Positions 1-64,000 of a stretch of 64,000 nucleotides of DNA are shown here, in pieces. A program made the translations under genes and the position numbers. The stretch covers positions 26,521,264 to 26,585,263 of the forward strand of contig OV121092.1 of NCBI GenBank assembly GCA_921293015.1. The letters run 5' to 3'. Each line of letters opens with the position of its first letter. Positions within the stretch are counted from its first letter, which is position 1. The stretch comes from Phorcus lineatus. Its lineage: Eukaryota > Mollusca > Gastropoda > Trochida > Trochidae. The notes beneath the pieces were generated by a model. It ran no database searches and was not told the origin of the DNA. It saw only the letters and a program-made list of their open reading frames with translations.

Positions 1-30
1 TGAACGAATGGCCCAACTATCCTTTTAATG

Positions 31-75
<45 letters not shown>

Positions 76-170
76 TTTTATAGCGCTGAGTTTCAGCTGG
101 GCTGTTCTCAGGTGCCTTACAATTATTATTACCCTGGTCTAAAATCTGCAGATTACAGCGCTTAAAGGTC
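1..170 (+). repeat. (AAT)n microsatellite and adjoining repeat fragment
   Basis: An (ATA/AAT)n run at about 28-73 leads into AAATTTTTATAGCGCTGAG, then a stretch ending near ATTACAGCGCTTAAAGG. The combination of a trinucleotide run and TATAGCGC is a recurrent dispersed repeat head in marine invertebrate genomes. The family name is not recognised and the fragment is cut by the window start. Confidence 0.5.
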
Positions 171-227
171 ACCTCCAACACAATCTACACTGTTTGGAAC
201 AGTATGGTAATTTAAAAAAACAATATT

Positions 228-938
228 CATGTTTGCTCAATATGTGAAAGTGGTTTTTTTAACCTCACAATATTTGTTTTGTTAAGAGAAGACTGATATT
301 ATTTTAATGATAAGTAAATTCCTCGAAGAAAGTATTGCAACTCCAATTTTGTCTTTATTTCTTTAATTCTTTGTTCTGCAACACTTCTGAATCTGGCCGT
401 AAGGGTTTCCCAATTGCATTCAAAACTCTTCTGTTACATGAATTATTAGGGGAATAGCAGGAAACTTAGAAAATCAAAAATAGCATAAAGTCCACAGGCA
501 GCAGACATTGATGTTTCTTGTTTTTTTCAACACAGGATTAATTTCAGGGTTAACTTAAAACTCGGATTTACTCTACTCTACGGGAAAAAATGCCAAAAAG
601 AGAAAGGTTACTTATGTTCACAAATTACTAAAGTAAGCATATTTAATCATATTCAGGGATGAACTCACCAATTCAGACTATAATAAACCAACAACCATTT
701 AGAAGGCTGGAATGGATAACTGAAGAAGATTATCAGCAAAGAGTTTTGAATGCAATTGGGAAACCCTTACGACCAGATTCAGAAGTGTTGCAGAACAAAG
801 AATTAAAGAAATAAAGACAAAATTGGAGTTGCAATACTTTCTTCGAGGAATTTACTTATCATTAAGATAATATCAGTCTTCTCTTAACAAAACAAATATT
901 GTGAGGTTAAAAAAAATACTTTCACATATTGAACATGT
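228..938. repeat. Long inverted repeat, about 98% identical arms
   Basis: The left arm (about 228-430) and right arm (739 to about 938) are reverse complements over about 190 bp. I count about four mismatches in the aligned core, plus a small indel at the outer ends. The 308-bp spacer (431-738) is unrelated to the arms. Such high identity means the inverted duplication is recent or maintained. Each arm contains the same short reading frame, described in a separate entry. No short target duplication was found at the outer edges, so it may be a segmental inverted duplication rather than a foldback transposon. Confidence 0.85.
726..868 (+). CDS. Possible duplicated terminal exon fragment, unknown protein
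   Basis: In the right arm of the inverted repeat, one + frame runs open from about 726 to a TAA at 866-868. It includes SFECNWETL, then SVAEQRIKEIKTKLELQ and YFLRGIYLSLR before the stop, a charged, probably helical C-terminus. The left arm encodes the same segment on the minus strand with two conservative changes (A for T, K for R). There it follows TTCATGTAACAG, a usable 3' splice site, and the minus-strand frame ends at a TAA matching this one. A second + frame, starting at an ATG at 659 and ending at a TAA at about 812, also looks protein-like (ITEEDYQQRVLNAIGKPL). At most one of these frames is real. No family was recognised. It may be a gene-derived fragment carried by a repeat. Confidence 0.3.
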
Positions 939-1234
939 TAATGACATTATGGTTTTATATGTGCTGGTGAGTAATTTACATAAGCAGAGTTTAGCTTGTT
1001 TTGTTAATTTTTTTACCAATTTCTATTTTAAATCGATAGCAATTGCTAAGACAACACACACGGGCTATTGTAGTCGCTAATTGCTTATGTGCTCCGAGAA
1101 GCACGAAGTTGACTCGAATTTTGCTTGTTTGTTGTTACACCCTTCCATGTGTCCACGTCCTGCGATATAACCGAATTACCAAAACAAAATGGAAACAAAA
1201 ACCTCATAGAGAGATCAACCATTTAAGCTTATTA
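939..1234. other. No gene seen
   Basis: A+T-rich unique sequence between the inverted repeat and the first SINE. The 71-codon open frame from 1043 has no recognisable domain. Confidence 0.5.
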
Positions 1235-1520
1235 GGGGACAGGAGAGCGAATGGTTAGCATGTTCAGCTTTGGGGCACAAGGCCTGGGTCTCGAATCCTT
1301 CCAGGATCTTTGCAACTTTGTCTGCAGCAAGGATCTGTTCTAACTGTAGTTTTGTTGAAATGCTAAACTGAATTTCAGCACAGTACCACCAAGGCCGAAG
1401 CTTAATGGTTCTACAACAACATATAGCCACGGTAGTGTTACTGGCTTTCTCCCTGCACTAATACTAGCCGCCCTGATATAAGTGAAATACTCTTTAATTC
1501 CCACATTACCTCACCTCACC
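1235..1520 (+). mobile_element. tRNA-derived SINE, old diverged copy
   Basis: Aligns along its length with the main SINE family (see the copy at 47880) but carries many substitutions: GCGAATGGTTAGCATG in place of box A, then GTCTCGAATCCTTCC in place of box B. The body (TTTGCAACTTTGTCTGC) and the tail (GATATAAGTGAAATACTC then CCTCACCTCACC) are recognisable. No target duplication was found, in keeping with age. Confidence 0.85.
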
Positions 1521-1953
1521 CAAGTCAGTAAATATCAGTAGATGTCCACACACATCTCAGTTTATCAAACATTATATTACTGTTACAACAACAAAATGTT
1601 TACTAGAAAATTTGTTGAAATGATAAACTGCATGGGTATATGATTATATACTGAGTGAGTACCATGTTGAAAAATATTTCAGTTATCAAATGCATTGATG
1701 ACAAGCATCCAAAAGAGAGTGGACAGATAAGGGAGAAATTGATCGAAAGGATGAGGAAAAAGAAAAAAAGGCATAGTGAGAGAAAGAAAGCAGAGGCAGG
1801 AATTCTTAATTTAACAAATTTGGTGCGACCTACTGACGAGATTTTTACATCTTCAGATATGGTTTGACCTGACAAAAACCCTACTTTGATATCAATTAAA
1901 TCCTTATCAATCAGATGTCATTAATTTTATCCCAACAGTCTTTGATCAAACAA

Positions 1954-2014
1954 CGCCGCAAATGGCTGAAATATTGCCCAAGCGGCGTTAAACAATAACT
2001 CACTCACTCACTCA
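1954..2014 (+). mobile_element. Ultrashort 61-bp retroposon (hairpin plus ACTC tail)
   Basis: The insert starts CGCCGCAAATGGCTGAAAT, continues to GCGGCGTTAAAC and ends in (ACTC)n. It is flanked by a perfect 14-bp target duplication, CTTTGATCAAACAA (1940-1953 and 2015-2028), so the insertion boundaries are exact. CGCCGC at the start pairs with GCGGCG to make a hairpin stem. Two more inserts of the same length and layout lie at 14637 and 51422. Confidence 0.85.
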
Positions 2015-2028
2015 CTTTGATCAAACAA

Positions 2029-4610
2029 GTGTTGCAATACTTTTTCCAAAGTGTATATGTTGTGAACTCGTCTTTTTAGTTTCAAAGCACTTTTCCCCAT
2101 GGAAGGTGGGACTTCAAATTAGGTTGCTTGTGAGAAAATCAATTACCATTGTATATCCTCTATGGAATGATGTCAATGTACATAATGAGGTTAACCAAGA
2201 TTGAAGATCAAATCAATAGGTAACCTATTATTTATCAAGATGAACAGATTTAACCCTTAAACAATCTACATGCTAAAAATACTCTTCTTTGTGGCTAAAT
2301 GGACTCTTTAGCAAAATGCTTTTATCAAGCAGCAGTCTGAGTCTGATTGAAATCGACCGTGTCCCGAGGAATACGATTAAAAAATATTTAGATGCAAACT
2401 GGTTTGTGCTTTTTTCCTCTCAAGTTTATTGCAGGCATGACTTAGACATTAGGGGACCTAAAAAAACATGGCCTCCTTTCTCAAAAGAAACCTTTACTAA
2501 GGTTAACCTTAACTTCTATTCTTTATCAACTTGTAGTCACCTTGGCCCAGGATGATCGCATAGAACAAACTGCCGCAGGAGTTACTTGCCCTTTCTTTTG
2601 ATATCGAAAACCTGTACAGAACGTTACTCTTTGTAGGATCAAAATCATAAATGAGATTTGTGAATGTACATAACTGTTAAAAGTTTTGAAGCGATTTGTA
2701 CATCTCTGCATATGCTCAATGTCATAGTGGCCCAGTTTCTCCGGTGGCCATGTTTTTTTCCTGTTTTGGCATAGTTGCAAGATATATGATCAGCTGCATA
2801 ATTATTGTATTAATGCTGTAACACAAATAGTTCATTGATAAATAATCCTTCCTTTGCTGTGCAGTACATATTGATATTGTGCTTTTAACTGATCTAACAA
2901 TTCATGTTAAAATGCTTTTTGGAGTTTATTGTTGTTTTTTATCCGAAGTGTGAAATGACCTGGTCTATTCCGATTTTTGTGAACGAGACGGTGTAAGGGT
3001 TAAGAGCGTGAAGTTTCTGCCAGTTTCTTCACCCACATCCATATTTGCCTCTACGGCTGATGATCTCTTAATGATACCTCCTCATATCCAATAGGGACAG
3101 CATCACTTGCGGTATAAATCAATAACGCCTATGTCTATTGGATATTCTCTGACGTTAATTTTGTCTGGGGGCGTACAGCTGTCTTAACCATTATATGGTG
3201 TTGAAGATCATGACTTATAGTCTCTCGGTCCTTCATTTTTTGTGGACATCATTGGCAGATGTTTGTAACCCACAGCTACTTTAATGATGCCGTTTGTAAT
3301 TTTCAATATGAAGAAACATAAGTGCCGTCATAATTTTAATAAGTGCACATGTTCATATCATTTGCCTATAAACCGTTTCATATTTCATTGGGTTTGACCT
3401 TCATTGATTGTTAGCCATAAAAGGTAAAAGATTTTCATATTGACGGTTATCTATATAGTAAAACATAATTTGTTTTATTTTTTTGTATGTGCACATGTGC
3501 TGATACAATATGTTATCATGATTTGGCGCTATTTTAATATTTCTTCACTTGTGAAGTTACAATACAATTTTGACTTCACTGCAGCAACTCTAGTCAAGAC
3601 AGTTACCAGATTTCTTGCTTCTTTACTCAATTCAGTGTAAATAGAAAATTATTTAAGCAGCTGAAGTTATATACATACACAGTAGAGTAAGAACCAAATC
3701 TATTTCTCTTTACCCTGAAGGGTAGGATTCCTGCTGAAGTCTGCGACCGCTAGCTTATAGTCCTGAATATCAAATGCTTACTTTATCTCATGGATCGATA
3801 TTTATCTTATCTCTTTGGGTCGATACGTCTCGGAGTCCTCCCAAAGGGTTCTTTTCCTAAGGATATTCCTCTTATAATGATTTTAGGTGTATCCTGTAAG
3901 GGTATTTATATTTCATTCTTCAATTTTCATACAAGTTAATCATGATATATTGATGTTTTAAGCAGATTTGCAGTAGACGAAATATTAGAATAATTTCAAA
4001 AATATTATATTTTGATGAAGTAAAATTATGATTTCAAGAACCGAGGAGCCAATCAAGGAACTAACCAAGGAAGATTAATTCCATTTGCTTGACTTTTATA
4101 TTTTCAAGAATATACAAAAAATGAAATTCTTTTCCCAGCAAACGCTAATTTATGAATTCTATAGATTCCTAAACCACAAATATATTTCCAAAAATATCTT
4201 TCAGAAAAACATAAACATGAAAATTCTTCGTTCTAACAACAGATAGCTCTTCAAAAGTCCACAGATTCTTTGCCCAGACATTTTTAGTTACTGAAATATC
4301 TTCCTGATAATATTGTGGATAAATATCAGACACATTTGACAAAAACATGATTTCTGCCATGCACTGCTCATTAATAAACTCTTCCTGCATAACTAGACAA
4401 TATAGCTTCTTCAGTTTGTTCATTAGCCAGTTAATGACAGCGAGAAGTTGTTATTGTCGGCCATCTTATCCTCTTCAAGCATCTTTCTCTCTACTTAGTT
4501 CAAAGCTAAGTCTGTGGAACCTCCACCTCAGCTGGTGATCGGAATACAGACAAATAATTAGCAACTGTTTGTAAACTGTGTCATTTTGTCTGGAATTTCA
4601 TAAAGATGTA
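2029..4610. other. Unique A+T-rich sequence, no gene seen
   Basis: No convincing exon or repeat apart from the inverted CCAAT pair at 3085-3144. The short open frames (for example 2289-2555 and 4169-4423 on the minus strand) have no recognisable domain. Confidence 0.5.
3085..3144. promoter_or_regulatory. Inverted pair of CCAAT-containing 10-mers
   Basis: TATCCAATAG at 3085-3094 is repeated in perfect inverted orientation as CTATTGGATA at 3135-3144, 40 bp apart, in a locally less A+T-rich patch. This could be paired NF-Y-type CCAAT boxes or chance. No TATA box or first exon was seen beside it. Confidence 0.25.
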
Positions 4611-4616
4611 AGGAAT

Positions 4617-4873
4617 TGAGGCCAATGTTGATGAGGAAAATTCATGGAATCTTGTGGCATGGTTTTCAAATTCTTTGAGAAAAACCTCTCAAGTATCTTT
4701 TCATTTACACAATCCAAATTTGCATATTATTTCCCTTTTTTTTTAAGATGAGGCCAATTCATGAGGAAAATTCATGGAATCTTGTGGCAGATTTTGAAAT
4801 TCATTGAGAAAAACCTCAAGCTTTCATTTACACAAACCTAATTTGTTTAATTTCCCCCTTTTTGTCTTAAGAT
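4617..4873 (+). repeat. Tandem duplication, about 132-bp unit, two copies
   Basis: GAGGAAAATTCATGGAATCT, the following GAGAAAAACCTC and CATTTACACAA blocks, and a final TTAAGAT recur about 132 bp apart (from 4632 and 4761). The copies have diverged by substitutions and small indels. Confidence 0.75.
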
Positions 4874-5008
4874 ATATTGCCTTAAAATTCAGTAAGCATG
4901 TAAATTGTATCATCTGGCAATCTTGTATCAATAATGTGTTTCTTTGCTTATTTCTACGTATGAGTATACCTAACACTTTACCAATATAATAAAACTTTTA
5001 TACCCTAC

Positions 5009-5432
5009 GGGCAAGGTACCTCCCAACAAAATTTCAGGTTAGGGCAAGGTACCTCCCAACAAAATTTCAGGTTAGGGCAAGGTACCTCCCAACAAAATTT
5101 TAGGTTAGGGCAAGGTACCTGCCAACAAAATTTCAAGTTAGGGCAAGGTACTTCCCAACAAAATTTCAAGTTAGGGCAAGGTACTTCCCAACAAAATTTC
5201 AGGTTAGGGCAAGGTACCTCCCAACAAAATTTCAAGTTAGGGCAAGGTACTTCCCAACAAAATTTCAGGTTAGGGCAAGGTACTTCCCAACAAAATTTCA
5301 AGTTAGGGCAAGGTACTTCCCAACAAAATTTCAAGTTAGGGCAAGGTACTTCCCAACAAAATTTCAAGTTAGGGCAAGGTACTTCCCAACAAAATTTCAG
5401 GTTAGGGCAAGGGTCCTCCCAACATAATTTCA
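5009..5432 (+). repeat. 33-bp minisatellite, about 13 copies
   Basis: The unit starts GGGCAAGGTACCTCCCAACA and ends AAATTTCAGGTTA; variants differ mainly at TACCTCC/TACTTCC and CAGG/CAAG. The final copy (about 5400-5432) is degenerate. Because 33 is a multiple of three, the minus strand stays open through the array and reads an 11-residue repeat, PCPNLKFCWEV. That frame starts at an ATG at 5700 and runs to 5005, 231 codons. Each unit junction contains TTAGGG by chance; this is not telomeric DNA. Confidence 0.95.
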
Positions 5433-6187
5433 GATTTGGCAGGGTATTAGTTCTGGAAGAGTTGAAAAAATAGTGAAAAGTGTCGGATGCCAGGTTGACA
5501 GACAGGACAGAAAACTGACCATGCCATAAGCCCATTAACCCTGAGCTGAAATTACACTGATAGAAGTTTCCATTTAAGATTTGGTCGAAGAGAGAGGCGG
5601 CCATGTAACAGGTATAAATATTTACAGTTGTTGATATACAGTATAGAGGAAGAGAGTGTTCTGGAATTAGCAAGGCCATGTGGTGCTGATATGTTTCCAT
5701 CTTGTACCATTTGTACCTGTTGTATCAAACCAGAACAGGCTTACATGATACAGATGATGTATCTCAATCTTCTGCAAGGGTCTTGGTGTGGCAAAAACTG
5801 TAAACAATGGTTATGCCCATCTTCTAATTGCTTAGCCTTGCCAAATCTGGAGTCTTGAAAGGTTAAGCAGGTTAATGAAGGTTCTCTCTTTACGACAAAG
5901 TGTGCAAAAGTTAGTTTTTCCAAAAAATTTAAAAAAATCAATTGCATTTTTATAAAAATTAAATACACTAAGACACTGAGTCATTAATTAACAGCCATGA
6001 AAGATTTTTTATCCAATGATCTAAACTTTGAAGAAGTTCTTCGGGGTTTTCAAATTTAAAAAGGAAGATGGCTGTATAACAATTCATTACAAATTTGTTG
6101 GATTATCACCATTTTTGATCACTGATGTACTGATCATGCATGTAGCAGTGCATCCGGCCAAATTTATAAAATGTTAAAACAGTTTTT
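5433..6187. other. Unique sequence, no gene seen
   Basis: Contains the non-repeat start of the minus-strand open frame that continues into the 33-bp array (5433-5700). No domain or splice structure was identified. Confidence 0.5.
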
Positions 6188-6325
6188 AAAGATTTCTGAA
6201 GTGAAAAGGCCATATTCATTTTGTAAGAAATCTTATTAAAAAAATTTTGCTATTAAAAGATTTATGAAGTGAAAAGGCCGTATTCATTTTGTAAGAAATC
6301 TTGTAAAAATAATATTGCTATTGTC
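6188..6325 (+). repeat. Tandem duplication, about 69-bp unit, two copies
   Basis: AAAGATTTCTGAAGTGAAAA, GGCC(A/G)TATTCATTTTGTAAG and the following AAATCTT recur 69 bp apart with a few substitutions. Confidence 0.8.
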
Positions 6326-7314
6326 ACACAGAAATAGTAAAAGATTTTACAGAATTGTGAATGTCGCGGGTTCAGGCCTCAGTCTTAGCCATGAAGACAA
6401 AAATTAAGGACGGAGATCCTCGTGGTTAAACACATCTCGCTTATTGCCTGTAACACATGATATTGTCAACATTAAAAAGATGTTGAATCGTCAGCCATGC
6501 ATGTTTGATGGCTGACGGATGACAATTGAATGTCAATTATCAGGCACATAACATGTTATACAATTGTATATATAAAGTATGGTTACATACATTATGATTA
6601 TGGTTACAATTGTATAATGATGGTTTACATGACTACGTCACATCTAGGTGATTAAAGATATATTATGGTTAAAATATATATACAGTAGGTGTTGATGATA
6701 AAACTATATAAATATATTATAGTATCCTTTCACACACTGTCTTACGTGCTAGTGCAGAATTTTTTAAAGCAAGATCAAGGCACAATATTGCAGTTTTAGC
6801 AAAAGCAGAACAAACTCAGTTTGTGGTTGATATTTAAGAATGATTTCCCCCTCAGTTTGTCAATAATTTTAGCAATTAATATTTTAAACTGGGAGTGATT
6901 CAGATTAGCATTGTTTTTCTCCAATTTTGTCATTCTTTTGTTGCATTCTTATAGGATCCTTGTGCTGTAATCTCTATCAGCCCTTTTTTAGACAGACCAT
7001 CAAACGTGTCATGAAACATATTTTCTATGAGAAGTTCCGTAAAACCGCTGAATAATATGTTTGTACTAAAATCAAGAATCAGAACATTCCTTCGCTAAAA
7101 TCCATATGTGTTGAAATCATTAACCATCAGTGAATTATTTTCCTCTGTCATATAATTACCTTGCCTCTGGTTTAGAACAAGTTATGAAAATTTCAAAAGA
7201 ATTTTCCAGATGTTATACTCATCTACAGTTATAAATTTCAAGAAAACAGGTAAAGAAAGGAAATAAAAACACCAGATATCTTGTTGATTCATGGTAAACT
7301 TCCCTATCTGTCCA
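6326..7314. other. Unique sequence, no gene seen
   Basis: A+T-rich. Contains a small inverted word around 6490-6525 (TCAGCCATGCATG and GATGGCTGA). No coding signal was seen. Confidence 0.45.
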
Positions 7315-7322
7315 TCACTTCC

Positions 7323-7637
7323 GAAGGGGCGGGATAGCACAGTGGTTAGCGCGTTCTGCTTCGGTTCAAGAGGTCCGTGGTTCGAATCCCGCTAGGGGCT
7401 CGGCAACTTTGCCTGTAGTAGATAACTGTTCTACACGCAATAAGGTTTGGGTGCAATGCTACACTGCATTTCAGTGAAATATCACCCATGGTTTGCAAGT
7501 TCCAGTCGATGCTCGCAGATTTCTCCGCAATGCATAGCCACAATGGTGTTGCAGGCTTTCTCCCTGCAATAATACCAGATGCTGCGATATAAGTGAAATA
7601 ATCTTGAAAGTGGCCTTTAACACCAACTCACCTCACC
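7323..7637 (+). mobile_element. tRNA-derived SINE, full length
   Basis: Complete copy of the main family, with box A TAGCACAGTGGTTAGCG, box B GGTTCGAATCC, body, GATATAAGTG tail region and CCTCACCTCA end. An 8-bp duplication TCACTTCC (7315-7322 and 7638-7645) brackets it. Confidence 0.9.
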
Positions 7638-7876
7638 TCACTTCCATTACTTACGAACTAAGAGTACGGACAAGATAAAAAAACTTTTTTCGAAAGATCT
7701 ATGGGCTCTGGCATCATGAGACTTTCAAGCTGCCAAATGTGCTTCTCATTATGAAGATTATGTTTCTAATTCAATGTCCTGTCTGTTTGATTGGCGCCAA
7801 ATCCTTCATTCTCGGAAAATTGTGTTATTCAGGGAAAAGTGGTCTTGTTTTGTATGCATCAACTGTCTATCAAAGT

Positions 7877-8182
7877 GGGGGTGGGATAGCGCAGCGGCTA
7901 GCATGTTCAACTTCAAAAGGTCCGAGGTTTGAATCCCGCCAGAGGCTTGCCAACTCTGTCTGCAATAAAGAACTGTTCTACATGCAATAATGTTTGGCTG
8001 CAATGCTCCGCTGAATTTCAACTCAGTATCACCCATGGTTCTCTAGTTCAAAACGATGGTCGCAAGTTTCACTGCAATGCATAGCCACAATGGTGTTGCA
8101 GGATTTCTTCCTGCAATAATACACTCACCCATAATAAAAGTATTACACTTGAAAGCGGCCTTAAACCCCAGATCACCTTACC
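7877..8182 (+). mobile_element. tRNA-derived SINE, full length, diverged
   Basis: Starts GGGGTGGGATAGCGCAGCGG and ends CACCTTACC. It is flanked by an 11-bp duplication TCTATCAAAGT (7866-7876 and 8183-8193). The GCCGC hairpin arm and neighbouring tail sequence are eroded. Confidence 0.9.
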
Positions 8183-8193
8183 TCTATCAAAGT

Positions 8194-9611
8194 CTAGTAA
8201 AAATGTTATTGGTTTTACATAGTTTCGTTACTCCGCAAGTTTGTGTGTCATACAATTTTTATATAAGAGTGAGGTTGAACATTTATATTACTCCAAGCTA
8301 GTGGCTTCTTTGTTAAAGAATTTGTATAAGTAAGATTAAACATAAGTTTTTTTTAAATTTCTAATGGAAAGATTTTCTATTTACAACACATTCTTGCAAA
8401 CTTACAATGTACCCCAAAAGCGACTCACTTGCAGACGAGAGTGTATGTAAACAACAGATGGGAATTCTTTCATCATTAGAATTTGGAGAGAAAGGCTTAA
8501 ACTATAATTATTACCTGCAAGGGCAGATATATCAAGGTCTATTTTCTCATACTAAGCTTTTAACTTAATGCAAAAAGGAAACAAAATGGTGTACACGCAG
8601 AGCTGATGCTACTCTCTTTAAATGCTTCTTGTAAGGTGAATCTATTCTTGCTGTATGCCATCTAGGTTTAAGAATTCTGAAGTTCTTAAAGTTTTTGCAT
8701 CAAAGGAATGATTTCTTTCGATTGAATATTTTCTGTCCCAATATATCTTTCTGTTCTTTTGATGTTTATTATCATTAGAAAAACATGTAAAAAAATTATT
8801 ATGTTTTTTCATAGAATATTATTTTTTAACAGTAAAATATGACTTTGATAAAAATGTTGAAATTATTGGTGAAAGATAATATTTTGCACAAAGTTTAGGG
8901 CTTTTTAAGATGTTTTTTCAAATATGTGACAGGTTTTATACGAGTATACATAAAAAGTAAGATTCAAACTTGAGAATTGAGTCCCCAAAAATACAACTTG
9001 ATTGAAGTTTTACTTTCAATTCTTTTAAATTGATTTTTAAAATAAAATCTATGATTTTGGAGAATGTTCTCGTCGTACATTATATTATATTTTAAAAAAA
9101 TTGCAATTATAATTGTTTTTAAATTCATAGAATAGCAATGGAAATGTAGTCATTCCTTACCTCAAATCATATAAAGGTGTCCACACAATAATGGCCAACA
9201 GGGTTTATTTTACTTGATGATAAAAAAACATTTTTTTACTACTATGGATGAAAAGTTTGAGTAATTTGATGATTTTACACCATTGTGATACATTTGGCAT
9301 GAACTGATGTTTTAATGGGGAAATTTGAAGAAATGAATTTAGGAAAAAACATGCTTTTGCCCCTTTAAATATTTTCAAACAGTTTTTGACAAAATTGGCA
9401 AAATCAACTGATAGTTAATTAAAATTGTCTAGAGCTTTTGTCACAAATGATCTTTTTATGTTTTTTTATTTTTATCTTTAGATTTTTATTTTTATATATA
9501 TAAATTCATAGTTGTATATAAATTCATTTTTGTATATAAATTCATATTTGTATATATATAAATTTATGTATATATTTATTATGTGTATATATATATATAT
9601 ATATAGTATAC

Positions 9612-9645
<34 letters not shown>

Positions 9646-11165
9646 TCTTCCTCTTGAATCCCTGTTGAATGCAAAGTATTGGGATAAGTGGAAAAAATCT
9701 ATTCCAGTCCAAATTAAACTGTTACACTTAGTGTCTGGAGTTCCAATTCAAAAGATTGATTGGTTTGATAGTACATTTTCAATCTGGCAAGACTAAATGA
9801 ATATACAGTAAAGAGAGCTCATATCACAGACTGTTTTTTGTGACCCAGAACCCAGGCATTATAGCGTTTATAGAAAATGCTAAGTCTATAGTTTGGAATC
9901 GCATTTTCAGCAAGAAAGTTAATTTGCCTTACTATTTATACCTGCAATACCTGCGATACCTGAAAATATTTTTCTCTCGTCAATGTTTATATCTGGTAAG
10001 ATAAGTGAATGGAGCCAAGCACCTGCAAGCACCTGCATTCTTTCGCCGTAACATATATCATCAGTGTTCTTTTTCGGTATGTTTGAAATACCCAAATGAA
10101 TGAATGAATTTTCTTTCTGCCTTTGATTTTGTTTAAAAAGACAATTGAGATCAGAATAGATCTGTTTATTTTTCATAGAATTAAGTTTTGCAAAAAATTG
10201 AGAAATTAAAAAAAAATTAGCATTAATAAGATGAAGTTGCTGTTAACTTTTCAAATATTACGAATATTGTTCTTTTATATATTATTCTAAATTCTTTAAG
10301 TCATATGTTTAGAGAAAAAAATCATTGAATTCATATATGTCAGGTATTTTCGTTTGCTTATTTTCCCCACTGAAGGTTCAAGTATATTTTACAGGGGCTT
10401 CACTCAGTTTACTGCTCTCAAACATAAAATCATTGAATTTCTTTTGATTTTATTTTGTGGTTTTTTTCAGAATCGAAATGTGATCTCTTTAAATATTTAA
10501 TGTATTTATAGAATATTTCTATTATCTTGATTAATTTTGAGTTAATTGATAAATTGTTTTGAAGCAAATATAATTTTATTTTTATGTGAGTAAACCCATA
10601 GATGTGCATGATTGAGGTCTAGAAAGTTTTATAGTTTGAAAGAATATCATTTCTAGTAAATATATATATATATATTCTTTTAAAATGTTTCTATTTCTTA
10701 TTACAAAGAACAAAATGCATTGTTTGTTTACCAATGAAAACTAGACTTTCTAAACTATGCAATATTTTACATTTTTACGCAAGCCTATTTTTTGGCAATC
10801 CTATATTTGGACAAGAGGCAGTTCCTTGGCAGTTGACAGAAAAGCATAGATTGACTTCACTCCAGGTTCCGACCAAAAAGTGATATTGACTTTATTTACT
10901 AAAAAAATAATTATGATATCAAACGTCATGCAATATTGTTATCCTGACGTCGATGGCCTGTTGTCGTTAAGAATCAAAACAAATTTCGGTTTATTGCCAT
11001 ATTTTTTTGTTTTCCTTTAGTTTTGCAACCGAGGCAGTTATGGACTGGTGAATTTCTCTGAATTTTGTCCTCGGTCAATATTGTTTTCATCGGGTCTATG
11101 AAAACAGGTATTGACCTTATAACCAGTATGTAATTACAATGATAGAATTGATAAAGCTGAATTAT
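8194..11165. other. Very A+T-rich sequence with simple repeats, no gene seen
   Basis: Includes poly(TA)/(TATG)/(CATA) runs at about 9480-9645 and a short (TA)n at about 10660-10675. The 94-codon open frame from 9512 is made largely by that simple sequence. No exon-like stretch was found. Confidence 0.5.
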
Positions 11166-11176
11166 ACACCCTTATG

Positions 11177-11437
11177 TCCTGCCAGGGGCTCGGCAATGTT
11201 TGTCTGCAGTAGAGAACTCTTCTACACACAGTCTGGTTTGGGTTCAATGCTTCACTGATTTTTAGCGTAGTACCACCCGTGGTTCGCTAGTTCCAGCCGA
11301 CGTTCACAGGTTTCACCGTATTGCATAGCTACAATGGTGTTGCGGGATTTCTCCTTGCAATAATACTAGTAGCCGTGACATAAGTGAAATACTCTTGAAA
11401 GCGGCGTTAAACCACATATCACCTCACCTCGCCTTAA
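11177..11437 (+). mobile_element. SINE copy starting just after the T-loop
   Basis: Begins TCCTGCCAGGGGCTCGG, so the whole A box and most of box B are absent. It is flanked by a perfect 11-bp duplication ACACCCTTATG (11166-11176 and 11438-11448), which fixes the 5' end as an insertion boundary rather than later decay. The same start is seen at 16096 and 60496. Confidence 0.9.
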
Positions 11438-11448
11438 ACACCCTTATG

Positions 11449-14400
11449 GCGTACACGCTTATTTGCCAATCACTCTCGCAATGGATTTTGTTATATTTTT
11501 TTCTCTTAAAAAATCTAAATATCACATTAATAAATTTATTCAGGTAAAAAGTGAAAATGCTTGGAACAATATATTGCATCTGAAAACAGGCAGTGTTTAG
11601 AATAATCAAAAAAACTTTTAATGTGAAATTTAGATTCAGACATGAATTGTTTTATTGCTTTATGATAAAGATTTGCTGAGACCTAACAGTAAAGGTAGGG
11701 AAAAAACCCAAGGACAAATGTTGTCGGAAATAAATTGTTTCGCATCCATCAAAACAAGTGAAATTGATCATGTTTTTGACCCACATCACACAAGACACAC
11801 TGACCCAGCCTTGAACTTTATTGACTTGTTAGGAGCTCTACCGCTACACTGACCAACCGGGAGATTATCTCCCCTTCCTCTGTAACTCTTGAGTTTTTGA
11901 TAAGAGTAATAATGTATATGAAAAATCTTGTGTGGTTGTCAATCAGCCTGAAACATTAATTTCATATCAATCTTGATGCCAAAATGAAATGATAACCTTA
12001 AATTTGCGTGGTTTTTGCTTTAAGAATTGCAATGCAACACTGCATGATACTTGCAATTCAGTAAAGTGGAGTTTCCGTTTTTAAATAGTTATTTAATTCT
12101 ATCATTCTTAATTACTTCTGATTATTTAAATATCTGAGATTTTATGCAAAAATTACATCAATAAAATAAAAATAAAAATACTCAAAATAATAGTTTAAAG
12201 ATCTATTTGATTATAAGTAAGTTACATTTTGTTTCACTTACATGCACTCTATGGGAGATCAAAACAGAAGTCAGTGAGTTGAGGAAATTATAGAATGTGG
12301 CGTATCTTAAATATTTTTTTATATTTTGTCTGGCAACAGGAACAAAACATTAGTAGTTACAACTAACAAAGCTGTCATTAGATTTGTTTGAGCCAGGGTT
12401 TTCCTGACAACCAGATAAGTGCAACTAATGTACCTGTCACTTTCAATCCTTGAAATATACATGCAGACGTCAGTTTCTTCATTCTGATAAATGCTGAGAG
12501 CAGGATCGAGGTCTCTGGATTGAGTGATATGAAAGTCACATATGTAAAAAGAAAGAAATGGACAAATTTTTGGTTTTCTTTGTGTGTAATTATTGAGATT
12601 ATTGTGTTCACTTTTTAGGGCCGTAGTCTCTTGAAGAGCTAATGAGGTTCCTGCCATTGATGATAAGTGACATCTTTTTCGGCAAATGTACCTTTGTCTG
12701 GAAACAATTAACTGAACATGTTTAACTTGTTTTCCTTTGAGCAGGGTTGATTTCTTTTACCATACTGAAACAATTTCTTTGCAGAAGCTTTATTCAGTAA
12801 TGTAATTCAGAAATATCATGGGGGCCACTACTTTACACCAATGAGATTTGCTGCGCTTAATTCATATATGTATATAATATCTATATCCACAAATGTTGGT
12901 GCAATGTAGGAAGGCTTTGATTATCCAGTGATGGAGACTTGCACAAATTCCGCCTTGCAGTGGAAGTGTGAAGATGTAACTGTTAACACAAACATTTAAG
13001 TTCTTTGCATATACAACATTTATTCCTTCAATAAAAAACATTTTCACTTTTGAGGAAGTTTATTTGCCACAACAGATTTAATAGAAGTCGCCCAAGGGAT
13101 GAAATTCAAACTCGGAAGGCGGTGAGGGCATTCAAACACATGCAATATGATCCCTCCCAAGGTTCTGCCTTTCAAGTCCGATTTCCTATGTGGGATGTTA
13201 CATGTAATCTAAACCAGCCATCAGATATTTTTAGTCTGCTCATCTGCTTCTTAATTCCGTAAATTTTACTTGATTGACTGAGTGTCATCTTCAATTTGGA
13301 AATTGCCTTTGATAATTGTCCCTGAAGCATTTTGAAACAAGGAAATTTTGTAGATAACAGTGTCTATTGGTACATTTGGTCCTTGTAAACATGAATTGTA
13401 TTGAATCAAAGCTCACCAAATAACCAAAGATTTTTTGGGCATCCTATGTTGAAGAACTCTCCAGACACCATTGATTTGGTGACATTTAATTGACATTATA
13501 TTTTGGGATTCATATATTCTTTCAGCCACATGGCAATCATTCGACAATCTATTTCCTCTCTCATTGCCAAAATAAAAAGCTTTCGGTTAAATAAGCAAGC
13601 TTTCAATTAGTGAATTTTGGTGGTCAAAACCTAATATTAGAAATAAAGAGAATATTAAACGACATCCCATTTAATAAAATTGTTTTTGAACGAGTGAGTG
13701 GTTAGGTGTTTAATGACAGTGTCATTATCTACACCTAAACAGTGCAATCCTGCAACAAAGAAGTTGTAAATCCATAGAACTTGTTCTATATTGAAGAAAG
13801 TTGCTATCATGACCATTGTAGCCAGCCGTTGACATTGAGACGAAATACTTAACATTTATGACGTCATGTGACAGTGTTACATAAGGTGTGATTACATTGT
13901 AGCTGGATTTTTTAAAGAGTGGTATCTAACAGGCGATTGAGTAATAAATTCACTTAAGAGTGATCGAGTTCTCACGAACAGCTTCTGGTCGGCCATCTTG
14001 GTTTTGTTTTCATCAATGAAATATAAATTTGTAGTATCCATTAACATGGGCCAAAAAACGGAAACCTTTTCTCGTGATCTACATCTGAGGGAATTGCTTT
14101 TATATTTACTGGTAAATCAGTCATGTAAAAACCCAGCCATTATCCAGAAATGTCATCCATTGATAATCACACATAGACGTGGCTTCCGTGGATAGACAGC
14201 GGAATTGATGGGAAGCAAATCTGTAGAAGTGTTCCGTTGCATATCATAATGGCCTAGAAGTTAGGTTTTATTACGTTAACGCCGTTTGAGAAGTCATGTA
14301 TGATTTGTGGTAATTGAAAGATACTCAAAGCAGCTAGCCAATCATTTTGCAATATGCAATTTTCAATAATGAAGATAGGAAGCCTTGGACAAGATTTTTC

Positions 14401-14624
14401 AAGATCTCTCAGTGCTGAGATAGTCTGAGGCTAAGGTTTTTGTAAAGTCTTTACGATCATCTTAGCATTAAGAGAACTTTGGAAATAAGAAAATTATAAT
14501 TATTAAAGTTATATTCCTACTTCTTTATTTTCTGAAATAAAAACTTTTCTAGACTTGCTAAAGTGTATAAGACTTGCTTTTATGTTTGTATCTTGTATGT
14601 TTGCTTATAAACTAATGCTTTTAT
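11449..14624. other. Unique sequence, no gene seen
   Basis: The longest open frame is 112 codons on the minus strand (12319-12657) and has no recognisable domain or flanking splice pattern. A short GAGTGAGTGG word at about 13690 may be the remnant of a reverse-oriented ACTC tail. Confidence 0.45.
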
Positions 14625-14636
14625 TCTTGTTTTCTA

Positions 14637-14692
14637 CACATCGCTAATGGCTGAAATATTGCCCAAGCGGGGTGAAACAATAGCTCACTCAC
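14637..14692 (+). mobile_element. Ultrashort 56-bp retroposon, second copy
   Basis: Reads CACATCGCTAATGGCTGAAA, then GCCCAAGCGGGGTGAAAC, then a short ACTC tail. It is flanked by TCTTGTTTTCTA and TCTTGTTTTATA (14625-14636 and 14693-14704), one mismatch. The stem has decayed at its CpG positions. It starts within about four bases of the copies at 1954 and 51422. Confidence 0.75.
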
Positions 14693-14796
14693 TCTTGTTT
14701 TATAGTTAAAGGAATGTATGTATGCTTTAGATTGCCAATGATGTTTTTTCTTGTTTTATGGTTGTATGTCTATATGCTTTCGATAACGAGAGAGCT

Positions 14797-14825
14797 AATT
14801 ATTTTCTTTTTTCTTCCAGGTAAGT
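14797..14825 (+). promoter_or_regulatory. Candidate recursive splice site
   Basis: TTATTTTCTTTTTTCTTCCAG ends at 14819 and is followed at once by GTAAGT at 14820. A strong pyrimidine tract plus CAG directly joined to a consensus 5' splice site is the definition of a recursive (ratchet) splice site, used to remove very long introns in steps in flies and vertebrates. The surrounding DNA is long and gene-poor, as expected for such an intron. It could instead be an ordinary exon that happens to begin GTAAGT. Confidence 0.55.
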
Positions 14826-14876
14826 ACCATGCTGACCTTTGTATTGCCTCAAGTGTTCTTGTTGAAATCTTGGCAG
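14820..14876 (+). CDS. Candidate 57-bp exon (recursive-splice or cassette exon)
   Basis: Bounded by the strong 3' splice site ending at 14819 and by CAG followed by GTATGTAAG at 14877. Fifty-seven bases is 19 codons. Two of three frames are open. Read from the third base, it gives KYHADLCIASSVLVEILA, a protein-like string. Read from the first base, it gives VSTMLTFVLPQVFLLKSWQ. No protein family was recognised. In the vertebrate recursive-splicing model, a downstream 5' splice site like this one defines the temporary exon, which is normally skipped. The host gene is not visible here. Confidence 0.4.
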
Positions 14877-14877
14877 G

Positions 14878-15219
14878 TATGTAAGTTGAAATACTACGTC
14901 TCGAAAAAGAAAACAGTTTATTTAACAATAAAACAATTATTTACTACAAAACATGAATTTTTTTAATCAATTTGTGTCAATTAAATTGTGTCCAAAAATT
15001 TTTTCTGGTTTTGATAATGGATCATGAAGTATATAGAAACAAACAAATACAAATGTTAATATTTTTTAGTTGTTTCTGTATTATTCGAAACAACTAATTT
15101 ATTTGACTGTGCATTGACTCTAGATAGAAAGAAGTATTATCATTGGTTGAAATTGTTTGGCTTTTAGTTTGTGCTGCATTTTTCTCTGCATGCTGAAGGA
15201 ATCAGTCTGAGAAGTGCTC
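14878..15219. other. Unique sequence, no gene seen
   Basis: A+T-rich sequence downstream of the candidate recursive exon, with no further exon-like feature. Confidence 0.4.
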
Positions 15220-15280
15220 ATATTAAAACAGAGGTTAGGATAGGATTTTAGACTTGGGGCTACCTCTGTGGGAAGAGAAT
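15220..15280 (+). mobile_element. Relic of the 470-bp inverted-repeat element (one end)
   Basis: ACAGAGGTTAGGATAGGATT, then GGGGCTACCTCTGTGGGAAG and AGAATG, parallels the 3' terminal repeat of the element at 25074-25543 (CAAAGGTTGTATAGGAATT, then GGAGCTACCTCTGTTGGGAG and AGAATG). It is diverged, and the other end was not located. Confidence 0.5.
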
Positions 15281-16085
15281 GCACTCATCACCTGCAAGAC
15301 AGTTAACATTATTTGCAACAGCAAGGTATTCGATTTATAAAGTTTTTGTTCAACCTTTCTGAAATGAAAATACAAACTGACTACTTTCAATCTCACAGCC
15401 TACATTTGCATTATGAAAATGTAAGTAAGACGTAAACAAGCCCAATCTGATGTTTCTTTCCTTAAGGATGTTCGCTCCTCAGTCACAGTTACAAAATTCG
15501 AATAACCTTAAATCTTAATGTTTTAAAAAAGTAAACCAAAATGAAGCAGTAATTTCTCAATTTTGACGATTTCTGACTAAATTTTCATCAAAATAAAGAA
15601 ACGTAGTAATGAGTGGGAGAAAGCATGTCATTAGTCCAAAAAAGGCTTGAATGTTGATAATTTAATTGAAATGTTTGAATACATGATTTGCCCTAGCGGC
15701 TAAAACCCCACAGTACCATACATATTTTTTACTTTTTTCTGGCAGAAGATAATGTCAACTCTAACATGTTTTCATATTAAAAAATTTAATACAGGAACTA
15801 ATTAAAATTCAAGATTTCTCAGAAAAGGTCATCATTTTCCCACAGCTCCCATGTTAAAACTCTGACTGACAGATGGATCTTTGTCTCAAAAAAACCCACT
15901 CTCACCTCTATTTTTTATGGTGGGTATTTCAAGCAAATACACTAAACCTTTGAAAAAAACAAGTTAGAAAAAAAGTTTAATACTTTAAATGCTATGATCA
16001 CAGATGATCTGTTCTACTTTCAGAAGAATAATTGATATATATGACTTAATTTTTATCTTTAAAGGTTATATGAAAAACCTTTTTT
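15281..16085. other. Unique sequence, no gene seen
   Basis: A+T-rich sequence without exon-like or repeat structure. Confidence 0.45.
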
Positions 16086-16095
16086 AACTCTCCAG

Positions 16096-16348
16096 TCCCG
16101 CCAGGGGCTCGGCAACTTTGTCTGCAGTAGAGAACTGTTCTACTCGCAGTCAGGTTTGGGTGAAATGCTACACTGAAATTCAGCGCAGTACCACCCGTGT
16201 TTCGCTAGTTCCAGCCGATGCTCGCAGGTTTCACCGCAATGCATAATCACTATAGTGTTGCAGGCTTTCTCCCTGCAATAATACTAGCAGCCGCGATATA
16301 AGTGAAATAATCTTAAAAGCGCCGTTAAACCCCAACTCACCTCACCTC
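16096..16348 (+). mobile_element. SINE copy starting just after the T-loop
   Basis: Starts TCCCGCCAGGGGCTCGG, exactly after GGTTCGAA of the full-length element. It is flanked by a perfect 10-bp duplication AACTCTCCAG (16086-16095 and 16349-16358). The body and the tail (GATATAAGTGAAATAATC, GCCGTTAAAC, CACCTCACCTC) are otherwise well preserved. Confidence 0.92.
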
Positions 16349-16358
16349 AACTCTCCAG

Positions 16359-17169
16359 CTTTGCTCAACAAGAACATGTATACATCATTTCCATCTATAA
16401 ACCTATTTTTTCTGAGAATTTTAAAAAATCTGGGTAGTTGATCATATGAATACTTATTGCTGTTCGAGATGAAATTAATTTAATCATTTCTATGGTTTTA
16501 TCACCAAAAACAGTTGTTGGCCTCAAGCAAAGAACTTTTTGGTCTTGAAAACTCTGGATGATTAATGAGAAAAAGCTGTAGTTCTTTGTCATTTAAACTG
16601 AAAAGTGGCAAAAGCAGAACTTTATTCTGGGTGAAATACAAATCTAACTTACCTTTAACCTTGACATTTGCAAGGACTTTGACCTTGACTTTTGCCTGGA
16701 GTTTGACTTTGGCAAAGGGGAAAAGTTAATTAGACTGGGGAACAATTGGTCCACAACACTATTGTTTTAACCTTCATTCAATTTATTTTCTTGTTTGACA
16801 TTTTCAATACCGTTTCCTGATAAATCAACACCGATTATGTTGGTAGATACATATTGTAAATTGGTACTGAATGTCATGTCTATTTTTCTCTTGAAGACTT
16901 CTTAAAATTTGTCATATTTGACGTGTAAACATAAAAGGCCGTTTCCGTCCTACTCATTATTAATGGTAATTCAAGGTTATTAGTCATGTAAACAGTTCCT
17001 AATGCAGTTATTGTGATCTTATTGATTTCTTCATCCCTATTGTTGCACTAAAAGAACAACAACATTGGCCTTCACATTGTTCTTTGAAAACCTTGTTTCT
17101 CTTTCTATTTGAAGTACTTGAATAGAATTATTAGTTCTGCCGTAAAAAAGATTATCCATTTGCAAATTC
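16359..17169. other. Unique sequence, no gene seen
   Basis: Contains a small cluster of TTGACCTTGAC/TTTGACTTTGG words at 16655-16715 that resemble nuclear-receptor half-sites. No gene lies beside them. Confidence 0.4.
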
Positions 17170-19209
17170 TTGCTAAAAACCTTAGGTTCTTGGACATGAA
17201 GACATATCTGTATCTCTATCTAGAACCATTACATCAAGAACCTAAGGTTCTTGGACATGAAGACACATCTCTATCTCTTTCAAGAATCCATAATGTTAAG
17301 AATCTAAGGTTCCTTCCGGACATGTAAACATATCCGTATCTTTTTCTAGAAGCATTACATCAAGAACCTAAGGCATGTAAGCACATCTGTATATCTGTTT
17401 AGAAGCTATTACATCAAGAACCTAAGGCATGTAAACACATCTGCATCTTTTTCTAGAAGCTATTACATCAAGAACCTAAGGCATGTAAGCACATCTGTAT
17501 ATCTGTTTAGAAGCTATTAAATCAAGAACCTAATTGTAAGCACATCTGTATATCTGTTTAGAAGCCATTACATCAAGAACCTAAGGCATGTAAACACATC
17601 TGCATCTTTTTTTAGAAGCATTACATCAAGAACCTAAGGCATGTAAGCACATCTGTATATCTGTTTAGAAGCTATTAAATCAAGAACCTAATTGTAAGCA
17701 CATCTGTATATCTGTTTAGAAGCCATTACATCAAGAACCTAAGGCATGTAAGCACATCTGTATATCTGTTTAGAAGCCATTACATCAAGAACCTAAGGCA
17801 TGTAAACACATCTGCATCTTTTTTTAGAAGCATTACATCAAGAACCTAAGGCATGTAAGCACATCTGTATATCTGTTTAGAAGCCATTACATCAAGAACC
17901 TAAGGCATGTAAGCACATCTGTATATCTGTTTAGAAGCTATTACATCAAGGACCTAAGGCATGTAAGCACATCTGTAGATCTGTTTAGAAGCCTTTACAT
18001 CAAGGACCTAAGGCATGTAAGCACATCTGTATATCTGTTTAGAAGCTATTACATCAAGAACCTAAGGCATGTAAACACATCTGCATCTTTTTCTAGAAGC
18101 CTTTACATCAAGAACCTAAGGCATGTAAGCACATCTGTATATCTGTTTAGAAGCCTTTACATCAAGAACCTAAGGCATGTAAGCACATCTGTATATCTGT
18201 TTAGAAGCCTTTACATCAAGAACCTAAGGCATGTAAGCACATCTGTAGATCTGTTTAGAAGCCTTTACATCAAGGACCTAAGGCATGTAAGCACATCTGT
18301 ATATCTGTTTAGAAGCTATTACATCAAGGACCTAAGGCATGTAAGCACATCTCTATATCTGTTTAGAAGCTATTACATCAAGAACCTAAGGCATGTAAGC
18401 ACCTCTGTATATCTGTTTAGAAGCTATTACATCAAGAACCTAAGGCATGTAAGCACATCTGTATATCTGTTTAGAAGCTATTACATCAAGAACCTAAGGC
18501 ATGTAAGCACATCTGTATATCTGTTTAGAAGCTATTACATCAAGAACCTAAGGCATGTAAGCACATCTGTATATCTGTTTAGAAGCTATTACATCAAGAA
18601 CCTAATTGTAAGCACATCTGTATATCTGTTTAGAAGCTATTACATCAAGAACCTAATTGTATATATAAGCACATCTGTATATCTGTTTAGAAGCTATTAC
18701 ATCAAGAACCTAATTGTAAGCACATCTGTATATCTGTTTAGAAGCTATTACATCAAGAACCTAATTGTAAGCACATCTGTATATCTGTTTAGAAGCCATT
18801 ACATCAAGAACCTAAGGCATGTAAGCACATCTGTATATCTGTTTAGAAGCTATTACATCAAGAACCTAATTGTAAGCACATCTGTATATCTGTTTAGAAG
18901 CTATTACATCAAGAACCTAATTGTAAGCACATCTGTATATCTGTTTAGAAGCTATTACATCAAGAACCTAATTGTAAGCACATCTGTATATCTGTTTAGA
19001 AGCTATTACATCAAGAACCTAATTGTAAGCACATCTGTATATCTGTTTAGAAGCTATTACATCAATAACCTAATTGTAAGCACATCTGTATATCTGTTTA
19101 GAAGCTATTACATCAAGAACCTAATTGTAAGCACATCTGTATATCTGTTTAGAAGCCATTACATCAAGAACCTAAGGCATGTAAACACATCTGTATCTTT
19201 TTCTAGAAG
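17170..19209 (+). repeat. 51/54-bp minisatellite array, about 38 copies
   Basis: The unit runs from AAGAACCTAAGG through ATGTAAGCACATCTGTATAT and CTGTTTAGAAG to CTATTACATC. There are two length states: 54 bp with CCTAAGGCATGTAAG, and 51 bp with CCTAATTGTAAG. The 51-bp form takes over the right side (18600-19130), the 54-bp form the middle. The leftmost two or three units are older, longer and include the near-palindrome AAGAACCTAAGGTTCTT plus GGACATG. A third variant (AAACACATCTGCATCTTTTT) is interspersed and also occurs at the right edge. Confidence 0.95.
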
Positions 19210-19320
19210 CATTACATTAAAAAAACCAAAAAACTTTGTGGTCATGGTAATGACGTCTTAAATGAGTAGCTTTTTGCGCTATGTTTAATCACATTTAGCT
19301 TAATGTATCAGTATATCCAA

Positions 19321-19790
19321 ATTTTCTTTATGATCTAATAATGATAATGATGATGATTTTAATGATGATAATGATGATCATTCTATCCACTACACCCCCA
19401 TGCTGGTTTTCACGTCCTAGGAGGAACATTTTAATAATGATCATTATAACAATAGTACTAAAAATAATGTGGATATTTGTATGGTGCTTTTTCCACATGA
19501 TCTTTCCATAGGCTAAAAGCGCTAAGTGCATAATTACCTTGAAGGTAGTGAACTTTCAAAGCAGCTAATTAGCGCTCAGCAGACCATATAGGCCTGTACA
19601 TCCTGGTTTTCAGGTACCCATTTAAGAGCTGGGTCGACTGAGTGCAATGTGGATAAAGTGCCTTGCCCAAGGACACAACATAGCCAGATCACAAATTTGT
19701 TATATCTTCACCATTTTTTTAACCCGGGCCGTTGGCGCCAGAAGTCAGCCTGCAACCCAATACACCACTGTTCTTACACACCATTGTGCT
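19321..19790 (+). mobile_element. Dispersed repeat with (ATGATA)n head
   Basis: Begins with an AATGATAATGATGATG run. It continues with a variable middle containing AGCGCTAAGTGCATAATTACC and GCTGGGTCGACTGAGTGCAA, and closes with TGCCTTGCCCAAGGACACAAC and AACCCGGGCC. The GCCTTGCCCAAGGACACAAC block is a widespread marine-animal repeat motif. Family assignment and exact ends are not certain. No target duplication was identified. Confidence 0.55.
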
Positions 19791-19799
19791 TCATTTTAG

Positions 19800-20511
19800 C
19801 ACGTTAATTGTTTATTCATTACCTGGGTTGTGAAAAATTGGTGATAGACAAAGTTCAGGACACTGACCCTAACACTGTAATGATAATTGAAGATTTATTA
19901 CTTCTTGTAGTGTTGATAGAATGGTGTAATTTCATCAGAATCTAATTCCAATTCTTTCCCTATCTCAGAAATACTTCCTGTTCAGAATATTGGCCATTGC
20001 TTATAAATTGGTTAATCATGAATGGACTTTTACTAGGATGTTGAAGAATCATTGCTGACTAATATAATGTTCAATTATGGATTGTGCCTGGAAGTTGGTC
20101 AAGATTTTACATTAAAGGTTATCATGTACTGCATTCAATATCAAGGAATAAGGAATATTCTGTGTTTAGTTGAAATAGGAATTATAAAGATAATGTATGT
20201 CATTGACAGAAAACAAAATTACCCTGCCTTCCACATTGAGCATGGATCATGGAGACTGAATAGTTGAGTACCACAAGATTCTGAGTGTCATGTTTACAGG
20301 AATATTTACTTAATAAAGAAACACAGTGATTTTCATGCTGTTCATTTGGCTCAAAACTTCAGTTATGATATTTATTTAAAACATCTCACATGTTTATCCA
20401 AAAAAGCCAAATACATGACAGTAATAAGCTTTCAATGAAAATTATCAACACCTTATTTGGCATCTGCAAAGCAGTATTCACATGTATCATTTACATGAAT
20501 GCTATTAATAT
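19800..20511. other. Unique sequence, no gene seen
   Basis: Two short open frames occur (20052-20267 and the start of 20390-20665), with no domain; the second runs into the SINE. Confidence 0.45.
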
Positions 20512-20524
20512 ACCAAACCTATCA

Positions 20525-20842
20525 GAGCGGGATAGCGCAGTGGTTAGCGTGTCCGGCTTCGGATCGAGAGGTCCATGGTTCGAATCCATCCAGGGGCTCG
20601 GCAACTTTGTCTGCAGTAGAGAACTGCTTTACACACAGTCAGGTTTGGGTGCAATGCTACACTGAATTTCAGTGCAGTAGCACTCATGGTTTGCCAGTTC
20701 CAGCTGATTCCCGCAGGTTTCACTGCAATGCATAGCCACAATAGTGTTGCGGGCTTTCTGCCAGCAATGATACTAGCAGCCACGATATAAGTGAAATATT
20801 CTTGAAAGCAGCGTTAAACCCCATATCACCTCACCTTACCTC
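20525..20842 (+). mobile_element. tRNA-derived SINE, full length
   Basis: Complete copy with box A TAGCGCAGTGGTTAGCG, box B GGTTCGAATCC and CACCTCACCTTACC tail. It is flanked by a perfect 13-bp duplication ACCAAACCTATCA (20512-20524 and 20843-20855). Confidence 0.95.
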
Positions 20843-20855
20843 ACCAAACCTATCA

Positions 20856-22165
20856 ACTCAAATTTTATCTTCTACCGGTTTCAAATAAGTCTCAACATTT
20901 GTTTAACTTTTATATAATCGCTGTGTAATTTTAATTGATTTTTTATCAGAGTTGAGCCCTGAAAGTTGTGAAAATTGTCACTTAACATGACCAATTAGCA
21001 TGAAAATAACGTTTTTTGTAACAATCATTAGATCTCAAAAGAATGGCCATATATAATGAAAGTAGGAACCTGCGCAGTGCAGCTTAAAAAGAGGAATTTA
21101 TAAAGTGTAGCAACTTAGTTTAACCACTGAATTGAATATAGTTCAAAATCATTCTGAAAGACCTGTTTACAGGAGTTTGTTAAAATAAGAAAAGGCTTTT
21201 CTAGAATGTCCTAAAAACTGCCGTATTATGTGCTTTTCAAACATAAAAAAAGCAGAAAGCAAAACCTTATTTAAATAGAAAAAAGAAAGACCTTAGATAA
21301 ATCTCTGACACTTGAAAATTTGTTACTTTGAGGTCTGCTTTTAACTATAAATCATTTTCAGATCTATTAACTTTTTTTCAAATGATTCATTTCAGTTGCT
21401 ATTTTCGTCAATGGATTTCCAATCTTTGCCAAGGTTCTCAGTTGCAAAATTGATTGAAAGTCAAGTGATCTGTATGTTTTCCTGCTGAAGATACATTCAT
21501 CTAAAACCTGAGATACTTAATCAAATTATTTTAGAGAACTCTTGGAAATGTTGAAAAGAAAATGGTTGACCCTAATTTTATTGAAGTAAAACTATGTTAC
21601 ACAGGAAGATTTCTTTAGGTTTGTTACACTGTTACACAATGTGAATGATTGTTACAATCTTAAAGGGGCCTCTAGCATGTTTTTTGTTATTTTTATTTCG
21701 TTACAATTTTCCAATTGCATATTCTTATATGCAAAAAAAGTTTCTTTAAAGGTATAAAACTAGTTATTATTCATCCTGATTCTCTATAGTATAATCTCGG
21801 ATGTCAAAAACTGCACCAGGCCATTTTAGTGTGAACACCTTTTAAGCATTTGAGTGGTAATTTGATTTTCATTTAGCTTAACAATCTTGATAGAATCTCA
21901 TAAAAAAAATCCTTGTATTGGTTGGATATTTGTCTTGCAATTGTTGAAAACCTTTAACTTTTTAAAGAATTTGTTTTATTGAACTTCTATCAATATTGAT
22001 TCATATAATATTTAATATAAAATTTTTTGTGCATATATTGTTTGATTTTTGAGCTCCAATCACCAGTTTCAATTCAAGTTTTTCTAACTCAACAGTTAAT
22101 ATTAAAATAAATTTAAAAATTTATTGAAAAGTTTGTAATTATCAAACTGTATCTTTCTCCCTCCA
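20856..22165. other. Unique A+T-rich sequence, no gene seen
   Basis: No exon-like or repeat structure was found. Confidence 0.45.
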
Positions 22166-22170
22166 AAAAA

Positions 22171-22610
22171 AGATGGAGGCTATTAAAATTGTCACTTTGC
22201 ATGTCGAGGGTCGGATATTGAGAACCTTCATCACCCATTCCCACAAAAGGTTCCCTCTCATCTCTGGCTTTTGGGTATAACCTTTGCATTTTGAAAGGAA
22301 AAGAGAATGAAAAATTAAAATTAAAAATCTAAAAGATTGACACTATTGTCACTTTACATGTCGAGGATCGGATATTGAGAACCTTCATCACCCATTCCCA
22401 CCAAAGGTTCTCTCTTATTTCTCGCGGTTGGGTACAACCTTTATATTTTGAATGCAACGAGAACGAGAAATTAAAATTAAAAATCTAAAAGATGGGGACT
22501 ATTGTCACTTTACATGTCGAGGGTCGGATTTTGAGAACCACCATCACCCATTCCCACCAAAGGTTACTGTCTCATCTGTGGCTGTTGGCCGCTATCTATG
22601 CTGTTTGAAT
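22171..22610 (+). repeat. About 160-bp tandem repeat, three copies
   Basis: Units start near 22171, 22334 and 22490. Shared blocks are TTGTCACTTT(G/A)CATGTCGAGG, TTGAGAACC, CATCACCCATTCCCAC and AAATTAAAATTAAAAATCTA. The third unit diverges at its 3' end near 22600. Confidence 0.85.
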
Positions 22611-24110
22611 TGCCTCCACAGATCAATATGATACCACAGCAATAGTGTAAAATAAGTGGGCACTGCATTGCATTCAGTAGTCTCTTTTGCTCTGTTCATA
22701 GGAACTGTCGAGTGGTCAGTCAGGAGCTTGTGTGTTCGATAAAGCAAGTTTGTATTTTGGATGAAACAGCCTTTCAAACATTTTTTTGGAAAATCATATT
22801 TGGGTGCAGTCACTTATTTTCATCTTCTGATACGGGCTCCTTAACACCTCTGGATATTTTGGATTGGATTCAAAGTTTTACGCTGGACACTACGCAAGTT
22901 TGTGTTGGATAAAACAGTGCTTATGTTCCAATTCAGAAATTGTGTTTGATTGTCTACTAAACATTTCTGAAAAAGGACTTGCCTTCAGTAACATTTTCCC
23001 CTATGGATGTGTACAATTGGATATGATGAATTACACTCTATAATACACAGTGATATAAAGTTGTTTTGAAGGAATATGAAAATTTATTTTCTTCACATTT
23101 TTCTTACTGCAATGATTTAAAAGTACCAATTAAACAAAAGGCAAATTTGCTGCCTAGTCCATTATGAACTCTTGGATAATTTGTGCCACTGAAACAGCAT
23201 TGAGTATTGGAAAGAAAACATTGTGTGCTTGTTGATAGGCATTGTGCATTGATTAATACAGGGTTGTGCGCTCAGTCTATTGTTATTTACTGATGAAGAT
23301 GAAGTCTTTGATGGGAGAATGTTGGAAGAAAGATAACGGTGCTGATCACAGGAGTAAGGAACATGTCCTGCAGGTTTGAATATTTCTTCTATTTGACTTT
23401 GAATATACAACTATCTTTCAACAATGCATATACCTGGTCTAAAGAATAAATCGCTTTTTTGGTTAACTAGGCTACTCTTTTCTATTTATGATGCTTCCAG
23501 GTTCTACATGTAAAATTGTTTCCAATGAATTATATCACAGACTCTCTATGAAGAATGTCTTGAATGAAATGAAATGTAAATAAAATTATATAGATGTTTT
23601 ACAAAAAAAAATGTTTGGCCATGAAATATGATTAAAACCTTTAGGAGGTAAAATATTAATAGCAGTACTCTGTATTCTAATGGGAGTAAGAAATCTATCT
23701 TGTTTGTTCACCATGATAGTCATGCACTTATGTTTTGTTCAAGAGCGCATGTAATTGAAAGTAAGCAGGTTTCACTCTTATGCCTTTCCTGCTATTTTGT
23801 AGGATTTCTGTCTATTAGATGAAAAAGTCATAAGAGTGACTTTGAACACAAATTTCTCTTTACTTCATCTTTATACATGCATGTCTCTCAAAAGCTTGTT
23901 CATGAGAAATTCAATTACTGCAACTAAACATAGGGGAACAGCTGTTGATTAAAGATAGAAGAGAGATTCACTTAATGAGTTAACCTGCTGTCATGCTGAC
24001 AGGAACATGTCATTATTAATTGACTTGTCTTCTGCTCCCTTTCAACGAAGGTAGTCAACATGTTAGCTTGCTTCCACTGTACCCTATGCTGGTGCACTTC
24101 AGAGACCTCC
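22611..24110. other. Unique sequence, no gene seen
   Basis: No convincing exon. The 82-codon minus-strand frame at 23162-23410 and the 69-codon frame at 23972-24181 have no recognisable features. Confidence 0.45.
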
Positions 24111-24122
24111 ATTGTTCCATCA

Positions 24123-24408
24123 CCACTTGACTCAATATACCTTATCCTGTTGTGGTGGTTTAGGTGCTTCTGAGACCTCAAAGTTATGCCAGCCGGAGCT
24201 TACATGCTCCTGGTAGGGACACCCACGCTGGACAGGTCCAGGGGCAGACGCCACTTCAAATTTGAGTCGTTCTAAAACCTGCTGTCTGTTCGCTATGCCA
24301 CTCTTCCATATCTCCCCTCATGCTTTTGACCCTTTTTCTCCCATCCACCTTTTGAGGGACTAAAATATTGTTGGAAAGATGTTCAATGCCAGCTCACTCA
24401 CTCACTGT
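24123..24408 (+). mobile_element. 5'-truncated non-LTR retrotransposon 3' end
   Basis: A 286-bp insert flanked by a perfect 12-bp duplication ATTGTTCCATCA (24111-24122 and 24409-24420). Inside are GCTCCTGGTAGGGACACCCA, CGCTGGACAGGTCCAGGGG and a CTCACTCACTCACT tail. The GGTAGGGACACCCA...GGACAGGTC block is recalled as the 3' end of a LINE group in molluscs, but the exact clade is not assigned. It shares its tail type with the ultrashort inserts in this window. Confidence 0.7.
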
Positions 24409-24420
24409 ATTGTTCCATCA

Positions 24421-24995
24421 AAATTGTCAGATTCCAATGTCCAATTCATAAATTATGAAATAGTTGATTTTTTACCCATGGACTTACAAATATTATCATA
24501 TCTTATTTTTTTTTTTACAGTTTGTCATAAAAAATTAAGAATAAGGAAGGATTATGTTGTCTGAATTGGTTGTATCTTATTTTATTTGTACACACTAATC
24601 AGAAGTTGGACATCTAATTCCTAGAGGTAGAATTTCATGAGCATATATACAACAATATAAACAACTGATGTCAGATATGTAACATCCAAGATAGATATTT
24701 TTAATCAATAAAAGTTGACATAAACAGAAATTTTAATGTATAAGGAAACATGAAAGGTAAAGACATACACAAGACAACGTGTGATGATGTTGTACCTAAA
24801 AAGCTTGAAGAAAAAAGAAAAAAGAAAAAAAAGACCACATGTGTGTTTGCAAAGGATCAGAGGAGGTTTCAAAGAAAGAAAGTAAATAGATATGAGTTAA
24901 GAGGGCACATCAAAGGGATATAAGGCTGTGTGAGTGATAAGTAAAGACACGTTATGTAAAACATAAGCTAGGTAACAATTAAAGGAACAAGATGT
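24421..24995. other. Unique sequence, no gene seen
   Basis: A+T-rich with a purine-rich run at about 24800-24835. Confidence 0.4.
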
Positions 24996-24998
24996 TAC

Positions 24999-25614
24999 CA
25001 GAGGATCTGGCTTAGTTGGCACAGTCAGCTTATCACCAAGAAGACCCAGATTTGAATCCTAGTTGTGTCATAGCCTTTCTCTCCCAACAGAGGTAGCTCC
25101 GTCATAATTTCCTATACAACCTCTGTTTTGATACGAAGGTTTCTTGATCTAGAAATGTAGAATGCTCATTGGATGCAATCAAAGTTAATTGTGCAATCAG
25201 CAACTCCGTTTCAAAGTTATCATTCAAATCGCCTAAGTTCTTTCCGTAAGCTTCAACAATTAAAGCTTTATTTTATTTAACTTTATTTTAATATGCACCT
25301 TTCACTTTGAGTCTTCTTTACAGAACACTAGCGCCTCATTTTGCAACAGCATCAATTCATAGGCCTGTGTGACAACAAATATGTTATTCATGCATTCGTT
25401 GTTTTCATTGGCTGAAATATTGACATATAGTTTAAGTTGCAATATCTTGCCGGTAGGGGAAACTGCTTAAACCCGAGAAACCTTCGTATTGAGACAAAGG
25501 TTGTATAGGAATTAATGACGGAGCTACCTCTGTTGGGAGAGAATGTGTCATAGTGAGAGTTCTTGCTTCCTTGCTAGACACTTAACAATAAAAGAACAGA
25601 ACAGAACAGAACAG
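24999..25614 (+). mobile_element. Second tRNA-derived SINE family, split by an insertion
   Basis: The head contains TGGCTTAGTTGGCACAG, a full match to the pol III A-box consensus, and AGATTTGAATCC, a degraded B box. The rest resumes at 25554 (TGAGAGTTCTTGCTTCC) and ends in (AACAG)n. Without the 470-bp element and its target copy the SINE would be about 135 bp. Its own target duplication was not found. Confidence 0.65.
25074..25543. mobile_element. 470-bp nonautonomous DNA transposon (MITE) with long TIRs
   Basis: About 70-bp terminal inverted repeats (about 25077-25146 and 25475-25543) are about 90% identical and begin TTCTCTCCCAACAGAGGTAG. The element is bracketed by a perfect 10-bp duplication TGTGTCATAG (25064-25073 and 25544-25553). 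Long TIRs with a 9-10-bp duplication fit a Mutator-like group; this is inferred. There is no coding capacity. A relic of one end lies at 15220. Confidence 0.85.
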
Positions 25615-25890
25615 TGAATTTAAGACTGCACTTCATTGTGGCTTAATTCCTTGTAAGAAAAGCACAAAAGGAACACATTTTTTTACGTAGTTTCTATTTT
25701 GGAAACTAAATAACTATAAATATCATGGACATATGTTTTGTATAGGGCATATGATAGGTTTGCACTATGATGTGTCTGGTATGTTATGACACATGTTGTA
25801 TATATGGCATATGCTCTGTACATCTTTTCCCCACAAGTGGCTGCTAACAAGTTGAAGCTCACAGATGAATGTTGAATGTTGATTAATTTT

Positions 25891-27920
25891 CCATCTGTAT
25901 CTCACATGATACACAGAGCAGGTGAATGTGTGTCCATGTTAACCTCTCCTTATGTTGGTGAAGATGTTGAACAGTTAAAACTTCTCACACGATACACAGA
26001 GCAGAAGATGAGTGTAGCTATGTGGGGTCCTGTAGATGACTTGTCCTGATGTTGGTGAAGATGTTGAACAGTTTAGACTTGTCGATCTGTTTCTCACATA
26101 ATACACAGAGCAGAAGATGAGTGTAGCAATGTGGGGTCCTGTAGATGACTTGTCCTGATGTTGATGAAGATGTTGAACAGTTTAGACTTGTCGATCTGTT
26201 TCTCACATAATACACAGAGCAGAAGATGAGTGTAGCAATGTGGGGTCCTGTAGATGACTTGTCCTGATGTTGATGAAGATGTTCAACAGTTTAGACTTGT
26301 CGATCTGTTTCTCACATAATACACAGAGCAGAAGATGAGTGTAGCTATGTGGGGTCCTGTAGATGACTTGTCCTGATGTTGATGAAGATGTTGAACAGTT
26401 TAGACTTGTCGATCTGTTTCTCACATAATACACAGAGCAGAAGATGAGTGTAGCAATGTGGGGTCCTGTAGATGACTTGTCCTGATGTTGATGAAGATGT
26501 TGAACAGTTTAGACTTGTCGATCTGTTTCTCACATAATACACAGAGCAGAAGATGAGTGTAGCAATGTGGGGTCCTGTAGATGACTTGTCCTGATGTTGA
26601 TGAAGATGTTGAACAGTTTAGACTTGTCGATCTGTTTCTCACATAATACACAGAGCAGAAGATGAGTGTAGCAATGTGGGGTCCTGTAGATGACTTGTCC
26701 TGATGTTGATGAAGATGTTGAACAGTTTAGACTTGTCGATCTGTTTCTCACATAATACACAGAGCAGAAGATGAATGTAGCTATGTGGGGTCCTGTAGAT
26801 GACTTGTCCTGATGTTGGTGAAGATGTTGAACAGTTTAGACTTGTCGATCTGTTTCTCACATAATACACAGAGCAGAAGATGAATGTAGCTATGTGGGGT
26901 CCTGTAGATGACTTGTCCTGATGTTGATGAAGATGTTGAACAGTTTAGACTTGTCGATCTGTTTCTCACATAATACACAGAGCAGAAGATGAATGTAGCT
27001 ATGTGGGGTCCTGTAGATGACTTGTCCTGATGTTGGTGAAGATGTTGAACAGTTTAGACTTGTCGATCTGTTTCTCACATAATACACAGAGCAGAAGATG
27101 AGTGTAGCAATGTGGGGTCCTGTAGATGACTTGTCCTGATGTTGATGAAGATGTTCAACAGTTTAGACTTGTCGATCTGTTTCTCACATAATACACAGAG
27201 CAGAAGATGAATGTAGCTATGTGGGGTCCTGTAGATGACTTGTCTTGATGTTGGTGAAGATGTTGAACAGTTTAGACTTGTCGATCTGTTTCTCACATAA
27301 TACACAGAGCAGAAGATGAGTGTAGCAATGTGGGGTCCTGTAGATGACTTGTCCTGATGTTGATGAAGATGTTGAACAGTTTAGACTTGTCGATCTGTTT
27401 CTCACATAATACACAGAGCAGAAGATGAGTGTAGCAATGTGGGGTCCTGTAGATGACTTGTCCTGATGTTGATGAAGATGTTGAACAGTTTAGACTTGTC
27501 GATCTGTTTCTCACATAATACACAGAGCAGAAGATGAATGTAGCAATGTGGGGTCCTGTAGATGACTTGTCCTGATGTTGATGAAGATGTTGAACAGTTT
27601 AGACTTGTCGATCTGTTTCTCACATAATACACAGAGCAGAAGATGAGTGTAGCAATGTGGGGTCCTGTAGATGACTTGTCCTGATGTTGATGAAGATGTT
27701 GAACAGTTTAGACTTGTCGATCTGTTTCTCACATAATACACAGAGCAGAAGATGAGTGTAGCAATGTGGGGTCCTGTAGATGACTTGTCCTGATGTTGGT
27801 GAAGATGTTCAACAGTTAAAAGTTGTCCTTCTTTTTCTCACTCGATACACAGAGCAGGAGGTCCTGTAGATGACTTCTCCTCATGTTGGTGAAGATGTTA
27901 AACAGTTTAGACCTGTCCTT
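25891..27920 (+). repeat. 109-bp tandem array, about 18-19 copies
   Basis: The unit includes GTGGGGTCCTGTAGATGACT, TGTCCTGATGTTGATGAAGA, TGTTGAACAGTTTAGACTTG and CTCACATAATACACAGAGCA. Central copies differ at only a few positions (GCAATG/GCTATG, TTGATG/TTGGTG, GAGTGTAG/GAATGTAG), while the first and last units are clearly diverged, the usual outcome of unequal exchange. Since 109 is not a multiple of three, the many 65-76-codon minus-strand frames are staggered by-products. Confidence 0.95.
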
Positions 27921-29030
27921 CAAGCATTGTAAGTTTAGAATAAAGCATAGATCTGCTCTGACGTATCATTGTGACAGCACAAGTGGAGCTAATGGGTTTG
28001 TCTTTTAAATGGTGAAATGAAAATCTTTGGCCAGTATGTGGCAAGTTTGCACTATAGATACCTACTCTTTTTTTTGAATAAAGAATTGACAATATCTTTG
28101 ATTTGAATGAAACAATGTTAGAATTTATCATTCAGATTGGATCAGTTAAATGAATATATTTTTAAAATATTAATTCATTATTATTTATAGTTTATTTTTA
28201 TGTTTTTAAAAAGTAAATGTAAAGCACATTTTGTCATGAAGTTCCCGATAAAACAAGAAAGTGGACATATACCGATAGGATAGAATCTTCAATAGTTATA
28301 ATGCATTGATAATCTTACTTCAATTAACAATGAAATCCAATCAGTAAGATCAGGAAGTACACAGCCATTGGGTGTCTTCATGGAGGCAGGAAGTAAAGAT
28401 CTTTTGATATATTCCATTATCTTAAAGGTTTAATTATTCTCCAAATCAATGTCATCTATCATTCTGGGATCAATGTCATGAGTCATAGTTTAAGAAATTA
28501 TGTGTCGATTTCAGTTTAAGAACATGTTATCCATGGATGTCTTTGAGTGTTCCAGCTGTCATTGAAACTGAATTAGGAGCTGTATTCTGCCCGTTTAAAT
28601 ATATGTAGTTCATTATAATGACTTTGGAAAGGTGAAGAAATGTAGCTGCTGTAAACTCTGCTTTGAAATGATATATGATACAAAATCAAATGACAATTGT
28701 GATATTGATGTTGACTTCTTAGGATGACAAAAATATGGATACTTCGATCGGAAGATCATTAATCTTACTTTGTATATGAATATAAGTACTGTAGTTGACT
28801 TAAATTGAGGTCATGTCCCGACTACTTATAGACTCTTGGATATAAGGTGACTTCCAGGGGCATTTTTAAAAAAGGAAATACGGTATGTGTTTTGTCTTGA
28901 GAAGCTGTACAAAATTTAATTATTGCAAAGATAGATTACCCATAAGCATGCAGCGTTCCGCCATTGGGTGAGGAATGAAGATTCTCTCAGTCCTCAATCT
29001 CTGGAGACTGTCGGGAATTTTTATTCATGC
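27921..29030. other. Unique sequence, no gene seen
   Basis: No exon-like or repeat structure was found. Confidence 0.45.
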
Positions 29031-29034
29031 CATC

Positions 29035-29955
29035 TGTCATTCTGTCAGTTAAAGAGATGGACTCGCAACATTAATGGACATGACTTTATAATGGATGACC
29101 TTTCTTGATTATCTATGATTGTTGATTTGTCACCAGGAATTAATGATATCTTTAGTCTTGATAATCTTTGCTGTCCAAACTTAATGCTGTTCTTTCAATT
29201 CTGATGCGAGATAGCGCAATAGTTAGCGCATTCTGCTTCTGATCGTGAGGTCTGGGGTTTGAATCCTGCCAAGGGTTGGGCAACTTTGTCTGTAGTAGAG
29301 AACTGTTCTACATACAGTAAGGTTAGGGTGCATTGCTTACTGAATTTCAGTGCAGTAACACCCATGGTTCACTGGTTCCAGCAGATGCTCACAAGTTTCA
29401 CCGCAATGCATAGCCACATTGGTGTTGCAGGCTTTCTCCCTGCAATAAAACTACCTGTCATGATACATGTGAAATATTCTAGAAGGCAGCTTTAAACTCC
29501 AAACATTCCCTCTAACATCTATTCAGAGAAGGACTCAAAAGACTTCACCAAAATTGGACTTGAAAGACCTGACCATGATAAAATTTTGATTATTTTGTGG
29601 ACAGTCTTCTTTTAAGTCTAAAGATAGTCGAACATCACTTTCAGCTGTTCAGAATTAAAAATGTTGTTTAAAAACTATAGACTATACATAAACTAGCTCA
29701 CAAGACTAGCATTAATTGATGTGACATTATAATGGATGGCCTTCTTGTTCATCTATAATTGTTGTCTTGTCAGAAGATATCAATGAGAAGACTAAAGTTA
29801 GTCTGTAGTCTTTAAGCTATCCAGAACTTCTGTTGTTGTCTCACATCTATTAAGAGATGGACTCTCAAGACCTAACCATGTTAATGGCTTTGAGTTTATA
29901 ATGGACGGTCTTTTCATGTCAATCTATGATCTAAATAGTCGTTTCTCCAACATTA
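29035..29955 (+). repeat. Decayed long-period repeat, about three units, split by a SINE
   Basis: Blocks such as AGAGATGGACTC, TTATAATGGATG(A/G)CC, ATCTATGATTGTTG(A/T) and TTAATGG recur near 29055, 29690 and 29860. The copies are strongly diverged, and the SINE at 29201 lies within or beside the first unit. Confidence 0.55.
29201..29509 (+). mobile_element. tRNA-derived SINE, full length, diverged
   Basis: Starts CTGATGCGAGATAGCGCAATAG, with box B GGTTTGAATCC and the usual body. The hairpin and tail have decayed (GGCAGCTTTAAACTCC) and no clear target duplication remains. Confidence 0.85.
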
Positions 29956-30367
29956 TCCGCCCCTTCTGGGCACATCAACACTGTTGTCATTCCATCAATA
30001 GGCCCGTAAGTGCCATGTTGACAAGAACCAGAGTGTCACGAGTTAGACGTAATGTCCATCTTGCATGTTAGCCAGTGATGTTTAATTTCCTTGATGCAGT
30101 ATGAACCTGTGAGATCATGTATGGTGCCTATTTTAGGCATGTTTTATTCTGTTTTAAGCTGTTTTTAATGATTCTGTGAAAGGTATTTGCAATAATGATA
30201 AGTTTGAAAGAATATTGATGTGTAAAGATTACGTAGAATGCATTTCTGAAAGTTTATCAGAAAACATATAATACACTTCCTGTTAAAGAAGTGTGTTTAT
30301 AGAGTTATCAACTGTTTTGCAAAAGATATTTTTACTTATAAATTAATAAAAAAAAGTTTGGATTGAA

Positions 30368-30690
30368 TAGTATTTCAACAGTGTGCCACAAGTATTTTTA
30401 AGTTTCTATCACCACTGTAGGTTGCAATAATCACTACTGTATTTTCAAAAGTCCGCCAAAAATAGTCTATTGCTATCACAATAGTAGGTTGCAATGAATA
30501 ACTATGGCAATTGCAATAGTTCGCTACATTAGTCAATTTCTATCAACACAGTAGGTTGCAATGATTAACAACTGTATTTTCAATAGTGTGCTACAATAGT
30601 TTATAGCTAATGCCATAGTAGGTTGCAATAATGAACTGCTGTTGCAGTGATGTACAATAGTCTATTTCTATTGCAATACAGTGCTGCTGA
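30368..30690 (+). repeat. Decayed about 70-bp tandem repeat, four to five copies
   Basis: AGTAGGTTGCAATAAT and GTATTTTCAA(T/A)AGT, followed by ACAATAGTCTATT words, recur about every 70 bp with many substitutions. Confidence 0.7.
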
Positions 30691-32320
30691 TAAGTCTATT
30701 GCTCTGACTCTAGTAATTTGCTGAAAACTAAAATTACTGCTGTTGCAAAAGAGTGCTTCAATAGTGATATGGTGAGTAAGTAATAACAAACTTACTACTA
30801 TCGCAGTAGTCTCAGCAAGGTCATCTGATAACCTTTTCCTAATGACAAATGTTGAAACTTGGTAAAAATTACTATGAAAAAATATGGGACCCCCCTCTCC
30901 CCTCACCCCGGATGACATGCATTTACCTGATTAGTTTTGACTCATGCAGTGTGTCCAGCCATCAAAAGACTTGCTTCTGTAACTAGAAACAGATAAGATG
31001 ATTAAACTATTCTTTCAGTTCTCCAGTTCCTCTTACCTATAGCAGAAAGCTAAGTGCACATGTAATGGGGAGGAAATAAGGTTTTAAACATTGAACATGT
31101 ACACCTGCTGTTTGTGAGAGTTTCTCAACGTACATTTATCAAGGATCTCTGTTTATGAGGCACCTGATACTACTTTTGAATTCAAAAAGAGCTTCCTGTC
31201 AGAGAAAAAAATGAAGGAAAAAGTTTAAAGTCTTGCTTCTTAACTCTTACGTAAGATTGAAAGGTGTTAATTGTATATAAGCTATCTACCATGACACCGA
31301 ATACCAACAAGACATATAATGGAAGGAAGTCTTGTCAATCGTCATGTGATGATATAAGAAAAGTTACTTTTCCTTCTATCGCTCAAGCTGTTGGACTTGT
31401 GTTTTGGGATTAATATTTAGATTTGAATAATTCCTCTCAATCACAACTTAATGATAAACTAGGAATACTTTTACATTTACTTTTAGATTTTCTCCTTAAG
31501 ATACCTAATTACATTTTTAATGTACCTTTTTTTCCTGTTAAAATGTATTATCATGAGAAATTTGAGAATGATTGAGAGTTAACTGTCATGTTGAAAAGAT
31601 TGATGTACAAATAAAAATTTAGAAATTAGAATTAATTAGAATTAATCATTGCAACTTACTTGGTTGGGTGAATGATATTCTCTGTATACTACTGCATTGA
31701 AAGTTTGTTATTGAATTATTATTATATATACATGATCCAATACAGATGAATTGAGGTTTGAATTAATTGTGTTATGTCTCTTACTTCAAATTCTCTGCGA
31801 TGACTTAGAGTGCAATGTTTATGATCAAAGGGTTCCATGTCAAGATTCCGTAGAGAACCCGCTATTGGTAAAGGTATATATCTTATTAATGATATACACA
31901 ATGGAATAATCAGACATATTCATCATGTTTAGTTTTGTCTTTGAAACTAGGAACACGGATTCCCTGAGCAATTATCTGACTGAAAGGTTGGCTTATTAAT
32001 AAAAAAATTGGTCTGGGTCCAATGACGACACTTTTAACTGGATATCAGTAGCCCGGAGAGTGTTTATATTAGAAGATCCTTTATATATGATATTGGTCTT
32101 GCAATCAATGTCAGAAAGAAACTTCATTTTGCTGGATAAATTTTGTCATCAATTGTCAACGGACATTCTTAGGATGAGATCAAGAGAACTCCTTTTTGTG
32201 TTAAATTCCTTTTAAAGTTGCTTTTAAAGTTGCTTTAAAAGTTGCTGTTTTATATTGTATTACTGATGATGATTTTTCAACCATGATAATTCTTTTGCAA
32301 ATATGATTATTTTACTTAAA
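30691..32320. other. Unique sequence, no gene seen
   Basis: Includes a C-rich run at about 30890-30910 and a short TTTTAAAGTTGC triplication at about 32206-32245. No coding evidence. Confidence 0.45.
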
Positions 32321-32909
32321 GATCGAGTGAAATGCCCTATGGTCGATTTCGGAATTCGCTAAAAGGGATTACAATTTGACGTGGACTCAACTTTAAATTT
32401 CTGAAATCGGCCGCTAAACAACATAAATACGGCTTCGTAATTAAATTGCCTAATTACGACCGGCGAGCAGAACCTGAAAGGCCACTGTGGTCACTGAAGC
32501 GTGAATCTTTCGTGGCGTGCTAGTTGGCATATCATCATTCGCTCGTTATGTAAAACAACACTAGCCGATAGTAAATCTCGCAGTTAAACCGTCGGTTATA
32601 CCTACTGAACGTTATCCAAACAACTCAAACCTTAAAGGAATCTATTGTTTAATTCATTGTCTGGAAATTTCTATTTTTGCAAGCGCAAGACCCTGATTAA
32701 ATACGATGCTGTGTGCACTTTCCTACAGAATGTTTTTAAAATTCACAGACCCTGCGCAATGTTGTCATAGTTATAAGATTACGCTAAGGCGTGAGATCCC
32801 GGAAGTATTTCTTACATGAACTATGCTCACTTATTGGACATTATATTGAGGGATGCACCGGCATCCATATTCTCATAAAAATATAACCTTTATTAAGTAT
32901 TAACGCACA

Positions 32910-33387
32910 GTGTCCTCCAGCGATTCAGAAAGTGGGATATCATTATCTATGGAATGTGTCTCATCATGTTCATAATAGCTAATTTCAATTGACGGGGCCG
33001 ATACTATTCCTTACTTATATGAGCCAAGGGACAGTTCGAGTGACACAGAAACAGAAGAGACGACAAGCAATCAAAAGAGGAGACGTTCCCCGAGACCAAG
33101 ATCACAAGTACTAGACTCCATTAAACTAAAAACTTAGAGAAATTGTCCTTTGCTTTACTTCATTAAATATAAATAAATGATCATCAGTATTTAACCAAAG
33201 AATGTGGCCTGAGGATATTAATTTTTTTAAATAATTTTTTATTTGATATTGCAGAAAGTACAGATACATTGCATATAGGCAGCTAGTGCGCTGGTGTTGG
33301 CAGTACCTCGGGAGAACTGTTCGAGAACCACTGCCTGCATGTGCAGTCTGCCAAATGTTTTCACATCACTCAGACTGGTTTAACTAG
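32910..33387 (+). pseudogene. P2X7-type intracellular (ballast) domain gene remnant
   Basis: The first block (32910-33137) reads SDSESGISLSMECVSSCS, then two stop codons (TAA at 32973, TAG at 32976), then in the same frame IPYLYEPRDSSSDTETEETT and a basic KRRRSPRPRSQ stretch. The second block (33253-33387), after the 3' splice site GATATTGCAG, reads RKYRYIAYRQLVRWCWQYLG and then LPACAVCQMF. The YLYEP-acidic N-terminus and the YIAYRQLVRWCW...LPACAV C-terminus match the P2X7 intracellular domain family, which occurs in many invertebrate proteins without the channel. The central cysteine-rich zinc-binding part (about 60 residues) is absent between the blocks. Stops plus the missing core indicate a pseudogene. 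The family call comes from recalled motifs. Confidence 0.7.
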
Positions 33388-34281
33388 TTTGTTTGTTTTT
33401 ATGACACACAGGTGGCCGTTATGTAATCCTATCGCATTCAATTTCAATTCTTGATTTAATGGTCTCTAATTATACCTTTTGAATTTTAACGCCTTGGACC
33501 CGCCAAGCGGAATATATGTCCTGTCATAATGGCGTAACTCTTGGCATTCGACTGGTACTTAGTTTATTGTCACGGCGTCCAGTCATTTTGAACCAATGAA
33601 CTTGTAGAATATATATTCAACCAATAAATTAAGAGAAGGAGATTTGGCTCATGCACTTCTACGGACGATGACACGCATTTAAAAAAGTACATCGTGAATA
33701 ACGGGTACCAACATTCTTAAGGATTACATAGGATGTTTCTAACGCTTGCGCCAGGTATGTTTTCATGTCATTTATTGTTAAATTCAAAGAGAGATATTGC
33801 AACACGGTGTGAGATGTTATACTAGATAAGAATATGATATGTGTTAGTTAGATACAAACGAATCATCCAATAAGTACTAAGTTGTCATGAAAGTGAATTG
33901 AAGAGAAACAAAATTATTTTTTCTATAGTCATTTAAAAAGTTTCTACATTGTCTCCCGTTTATTACAAAACCCCTCATTTTTTCGAGACATTTTATAACT
34001 TCATATCGATAAATACATGTTGTAACACTACGTGATATCCCATATAGTAATGGATCTCTCAGCGACCAAGTTCTTTACCTTTTTGATATAAACCCACCCA
34101 AGAAAACCACGTCCACGGATTGTCACAGTCCAATTAAGATGGATTTGACGACTGAGAGGGAAAGTTGATATCATGAAGCCGTTATATATCGTATTTTGGA
34201 ATTCTTCCGGAGCAGCTATTGCCTCTATTTTGCTGTTGAATTAGCTTAAAAATACAGAGAAAATCAAAGGGCTGGACTTTC

Positions 34282-34418
34282 AGCTGCCCACTAGCACGTC
34301 ACACATTGGGCGTGGCTTCGAGTCATGCTTCGGTGATTTTGTGTAAGCGTTCGCCAGTCTCATTAGGCGGCTATCCAAAACAGGGGTATAAAAGGTCTCC
34401 TAGTAGTCGAATTAAAGC
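34282..34418 (+). promoter_or_regulatory. TATA-type core promoter candidate
   Basis: TATAAAAG at 34387-34394 sits in GGGGTATAAAAGGTCTCC. Upstream within 110 bp are CAGCTG, CACGTCAC and GGGCGTGGC (E-box, CRE-like and Sp/KLF-like words). A start site would be expected near 34415-34420 on the + strand. No coding exon follows before the SINE fragment at 34582, so a non-coding first exon or a lost gene must be assumed. Confidence 0.4.
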
Positions 34419-34581
34419 GTATATTTTTTCATTTTTTGGCTCTATTGATTCATTTAAGTGAAGCAAATACAGATACTAATTTGTAATAATTAAATTCATG
34501 CGTTACTTCTCCTCTTTAACAAGAATCATATCTATTTAGTCATGAAATGACATCAATGTCATCCCAAGCTTTGAAAATTTC

Positions 34582-34737
34582 AATACATAGTTCACTTGTT
34601 GCAATCAGTGCTTGCAGGTTTCACTGCAATGCATAGCCATAATAGTGTGCGGGCTTTCTGATACTTTCAAGTACTACTAGACGTGATATAAGTAAAATAC
34701 TCATGAAAACTTTTATTTAATTCCCAAATCAACTCAC
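34582..34737 (+). mobile_element. 5'-truncated SINE copy, 156 bp
   Basis: Only the distal body (GCTTGCAGGTTTCACTGCAA) and the tail remain. It is flanked by TTTGAAAATTTC and TTTGAAAATCTC (34570-34581 and 34738-34749), one mismatch. It is truncated at a different point from the three T-loop copies. Confidence 0.8.
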
Positions 34738-35200
34738 TTTGAAAATCTCCAGCTTTCTGAAATAGCGTGGGAGACTTGTCTGTTAATTATTGAAGGACTG
34801 AATTTACAAAATCATTACCTTCCTTTGAACAAGCCTTTAGAATATTGTTAAAACTACTGCTTGTCTTCTGCAGATGTTTGATGAAAGTTAAAGGTCTTTA
34901 TTTTAATCCATATAGTCTTTTGAAAATTAAATTTCTTCATATTTCTTTTGTTGTTATGATAAACTGAATAAAATGCCAAGGACATGTAGATATACTTCAT
35001 GTTAGACATTAAATATGATATCCCTTGTAACAGACATATTTCAAAGATTTTACTGTTTTAATGATTTCCAGCTGATAATTTTTGGTTTTCATATTATATA
35101 TCTGTTTTAGTTTATTTTACCTTGATCCACTGCTAACAAAGATTTCTGAGTTCATTATCTTCCCTGTCTTAATTTTTTTATCCCAGGATTTGACTGTTTA

Positions 35201-35479
35201 AAGGGGTGGAGTAGCGCAGTGGTTAGGGTGTTGGGCTTCGGATCAAGGGGTCTTGGGTTTGAATCCTGCCTGGGACTCACCAATTTTGTCTGCATTAGAA
35301 AACTGTTCTGCATGCAATAAGGGTGCAATGCTACACTGAATTTCAGCGTATTATCACCCATGGTTTGGTATTTCCAGCTATTGTTTGCAGGTTTCCCTGT
35401 AATGCAAAGCAGAATAGTGTTGCAGGCTTTCCCCCTGCAAGCGTTAAACCCCAAACACCAAATCACCTCACCTCACCTT
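35201..35479 (+). mobile_element. tRNA-derived SINE with internal deletion near the 3' end
   Basis: The head is intact (GAGTAGCGCAGTGGTTAGGG; box B GGTTTGAATCC). The piece from AATAATACTAGC to CTTGAAA, including the 5' arm of the GC hairpin, is missing, giving CCCTGCAAGCGTTAAAC. The CCTCACCTCACC end is present. The deletion probably followed insertion. Confidence 0.88.
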
Positions 35480-38440
35480 AAAATTCATGGAAATTAACCA
35501 CTGCTTGCTTGCCATGTTCATTTTCGATGATGTTGTTTTCAAATTTATCACTGCATTGATAGTTTTCCCCTGGTATTAGATCATTATCTTTGTTGTCTGT
35601 TATTCAACATGATGTTGTTATTTCCCAAAGGTCCTTTTACAAAACTTTCATGCGTGGTTCAACATTTATGTGATAGGACTTTAATGTACAAACTGCTTTT
35701 TTATAATTGAAATGATTATTTCATGTTTTTAATATTATGTTTTTGATATACTTGCTTTTGTTATTCAATCTACTCACTGATTGATGTTCTAGCCTTGATG
35801 TTTATGTTATTGATAAAACATGAGAGAGGTGATGGTTTTGATGATAAAACCCTTGGAATAAAACTTGTGGAAGTAATTAAGGCGTTTAACTTTTCTTTTG
35901 GTCTTGCTTCCCACTCAGGTTTTGCAATTCTGATCATAACTTCTCTCTTGTGGTTTATTCACATTGATTTACAGATTTTTTGTGCAAATGTCTAATGGCG
36001 GGAGACCAAACAAATATTTTAAAATAAAATGCAAATTCGCTCAAGTTAAGATGAAAAGTTTTGGGTATGCGAAAAAGTACAGAAATGGATTAAATATAAA
36101 AAATGTTCTTTTTTTGTGAAGTTGGATTATGAGTCGCAATTAATTTATCAAAATTAGTCAGATTCCGTAAATCAAATTAATTTTTTTTTCCCCAATGAAA
36201 CTCCAACATACTGCAGTTAAATATAAATAACTAAACAACACTTTGGCTCCTCAATCAATCAATCAAACTGAAGAAATGATATACAGTTAATATACCTTTA
36301 TTACAATGGGAACAAATAGGTATTTGTCACTGGCTAAGAAATCCGGATTACCTGTATGTTTAAGTTCCCATAGGTTAAATGGTAAAAGATACAGTTTGAA
36401 TAATATCTATATTAAAAACACCTTGAAAATGCTCTTCTACGTCCGAATTCTTATTTCCTAGTGAATTAGAGAATTCTATTAACATGTCGGTCATCTAAGC
36501 ACAATGTGAACATGATCACTTTTATGTGTGTGGATCATGCAAGATTGAAATAGAGGTCTGTTTAGCATATTATATTCTCCTGCTACTAAGGAAGGAATGA
36601 TATGGCTATAAATGTCAGGTTTATAGGCTGTTAGCGCATCTTTGTCCTATAAAATAACATTCCCTTCCTGCTGCTGTTCCGTACATACCAGGTTCATGGA
36701 TACTTTTAATTCTTTGAAAGAGTTATGAGATTATTAGACTGACAACGGTATAAAAACAATGTTTATTTTCACTGATACCCTTGCTGTTGATGATATAAAA
36801 ACATATTGATAACTCTCTTTAGAATATTTTTACTAGAGTTTTGTTGATATATTGTAGTAAAGAAATTGTGATATATTCTCTGACGATAAATGTATCATGA
36901 AATATATATTTTTTACTTTAAATGCTGTTAAATTTAGTCAAAACCTTAAATGCCATTCTCTATTTGAAATAGGTAATGGTGATCGATACGTATCGTATGG
37001 AATCGTATTGTAATGAAGTGTTGTGATATATATGCCATTGTGACATGTTTTTATCGTCATGACTCCACTTCTTACGTTATAGGTAATAATTGATAAATCT
37101 TAAATGAAGCAACTCAAAAAAGTGAAACTAAAATGTCAGTTTTTCATTTTTGAACCAGAACTTTAAATCTCATTTTTTTCCCACTGAAAGTGTATACACG
37201 TAACAAGCAAGCGGTAAACATGTACAATTTGCTATTCGTTTGTTGTTTTTTTCACGGAAATGAATGTTGTTATATTGAAATGTCATCGCATTTTTACATG
37301 GCATGTTTTCAGGCAATTTTTTAAAATCGATTAGTAGATATATAGATGAAATAAATTCTTCTTGATTGTAAATGAAGGGTTGAGGAAAGCTTTCTCTACA
37401 TAGTTTATGACGAGGACAGGCTTCAATCATAGGAATTAAATCTTGGTTCATATTTTGCACAATTTGCATAGTTAGTTTCTTTCTTTTTTTTCAATATACT
37501 GTACAAATTTTTTTAGAGACCATCCCACTTTTCAATGTCTAGGTTTTTGCATACATCATAATTTTAGCTATATCAAATATTTAGATATTGAAAATTGGGG
37601 TTTAAATTTCTGAGTATTTTTTATGACTTCTTAGAGAATTTGATAAAGAAAATTGAAAAAAGGGCAGGTCAGCTGAAGTTTGGGGTTTGAAGATTAATTT
37701 AATTTTTTTTACTTTTATAGCTCTAATTTTTCTATGGCAATGGTCTTTATTTTCAAAGCATGATAACAGATATGAATTCATTGCTTTGATTATAATCCCT
37801 GTATTAAATTTTTAAAAATAAGTTTTGAGGGAACCAGCATTTTGTTAACAATGAGAGAAAAGATCTTTTTTTTGTTTGAATTTCAACCATATTGTCCGTA
37901 AGTGCTAAATATGAAGTTGATATCAAGAGGTTTTATTAGCAAAATATTTTTTGTATATCTTTTCTATGAATTTAGCAAACCATTTATTATTTCAGGTTCA
38001 GGTTCAGGTCTACAAGTTTGTGGCTATTGGACCATGATGCTTTGTTCAAAACATTGACCAATTCTATTTCTATCCTAATCTCTAATGAAAATTGACTTTT
38101 TTAGTTCAGAGACTAGACTATTGTTCAAATATTATCAGTGTGTGGTACATAGGAATGCCTTCATGTCACGATCCTATTAATGGCATTGAATTACCGTAAT
38201 TGACTTAATAAAAGACATAGAAATTGAAAAAAATGTTGGTGCTTCTAAAAATGATTAAACATTCAATTAAATGAGAGAAATATCACCCAATAGAATAAAA
38301 ATATAATCTCATAAATGCAAGAGGTACATTTTAAATCTTGCTCCCAGACTAAAGAAAAAAACAAGGGTAAAAAAACATTTTCAGTAACTAACTAGGTGTA
38401 TCAAAGTCAGTATTTTGTAAGGGGTGCTTTCTTCTCATTT
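35480..38440. other. Unique A+T-rich sequence, no gene seen
   Basis: Contains the palindrome CGATACGTATCG at about 36974 and (GGTTCA) direct repeats at 37994-38011. The 99-codon minus-strand frame at 37170-37469 has no recognisable domain. Confidence 0.45.
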
Positions 38441-38754
38441 GGGGGCGGGCTTGCGCAGTGGTTAGCGCATTTGGCTTCAGATCAGGATGTCCGTGGTTCG
38501 AATCCTGCCAGGGGCTCGGCAGCTTTGTCTACAGTAGAGAACTGTTCTACACGCAGTCAGGTTTGGGTGCAATGCTACACTGAAATTCAGCGCAGTACCA
38601 CCCATGGTTCGCTTGCTCCAGGAGATGCTTGCAAGTTTCACCGCAATGCATAACCACAATGGTGTTGCAGGCATTCACCCTGGCAAAATACTAGTGGCCA
38701 CAATATAAGTGAAATACTCTTGAAAGCGGCGTTAAACCCATTATCACCTCACCT
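38441..38754 (+). mobile_element. tRNA-derived SINE, full length
   Basis: Complete and well preserved: GGGGGCGGGCTTGCGCAGTG start, GGTTCGAATCC box B, GAAAGCGGCGTTAAAC and CACCTCACCT end. A possible short target duplication around TCATTT is too weak to fix the ends. Confidence 0.92.
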
Positions 38755-39559
38755 GACTATTTCATCATTTTTGGGTACTAAGAAGGAGAAGGCATTTATC
38801 AATTTCAGACCAAATATGAAACATGTTTCAAACATTGTGGCGTAATTAATTTTCAGGAAAGATGTCTTCAAGCTTCAAACTGAGTATCAGGCAGTGAATG
38901 AGCTTTTGAATCCTTTGAAATAATGATTTGGACAGATTAAAGGACATTGCAGGTTTTCCTGTCAAACAGGTCCACATAGAAAAAAATCGAAACTTGTTTC
39001 AAAAGCATGTTTTTCTTGAAGTTGTCAGTATTGATATGCACTCCCGAGATACAAACTACCTTTGTGCATGAATGATATCCCTTGATAGAACATAAAAAAT
39101 TAATTACATTTTAGATGTTTCATTTTTCTCAAACAAAAGAAAGCCAACATAGTTTCATAACCTTAATGACCATACAGGATACAGAATGGTAATCTTTATA
39201 AATACCATATGTTCAAACTTTTTAGACGCTACTTCATGTTCAAAGTTTGCTGTTGAAAGTTGCAACTCAATATTAAACCTTCTATACTTATTCATCTACA
39301 GCATACATAAAGCACAAGAAACCAGGCTATATATTTCAGCACTGTGAAGCAACCAAGTGGAACACGGGTTTGACCATCCAGAAATGTTGTTCTTTGAAAT
39401 AAACGATATATCACTGGAGTGTTATAGACATTGGATAATAGTTTTATTATACATTTGTAAACTCAGCCTGGAATATGTTTATGTCGTTAGTAGCTGGATG
39501 TTGTCTACATCATTTATTTGCTGCAAGATGATCAATTGAAATAATTCAAGGATTTCTTT
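38755..39559. other. Unique sequence, no gene seen
   Basis: No exon-like or repeat structure was found. Confidence 0.45.
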
Positions 39560-39930
39560 CATGTGTTCAAGTATTAATTCTCCTGAGTGTGTTGAAAAAG
39601 GATCTTGTTGAATGATATGTTTTTCTCGTGAGATTTCAAGGATTCTTTTAAATTATAGGAATTTCTTGAATGTTTTTTACAATGATCTTTTGAATTATAG
39701 GACTTTCTTAAATGTTGTGTGAAGGATTCATTTGATGTATATATAGATAGGACTTTCTTGAATTTTTTTTGGTCACAGATCTTTTTTGAGTTAAAGGAGT
39801 ATCTTGAATGTTGTTTTTTTAAAATGAAAGTGCTTTCTGGAATGTGTTTTTTCAAGGCTTCAATATTCTTTTGAATAAAGGGACTTTCTGGAATGTGTTT
39901 TTTTGAAGGATTCTTTGGAGTTATAATTTA
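39560..39930 (+). repeat. Decayed about 55-65-bp tandem repeat, about six units
   Basis: TTTCTTGAATGTTTTTT, AGGATTCTTTTGA and ATTATAGGACTTTC words recur in order with many changes. The minus strand is open for 93 codons here only because the repeat lacks stops in that frame. Confidence 0.65.
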
Positions 39931-40519
39931 TTGAATCTTGACTTAACAGTGTAACCAGCTTTCACATAGTGTAATATGAGATCCTTCCTTATAATACAAA
40001 ATATTGATGATTATTTGATATGCGCTAGTGCATTGCACCGTCCATTCATTTTTGCTGACTAAAATGTCTTCAAGGTTACATGCATTTCTTGTTGATAACT
40101 TAATTGGCCTAGCCTAAAGAGGTCATATGAAGAGGAGATCCCTTTGCATGTGTACTGGGGCTATTTTTGGAGGTACATACATAGGCGCATACATAGGCCA
40201 TGTTTTGACTGTGAAGTCTTAGGCCTTTGTTTGTAAAGCTCTTCAACATCCGTACAACTTTTCTACTATAGTCAGGTTATGGTCGTCCTACGGAACCTCA
40301 TAAAAAGCCTCACTGGGCAACATTTGAGATTTTTCTCATTGGTGATTTGAATATTGAGATTTCATGTGTCCGGACCCACAAAGAGGAAAAAAGTGTGTCG
40401 TGGTGATAAGTGCTTTGCTATCAGTCAAATCGGGCACACTATTGCAGTATTGCTGAAAGATATCTCGAGTGGGAGGTGTATGATTCAAGGTCAGAGCCTA
40501 CATGCTATATAAGAAGACT
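39931..40519. other. Unique sequence, no gene seen
   Basis: Slightly less A+T-rich than its surroundings. No exon recognised. Confidence 0.4.
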
Positions 40520-40720
40520 ACACTTTGAATTGGGGAGTTGAGCAGCTGAATATTGAAGTCACACTGTCGACTATTGATGTCACGGTCTGGAGTTTTGAAG
40601 TTTCGCTGTGGAATATTGAAAGAGCATCGTGGAAGTTACAGTTTGCAATATTGAAGTTCTATTGTTGAATAGGGAAGCTGACTTTTGGAACATTCAAATT
40701 ACATAGTGGAATAAGTAACT
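40520..40720 (+). repeat. Decayed short-period repeat
   Basis: GAATATTGAAGT(C/T), TTTTGAAGTTTC, AATATTGAAGTTC and related words recur every 25-30 bp. It is a diffuse array, possibly part of the leader region upstream of the exon at 41606. Confidence 0.4.
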
Positions 40721-41605
40721 TAAAGGAATATTGAAAATTTCACTGATGGATTTCATTTTCTTCAATAGTGGATAAAGCATTCTCAAATGTTCAGAGTTAT
40801 ATTGTTGTGAAATTTTGCCTGGATATTTCTTCTTTGAGAATGGATATTGGAGAATATCATGGAATACAACTCATATCATGACTAATGTTTTGATATTTGA
40901 ATATCATATCAAGGTATACTACAGTTAAGCAAATGATCAAATATGTGTCAAAGATATCCTTGGAAGCAAAACCAATGGTACAGTAGAAAGTATTTACAGA
41001 AGTAGGTTAATTCATACCAAGTGCAAGGAGAATCAATCAAGGCTAGACATACAACACTCAAAGTGAAGCGATAACTAAGACAGAAAGGGGAGTAGTAGAG
41101 TTCCTTGCCGAAGCCTAGTAATCAAAACGCCAGAGTTTGAGGAGCAGAATAAAGAGAGACAATATTGTGGGTCTTGGTCGACCAAGAAAAACAATGCCTT
41201 TCTTTCAGACACCAAATTGAAGAAAAAAATCTAGAATCAAGACAATTGGAATTTGGAGCTAATTATCTTGGGAGATCAAGGTGGAAGTGCTTTGTTTTTA
41301 AAAAAAAATTGATCTTTGTTCATTTGGATAACTGACTGAAAAATCAGTGTGAAATAAAGCAAGAAAAGTCTCTTTTTTTTTAAGAAAAGGAATTGGAGAG
41401 GAAAACACTGCATCAAATTGAATCACATGTTCCAAAAATTGAATGATTGAGATTTTTTTGGGCTAAAAATCCGAACATCTAAATAAGACTTTATAAAAGT
41501 CGAGGAAAAATTAAATCCATTTCAAGCTGAAAAAAGGAATGAGAGGTTGTGTTCCCCGATTTATAAGCCACTGTGTTTTTGTGTGAGTTTTGTAAAACAA
41601 TCACA

Positions 41606-41707
41606 ATGAACTTCAAAGGTCCTCCTAGCCCAGGTGTGATGGGCGTCAAATTTAGACTTGGACATCGAGTTTTTATCACAGAGGATGTACCTGAGGATCG
41701 TGTTCTG
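41606..41707 (+). CDS. Candidate first coding exon, unknown protein
   Basis: ATG at 41606 has A at -3 (CACAATGA). It opens a 34-codon stretch beginning MNFKGPPSPGVMG, continuing VKFRLGHRVFITEDVPED and ending RVL, directly followed by GTAGGT at 41708, a usable splice donor. If read through, the frame stops seven codons later. The preceding 600 bp is purine-rich (many GAAA/GGAG words), as a long 5' leader can be. No protein family was recognised and no following exon was found to 64000, so the intron would exceed 22 kb. It could also be an alternative promoter of a gene whose earlier exons lie upstream. Confidence 0.4.
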
Positions 41708-42539
41708 GTAGGTTTTTCTTTATTTTGAAAACCATCTTAGTATAATACCAAATATAACAAAATGAAGTTATTAATCTATCGGTACAAATTCTTGTGCTTT
41801 TTAGGTTGACGCCTTGGTAGGATTTGAAGGAATATCCTATGAGTGAAGAAAACACGTCATCAATAGCTCTTATCAATTGACAAAAATAGTTCCAAAATTT
41901 TGGACAAAAATTAGTTTACTTTCATTAACATTATTAATATTAAATATACCCCTCTGTATCATGGAAAAGAAATTTTTGCCAAAGTGAAATGAATTTTTTT
42001 AATTTGTATTTCTTCAGCTTAATTAAGATGTTGAAGTCGTAGCGAAAATAGCTAGAAAATGTTAGTGGCAAACAGTTTCCTGTGGGTCATGTAAGTGATC
42101 CGTAGAGAAAAAGTAGTTCATTCCTAATCAACTTTGTACCTTCTGACCTCTCGGTCTGATTGTAGGAAGCATGCTGCAGACATCTTGTTTTCAGAATTTG
42201 GCCTGCGAAGATTTTTCGTGGGGGGAGTGGGGAGCAGGGAGGGTTCTAACATATAAAATATGGCATGGCTCTGTGTTTGTCTGGCATTGGTCATCTGTAA
42301 ATTCCAACCCCAATGCTTAAGATGATAACCTACACATTTTAAAGATTTTGGTTCTGAACCCTCCTCAAATATGAGTGTGGCAGACATTTTTCTTAAAGCC
42401 TTACAATGACTTTTCCTCCAGAACCGCTGCATCCCCAAAGCGTAAATTTGATAAGCATGTGTAACATGCACCAAGGGAATGTATTCAGATTCTACATGAG
42501 ATGTCCTTTGCCTCAAGAAATCTGAACTCTTGTGTACAT
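41708..42539. other. Unique sequence, no gene seen
   Basis: The minus strand has the longest non-repeat open frame of the window (130 codons, 42124-42516). It shows no domain, biased codon use or splice pattern, and the reverse strand contains long G runs, so it is probably chance. Confidence 0.4.
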
Positions 42540-42545
42540 GCAGGT

Positions 42546-42965
42546 TCCTTGATTATTGAGATTTGGAATTTATAGATTTGGTGACCCTGTGACCCCTTGA
42601 GGATCCCGTTAAGGGCCACGAGGGCCACACCCTCAGAACCTGTTCTTCTGAAGCTAAAGGTCTAGAAACCTTTTTTAGCTTGGATTAGATGAGGGTAACT
42701 GTATTTCTCTATGCCTTGAGCAGCCACTGAGTGAATGGACAAGTGCGCTCTTTAAATGGACAAATTATCAATATCTGATTACCCTGGGACCTTTTATAAG
42801 AACCACAGAGACTACACCCTAAAAAACTTTTTTATGTTCTACTGCAGAATCAAAAGGCTTAGAAACCTGAAACCTTTTGTAAAGACTCCTGGTTGGGATT
42901 ATCAATTTCAGATTTGTAACCCTGTGACCCCTCAAATGGTGACCCTGTTACCATTGTGTAATACA
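42546..42965 (+). repeat. Dispersed GTGACCC repeat, two or more decayed units
   Basis: Words such as TTTGGTGACCCTGTGACCCC, AAAGGTCTAGAAACC and GACTCCTGG recur within the segment and again at 52245-52500. This points to a dispersed family with tandem tendency. Not otherwise identified. Confidence 0.5.
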
Positions 42966-44798
42966 TTTTTGAGAGCCTTTGACTCTTATGGCTCTAGGGC
43001 TCTATTTCTACTTAATACAAGGATTTCTCTTGCAAACAAAGAAAGTTTGGCTACACAAATACATTTTCATTTCTTGATTGATTACACATAAATGGCCGCA
43101 TGCATGCAGTTTTCGCTTGGCAATTCAATGATACTTAGTTTTACAACAATGGATAGTCAGAATGAATAATGAGATTTCTTTTCCTATCAAGTACACATAT
43201 TTGCATACAATAAATAATAAAAATTGCAAAACATGCTTCACTGCATGCCTTTAAAATCACCTTCTCAGAATGTCAACATTTCTCTGGGACAATACCATCA
43301 TAAATAATGCATGAAAATTGTGCAATAATTTAACCTAATATTCCCGCCTCTCAAGATCTAGAAGGTTGCCTTAACAAACTAACCTACAATTGTTCTAACA
43401 CTTATTTAAATTAAAAATTTTATTTATTCAAGGATAGATTATATCCTTTGACTTAAGCAATATTTGCGACTGACTTTGTCTAGCTTTGCCTTGTTTAATT
43501 CAATTTTAATATCAATGGAGAGGTGGAGAAGAAAGTTAAAAGAAATGTAAATAAGAAATTGCTCGGGAGCACAACATACAAAGAATTGAATCCTCCTTGT
43601 CTCTTTAGAACAAATAGAAATACAAAAATGTCTTTTGATAAAGTGAGATGATTTTGCGAGTCGTTTTATTTGCATTTTAGGTGTTTACAGGTGTGTAAAC
43701 AATTAAATTATCCAGCGCTGAATTCCTCCAGTGACTGGTTGATAGTAACCATGGAGGGTCACAATATTTGTCCGAACGTAGCAATTTATGTATTTTTTTT
43801 AGAGATTATTAAAGGTGGAAGTGTGTCATATGTCTTATAAATTCAAGAGCAAATTTGTAGCCTCTCTTGGCTCATATTTTCTAAGCTTGTGTATACATAT
43901 GATAATTCTTAGATTACCATTTCTTTACGAGCAAAATCTAATTTTTGCCTACTAGACATTCAACCCTTGGGAACTGGAAGTATTTTTATATTTTAAATAG
44001 GGAGTTGAATGTTTCTTAGATAAAAGGGTATTGTGAAAACAAATTAAAGAGGTAGTTTCAAAATTATCAGTTAAGCTATATGTGAATCCATTTTCCAACC
44101 TCAAATGATTCGAAGGTGTTCACATTAAAGGGGTTCACAGTTGGTGTGGGTTCTATCTTCTGAAGCATGTTTTTTTCTGTTTTATTTGTTAAAATAGTCT
44201 CCAAAAACATTCTTCAGTTCATGCAATTAGACTTGAATCATGTAGGATAAAAAAAAAAAATCTTTTTTTCATCGTTTTCAATCTTTTATGTCGTTAGTGA
44301 CAAAAACATACAGGAACTGAACAAAGGTTGATGTTAAGTGTTCCAATGTGAAATATGACCCTGCTTATGTTTAACCACACAAGTAATGAGTTCACTTGCA
44401 GATAAAATTTATTCTTGTTTAATAATAAAGCCTATCATGAAGGAATTAAGGCAATTAAGCTGTTGTTTACATTTAAAAAATTTCAAAATCTCATGTAAAA
44501 TTGCTTGATAAAGGCAATTATAAAACCATTTATAAAACATTTCATGCAGCTAATGTTTTCAGTGAAAATAGGAAAATATCGAATCCGTTATGATTTAAAT
44601 TGACCACTTAATTATCAAACAACGACATTTTCTCCATTAACCTTTTCAACAGGGTTTTTTCTTGATAAGAGATTTTTGACTCTCTATATGTCTCCCTAAT
44701 CCTTAACCCCTTACTTGCAAACCCCAAGTATTCTTAGACAGTATATCTTTGGTTGGTAGCTTGAGTAACATTAAGTCTTTCAAAAATCGGTGCCTTTT
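42966..44798. other. Unique A+T-rich sequence, no gene seen
   Basis: No exon-like or repeat structure was found beyond short homopolymer runs. Confidence 0.45.
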
Positions 44799-44809
44799 AA
44801 AATTTATTA

Positions 44810-46212
44810 GGGGGCGGGATAGGGTTTGGTGCCAATGTGCCTATACATCCCAAAGCGCCTACATCCCAATGTGCCTACAAAAAATGTGTATGCACATTGG
44901 GGACTGAAAAAACACCCCCTTCTCAGAAAATGGGTATTACCCGTAAGTCAACAGTTGTTACCTAACAAAGCAATTTTAAGTTCATTAAAGAGTAGCAGTG
45001 TTAACAAAACGTTGTCAGACATAAAAGGAAAACTTGCATTGAGTCATCATAGTAATGGCCACAAGGGCAAGATGAGGTTGGGGATATGAATCGTTCATAT
45101 TTGTGTGCATGGAGATCACTACATTCAAGGTCAGGTATTTGGTAAACTTTACCTTGTGTGAAAAGAAATTATTGATCCAAAATTCTAAATCACCCCAAAA
45201 CAGGTTTTTATCAATCAAATAATTCTTTTTTAGTATAAATGACTCTGTGCAAGAATCTGAATTCAAACCATGCCCATATAGGTTTAAAACATTGTGCCAG
45301 TTGAATTCACAATCAGAGAATATTTTTTCCTATTTGATACATATTTCAAGTTTATCACCTTTAGAAATAAGTCTGTGATAGAATGTTTCAGAGCCTTTGG
45401 AAATTTTAAATATATACATTCCTTTGGTATATACTTATGTATTCATTATAAAGTATAATATTGGAGCGGTTGATAATCTTTTCCCAAGTATCTGGTAAGA
45501 TGCGAATGAGATTGATGTTTCAAAAGATATAAACCCATGTTCACCCTTCACTCTCAATAAACTCTTATTTGCTATAATGTCTGTTGAGGATGCAAGGGAC
45601 GCTGTAGTAACGTAGTTACACTAGTTACATCAGTGCAGCCAAGCAGTGTGACGTGTAAAACCACATTTATTATTGCAATGATTTTTTAATGAAATAAATA
45701 TCAAACTTCATCAAATAAGGAAGCGTGAAAAGTCATGTGAAATAAAATTTGTTATTGTCATTATCAAACTACTCTGGATCAAGTGGATGAGTCCATTGTC
45801 AAACATAGGTTTGAGGAACTGATACACAAACCACTCACGCATGGATTTGTTTTGATAGCAGTGTAGGCAAACTGGGCTGTAGGCACATTGGGAACATACC
45901 CGGGATAGTTCAGTGGTTAGCGTGTTCGGCTTCGGATCAAGAGGTTTGTAGTTCCCACCAGGAGCTCGGCAAATTTGTCTGCAGTAGAGAACTGTTATAC
46001 ACTCAGTCAGGTTATATGGTGCAATGCTACACTGAATTTAAGTGCAGTACCACCCATGGTTCACTAGTTCCAGCCGATGCTCTCCAGTTTCACCACAATG
46101 CTTAGCCACAATGGTATTGTGGGCTTTCTCCCTGCAATAATAATGGCAGCAGCTATATAAGTGAAATACTCTTGAAAGCTGCGTTAAACCCCATTTCACC
46201 TCACCTCACCTC
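44810..46212 (+). mobile_element. tRNA-derived SINE interrupted by a DNA transposon
   Basis: The SINE starts GGGGGCGGGATAG at 44810, is interrupted, and resumes at TTCAGTGGTTAGCG (45909) through to the CCTCACCTCACC end. The whole is flanked by a 10-bp duplication AAATTTATTA (44800-44809 and 46213-46222), proving one SINE insertion later split in two. Box B is damaged (GTAGTTCCCACC). Confidence 0.92.
44823..45900. mobile_element. 1,078-bp nonautonomous DNA transposon inside the SINE
   Basis: Bracketed by an 8-bp duplication CGGGATAG (44815-44822 and 45901-45908) of the SINE's own head. The ends are imperfect inverted repeats: GGTTTGGTGCCAATGTGCCT at the left; GGTATGTTCCCAATGTGCCT reading in from the right. 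Each end carries extra subterminal CCCAATGTGCCTACA-like words, plausible transposase-binding repeats. GG termini with an 8-bp duplication suggest Merlin; a Mutator-like or hAT-like group is not excluded. No transposase is encoded; the 87-codon frame at 44826 is made of the terminal repeats. Confidence 0.88.
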
Positions 46213-46222
46213 AAATTTATTA

Positions 46223-47870
46223 TCTATCAGATATTTGAAAGGAACCTCAGAGAAGTTGGATTTTCAATACAAAGCTAGACTTGCTTGTAAAGGGGAAGAA
46301 CCAATCTTGTATCATTTTGTTTGTTTATGATTTGCAAATCTTCAGAATATATTTTCTTTCACTAATAAATTTTGTCAATAAATAGATTTTCCCTGAATTG
46401 AAACACAGACAGCAGTTATATTCCCAGCTGATTAGATCAAGATGGGACTCTTAGTGATGGCAAAGGTTCTTACTTCTTAAAATATTAGGGACACTGATAG
46501 GCTAGTCAAATCTCCTGAGGACTCCCTCTAGGAACAACAATGCAGACATGATTTTTTTTCTTGAAGTAAACACAAAAAAGTCTTAGGATTTCTGAAGATT
46601 TTCTCGAACAGAATTTGATATTTTTTTGAAGCCTTATTTCAAGTCTAGGAAATATTCAGAAGCCCATGTTACTTGTTGACTTAAAGGAGGATATTTTGAT
46701 TCCTGTCTTTGTGACACAGGCACGTTCTGTCTATGTAAATAGTCGCACATGTATTTTTACTGGACATCAGAGGATTGCAAAGAGGGTTTAGCTCAAGTCA
46801 AGGTTTACGTGTCATGAATATTGGAAAAACTAACTTATTTTCTTTCCTCCTGGGACGGACACTGGAAAACAACTTGACCTTTTGGTTTTAAAAAAAATTT
46901 AGTTTTTCTAGTGCAATTCTTTTTTGTTTGAAAAATTTAAGAATGATATGCTTTTAAGTCCTTGAAAGAAAACTTTATTTGCTTTATGTTATGGATGTTG
47001 TTGATTTAAAAGAGAGAATATAAACATTGATTACCCTTGGACTTTTTTTATTTCATACCAAAATTGCATTTTGGAAATATTCAGCAAGCACACTAAAAGT
47101 TTTTTAATACAAATGATTTAAGCTTATCAAAAAAGTTAGAAGAATAGATGAATACATTTGTGACTTAGAAATTTACATATCATGAAGAAAAATGTATGCA
47201 AAAAAACATGAAAAGATTTCAAAAAGCAAAAGGGGCATAGATTTAAGCTTTTTGCCAACCAAAAGTCATAAATTATTTTTCAAGTTTTTTAAAAATTCAC
47301 AATTAAGAATCATTTTGATCTCCCATGAGTCAAGAATCTAAAAGACCACTGTCATTGCTTTTGACATTTAAAAGTAAAAAAAGGCTGAAAGTTTTAAACT
47401 TTTTAATTTTTGAAGAAGAAGAAAAAACAACAGCAAAAGACAAACACTTTAACCCTTATTTACTGCTAATGAATTTATGCACAAGGAAAAAGTAGCTTTT
47501 ACTAACCACTGATGCATATTTAAGAACATTTTGTATCTCTTAACAAAATGAAACTATGGTACTATGTACTGTTTCTGATTTTAATACTGCTCCATGGCAG
47601 TAATTTTAGTTTATATTTGAACTCAATCCTATCAGCATGAAGTTTTGATTAAGCAGGCATCTGATTGTTTAAATGTATGGAAGGTGAGGTCAAGGTCATC
47701 TGACATGACCCTTATGGAGCAGTACCCAGATCAGATATGCAGTGAGGTTGGAGAGATAGGTCCTACCTAATTTCAATGAGATTGCAGATATCTTAGACTG
47801 CTTTCATCATTTCAGGATTACAGGATTACCAATTGTACTCATGTTAGTTTTTGGGGTGCCATTTTTATCC
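46223..47870. other. Unique A+T-rich sequence, no gene seen
   Basis: No exon-like or repeat structure was found. Confidence 0.45.
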
Positions 47871-47879
47871 TATATATGT

Positions 47880-48279
47880 AGGGGGCGGGATAGCGCAGTG
47901 GTTAGCACGTTCGGCTTCGGATCAAGAGGTCTGTGGTTCGAATCCCACCAGGGACTCGTCAACTTTGTCTGCAGTAGAGAACTGTTCTACACGCAGTCAG
48001 GTTTGGATGCAATGCTACACTGAATTTCAGCGCAGTACCACCCATGGTTCGCTAGTTCCAGCCGATGCTCGCAGGTTTCACCGCAATGCATAGCCACTAT
48101 AGTGTTGCGGGCTTTCTCCCTGCAATAATACTAGCAGCCGCGATATAAGTGAAATAATCTTGAAAGCGGCGTTAAACCCCAACTCACCTCACCTCACCTC
48201 ACCTGCAATAATACTAGCAGCCGCGATATAAGTGAAATAATCTTGAAAGCGGCATTAAACACCAACTCACCTCACCTCA
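47880..48279 (+). mobile_element. tRNA-derived SINE, reference copy, with duplicated 3' tail
   Basis: The best-preserved copy. The tRNA-like head (47881 to about 47955) has A box TAGCGCAGTGGTTAGC and B box GGTTCGAATCC. Its anticodon region CTTCGGATCA resembles tRNA-Arg(UCG). A unique body of about 170 bp follows, then the tail hairpin GCCGC...GCGGC within AGCCGCGATATAAGTG and GAAAGCGGCGTTAAAC, then (CCTCA)n. After the first tail, the final part from TGCAATAATACTAGC onward is repeated once (48204-48279). TATATATGT at 47871-47879 and 48284-48292 is a probable target duplication. Transcription by pol III and mobilisation by a partner LINE are inferred from the class. Confidence 0.95.
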
Positions 48280-48324
48280 TATATATATATGTCTGCCATT
48301 GCAAGTTCTGAGTATTGACATGTT

Positions 48325-48362
48325 TGGGGGTTTTTTATTTGGGGGGTAGGGGGTGGGGGGTG
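48325..48362 (+). other. G-quadruplex-capable G runs
   Basis: Four or more G runs, GGGGG, GGGGGG, GGGGG and GGGGGG, are separated by loops of about 10, 2 and 1 nt (TTTGGGGGGTAGGGGGTGGG). They satisfy the usual G4 motif on the + strand just downstream of a SINE. Confidence 0.7.
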
Positions 48363-50440
48363 TAACTAGATATCATAAATACACAAATGACTGAATCTAG
48401 GGGTTAAGGTAAAGATTGCAGATGCGGCAACTTTTTCTTATGTAGAGAACTGTTTATAATGTGGTCTTATTTGAGTGCAAAGTTTCAACAGCCCCACATA
48501 CGGTTTAGTTCTCCTGGCTTTCATTACAACATACACATAGTTACAATAATGTTGTGACCAGCTTTGAAATTAATCAGGATGAAAGTTAAAAAGGCTTTGA
48601 AACTACTTATATTAGTGAAAAGATTTAAAAGGGACACATTGTTGAAATACATCAAAATTTTATCGTGACCTGAAACGGCAGGCTTCAATGCTCTCCCTGC
48701 TAGTGGCAGATTAAAGAAGGTGCAAGTCAATATAGTTGTCACATTTGTTTATTGGGTCAATATATTATCATAGCCAGGTCAAATTGGATACGCAGCTTTT
48801 TATCTTATCATACTTGTACACAATTACATAAAAAGCAATCTCTCAGAGGTTTCCAAGATCGAGTCTTGACCATCACGCTGTGTTTTTTTACATAGGTATA
48901 TCATTTCATCAGTCATCATACTATGAATGTTGACCATTCATGGATAAAAAAGTAAAACATTCTTGAAATTTTCTTACTTCAATTCTTAATCATGTCAGCT
49001 GCAAGAATGTCTTTCAAAGAAATTGAGTCACCCCAAAAAATTTATTTGATAATTGATATCCATTAAATTTGGTATAAAATTTTTTATACTTTACTTTAAG
49101 ATTTAGTCTGTGAATTATTTTTTTGTTAAATTTTAACATTTAACTCTTGGTCTTGTAGTTGCTAGAAGCTAGACTTACTGAAGGAGGCCCTAGACTGAAC
49201 TAATTGGCTCCAATTTTATACAAATGTCACTTTTTCTTTGAAAATTGTAATTTTAGAGTTAATGTTAACAAGTTTTGTGACACAAACAAACAGATACATA
49301 AACAAAGATAAACACGTTTTCTGTGACAGGAAAATCACAGAGAGCAGTAGAGACACACAGACAGACAAATAAACATGCACACATGTGCACTGGGCCCCAA
49401 ACCTGAATAGCAGTCAAAGCCTGGGCCCTAATTAGGTCAAATCACTTTCAACTTTTCTGTCCTGTGCTACTGTGTACTTGGATGTACCATCGTGTACTGG
49501 AATCCTGGAGTGTATACGAGGTGTACTGTAGTTACAGGGTACTCAATCACTATGGTAAGTGTGTACTCAAGTGGAATTCTACCGCCATCATGTCATGCTG
49601 TCATTTGGCGGGACCTCCATTACAAAAGAATGGTCTTTGTGTCGTGATCAGACATTCTTCACCTAGACTTTAAAATGATTTTCAAGAAATATCAAAACAC
49701 CTCAGATATTATGCTAATATCAATTTAGATATATATTTGGATGGGTTTTTTTCATTTTTGGGATAGTACACATATACAAATTTTCAAAATCTTGTTCAAA
49801 ATGAGTATATTTGTTGTAGTTTTGATATGATTAGGAGACTTAGTACAAGCTATCTAACTTGACCCCAGACTGACCATTGATCAGTGGGCAAGACCAGGTG
49901 GGCTTCATGTCATGTATAACTTGCCTGTTCTCCCGGACCTTTGTTGTAATGTTGTGTTATACAGTTCATTGATCCATTCAGTCAGCTCACAACACTGCCT
50001 CTATACAACATGTCGGATTGGACAAAGTGGCTGTTGAGTTTGACATCGATCTCACTCTTGAAATTTTTGCCCAATTCAGAAATTGAGTTGGTTATCGAAG
50101 CTGAAATGAATTAGATCTTTTTTGTCCTATCAGTTGATCATCATCAGTTTTTCAATCCAACACCAGGAATTCAATTCTTCCCGTCATTGATGCTGTAATA
50201 GAAATAAAAACTGACGTCTCTTTCAAATCGAATTGTACTTGCTTGGTTCAACATAGCATCGAGGACTTTCATCTGATGTTGTCTGATGTTTTATAAGTGT
50301 GTAAAATATTTGATTTTCATGTAGGATTGCATCATTAATTTCATCAGTAATGCTTTATTGATCGGGCCTTGGAAATTGATATTGACAACAGAGTCAGCTG
50401 TTGTTAATAAAAACTCAACACTGTGCTCTAACCTGGGTTT
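48363..50440. other. Unique sequence, no gene seen
   Basis: A GTGTACT-word-rich stretch at 49470-49570 ends in ATGGTAAGTG, a donor-like sequence, but has no upstream exon evidence. Confidence 0.4.
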
Positions 50441-50449
50441 TACTTGTCG

Positions 50450-50535
50450 TTTAACTTGAGGTATAATTTGTGGTTTACTTGTGGTTTGATTGTGGCTTAA
50501 TTGTGGTTTAATTAGTGTTTGACTTGCAGTTCAAT
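50450..50535 (+). repeat. Short-period TGTGGTTTAATT-type repeat
   Basis: TTGTGGTTTACTTGTGGTTT and similar 10-14-bp words repeat about six times with drift. Confidence 0.5.
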
Positions 50536-50656
50536 TCACCTAATTGTGGAATGGACTTGTTGGTAGCATTAATATTATCATCCTAGGGTTATTCAAATTG
50601 CTTGTATTGTCCTATGGGATAATTACATTTAACATCCAAAACTGTCTTCCACAGGA

Positions 50657-50686
50657 GATATCGCTTGTGGACGATCAAGCGATATC
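50657..50686. promoter_or_regulatory. Perfect 11-bp palindrome pair
   Basis: GATATCGCTTG and CAAGCGATATC are perfect inverted copies with an 8-nt spacer, followed by a third AGATATCG at about 50693. About 80-150 bp on lie ATGACATCA and GATGACATCACAG, CRE/AP-1-like words. It may be a factor-binding cluster or a small hairpin; function is not known. Confidence 0.4.
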
Positions 50687-50898
50687 GACTAGGAGATATC
50701 GTTTTGACAGTAGATCTTGAACAATGCCCTGTTACATGACTTCACAATTGTTTTAAATCATCATGTAATGACATCATAAACATGATGACATCACAGTGCT
50801 ATGACATTACCACACTGAGAGTAGCGAGTGTTCATAAATATACATTTTTCACGGAATGGAAATGAAAAATGATTTTGGATGATGAATAGAATCTCAAC

Positions 50899-51028
50899 CT
50901 TGTGTCTTCTGATATCAGATATATCAACACACTGTGATAAAAGTAAAAATATCCTCAGCAAACCTCAGACACTTTGTAACTTTTATCAACTCATGTTGAT
51001 ATATTTGATATCAGAAGACACTTGCAAG
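50899..51028. repeat. 130-bp near-perfect hairpin (MITE-like)
   Basis: TGTGTCTTCTGATATCAGAT and ATATCAACA on the left are matched in reverse complement by TGTTGATAT and ATTTGATATCAGAAGACAC on the right. Pairing continues inward through TGATAAAAGT and ACTTTTATCA. A clear target duplication was not established. Confidence 0.75.
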
Positions 51029-51229
51029 GAATGGGAAAGACACCTATGACAATGGGCCATTTTCAGGGCTTGAAGTTATTTTCAGAATTTTTAATGGACC
51101 TTTAGCCTTTGAAGCAATGCTAAAATTTCTTATTTGAATGGGCCATTTTTTCATCCAATGTGCAAAATGACCCATGGCCTCTGCCTTTCCCAATCCGTGC
51201 ACTTGGGTGAGATTCTCTTTATAACTTAT

Positions 51230-52060
51230 TGTCATCCATGTAATATTACCGTATCACCAATTTTATCCTATGGCATATTGACATGTTAACTATTGTCTTG
51301 CATGGAATATTTACATGTCACGATTGTCAAATATTGGATACTTACTTGTCATGTTTATTCTTCCATTAGATGGTGTCATGTTACCGACTGTCAACTTTAT
51401 TTCCTTTTTTCCTTTTGTCCTTTTACGCCGCTAATGGCCGAAATATTGGCCAAGCGGAGTTAAACAATAACTCACTCACTCACCTTTTGTCCTCCATTGG
51501 ATTTTGCCATGTTACTGCAATGTCTTCGATGGGATTTTAAATGTTACTTATTGTCATATATTGGATACTTACATGTAACCTATTGTCTAGCTTCTATGGG
51601 ATATTGACAGAATTGACAGATGGTCATCCATGTGATGTTGCTATGTAATCAGTTGTATTCTATGGGATATTGATATATTCACCAATTGTTGTTTTTCAGA
51701 TATTTATATACATATGTATATTTAATTGCACTCTTAAACATATTATAGAAACATATTTCAAAGTCTTTAATGTTTTATAAAGACATTATTGCACCCCTCT
51801 AGCTATTACACAAATATACCTCACTGTCATTAATGTGAAAAAGATACAAGTAGACTTTACTGTCATCCATGTGATAAAGCTGTTAATGCAAACTTTTACT
51901 TACAATAGAAACATGCACTTCTCTGTCATCAATGTGATAAAGATACAAGGGATGAAGATTTTATTGCACTTTTGTTCATATGATACAAACTGACTTTAAT
52001 GTCAATAATTTTATATTGATATTTTTTACTCATCCATGCAACAGACATGTGCTTCGCTTT
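51230..52060 (+). repeat. Decayed tandem repeats of about 45 and 65 bp
   Basis: From 51230 to 51690, words like TTGTCATCCATG, TATGGGATATTGACAT and ATGTTACTTATTGTC recur about every 45 bp. From about 51775, CTGTCATC(A/C)ATGTGATAAAG and AAACATGCACTT words recur. Both are heavily diverged. The ultrashort insert at 51422 interrupts the first. Confidence 0.6.
51422..51482 (+). mobile_element. Ultrashort 61-bp retroposon, third copy
   Basis: Reads TTTACGCCGCTAATGGCCGA, then AAATATTGGCCAAGCGGAGT, TAAAC and an ACTC tail. It is flanked by a perfect 11-bp duplication CCTTTTGTCCT (51411-51421 and 51483-51493). The inner stem is GGCC with GGCC, longer than in the copy at 1954. Confidence 0.85.
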
Positions 52061-52244
52061 CAAGTGATACCAGCAAAAAGTAATTGCTCAAACATCATAA
52101 GCTCGTCAATATTGACAAGGTGTTTATCAAGCTTATCAAAGTAACAAATAAATGAAATTTGATGGAATCAACGTTTACAAACCCAACCATACATTATGTA
52201 CATTTACTCTATTGTATGATATAGTTCAGACTTTGCTCCAGTGT

Positions 52245-52500
52245 CAATTACGCATTCCGACTGATTCATCTTCTTCTCCAGTTCCAAAAGGTCTAGAGAG
52301 CTGAAAAGGTGTGTGTAGACTCCTTGGCCAACGGGGATTCTAAATTGTAGGTTTGGTGACCCCATGACCCCAAATGGGGTCACAGGGATCAAAACCTTAA
52401 AATCCTACTTTCATCTTCTTCTCCAGTTCAAAAAGGTCCAGAGAGCTGAATAGTTGTGTGTAGACTCCTTGGGCACTGGAGATTCTAAATTGACCAATCA
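52245..52500 (+). repeat. Dispersed GTGACCC repeat, two units in tandem
   Basis: TTCATCTTCTTCTCCAGTTC, AAAAGGTC(T/C)AGAGAGCTGAA, TGTGTGTAGACTCCTTGG and GATTCTAAATTG occur twice about 155 bp apart. Between them is GGTTTGGTGACCCCATGACC. Related to 42546-42965. Confidence 0.7.
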
Positions 52501-53865
52501 GATTTAACATCCGACGAGGGATAAGTACTCTTATCTCACGGCACTTGCTACAGGAGAGGATCAGAGTAATTACTGTCCGTCCAATTAAGTTTGATTGTCA
52601 GTGAATGACTCACAGACCTCTAGCTTGCTACTAAACCTTTATTGCTGAGTCGGCAATTTTCATTGTCCACCGACCAATCTCAGTTGTCAATTGAGATTTT
52701 TCCTTTGGTAGTTAGTTGCAGGAAAAGAAATTGGGGTCGTTAATTTCTTGCAATTAATTAGCTCAGATACTTTGTCATTTTGCAACTTTTTTTTATTGTG
52801 TTGTCAATAGATTCAGGTATCAACAAATGATTAGTTCAACTGGTATATAAATCATAAATAATGATTTTACATTTGGAAACTTAAACTCTTTCTTTAACAT
52901 TGAAGTTTAAGCTATAGTTTTGTCTTTGAAATGAACTTTTTGTCAATAAATCAACGACTTATTTTATCATTTTATAAAAAAATAACATATAAAGAAGCCT
53001 ACTAGATTCATTTCAAGTCAATCAAGTTTTCTAATGGATTTGTTTTTCTTTCATCTTATATACACAATGAGTCTTTTATTATCCATATAATGTTGATTTT
53101 CCATTAATTGAGTTTATATATTTGATTAATACAAATAACACTTGTATCTTTACTCTCATATATTGATGTAAACAAAGACACTTGACACCTTCAAACAATG
53201 GCCAGACCCAGGCCAAAAGTTCAAGTTTGTTTTGAAGATATTCGATAGGACCATTATCTTTATTGCTCATGCATTCTACTAAGAATTCGTCTGTTATGTG
53301 ATCTAAATGACCTAGCTGAACTTGTATAGTTTCCTGATCATGATAATGGGTTTATTTTTGTAAATAAGTTATTTATTTGGGAATTATATTTTTTAGGAAA
53401 ATATCTATTTAATAAAGTTTAATTTTTTAATCTCAATTTTTTTGGTGATATTTAGATTTGTGGACTCCTTATAAAATATTTGTTTTGTTGAAAATAGTTT
53501 CTGTCCTTTTGCGAAGTTCATGAAAAATATATTTGGTCATAATTTTCACAAGAAAAATTTGTCTGTATTCAATGAACACTAACGCTATAGAAATAATATT
53601 AAATTGGTCTAAAACAAAGAAATATATATATATTTATATTCTTTTCTTTTGTCTTGAATATAAATGCTTTGAATGGAAAACAAGCAGTGTTAGACGTAAA
53701 GAACCAACTATGCTAACTCTTTACTTTGGTATTATTTTGAATTGAACTTGAAAAATATAATAATCTTTTTTTCAAATAGATTAGTTTTTTGCTTAGTTGA
53801 AACATGATCTTTTAAATAGGATATGATCTATCAGTTTATACTTGCTTGAGGATAAGCAATATATT
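52501..53865. other. Unique A+T-rich sequence, no gene seen
   Basis: No exon-like structure was found. Confidence 0.45.
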
Positions 53866-53869
53866 CTGA

Positions 53870-54163
53870 ATGTTTCATGTGTTTCATATGTTTCTCATGT
53901 CTTTCATGTTTCATGTATCTTATGTGTTTCATATGTTTCGTTTGATTCATATGTTTCATGTCTCTCATGTGTTTCATATGTTTCATGTCTCTCATGTGTT
54001 TCATGTTTCATGTCTCTCATGTGTTGCATGTGTTGCATGTGTTTCATATGTTTCATGTCTCTCATGTGTTTTATGTGTTTCATATGTTTCATGTCTCTCA
54101 TGTGTTGCATGTGTTTTATATGTTTCACGTCTCTCATGTGTTTTATGTGTTTCATATGTTTCG
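53870..54163 (+). repeat. CATGTGTTTCATATGTTT short tandem array
   Basis: TTTCATGTG/TTTCATATG/TCTCTCATG nonamers form a 294-bp array with a higher-order pattern (TTTCATGTCTCTCATGTG). It lacks stops in several frames on both strands, which explains the 118-144-codon open frames there. Confidence 0.9.
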
Positions 54164-54769
54164 GCACTGCAATTACTAGAGTTCCGGTATTTCGTACTTG
54201 CGATGGGATTGCACTTGATTCGGTAACTCTTCGGTCCGAAATGGCATACGCCAATAAGCAGATTGATTCTTCCTGAACTTTAAAAGGGGCTTAAAATATG
54301 AATATCTTTGCAGACGCAACAGGAAATATTGGTGTAAGTGATCGGATTTTTGCTCGTAAAGAATAATTAGCCCTGTTTGGTTGCCTAACAAAATTGAGAC
54401 TACGACTTTATCTCTGATTGGTTCTATGTTAAATGATACAGACATTGTTTGAGGTAATGGGTGTTAGGAAAAGATCCATGGTTATTTGTAGAATGATAAT
54501 TGAAATAAATCTTTGGTATATGTTTCCTATGTGACATCCTTTTCTCGACTATCACTCAGTTCATTGTTCTTTTTCAAACGATTGACCTTTATTGGTTTAA
54601 ACTATTGTTAAATAATTAAGTTCACAGCCTAGTTTTCAGACAAAACATTTGTGTAGATTCTATTTTTATTTCTGCTGAGCTTTAAGCCCCATGCAGGGCT
54701 TTATTAAGCTCAATGCGTCATTAAGGTTTGTGAGATATAGACTTTATCACCCATTAGATGCTTGAGAGA
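54164..54769. other. Short CpG-rich patch then A+T-rich sequence
   Basis: The first 100 bp (TTCGGCACTGC, TTCCGGTATTTCGTAC, TTCGGTCCGAAATGG) are CpG-rich for this window. No gene was identified. Confidence 0.35.
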
Positions 54770-55200
54770 AAATATAGCATATGTGTATGCTGTTCCCAAA
54801 ATTATTTTGGGAAGAATTATGGTACTCTTATATGTGCTGATCTTGCAAAGTGCCTTTCATAAGAAATATGGTATTCTAGCTGGGTAACTTTATTGAGGTA
54901 CTTTTTGGTAAGTGTTATTCTTGTTTAAGTATCATGTTTATCTCCTTGGTATGTTCACCTAATAGAGGATTTAAGGTATCTATGGTGTGCTGGTTTTGCA
55001 AGGTGCTTTTATAGAGTTATTACGGTATTCTTAGTAGATTTTACAAGGTATGTTTTTAAGGACCAACGGTTATCTGTGCTTACTGAATTAACAAGGTATT
55101 TTTTTTAGAGTTATTATGGTATTCTTATCCCCAAGGTGATTTTCAGAAGATTAAAGTACTTTTAGTATTCGGATTTCACAAGGTGTTTATAGAGGAATAT
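54770..55200 (+). repeat. Decayed about 65-bp tandem repeat
   Basis: Words such as TGCAAGGTGCTTTTATAGAG, TTATTACGGTATTCTTA and ACAAGGTATTTTTT recur about six times with heavy drift. Confidence 0.55.
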
Positions 55201-57260
55201 GGGTAATCTGATCAGGCAAAATTTATCCCCATCATGCGTTATGATTATAGAAAGTAAACAACTCGGAAACTGGTTAATAAGCTCCTAATGAATTCATCAG
55301 ATAAGATCAAGTTAATGACTTTCCACTATTATGTCAATTATAAGATACAGCAGAGATGCATCAAGTTGTTTGTCTACAGAAGGAGCCTGGGATGTACAGC
55401 ATATGGTAAACTCTGTTTACGTTACCTCGCTACCAGGAGAACGCAGCTGTGCTGAATTGAGATTGCACTTGCTAAGGTTTCCTTATCATATTCATTTAAA
55501 AAATAAAATATTTAACTCGTCCCATTATGTCTATCCACATGTTCAATATTTTTTAAAAAGTAGATAAAATTTGCTGTAAACTGCGTTATATTATTCAAGG
55601 CGTAGTAATGTATGATTTGGAGACATTATGGAAGTCTAGATAGGATGTCGTATTACCTCTTTCCTTGCTGGGTGAAAGCATGGTCGGGAAGGTGAACACG
55701 ACAGAGAGAAAGTGTTAGAAATTAGGTAAGTAAGAGTTAATCATGATTAAGGAGGCGAGATAAGCCCTGTGATTAGAGAGCACAGATGCTGACTTTCCTG
55801 TGAATGTATGGTGGATCTTGATTATCTGCTGTCAGTTGTGATTATCCTTGATTATCTATTCACTTACATATATTCTGGATAGCATTTGTGAAGTCCTCTT
55901 TGAGAATGGAATGACTTGTTGAAATTTTGATGTGATGATGAATATTCACTTTCTGCTTGTTGAAGTGAAATAAGTTGTGGAATTAATAAGGAAACTAGCA
56001 TGTGTTCTGAATGTGATATATAAGAAGAAAAAAATGTTTTATTTACGTGTCACATGTTGTTATAAAACATTTGGAACAAAAATCAATTTTAAAAACAACA
56101 TCCAGCCTTAAAAGGCTTATGAGACACGGATATCATTGATAATCTAAAACAATAGCTGTTTATAAATATGTACTATTTGTTTGATGACTAGTTATTGGTA
56201 GTCATTTTTGTTTGTCATTTTATTGCTTATATTGAGGCATAATCTGATGTTTTTGTTGATAACAAATCAGTTTTGTGATTCATATCCACACTTAGCTTAA
56301 GTTTTTCTAAATTTATTTGGTATGCAATCTTAAACTTAACACAAAATTGTCAAACTAGAAGTGTTGTAACTTACTGTTTAGAATAAATTTTCATTCAAGA
56401 TTGATTCATAACTTCTTTATGCGACAATGTTGTAATCAATCGTGTTGTTTTAAAGTAGAATTTCTTAGTGACTATGATTCGATCGATCATCAACTTTCTA
56501 ACTTATTTTGTTCTACAATTTATAGAGAAAATGGTAATGATCGTCTAGGCAATCACTTATATCGCACGATTGAAAATGAGAAGACAATTTAATTATGGGC
56601 CTTCCAGACATCCTTTATACATCTCTTGAGATTTCCAGAATAATTTGTCAACTTAGAACAGCAACATTGAATTGTCAGATAATGGTTTCATTACATTGTG
56701 ACCTGGATTTCTCACAAGTGTTTTTCTTCTACAGTTTTAAGAAAAAATTAATTTCTATTTTAGTACTGTTGATGCTGCTAATTAATTAGTTCTAACCATT
56801 CTGCATGTCCTTTTTACTGGAATAAAGGTAAGGGATAATTAAGCCACTTGTTAAGATAAGGCTGTCATAGAATATTCTATTACCTCTAGGTAAATATATA
56901 CTATATATATAAACTATAAAGAAACGCAGTCAAGTATTCTTACATAATGGTATCAGAATAGAATTTGTCCTTTTGTGAACTCGAGATGCCACTATCAATG
57001 GTCTTTTAGTTCTTTTATCCTTCAAATTCTGTGCTACTACCATAAACAAGACATATGTTCAACACTCTTATAGTTTTAGGAAGAACACTTTGAAAATATG
57101 CCCCTTTTGAGAGCATGTTTATACAGGAAGATGTGAAGTAGAGATGTGAAGTAGAGACTTGAAGTAGGTCTAACATCAAAGTGCTGTGGTATATGGTGCA
57201 GTTTCAAGTTTCGGTGACTGGGTAATGTTCATTTTTGTATGGAAAATGAATGCAATATAA
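55201..57260. other. Unique sequence, no gene seen
   Basis: Short open frames at 55331 and 56401 show no domain. No repeat structure was recognised. Confidence 0.4.
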
Positions 57261-57267
57261 CAATTGA

Positions 57268-57545
57268 TATATGGAGCAAAGTCGTGCAGTGGTTTGTTAG
57301 CACTTTGGCCCCTGGCGCCAAAGGGTTTGGTTATAATCCAGGTGGAGACAGCAACAAATTGTGACCTGGGCTTTTCACTGGGTTGTGCCCCTGGGCAAGG
57401 CAGATCTTTATCGCACTCAGTTCACCTAGATGCACAGATTGGTACCTGAACATAGGAAGAATTTCCTGTATAGGTTTCCAAGGCGTCCAGTTGTTACCTC
57501 CAAAGTGCAATTCCTTCTGGTGCAGCCAATGAGCAGTTATGACAG
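57268..57545 (+). mobile_element. Third SINE-like repeat with tRNA-like head
   Basis: GTCGTGCAGTGGTTTGTTAG and AGGGTTTGGTTATAATCC are degraded A- and B-box positions. The body GGGTTGTGCCCCTGGGCAAG and TCGCACTCAGTTCACCTAGA is a widespread invertebrate SINE-type motif. No target duplication was found; old copy. Confidence 0.6.
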
Positions 57546-58573
57546 TGGATATTAAGCTAAAAATTTTAATTATTAATTAAGTTATATCCTTTAATGATAC
57601 AAGTTTCTGTTGATGCACCTGCTTTCTTAGGTATAGTAAGTGTTACAATAACAAATTAAACTATTGAAATTATCTCCTTTTACTCGATCTTCATGTTCAA
57701 ATTTTCTTCAAAATTGTTAAGAAATCTTGCAATAGAAATCAAACTTAGCGTTGATCATAAAAACAGAGAACCAAACATCATTCCCTTCAAACAAAGTACC
57801 AGATGGATGTAATAAACTGGAAAATATGATAAATTTTGATTACGAGTTTTAACTCAAAATTAACTCTTTCAACAGAATTGCAAAAATAGTGGTCTTTATC
57901 ACATTCAATGCAAAAACAAATACTGTCTCTTCAATCAATCCATTGGAACGAGATTATCCTCATTGAAGAAAACCAGTGCCAAATTTTTAAGCTTTCTTAG
58001 CGCTAAGGTGATCAATGATATTGTATAGTTCCTTAACAATCTTAGCTCCATGAGAGCTTCAGAAATTTAACAATGAAAACTTCATAGAAACTTTGAATGC
58101 TGGATTTTATGAATGTTGACAAGACTCCCTGTGTTGGAAGTGTGTCACACAGCAAATGTACAAAAGATGCTTCTAGAAATGATGCAGCTGTACTTCATCG
58201 CCTGTTGATGAAGTACGTTGATGAAGTGAACGTCCTTGCTGGTATATTGATGAACACAAGCCGCCATGTTTTAGTATTATTTGATGGGGAGTCAAGCTGA
58301 TTGTTGAACTGTTAACAGTTGGGTCACAGCTGGGGCAGTCAATGTCGTATTGTGTTTGATTTTCAACAACAGACTGATACAGAATAAACTCTTGCTTGAA
58401 AAACCAACAATGTGAAGAAAACATTTTTGTCTTTAGAAGAATTGAAAAGAACAAAAAAGTTAGTTGATCAATCCAAAATTTATTGGTTTCAATAACACAA
58501 TCATAATACTTACAGCAGCATTTCAACACCCACTTGGCCATGTTTGACTGTAAACTGTTCAGTCTATACAGCA
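57546..58573. other. Unique sequence, no gene seen
   Basis: A 67-codon + frame (58097-58300) and a 133-codon minus frame (58173-58574) overlap each other; neither shows a domain. Confidence 0.4.
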
Positions 58574-58585
58574 TCTTGTTAGAAA

Positions 58586-58912
58586 GGGGCGGGATAGTGC
58601 AGTGGTGAGCCCGTTCGGCTTTAGATCAAGAGGTTGATCTGTGGTTCGAATCCTGCCAGGGGCTCGGCAACTTTGTCTGCAGTAGAGAACTGTTCTACAC
58701 ACAGTCAGGTTTGGATGAAGTGCTACACTGAATTTCAGCGCAGTACCACCCATGGTTCACTTGTTTCAGCCGATGCTCGCAGGTTTCACCGCAATGCATA
58801 GCCACAACAGCTTTCTACCTGCAATAATACTAGCAGCCGCAATATAAGTGAAATAATCTTGAAAGCGGCGTTAAACACCAACTCACCTCACCTCACCTCA
58901 CCTCACCTCACC
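58586..58912 (+). mobile_element. tRNA-derived SINE, full length, long CCTCA tail
   Basis: Complete copy with GGTTCGAATCC box B, a small insertion in the head (AGGTTGATCTGTGG) and an expanded (CCTCA)n end. It is flanked by TCTTGTTAGAAA and TCTTGTTGGAAA (58574-58585 and 58913-58924), one mismatch. Confidence 0.93.
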
Positions 58913-59189
58913 TCTTGTTGGAAAAAATGATGTCATGTTTGGTTTCACTGCCAAACTGACGTCATTTCTGGGTCAGAAATCAAAATAAATACAAATATTT
59001 TAATAGAACTTAACATTCAAGCTCCCAGTGTAGATTTATGAATTGCCAAATTAAATTTATCCCATAGCACTTTTGCTTGTATGGAAATATTGTTGTCATT
59101 ATTTGACTTAAGAAAAGGTTCCCTTTGTGATAAGAATTCAAATCCCATCTAAATCCAGAAATGAAGGATCCTTAGACCCACAGACAGAA

Positions 59190-60075
59190 TGCCTACGATA
59201 AGATTGTCCTCAAATTGTTCTTGTCAGGTAAAAATCCAATCCAAAAGGATATAGAAAGGTCTAAATGAAGTCATGTTGACAAAATTATCTCCCTAATGGT
59301 GATATCCTGTAATTTGCTAAACACTATGTTCAAGGTCAATCTAAAAGTAAAAATGATGATTCCAAAATCTATAAAACAAAGAAGATAAAGATCTGTCTGG
59401 AAGTATTATTGTAGGCTGCACCCAAAGGTTTCAATGTCCAAACTAAAATCTCTTTGAAAATAATCTTTTAAAATTCACCAAAACACCATATCCCTTCTCT
59501 ACTGCAAAGAAAAAAGGTTTCATGCACCAGGAGAATAATTGTTCAAAACTAAATTTCTCTGAAATAGTTATTTTGAACAATGACGAAAGTTTCACCAACT
59601 GCATTTGCATAAAACTGTCCAAGACAATATCTCTGTGAAGTGTTTTGTTCAAGGTCGAAATCAATAAAAGGAATAAAATTTTAAAACATTAGGAGACAGA
59701 CTGTCCCAAAAAGATTTTCCTGAAAGAGTTCTTCCAAAGATTTAAGACACTTCATGAGAGTCTGTCTGTCAACAACATTTCCTATAATGTTTCGTTAACT
59801 GGCACCAACTCATCAGTCCTGACCAATAATAGAATAAAAGTTTACAGAGACAAGATACCATGAACAAAATCTCCATGAAATAGTTCCTTAATTGGCGCCA
59901 ATGGTTGCAGAATCTGCATGAGCATCTGACTGTCCACAACAAGATCTTATTGTAGTGTTTTGGTAACTGGCACCAAAGCCTGTCAAAGTTCTATAAAATT
60001 GGAGAATGGTTCCAAAGACAGACTTCCTGAAACCACAATCTCCTTCAAAGTATCCAGTGTCTCCCAGGAGATAAC
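59190..60075 (+). repeat. Decayed long tandem repeat region
   Basis: A motif of the form AAAATCTC(C/T)(A/T)TGAAATAGTT, followed by AACTGGCACCAA(A/C), recurs about six times at irregular 100-170-bp spacing (for example near 59445, 59560, 59625, 59790, 59870, 59945). Copies are much diverged. Confidence 0.55.
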
Positions 60076-60216
60076 CAGAGATCAGTGAGTGTGAAGTTGA
60101 TGTATTTATCCTGAGGGAAGGATATCTGTATGGAGGCCATTAACCTGTCTCTTTCATGGCAGGATTATTGTCAGACTTATTGTCATCTGCTTGCTTCCTC
60201 CCATCACATGGTTTAA

Positions 60217-60410
60217 GCTTTGTAATTTGAGTCCTTGGTCAGTGATAGATCTATATGACCTGTTGAGTCCAGGGAATCCCTACTGAAAGGTCTTTTGAGT
60301 TAAGGATTTGTAATTTGAGTCCTTGGTCAGTGATAGATCTACAAATATGACCTGTTGAGTCCAGGGAATCCCTACTGAAAGGTCTGTTGAGTTCAGGCTT
60401 TGTAATTTGT
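60217..60410 (+). repeat. About 90-bp tandem duplication, two copies plus start of third
   Basis: TTTGTAATTTGAGTCCTTGG through TCCAGGGAATCCCTACTGAA and AGGTCT recurs from 60219 and 60307; a third start follows at 60399. The copies are almost identical, so it is recent. Confidence 0.92.
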
Positions 60411-60495
60411 GTTTTCGGTTTGTTCTCACCTTTGTAAAATGTGTCTCATATTACTTTGACCACATATGACAAAGAAAAGTCAACAGGTTAATGAT

Positions 60496-60750
60496 CCCGC
60501 CAGGGGCTCGGCAACTTTGTCTGCAGTAGAGAACTGTTCTACACGCAGTCAGGTTTGGGTGCAATGCTACACTGAAATTCAGCGCAGTACCACCCATGGT
60601 TTGCTAGTTCCAGCCGATGCTCGCAGGTTTCACCGCAATACATAGTCACAATAGTGTTGTGGGCTTTCTCCCTGCAATGATACTAGCAGCCGCGATATAT
60701 GTGATATAATCTTGAAAGCGGCGTTAAACACCAACTCACCTCACCTCACT
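60496..60750 (+). mobile_element. SINE copy starting just after the T-loop
   Basis: Starts CCCGCCAGGGGCTCGG (or one T earlier, ambiguous with the target copy). It is flanked by a perfect 16-bp duplication TCAACAGGTTAATGAT (60480-60495 and 60751-60766). The body is highly preserved, so this insertion is young. Confidence 0.95.
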
Positions 60751-61065
60751 TCAACAGGTTAATGATTATCTTGTCCTTTTGGTTTGTCTCATCACTGGAT
60801 TGTTTTGAACCTCTGTCTTTGAATATAAAATGTATTTAAGCTCTACAACATGGTTAAATTCTACTTATCAAAATGTCAGAATGTGACTAATGGTTTTGAC
60901 TAGAAAGATTCGCTTTTTGATAATCCATAGGGAAATAATTTGTTTGTCACTTCATTGAAGTCTGGGGACCTAGTCAGAATAGTATTTAGCAAATCCAGGA
61001 AGCGTCACAGTATATTCCAGAATTGTTCTATAAGAGGAAATTTTAATGTTTAAATAAATAAAAAA

Positions 61066-61336
61066 AATTCTTTTGATTGATTTGTTTACATTCATTTTTC
61101 CTTTTAAAGAATTACTTCAGTCTTGAATTTTTACAAATCATCATATGAAAAATAAAAAATCTTCAAAATTGTTATTACCCAAATTGTTAATCCTAAGGAA
61201 AATTCTTTGAATTGATTTGTTTACATTTATTTTTCCTTTTAAAGAATTACTTCAGTTTTGAATTTTACAAACCATCATTATGAAAAATAAAAAATCTTCA
61301 AAATTGTTATTACCAAAATTGTAAATCCTAAGGAAT
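61066..61336 (+). repeat. About 135-bp tandem duplication, two copies
   Basis: GATTTGTTTACATT(C/T)ATTTTT, AAAGAATTACTTCAGT, GAAAAATAAAAAATCTTCAA and AATTGTTATTACC recur 135 bp apart with about 5% differences. Confidence 0.92.
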
Positions 61337-62480
61337 GACATTTTTCATATGTGCACATGTATATTACACCCGGATGTGTATCAAATGACTTTAACAAAAA
61401 TTATGTAAGTTTCTGTATACCCTCGCTCTTGCTCATGTACTACAAAAATTCATTCCCTTTTCCTCGGGTAATATTTATCATATGAAGTTCAGTGTTTCAT
61501 TTCTGTCATTCCACCAGGCTCTGGTCTTCTATATGTTCTTGAGAATTAACGTGGCCAAACAAAAACGGTCAGTGTGGGGACAACTTACTCTCATCAAATC
61601 AGTACAGATTCCGCAGAGAGGCGATTAGGACCAGGAAATGCTTAGAATCTAAACCATGTTGATGACCTCAATCCTGGAGGGATGCAGATTGTGTATGGAC
61701 GTCATTACCTTGTCACTTCACATCTGAAGTTTATTGTCGTCATGTCGGTGATTGTCAGGGTCGATTGTTGCATGACTGACATCAGCTGACTTGGATCTAT
61801 ATGTCAATGAACTTTGGCTTTGACTTTGTTTTCTAAAAAATGATTTTAGTGTTTCACCAAACATGTGTCTTTAAGAACAAGTATGTTGATGTTTTGTCTA
61901 CTGACAGCATTTCTAAATCCATGTTTTTGATGAAACAAAATCAAATATTTTCTAACTGAGAATTATTTGTTACAATAAAAATTAAGAATGAAGTCATGTG
62001 GTCACTTCACAAATTATATTTACCCTAGAAACATTTTATTTTTTAATTTCCAAGCTTTGTATTCATTTTGCGTCAATTTATTGACAAATCCTGAATTATT
62101 CTATCGGGAAGTTTTGATTCATGAAATTCCATCGATCAAAATTTGATTGATTTTGAATAATACACATGTAAAAGGTCATAAAAGTCCAGCGTAATATTTT
62201 CATCTCTGCATGGTTGCCAGTTGTAGATGTAAAACGACCATGGCATCATTTAATTTGGCAAGGTGATCGTTTTTTTATAATCTGCGTTGTATGCAGACAC
62301 CCATGGCTTAATGTTGAGATCCTCTTTACAATATCCCCCTGGGGCTTAACATCAAGGAAATTGCACTCAGGTTACCTGCCTACGATTCAGATGACCCATA
62401 AAAATTTTACATCAATTTCTAATGTGAGTTTCCAAACAGCACCTTAGATCTTGCATCAAACTTGACTCACGGCTTATACA
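61337..62480. other. Unique sequence, no gene seen
   Basis: CATTCCACCAG followed by GCTCTGGTCTTCTATATG (61518) is splice-acceptor-like, with 36 open codons to a TAG. The evidence is too thin to call an exon. Confidence 0.35.
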
Positions 62481-62493
62481 CCAATCACATTGC

Positions 62494-62832
62494 AGGGGGG
62501 GGGGGGGGGGGGGGGTCGGCGGGGGAATAGCACAGTGGTTAGCGCGTTCGGCTTCGGATCAGGAGGTCCGTGGTTCAAATCCCACCAGGGGCTTGGCAAC
62601 TTTGTCTGCAGAAGAGAACTGTTCTTCACGCAGTCAGGTTTGGGTGCAATGCTACACTGAAGTTCAGCGCAGTACCACCCACGGTTTTAGTTCCAGCCAA
62701 TGCTCGCAGGTTTCACCGCAATGCATAGCTGCAATGGTGTTGCGGGCTTTCTCCCTGCAATAATACTAGCAGCCGCGATATAAGTGAAATAATCTTGAAA
62801 GCGGCGTTAAACACCACCTCACCTCACCTAAA
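62494..62832 (+). mobile_element. tRNA-derived SINE with expanded poly-G leader
   Basis: A run of about 20 G (about 62495-62514) and TCGGCGGGGGAATAGCACAG replace the usual short G leader. Box B is GGTTCAAATCC; the body and tail are complete. CAATCACAT at 62482-62490 and 62833-62841 is a probable 9-bp target duplication. The G run may be a polymerase-slippage expansion, and its true length is uncertain. Confidence 0.9.
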
Positions 62833-62841
62833 CAATCACAT

Positions 62842-64000
62842 GGCTAGTTTCTGTTCCACTGATGTTTTTAAATGGGTGCTAACATGCTTTCTTAAATATT
62901 TATTTCTTCAAATTTTCTTGAATACTTATTACTTAATGCCAAATGTATTATCTTCAGAAGGTCAAACATATCATTATATATGTATACTCATCCAATCAAC
63001 TGTAGTCGTAGAGATTTGATAAGATATCAAGCAAAAACAACTGGCAGCCATTTTTGTGTGAACACCTTTTATTCATTAGTTTATTAACCAATCATGGAAC
63101 AATCGTTTTAAAACTGTTTCTGTTGAAAAGGAAACACTGTCATGCAAATGGTAAAGTATTTTTTGTTGTTGTTGTTGAAAACTCATTATTCATCTTAAAA
63201 CACACCTGCTGTTATGAGCTCTTAATTTTCATGCTAAAATTTGGCATATAAAACCAGTCTCTTGTACAAAGACTTGTGATTGGTTAGTCTTTCCATAAAA
63301 AGATCAAGGGTAGTATTTTGAGAACTGAACTTTGAGTTGTGCCTGATTCCATAATGCCCCTCCTGGTAATGTTAGTCAAGTAATATTTTAAATTTGAACT
63401 GCTTCTTTCTTCAGATTTATTTATACAAAAGCAATCTAGTTTGACTTGAAAATTTGTCCCTTATAAGAAAGGGTGTGTTTAACAGACACAGTTTTGTGTC
63501 CCATATAATTCTGTTACATCTTTAAAATGATTGGCAAGGATGTCTGAGCTCGTAAATCCTAACGACACGTATAGTCATTAGAACTGGCAGGGGAATCAAA
63601 CCGTCTTCATACTAATCAGGGAATCGTGAGAGACTTCATTGCTTTCATGTCTATGTTCCCCCCCATTCCCTTATTTTCTATTTAATGAGGATTTTAAGGC
63701 CTTCCAAAGCTAGTAGATGAAAGTCTGACAAAGCTGATTACCCAGGGGGCTGTTGGTAACTTTCTACTGTTAGCGGCCATCTTGGTCTCCTTATAACTCT
63801 TATCAGTGATGTCCTTTGACTTTCATTTGTTTATTAATATTATTTAAAAAAATTGGTAAATCTATTCAAAACAAACATGTGAGATTTATGTGGTTATGAT
63901 AATAGGAACATAACTCATTTGTTAAGAGGTTAGGGCTTAATATACGCCCAACATCTCCCCCGCCCCTCACCCCCATTGCAATTCACTGTCCACAAAAGAA
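62842..64000. other. Unique sequence, no gene seen
   Basis: No exon-like or repeat structure was found up to the window end. Confidence 0.4.

Follow-up and report, generated by a model that had tools for sequence, protein, structure and literature searches.

The question raised by the 64,000-nt stretch of Phorcus lineatus DNA analysed here (the window) is why three SINE copies that lack the tRNA-like head, at 11177, 16096 and 60495/6, should all begin at the same base of the element. The 5' truncation of retroposons is often regarded as the outcome of random fall-off during reverse transcription. A start confined to about one base of a tRNA-like head suggests instead that something specific ends the copying.

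The family to which these copies belong is a tRNA-derived SINE of about 317 nt. Its consensus has a tRNA-related 5' part with box A and box B features (TAGCGCAGTGG and GGTTCGAATCC) and ends in the tail CTCACCTCACCTCAC, and its members are dispersed copies with their own target duplications (TSDs; exact and of at least 8 bp in 38 sampled copies). Indeed, the acceptor pairing of the head is complete (7/7, GGCGGGA with TCCCGCC). The 3' strand of the T-stem is absent from the consensus, the head scores 20.7 bits against the Rfam tRNA model (E 0.066, below the gathering score of 29) and a scan of the window with ARAGORN called no tRNA. Exact 42-mers of the SINE occur 2286 times genome-wide. A second tRNA-headed family was seen in the sampled DNA as two single copies (L042 and L050), too few for a second test.

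All window features given here lie on the plus strand. Eleven head-bearing copies were found by sequence match, of which that at 47881–48197 is full length, with its best local tRNA match at 47884–47950 and the Rfam score given above; behind it, up to 48279, lies another SINE 3' end that differs slightly. The others lie at 7325–7641, 7876–8184 (with an 11-bp TSD), 20525–20839 (with a 13-bp TSD), 29203–29503, 38440–38757, 45901–46209 (with a decayed box B, the match beginning at model position 8), 58585–58896 and 62518–62831, together with an older copy at 35202–35476 and an old one at 1235–1519. The three headless copies are bounded by exact TSDs of 11, 10 and 16 bp that were reread directly. 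Copy 1 (11177–11437), which starts with TCCTGCC and is older (85% identity to copy 3), lies between ACACCCTTATG at 11166–11176 and its repeat at 11438–11448; copy 2 (16096–16348), which starts with TCCCGCC, lies between AACTCTCCAG at 16086–16095 and its repeat at 16349–16358; and copy 3 (60495–60750) lies between TCAACAGGTTAATGAT at 60480–60495 and its repeat at 60751–60766. When the 5' flank was shuffled 5000 times, the observed repeat length was reached in 0, 4 and 0 shuffles for copies 1, 2 and 3, respectively, so that the initial annotation was right to treat the three 5' ends as true integration ends. It had also placed their common start, TCC(C/T)GCC, just past the T-loop to within one base. 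Since the headed copies of the window read GGTTCGAATCC (exactly in 5/11) or variants of it (6/11) at the truncation site, the headless start corresponds to T60 in tRNA numbering, directly 3' of GGTTCGAA and two bases 3' of A58. For copy 3 this holds within one base, as the A and T at the end of its TSD can be assigned to either the duplication or the SINE and the start may thus be A59, T60 or C61 (60494–60496).

The distribution of start sites was then followed beyond the window, in 20 genome stretches that, like the window, were not chosen for SINE content, and in 30 loci chosen for their resemblance to the part of copy 3 from A59 onwards, among which later truncations are under-represented for that reason. 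One locus that coincides with a window copy (L001) was left out of later analyses, and L022, which overlaps L005, was left out of the tree and the TSD table. Among 72 matches examined, the 38 copies with an exact TSD of at least 8 bp comprised 24 of full length and 14 that were truncated (one of the latter, L005:2943, being a tail-repeat artefact). T60, within one base, was the sole truncated start to recur, in 5/14 copies; at L015:658 there is a sixth such copy, with a shorter TSD of 7 bp. Genome-wide, an exact core preceded by four obligatory non-consensus bases was counted for seven start positions, giving 68 matches at T60, 45 at A59, 20 at A58 and 12 at C61, against 11, 8 and 14 at the control positions cons54, cons70 and cons165. 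With tandem repeats set aside (6/68 at T60 and 3/14 at cons165, leaving 62 and 11), the 62 matches at T60 compare with 7.7 expected at the mean control rate (Poisson P about 1.7e-34), a ratio that is approximate in that the controls use other cores than T60 does, with uncounted totals. We estimate about 168–185 T60 copies after de-duplication (ranges 105–305) against 13–45 per control position. The fraction of all copies that this represents is rough, the genome-wide total of the 28-base core being uncounted; among 100 listed of the 2286 42-mer places, two were in the T60 list, one in the A59 list and one in the A58 list, as judged by eye. By the same means, apparent internal deletions of headed copies made up 4/68 matches at T60, 3/45 at A59, 5/12 at C61 and 6/11 at cons54. 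Flat truncation is ruled out by these counts, and the earlier statement that random fall-off of the reverse transcriptase does not fit is upheld.

The base at -1 of full-length insertions was A in 14/24, and because an A-rich base precedes insertions in this way, 47 matches at A59 would be expected if all starts were at T60; 45 were observed. A59 as a second true start, with 73–80 copies calculated from plain genome composition, was accordingly withdrawn, and after the -1 correction, which is based on the 24 full-length copies, the estimate for A59 starts is 0, with a range of 0 to 207. At A58, where starts at T60 alone would account for 6 matches, 20 were counted (estimate 64, range 0–129), so there may be a shoulder beside the T60 peak.

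Were the T60 copies independent events or the progeny of one headless master? In a tree of 53 bodies, whose 45 'head' rows include copies with partly truncated heads, the six T60 rows need six changes (bootstrap 6–6; shuffled mean 5.8), of which the starred branches alone force only two. A single headless clade was rejected by the AU test (p-AU 0.00471), and for 6/6 T60 copies the nearest relative begins at some other position. Best identities to another copy were 98.8% (L019 and L029), 97.3%, 96.1%, 90.1% and 88.5%; T60 copies are thus both young and old. A single headless master, raised in the initial annotation as a headless subfamily, is therefore rejected on these six copies. The idea that the headless copies began as a separate body family, to which a head was added later, was likewise rejected: they open with the 3' strand of the acceptor (TCCCGCC), inside the tRNA part, and hence descend from headed ancestors. 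We conclude that the pattern is probably the product of recurrent truncation of headed SINE RNA at T60, and of neither one headless lineage nor random fall-off. Our working model is that the SINE, presumably mobilised by a LINE-type reverse transcriptase, mostly yields full-length inserts, as in the samples seen, and that a smaller, recurring share of events would give cDNA ending at T60, directly 3' of GGTTCGAA in the head. Every T60 copy would then be an independent insertion from headed SINE RNA, and an obstacle would lie in the head RNA around A58/A59.

Recurrent truncation may be due to a block (by RNA structure, a bound protein or a modified base) or to cleavage in the T-loop. Given such truncation, we would give a reverse transcriptase stall at a folded or protein-bound head somewhat less than an even chance of being the cause; a modified base such as m1A58 and an RNA already cut in the T-loop are, in our judgement, less likely and equally so, and some other cause is least likely. 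Taken on its own, a stall at the foot of a stable helix (31–61) or at a protein on the tRNA-like head is a tentative explanation. The predicted helix ends exactly at A58, two bases before T60, where A58 is paired with U31 (pair probability 0.91); the segment 30–62 has a predicted energy of -13.8 kcal/mol and the head a z-score of -2.96. Moreover, 5' truncations of human Alu are reported to coincide with stem–loops and SRP9/14 sites (PMC4666360). However, there was no peak at the 3' foot of the acceptor helix (8 matches in the cons70 count) and no clear one at the foot of a hairpin in the body that is predicted to be about as stable (125–163, -13.4 kcal/mol; 14 matches, 11 after de-duplication, core total uncounted), which argues that predicted stability alone does not fix the site. 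A simple hairpin stop thus fares badly in two checks. Competing local hairpins are also predicted at 2–38 (-15.9) and at 48–76 (-11.9, spanning T60).

The initial annotation had favoured methylation of A58, such that part of the SINE RNA would be modified in the manner of a tRNA, the reverse transcriptase would stop before the m1A and the genome would keep the fossil of that stop. The truncation does lie two bases 3' of A58, a base that sits in an intact GUUCGA motif, and does form a genome-wide peak at T60, and HIV-1 reverse transcriptase is reported to end plus-strand strong-stop DNA before m1A58 (PMC13191261). Against this, headed copies showed no excess of substitutions at A58 (39 versus 44 at A59, binomial p 0.66), a test limited in that a full block with no read-through would likewise leave none and that headed copies may stem from unmodified RNA. 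Further, TRMT6/61A is reported to require a T-loop-like structure (PMC9141559), whereas in the SINE the T-stem is missing its 3' strand and A58 is predicted to be paired; an alternative 4-bp hairpin with loop UUCGAAUC could form at -3.8 kcal/mol. Finally, HIV-1 reverse transcriptase at m1A58 is described as ending past the 18-nt primer stretch, i.e. after position 59 (PMC13191261). The mode at T60 is one base short of this textbook stop, even if the -1 bias allows for 0–207 starts at A59. None of these points is decisive. The m1A58 reading is possible and gains no support from them, and as the cause proposed at the outset we now hold it to be unlikely.

We consider it no less unlikely that T-loop cleavage of the kind that makes tRF-3 fragments from tRNAs also acts on the SINE RNA, and that the 3' piece, with its tail intact, is reverse-transcribed to the end. 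T-loop cleavage is reported to produce an 18-nt tRF-3a (PMC12816258), whose 5' end would fall near position 59, and the T60 junctions share with full-length 5' ends the A-rich -1 position (47 expected, 45 seen), like run-off at a true RNA end. However, the predicted fold has no open T-loop, and the -1 bias could arise from target choice alone. Least probable, and to our minds improbable, is transcription without the head, whether from a headless lineage, of which one master would also yield copies with a single start had the tree, the AU test (p-AU 0.005) and the nearest relatives not spoken against it, or from an internal start at T60, for which a weak box-B-like GGTTCG, read by eye in the consensus near cons 166 of the body, could serve but which would entail a pyrimidine start, unusual for pol III.

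Human Alu offers a precedent, in that its TSD-bearing insertions include a minority (about 16%) that are 5'-truncated at non-random places; the account attributes this to structured RNA or bound SRP9/14 causing the reverse transcriptase to pause, with 5'-break microhomology discussed as a further cause (PMC4666360). Unlike the Phorcus peak, which is about one base wide, the Alu truncations are tabled there in broad bands (7–45 and 55–171 bp) (PMC4666360). The Phorcus peak also falls within the T-loop region of a head that derives from a tRNA; neither of the two other helix feet examined has such a peak. Truncated insertions with some potential hotspots are likewise reported for human SVA, which is not tRNA-derived and for which the excerpted account names no single base or cause (PMC10681720). 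In the HIV-1 strong stop on tRNA-Lys3 the reverse transcriptase similarly stops beside A58 of the T-loop, but in HIV-1 copying proceeds as far as base 59 and modification is the demonstrated cause, whereas in the SINE the mode is T60 and modification is hypothetical (PMC13191261). Mammalian tailless tRNA and snRNA retropseudogenes are also TSD-bearing retrocopies of small RNAs with defined truncation points, mostly in single-stranded regions, but it is their 3' end that is cut, which is attributed to internal priming, whereas the SINE keeps its 3' tail and loses its 5' end (PMC5322556, PMC4476161).

The headless copies have lost box A along with most of box B, and each T60 event therefore probably yields a dead copy. 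It is a speculative possibility that the fixed start preserves in the genome a record of tRNA-type modification or of a T-loop cut on SINE RNA, in which case the host would treat the SINE as a tRNA and strip the promoter from a constant share of new copies, a cell-made brake on its spread that could be read from genome sequence alone. If the cause is structure or a bound protein, the Alu observation would be extended to tRNA-derived SINEs at base resolution. If it is tRNA modification or a T-loop cut, histograms of the start sites of tRNA-derived SINEs would allow RNA modification or cleavage to be read from sequence alone across animals, extinct activity included.

The window carries one abundant SINE family, all 17 of whose profile-scan matches lie on the forward strand: 11 copies with a tRNA-derived head, three headless copies beginning at T60 (tRNA numbering; the base directly after the T-loop), a body fragment (34586), an extra 3' end (48202) and a weak fragment (48424). 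The consensus, built from 29 full-length copies, is 317 nt long and consists of head, body and tail CTCACCTCACCTCAC; in the 958 Mb genome the 42-mer directly 3' of T60 has 2286 exact occurrences. The initial annotation described the three headless copies correctly, with a proviso for the third. Each has its own perfect target duplication (TSD; exact 11, 10 and 16 bp for the copies at 11177, 16096 and 60495/6), and the proposed common start base is unambiguous at T60 in the first two, whereas in the third the A and T ahead of CCC match the TSD as well as the element, so that its start is A59, T60 or C61. At the site of the T60 junction, 5 of the 11 headed window copies have exact GGTTCGAATCC and the remainder have variants.

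At 47881-48279 a full-length SINE has directly downstream of it the 3' end of another SINE (~80 bp, 48202-48279), which is unlike the first (GCGGCATTAAACACC vs GCGGCGTTAAACCCC); the pair is therefore not a plain duplication, and possibly arose when copying switched from one SINE RNA to another. TATATATG-like sequence flanks it on both sides, but is of low complexity. Long tandem arrays occupy 17321-19217 (54 bp, ~36 copies) and 25982-27857 (109 bp, ~17 copies). Elsewhere in the genome, two sequences, at L042:7381 (minus strand) and L050:1280, have a tRNA-like start, GTGGTGT(A/G)GTGGTTAGCATGCT, plus box B; they fall outside this family and are perhaps a second tRNA-derived SINE.

Starts were counted across the whole genome as exact core matches whose four preceding bases are all unlike the head consensus, a rule that headed copies can hardly match except through internal deletion (apparent by eye in 4 T60, 3 A59, 5 C61 and 6 cons54 matches). 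T60 gave 68 matches, A59 45, C61 12 and A58 20; the control consensus positions gave 11 (cons54), 8 (cons70, 3' foot of the acceptor helix) and 14 (cons165, foot of a body hairpin). Without tandem repeats, T60 keeps 62 matches where the mean rate of the controls predicts 7.7, a ratio that is approximate because each control uses a core other than that of T60 and control totals were uncounted; this bears out the earlier claim that random fall-off would not give such starts. An estimate based on the flank composition of 24 full-length insertions puts ~178 copies at a T60 start (95% range 109-305), vs 13 to 45 per control position. On contig C15, three headless copies with identical flank TTTG at 261-bp spacing (35355498-35356051) are a small satellite-like tandem array of the headless element, and five more with flank ATTC lie inside 25 kb (26549168-26573508).

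Exact TSDs of at least 8 bp flank 38 in-hand copies, 24 full length and 14 truncated; five of the 14 start within one base of T60, one is a tail-repeat artefact and the others have scattered starts (D-loop region, anticodon region, C56, body). The base preceding the full-length insertions is A in 14/24, a second-strand or target preference. If all headless copies began at T60, this bias would predict 47 matches to the A59 pattern, and 45 were observed, so that a single start base suffices (estimates of genuine A59 starts range from 0 to 207). The 20 A58 matches exceed the 6 predicted from T60 alone. Two copies with clear TSDs (L005:1458 and L026:1459) have an incomplete D-loop region, with GGGGG or ATAGC joined to TTAGCG, perhaps through jumps while copying; in the truncated copy L007:1499, TGGTATCCC replaces consensus TGGTTCGAATCCC and four T-loop bases are absent.

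Copying may be stopped at T60 by the fold of the head, which fits: the head is predicted to form a three-way junction whose helix 31-61 ends at A58, matching the stop, yet neither the acceptor foot (cons70) nor the body hairpin of like energy (cons165) shows a clear stop. A protein bound to the head would escape that objection, by analogy with SRP9/14, described in excerpts of PMC4666360 as bound at truncation-linked sites of Alu. Cleavage of the SINE RNA in the T-loop would yield the same headless copies, much as 18-nt tRF-3a arises from tRNAs through T-loop cleavage (PMC12816258, in extract).

The cause first proposed, m1A58 in the SINE RNA, is weakened but not refuted. The GUUCGA motif is intact in the head, and the known stop of HIV-1 RT ahead of m1A58 (extracts of PMC13191261) is a precedent for such a block; however, headed copies have non-A at A58 39 times vs 44 at A59, so no read-through footprint is apparent, a result short of refutation because headed copies could all stem from unmodified RNA. 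TRMT6/61A is reported to require a T-loop-like structure (PMC9141559, in part), whereas in this head the T-stem has no 3' half and A58 is predicted to pair with U31 (p 0.91), although the loop could be closed by a weak hairpin of 4 bp (predicted -3.8 kcal/mol).

The alternative of a headless subfamily is not supported: in a tree of 53 bodies, which holds few T60 copies (six), whose starred branches by themselves force only two changes and whose comparison group takes in copies with partly truncated heads, the six need six changes, the maximum (bootstrap range 6-6; shuffled labels, 5.8), and in 6/6 the closest relative is not a T60 start. A constrained topology with a single headless clade was rejected (p-AU 0.00471). 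TCCCGCC at the headless 5' end is perfectly complementary to the GGCGGGA found at the 5' end of the head (complement present in 44/20000 shuffles), and in the alignment it falls on the 3' strand of the acceptor; headless copies therefore descend from headed RNA.

In the open-access literature, as far as its text was available, we found no tRNA-derived SINE reported to be 5'-truncated at a single base in the T-loop. From the portions available, 5' truncation of Alu is non-random, as in this SINE (PMC4666360), SVA has potential truncation hotspots (PMC10681720), and small-RNA retropseudogenes have a fixed truncation at the 3' end (PMC5322556, PMC4476161), whereas that of this SINE is at the 5' end. 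The T60 truncation site is genuine, recurrent and sharp, and its cause is open to test.
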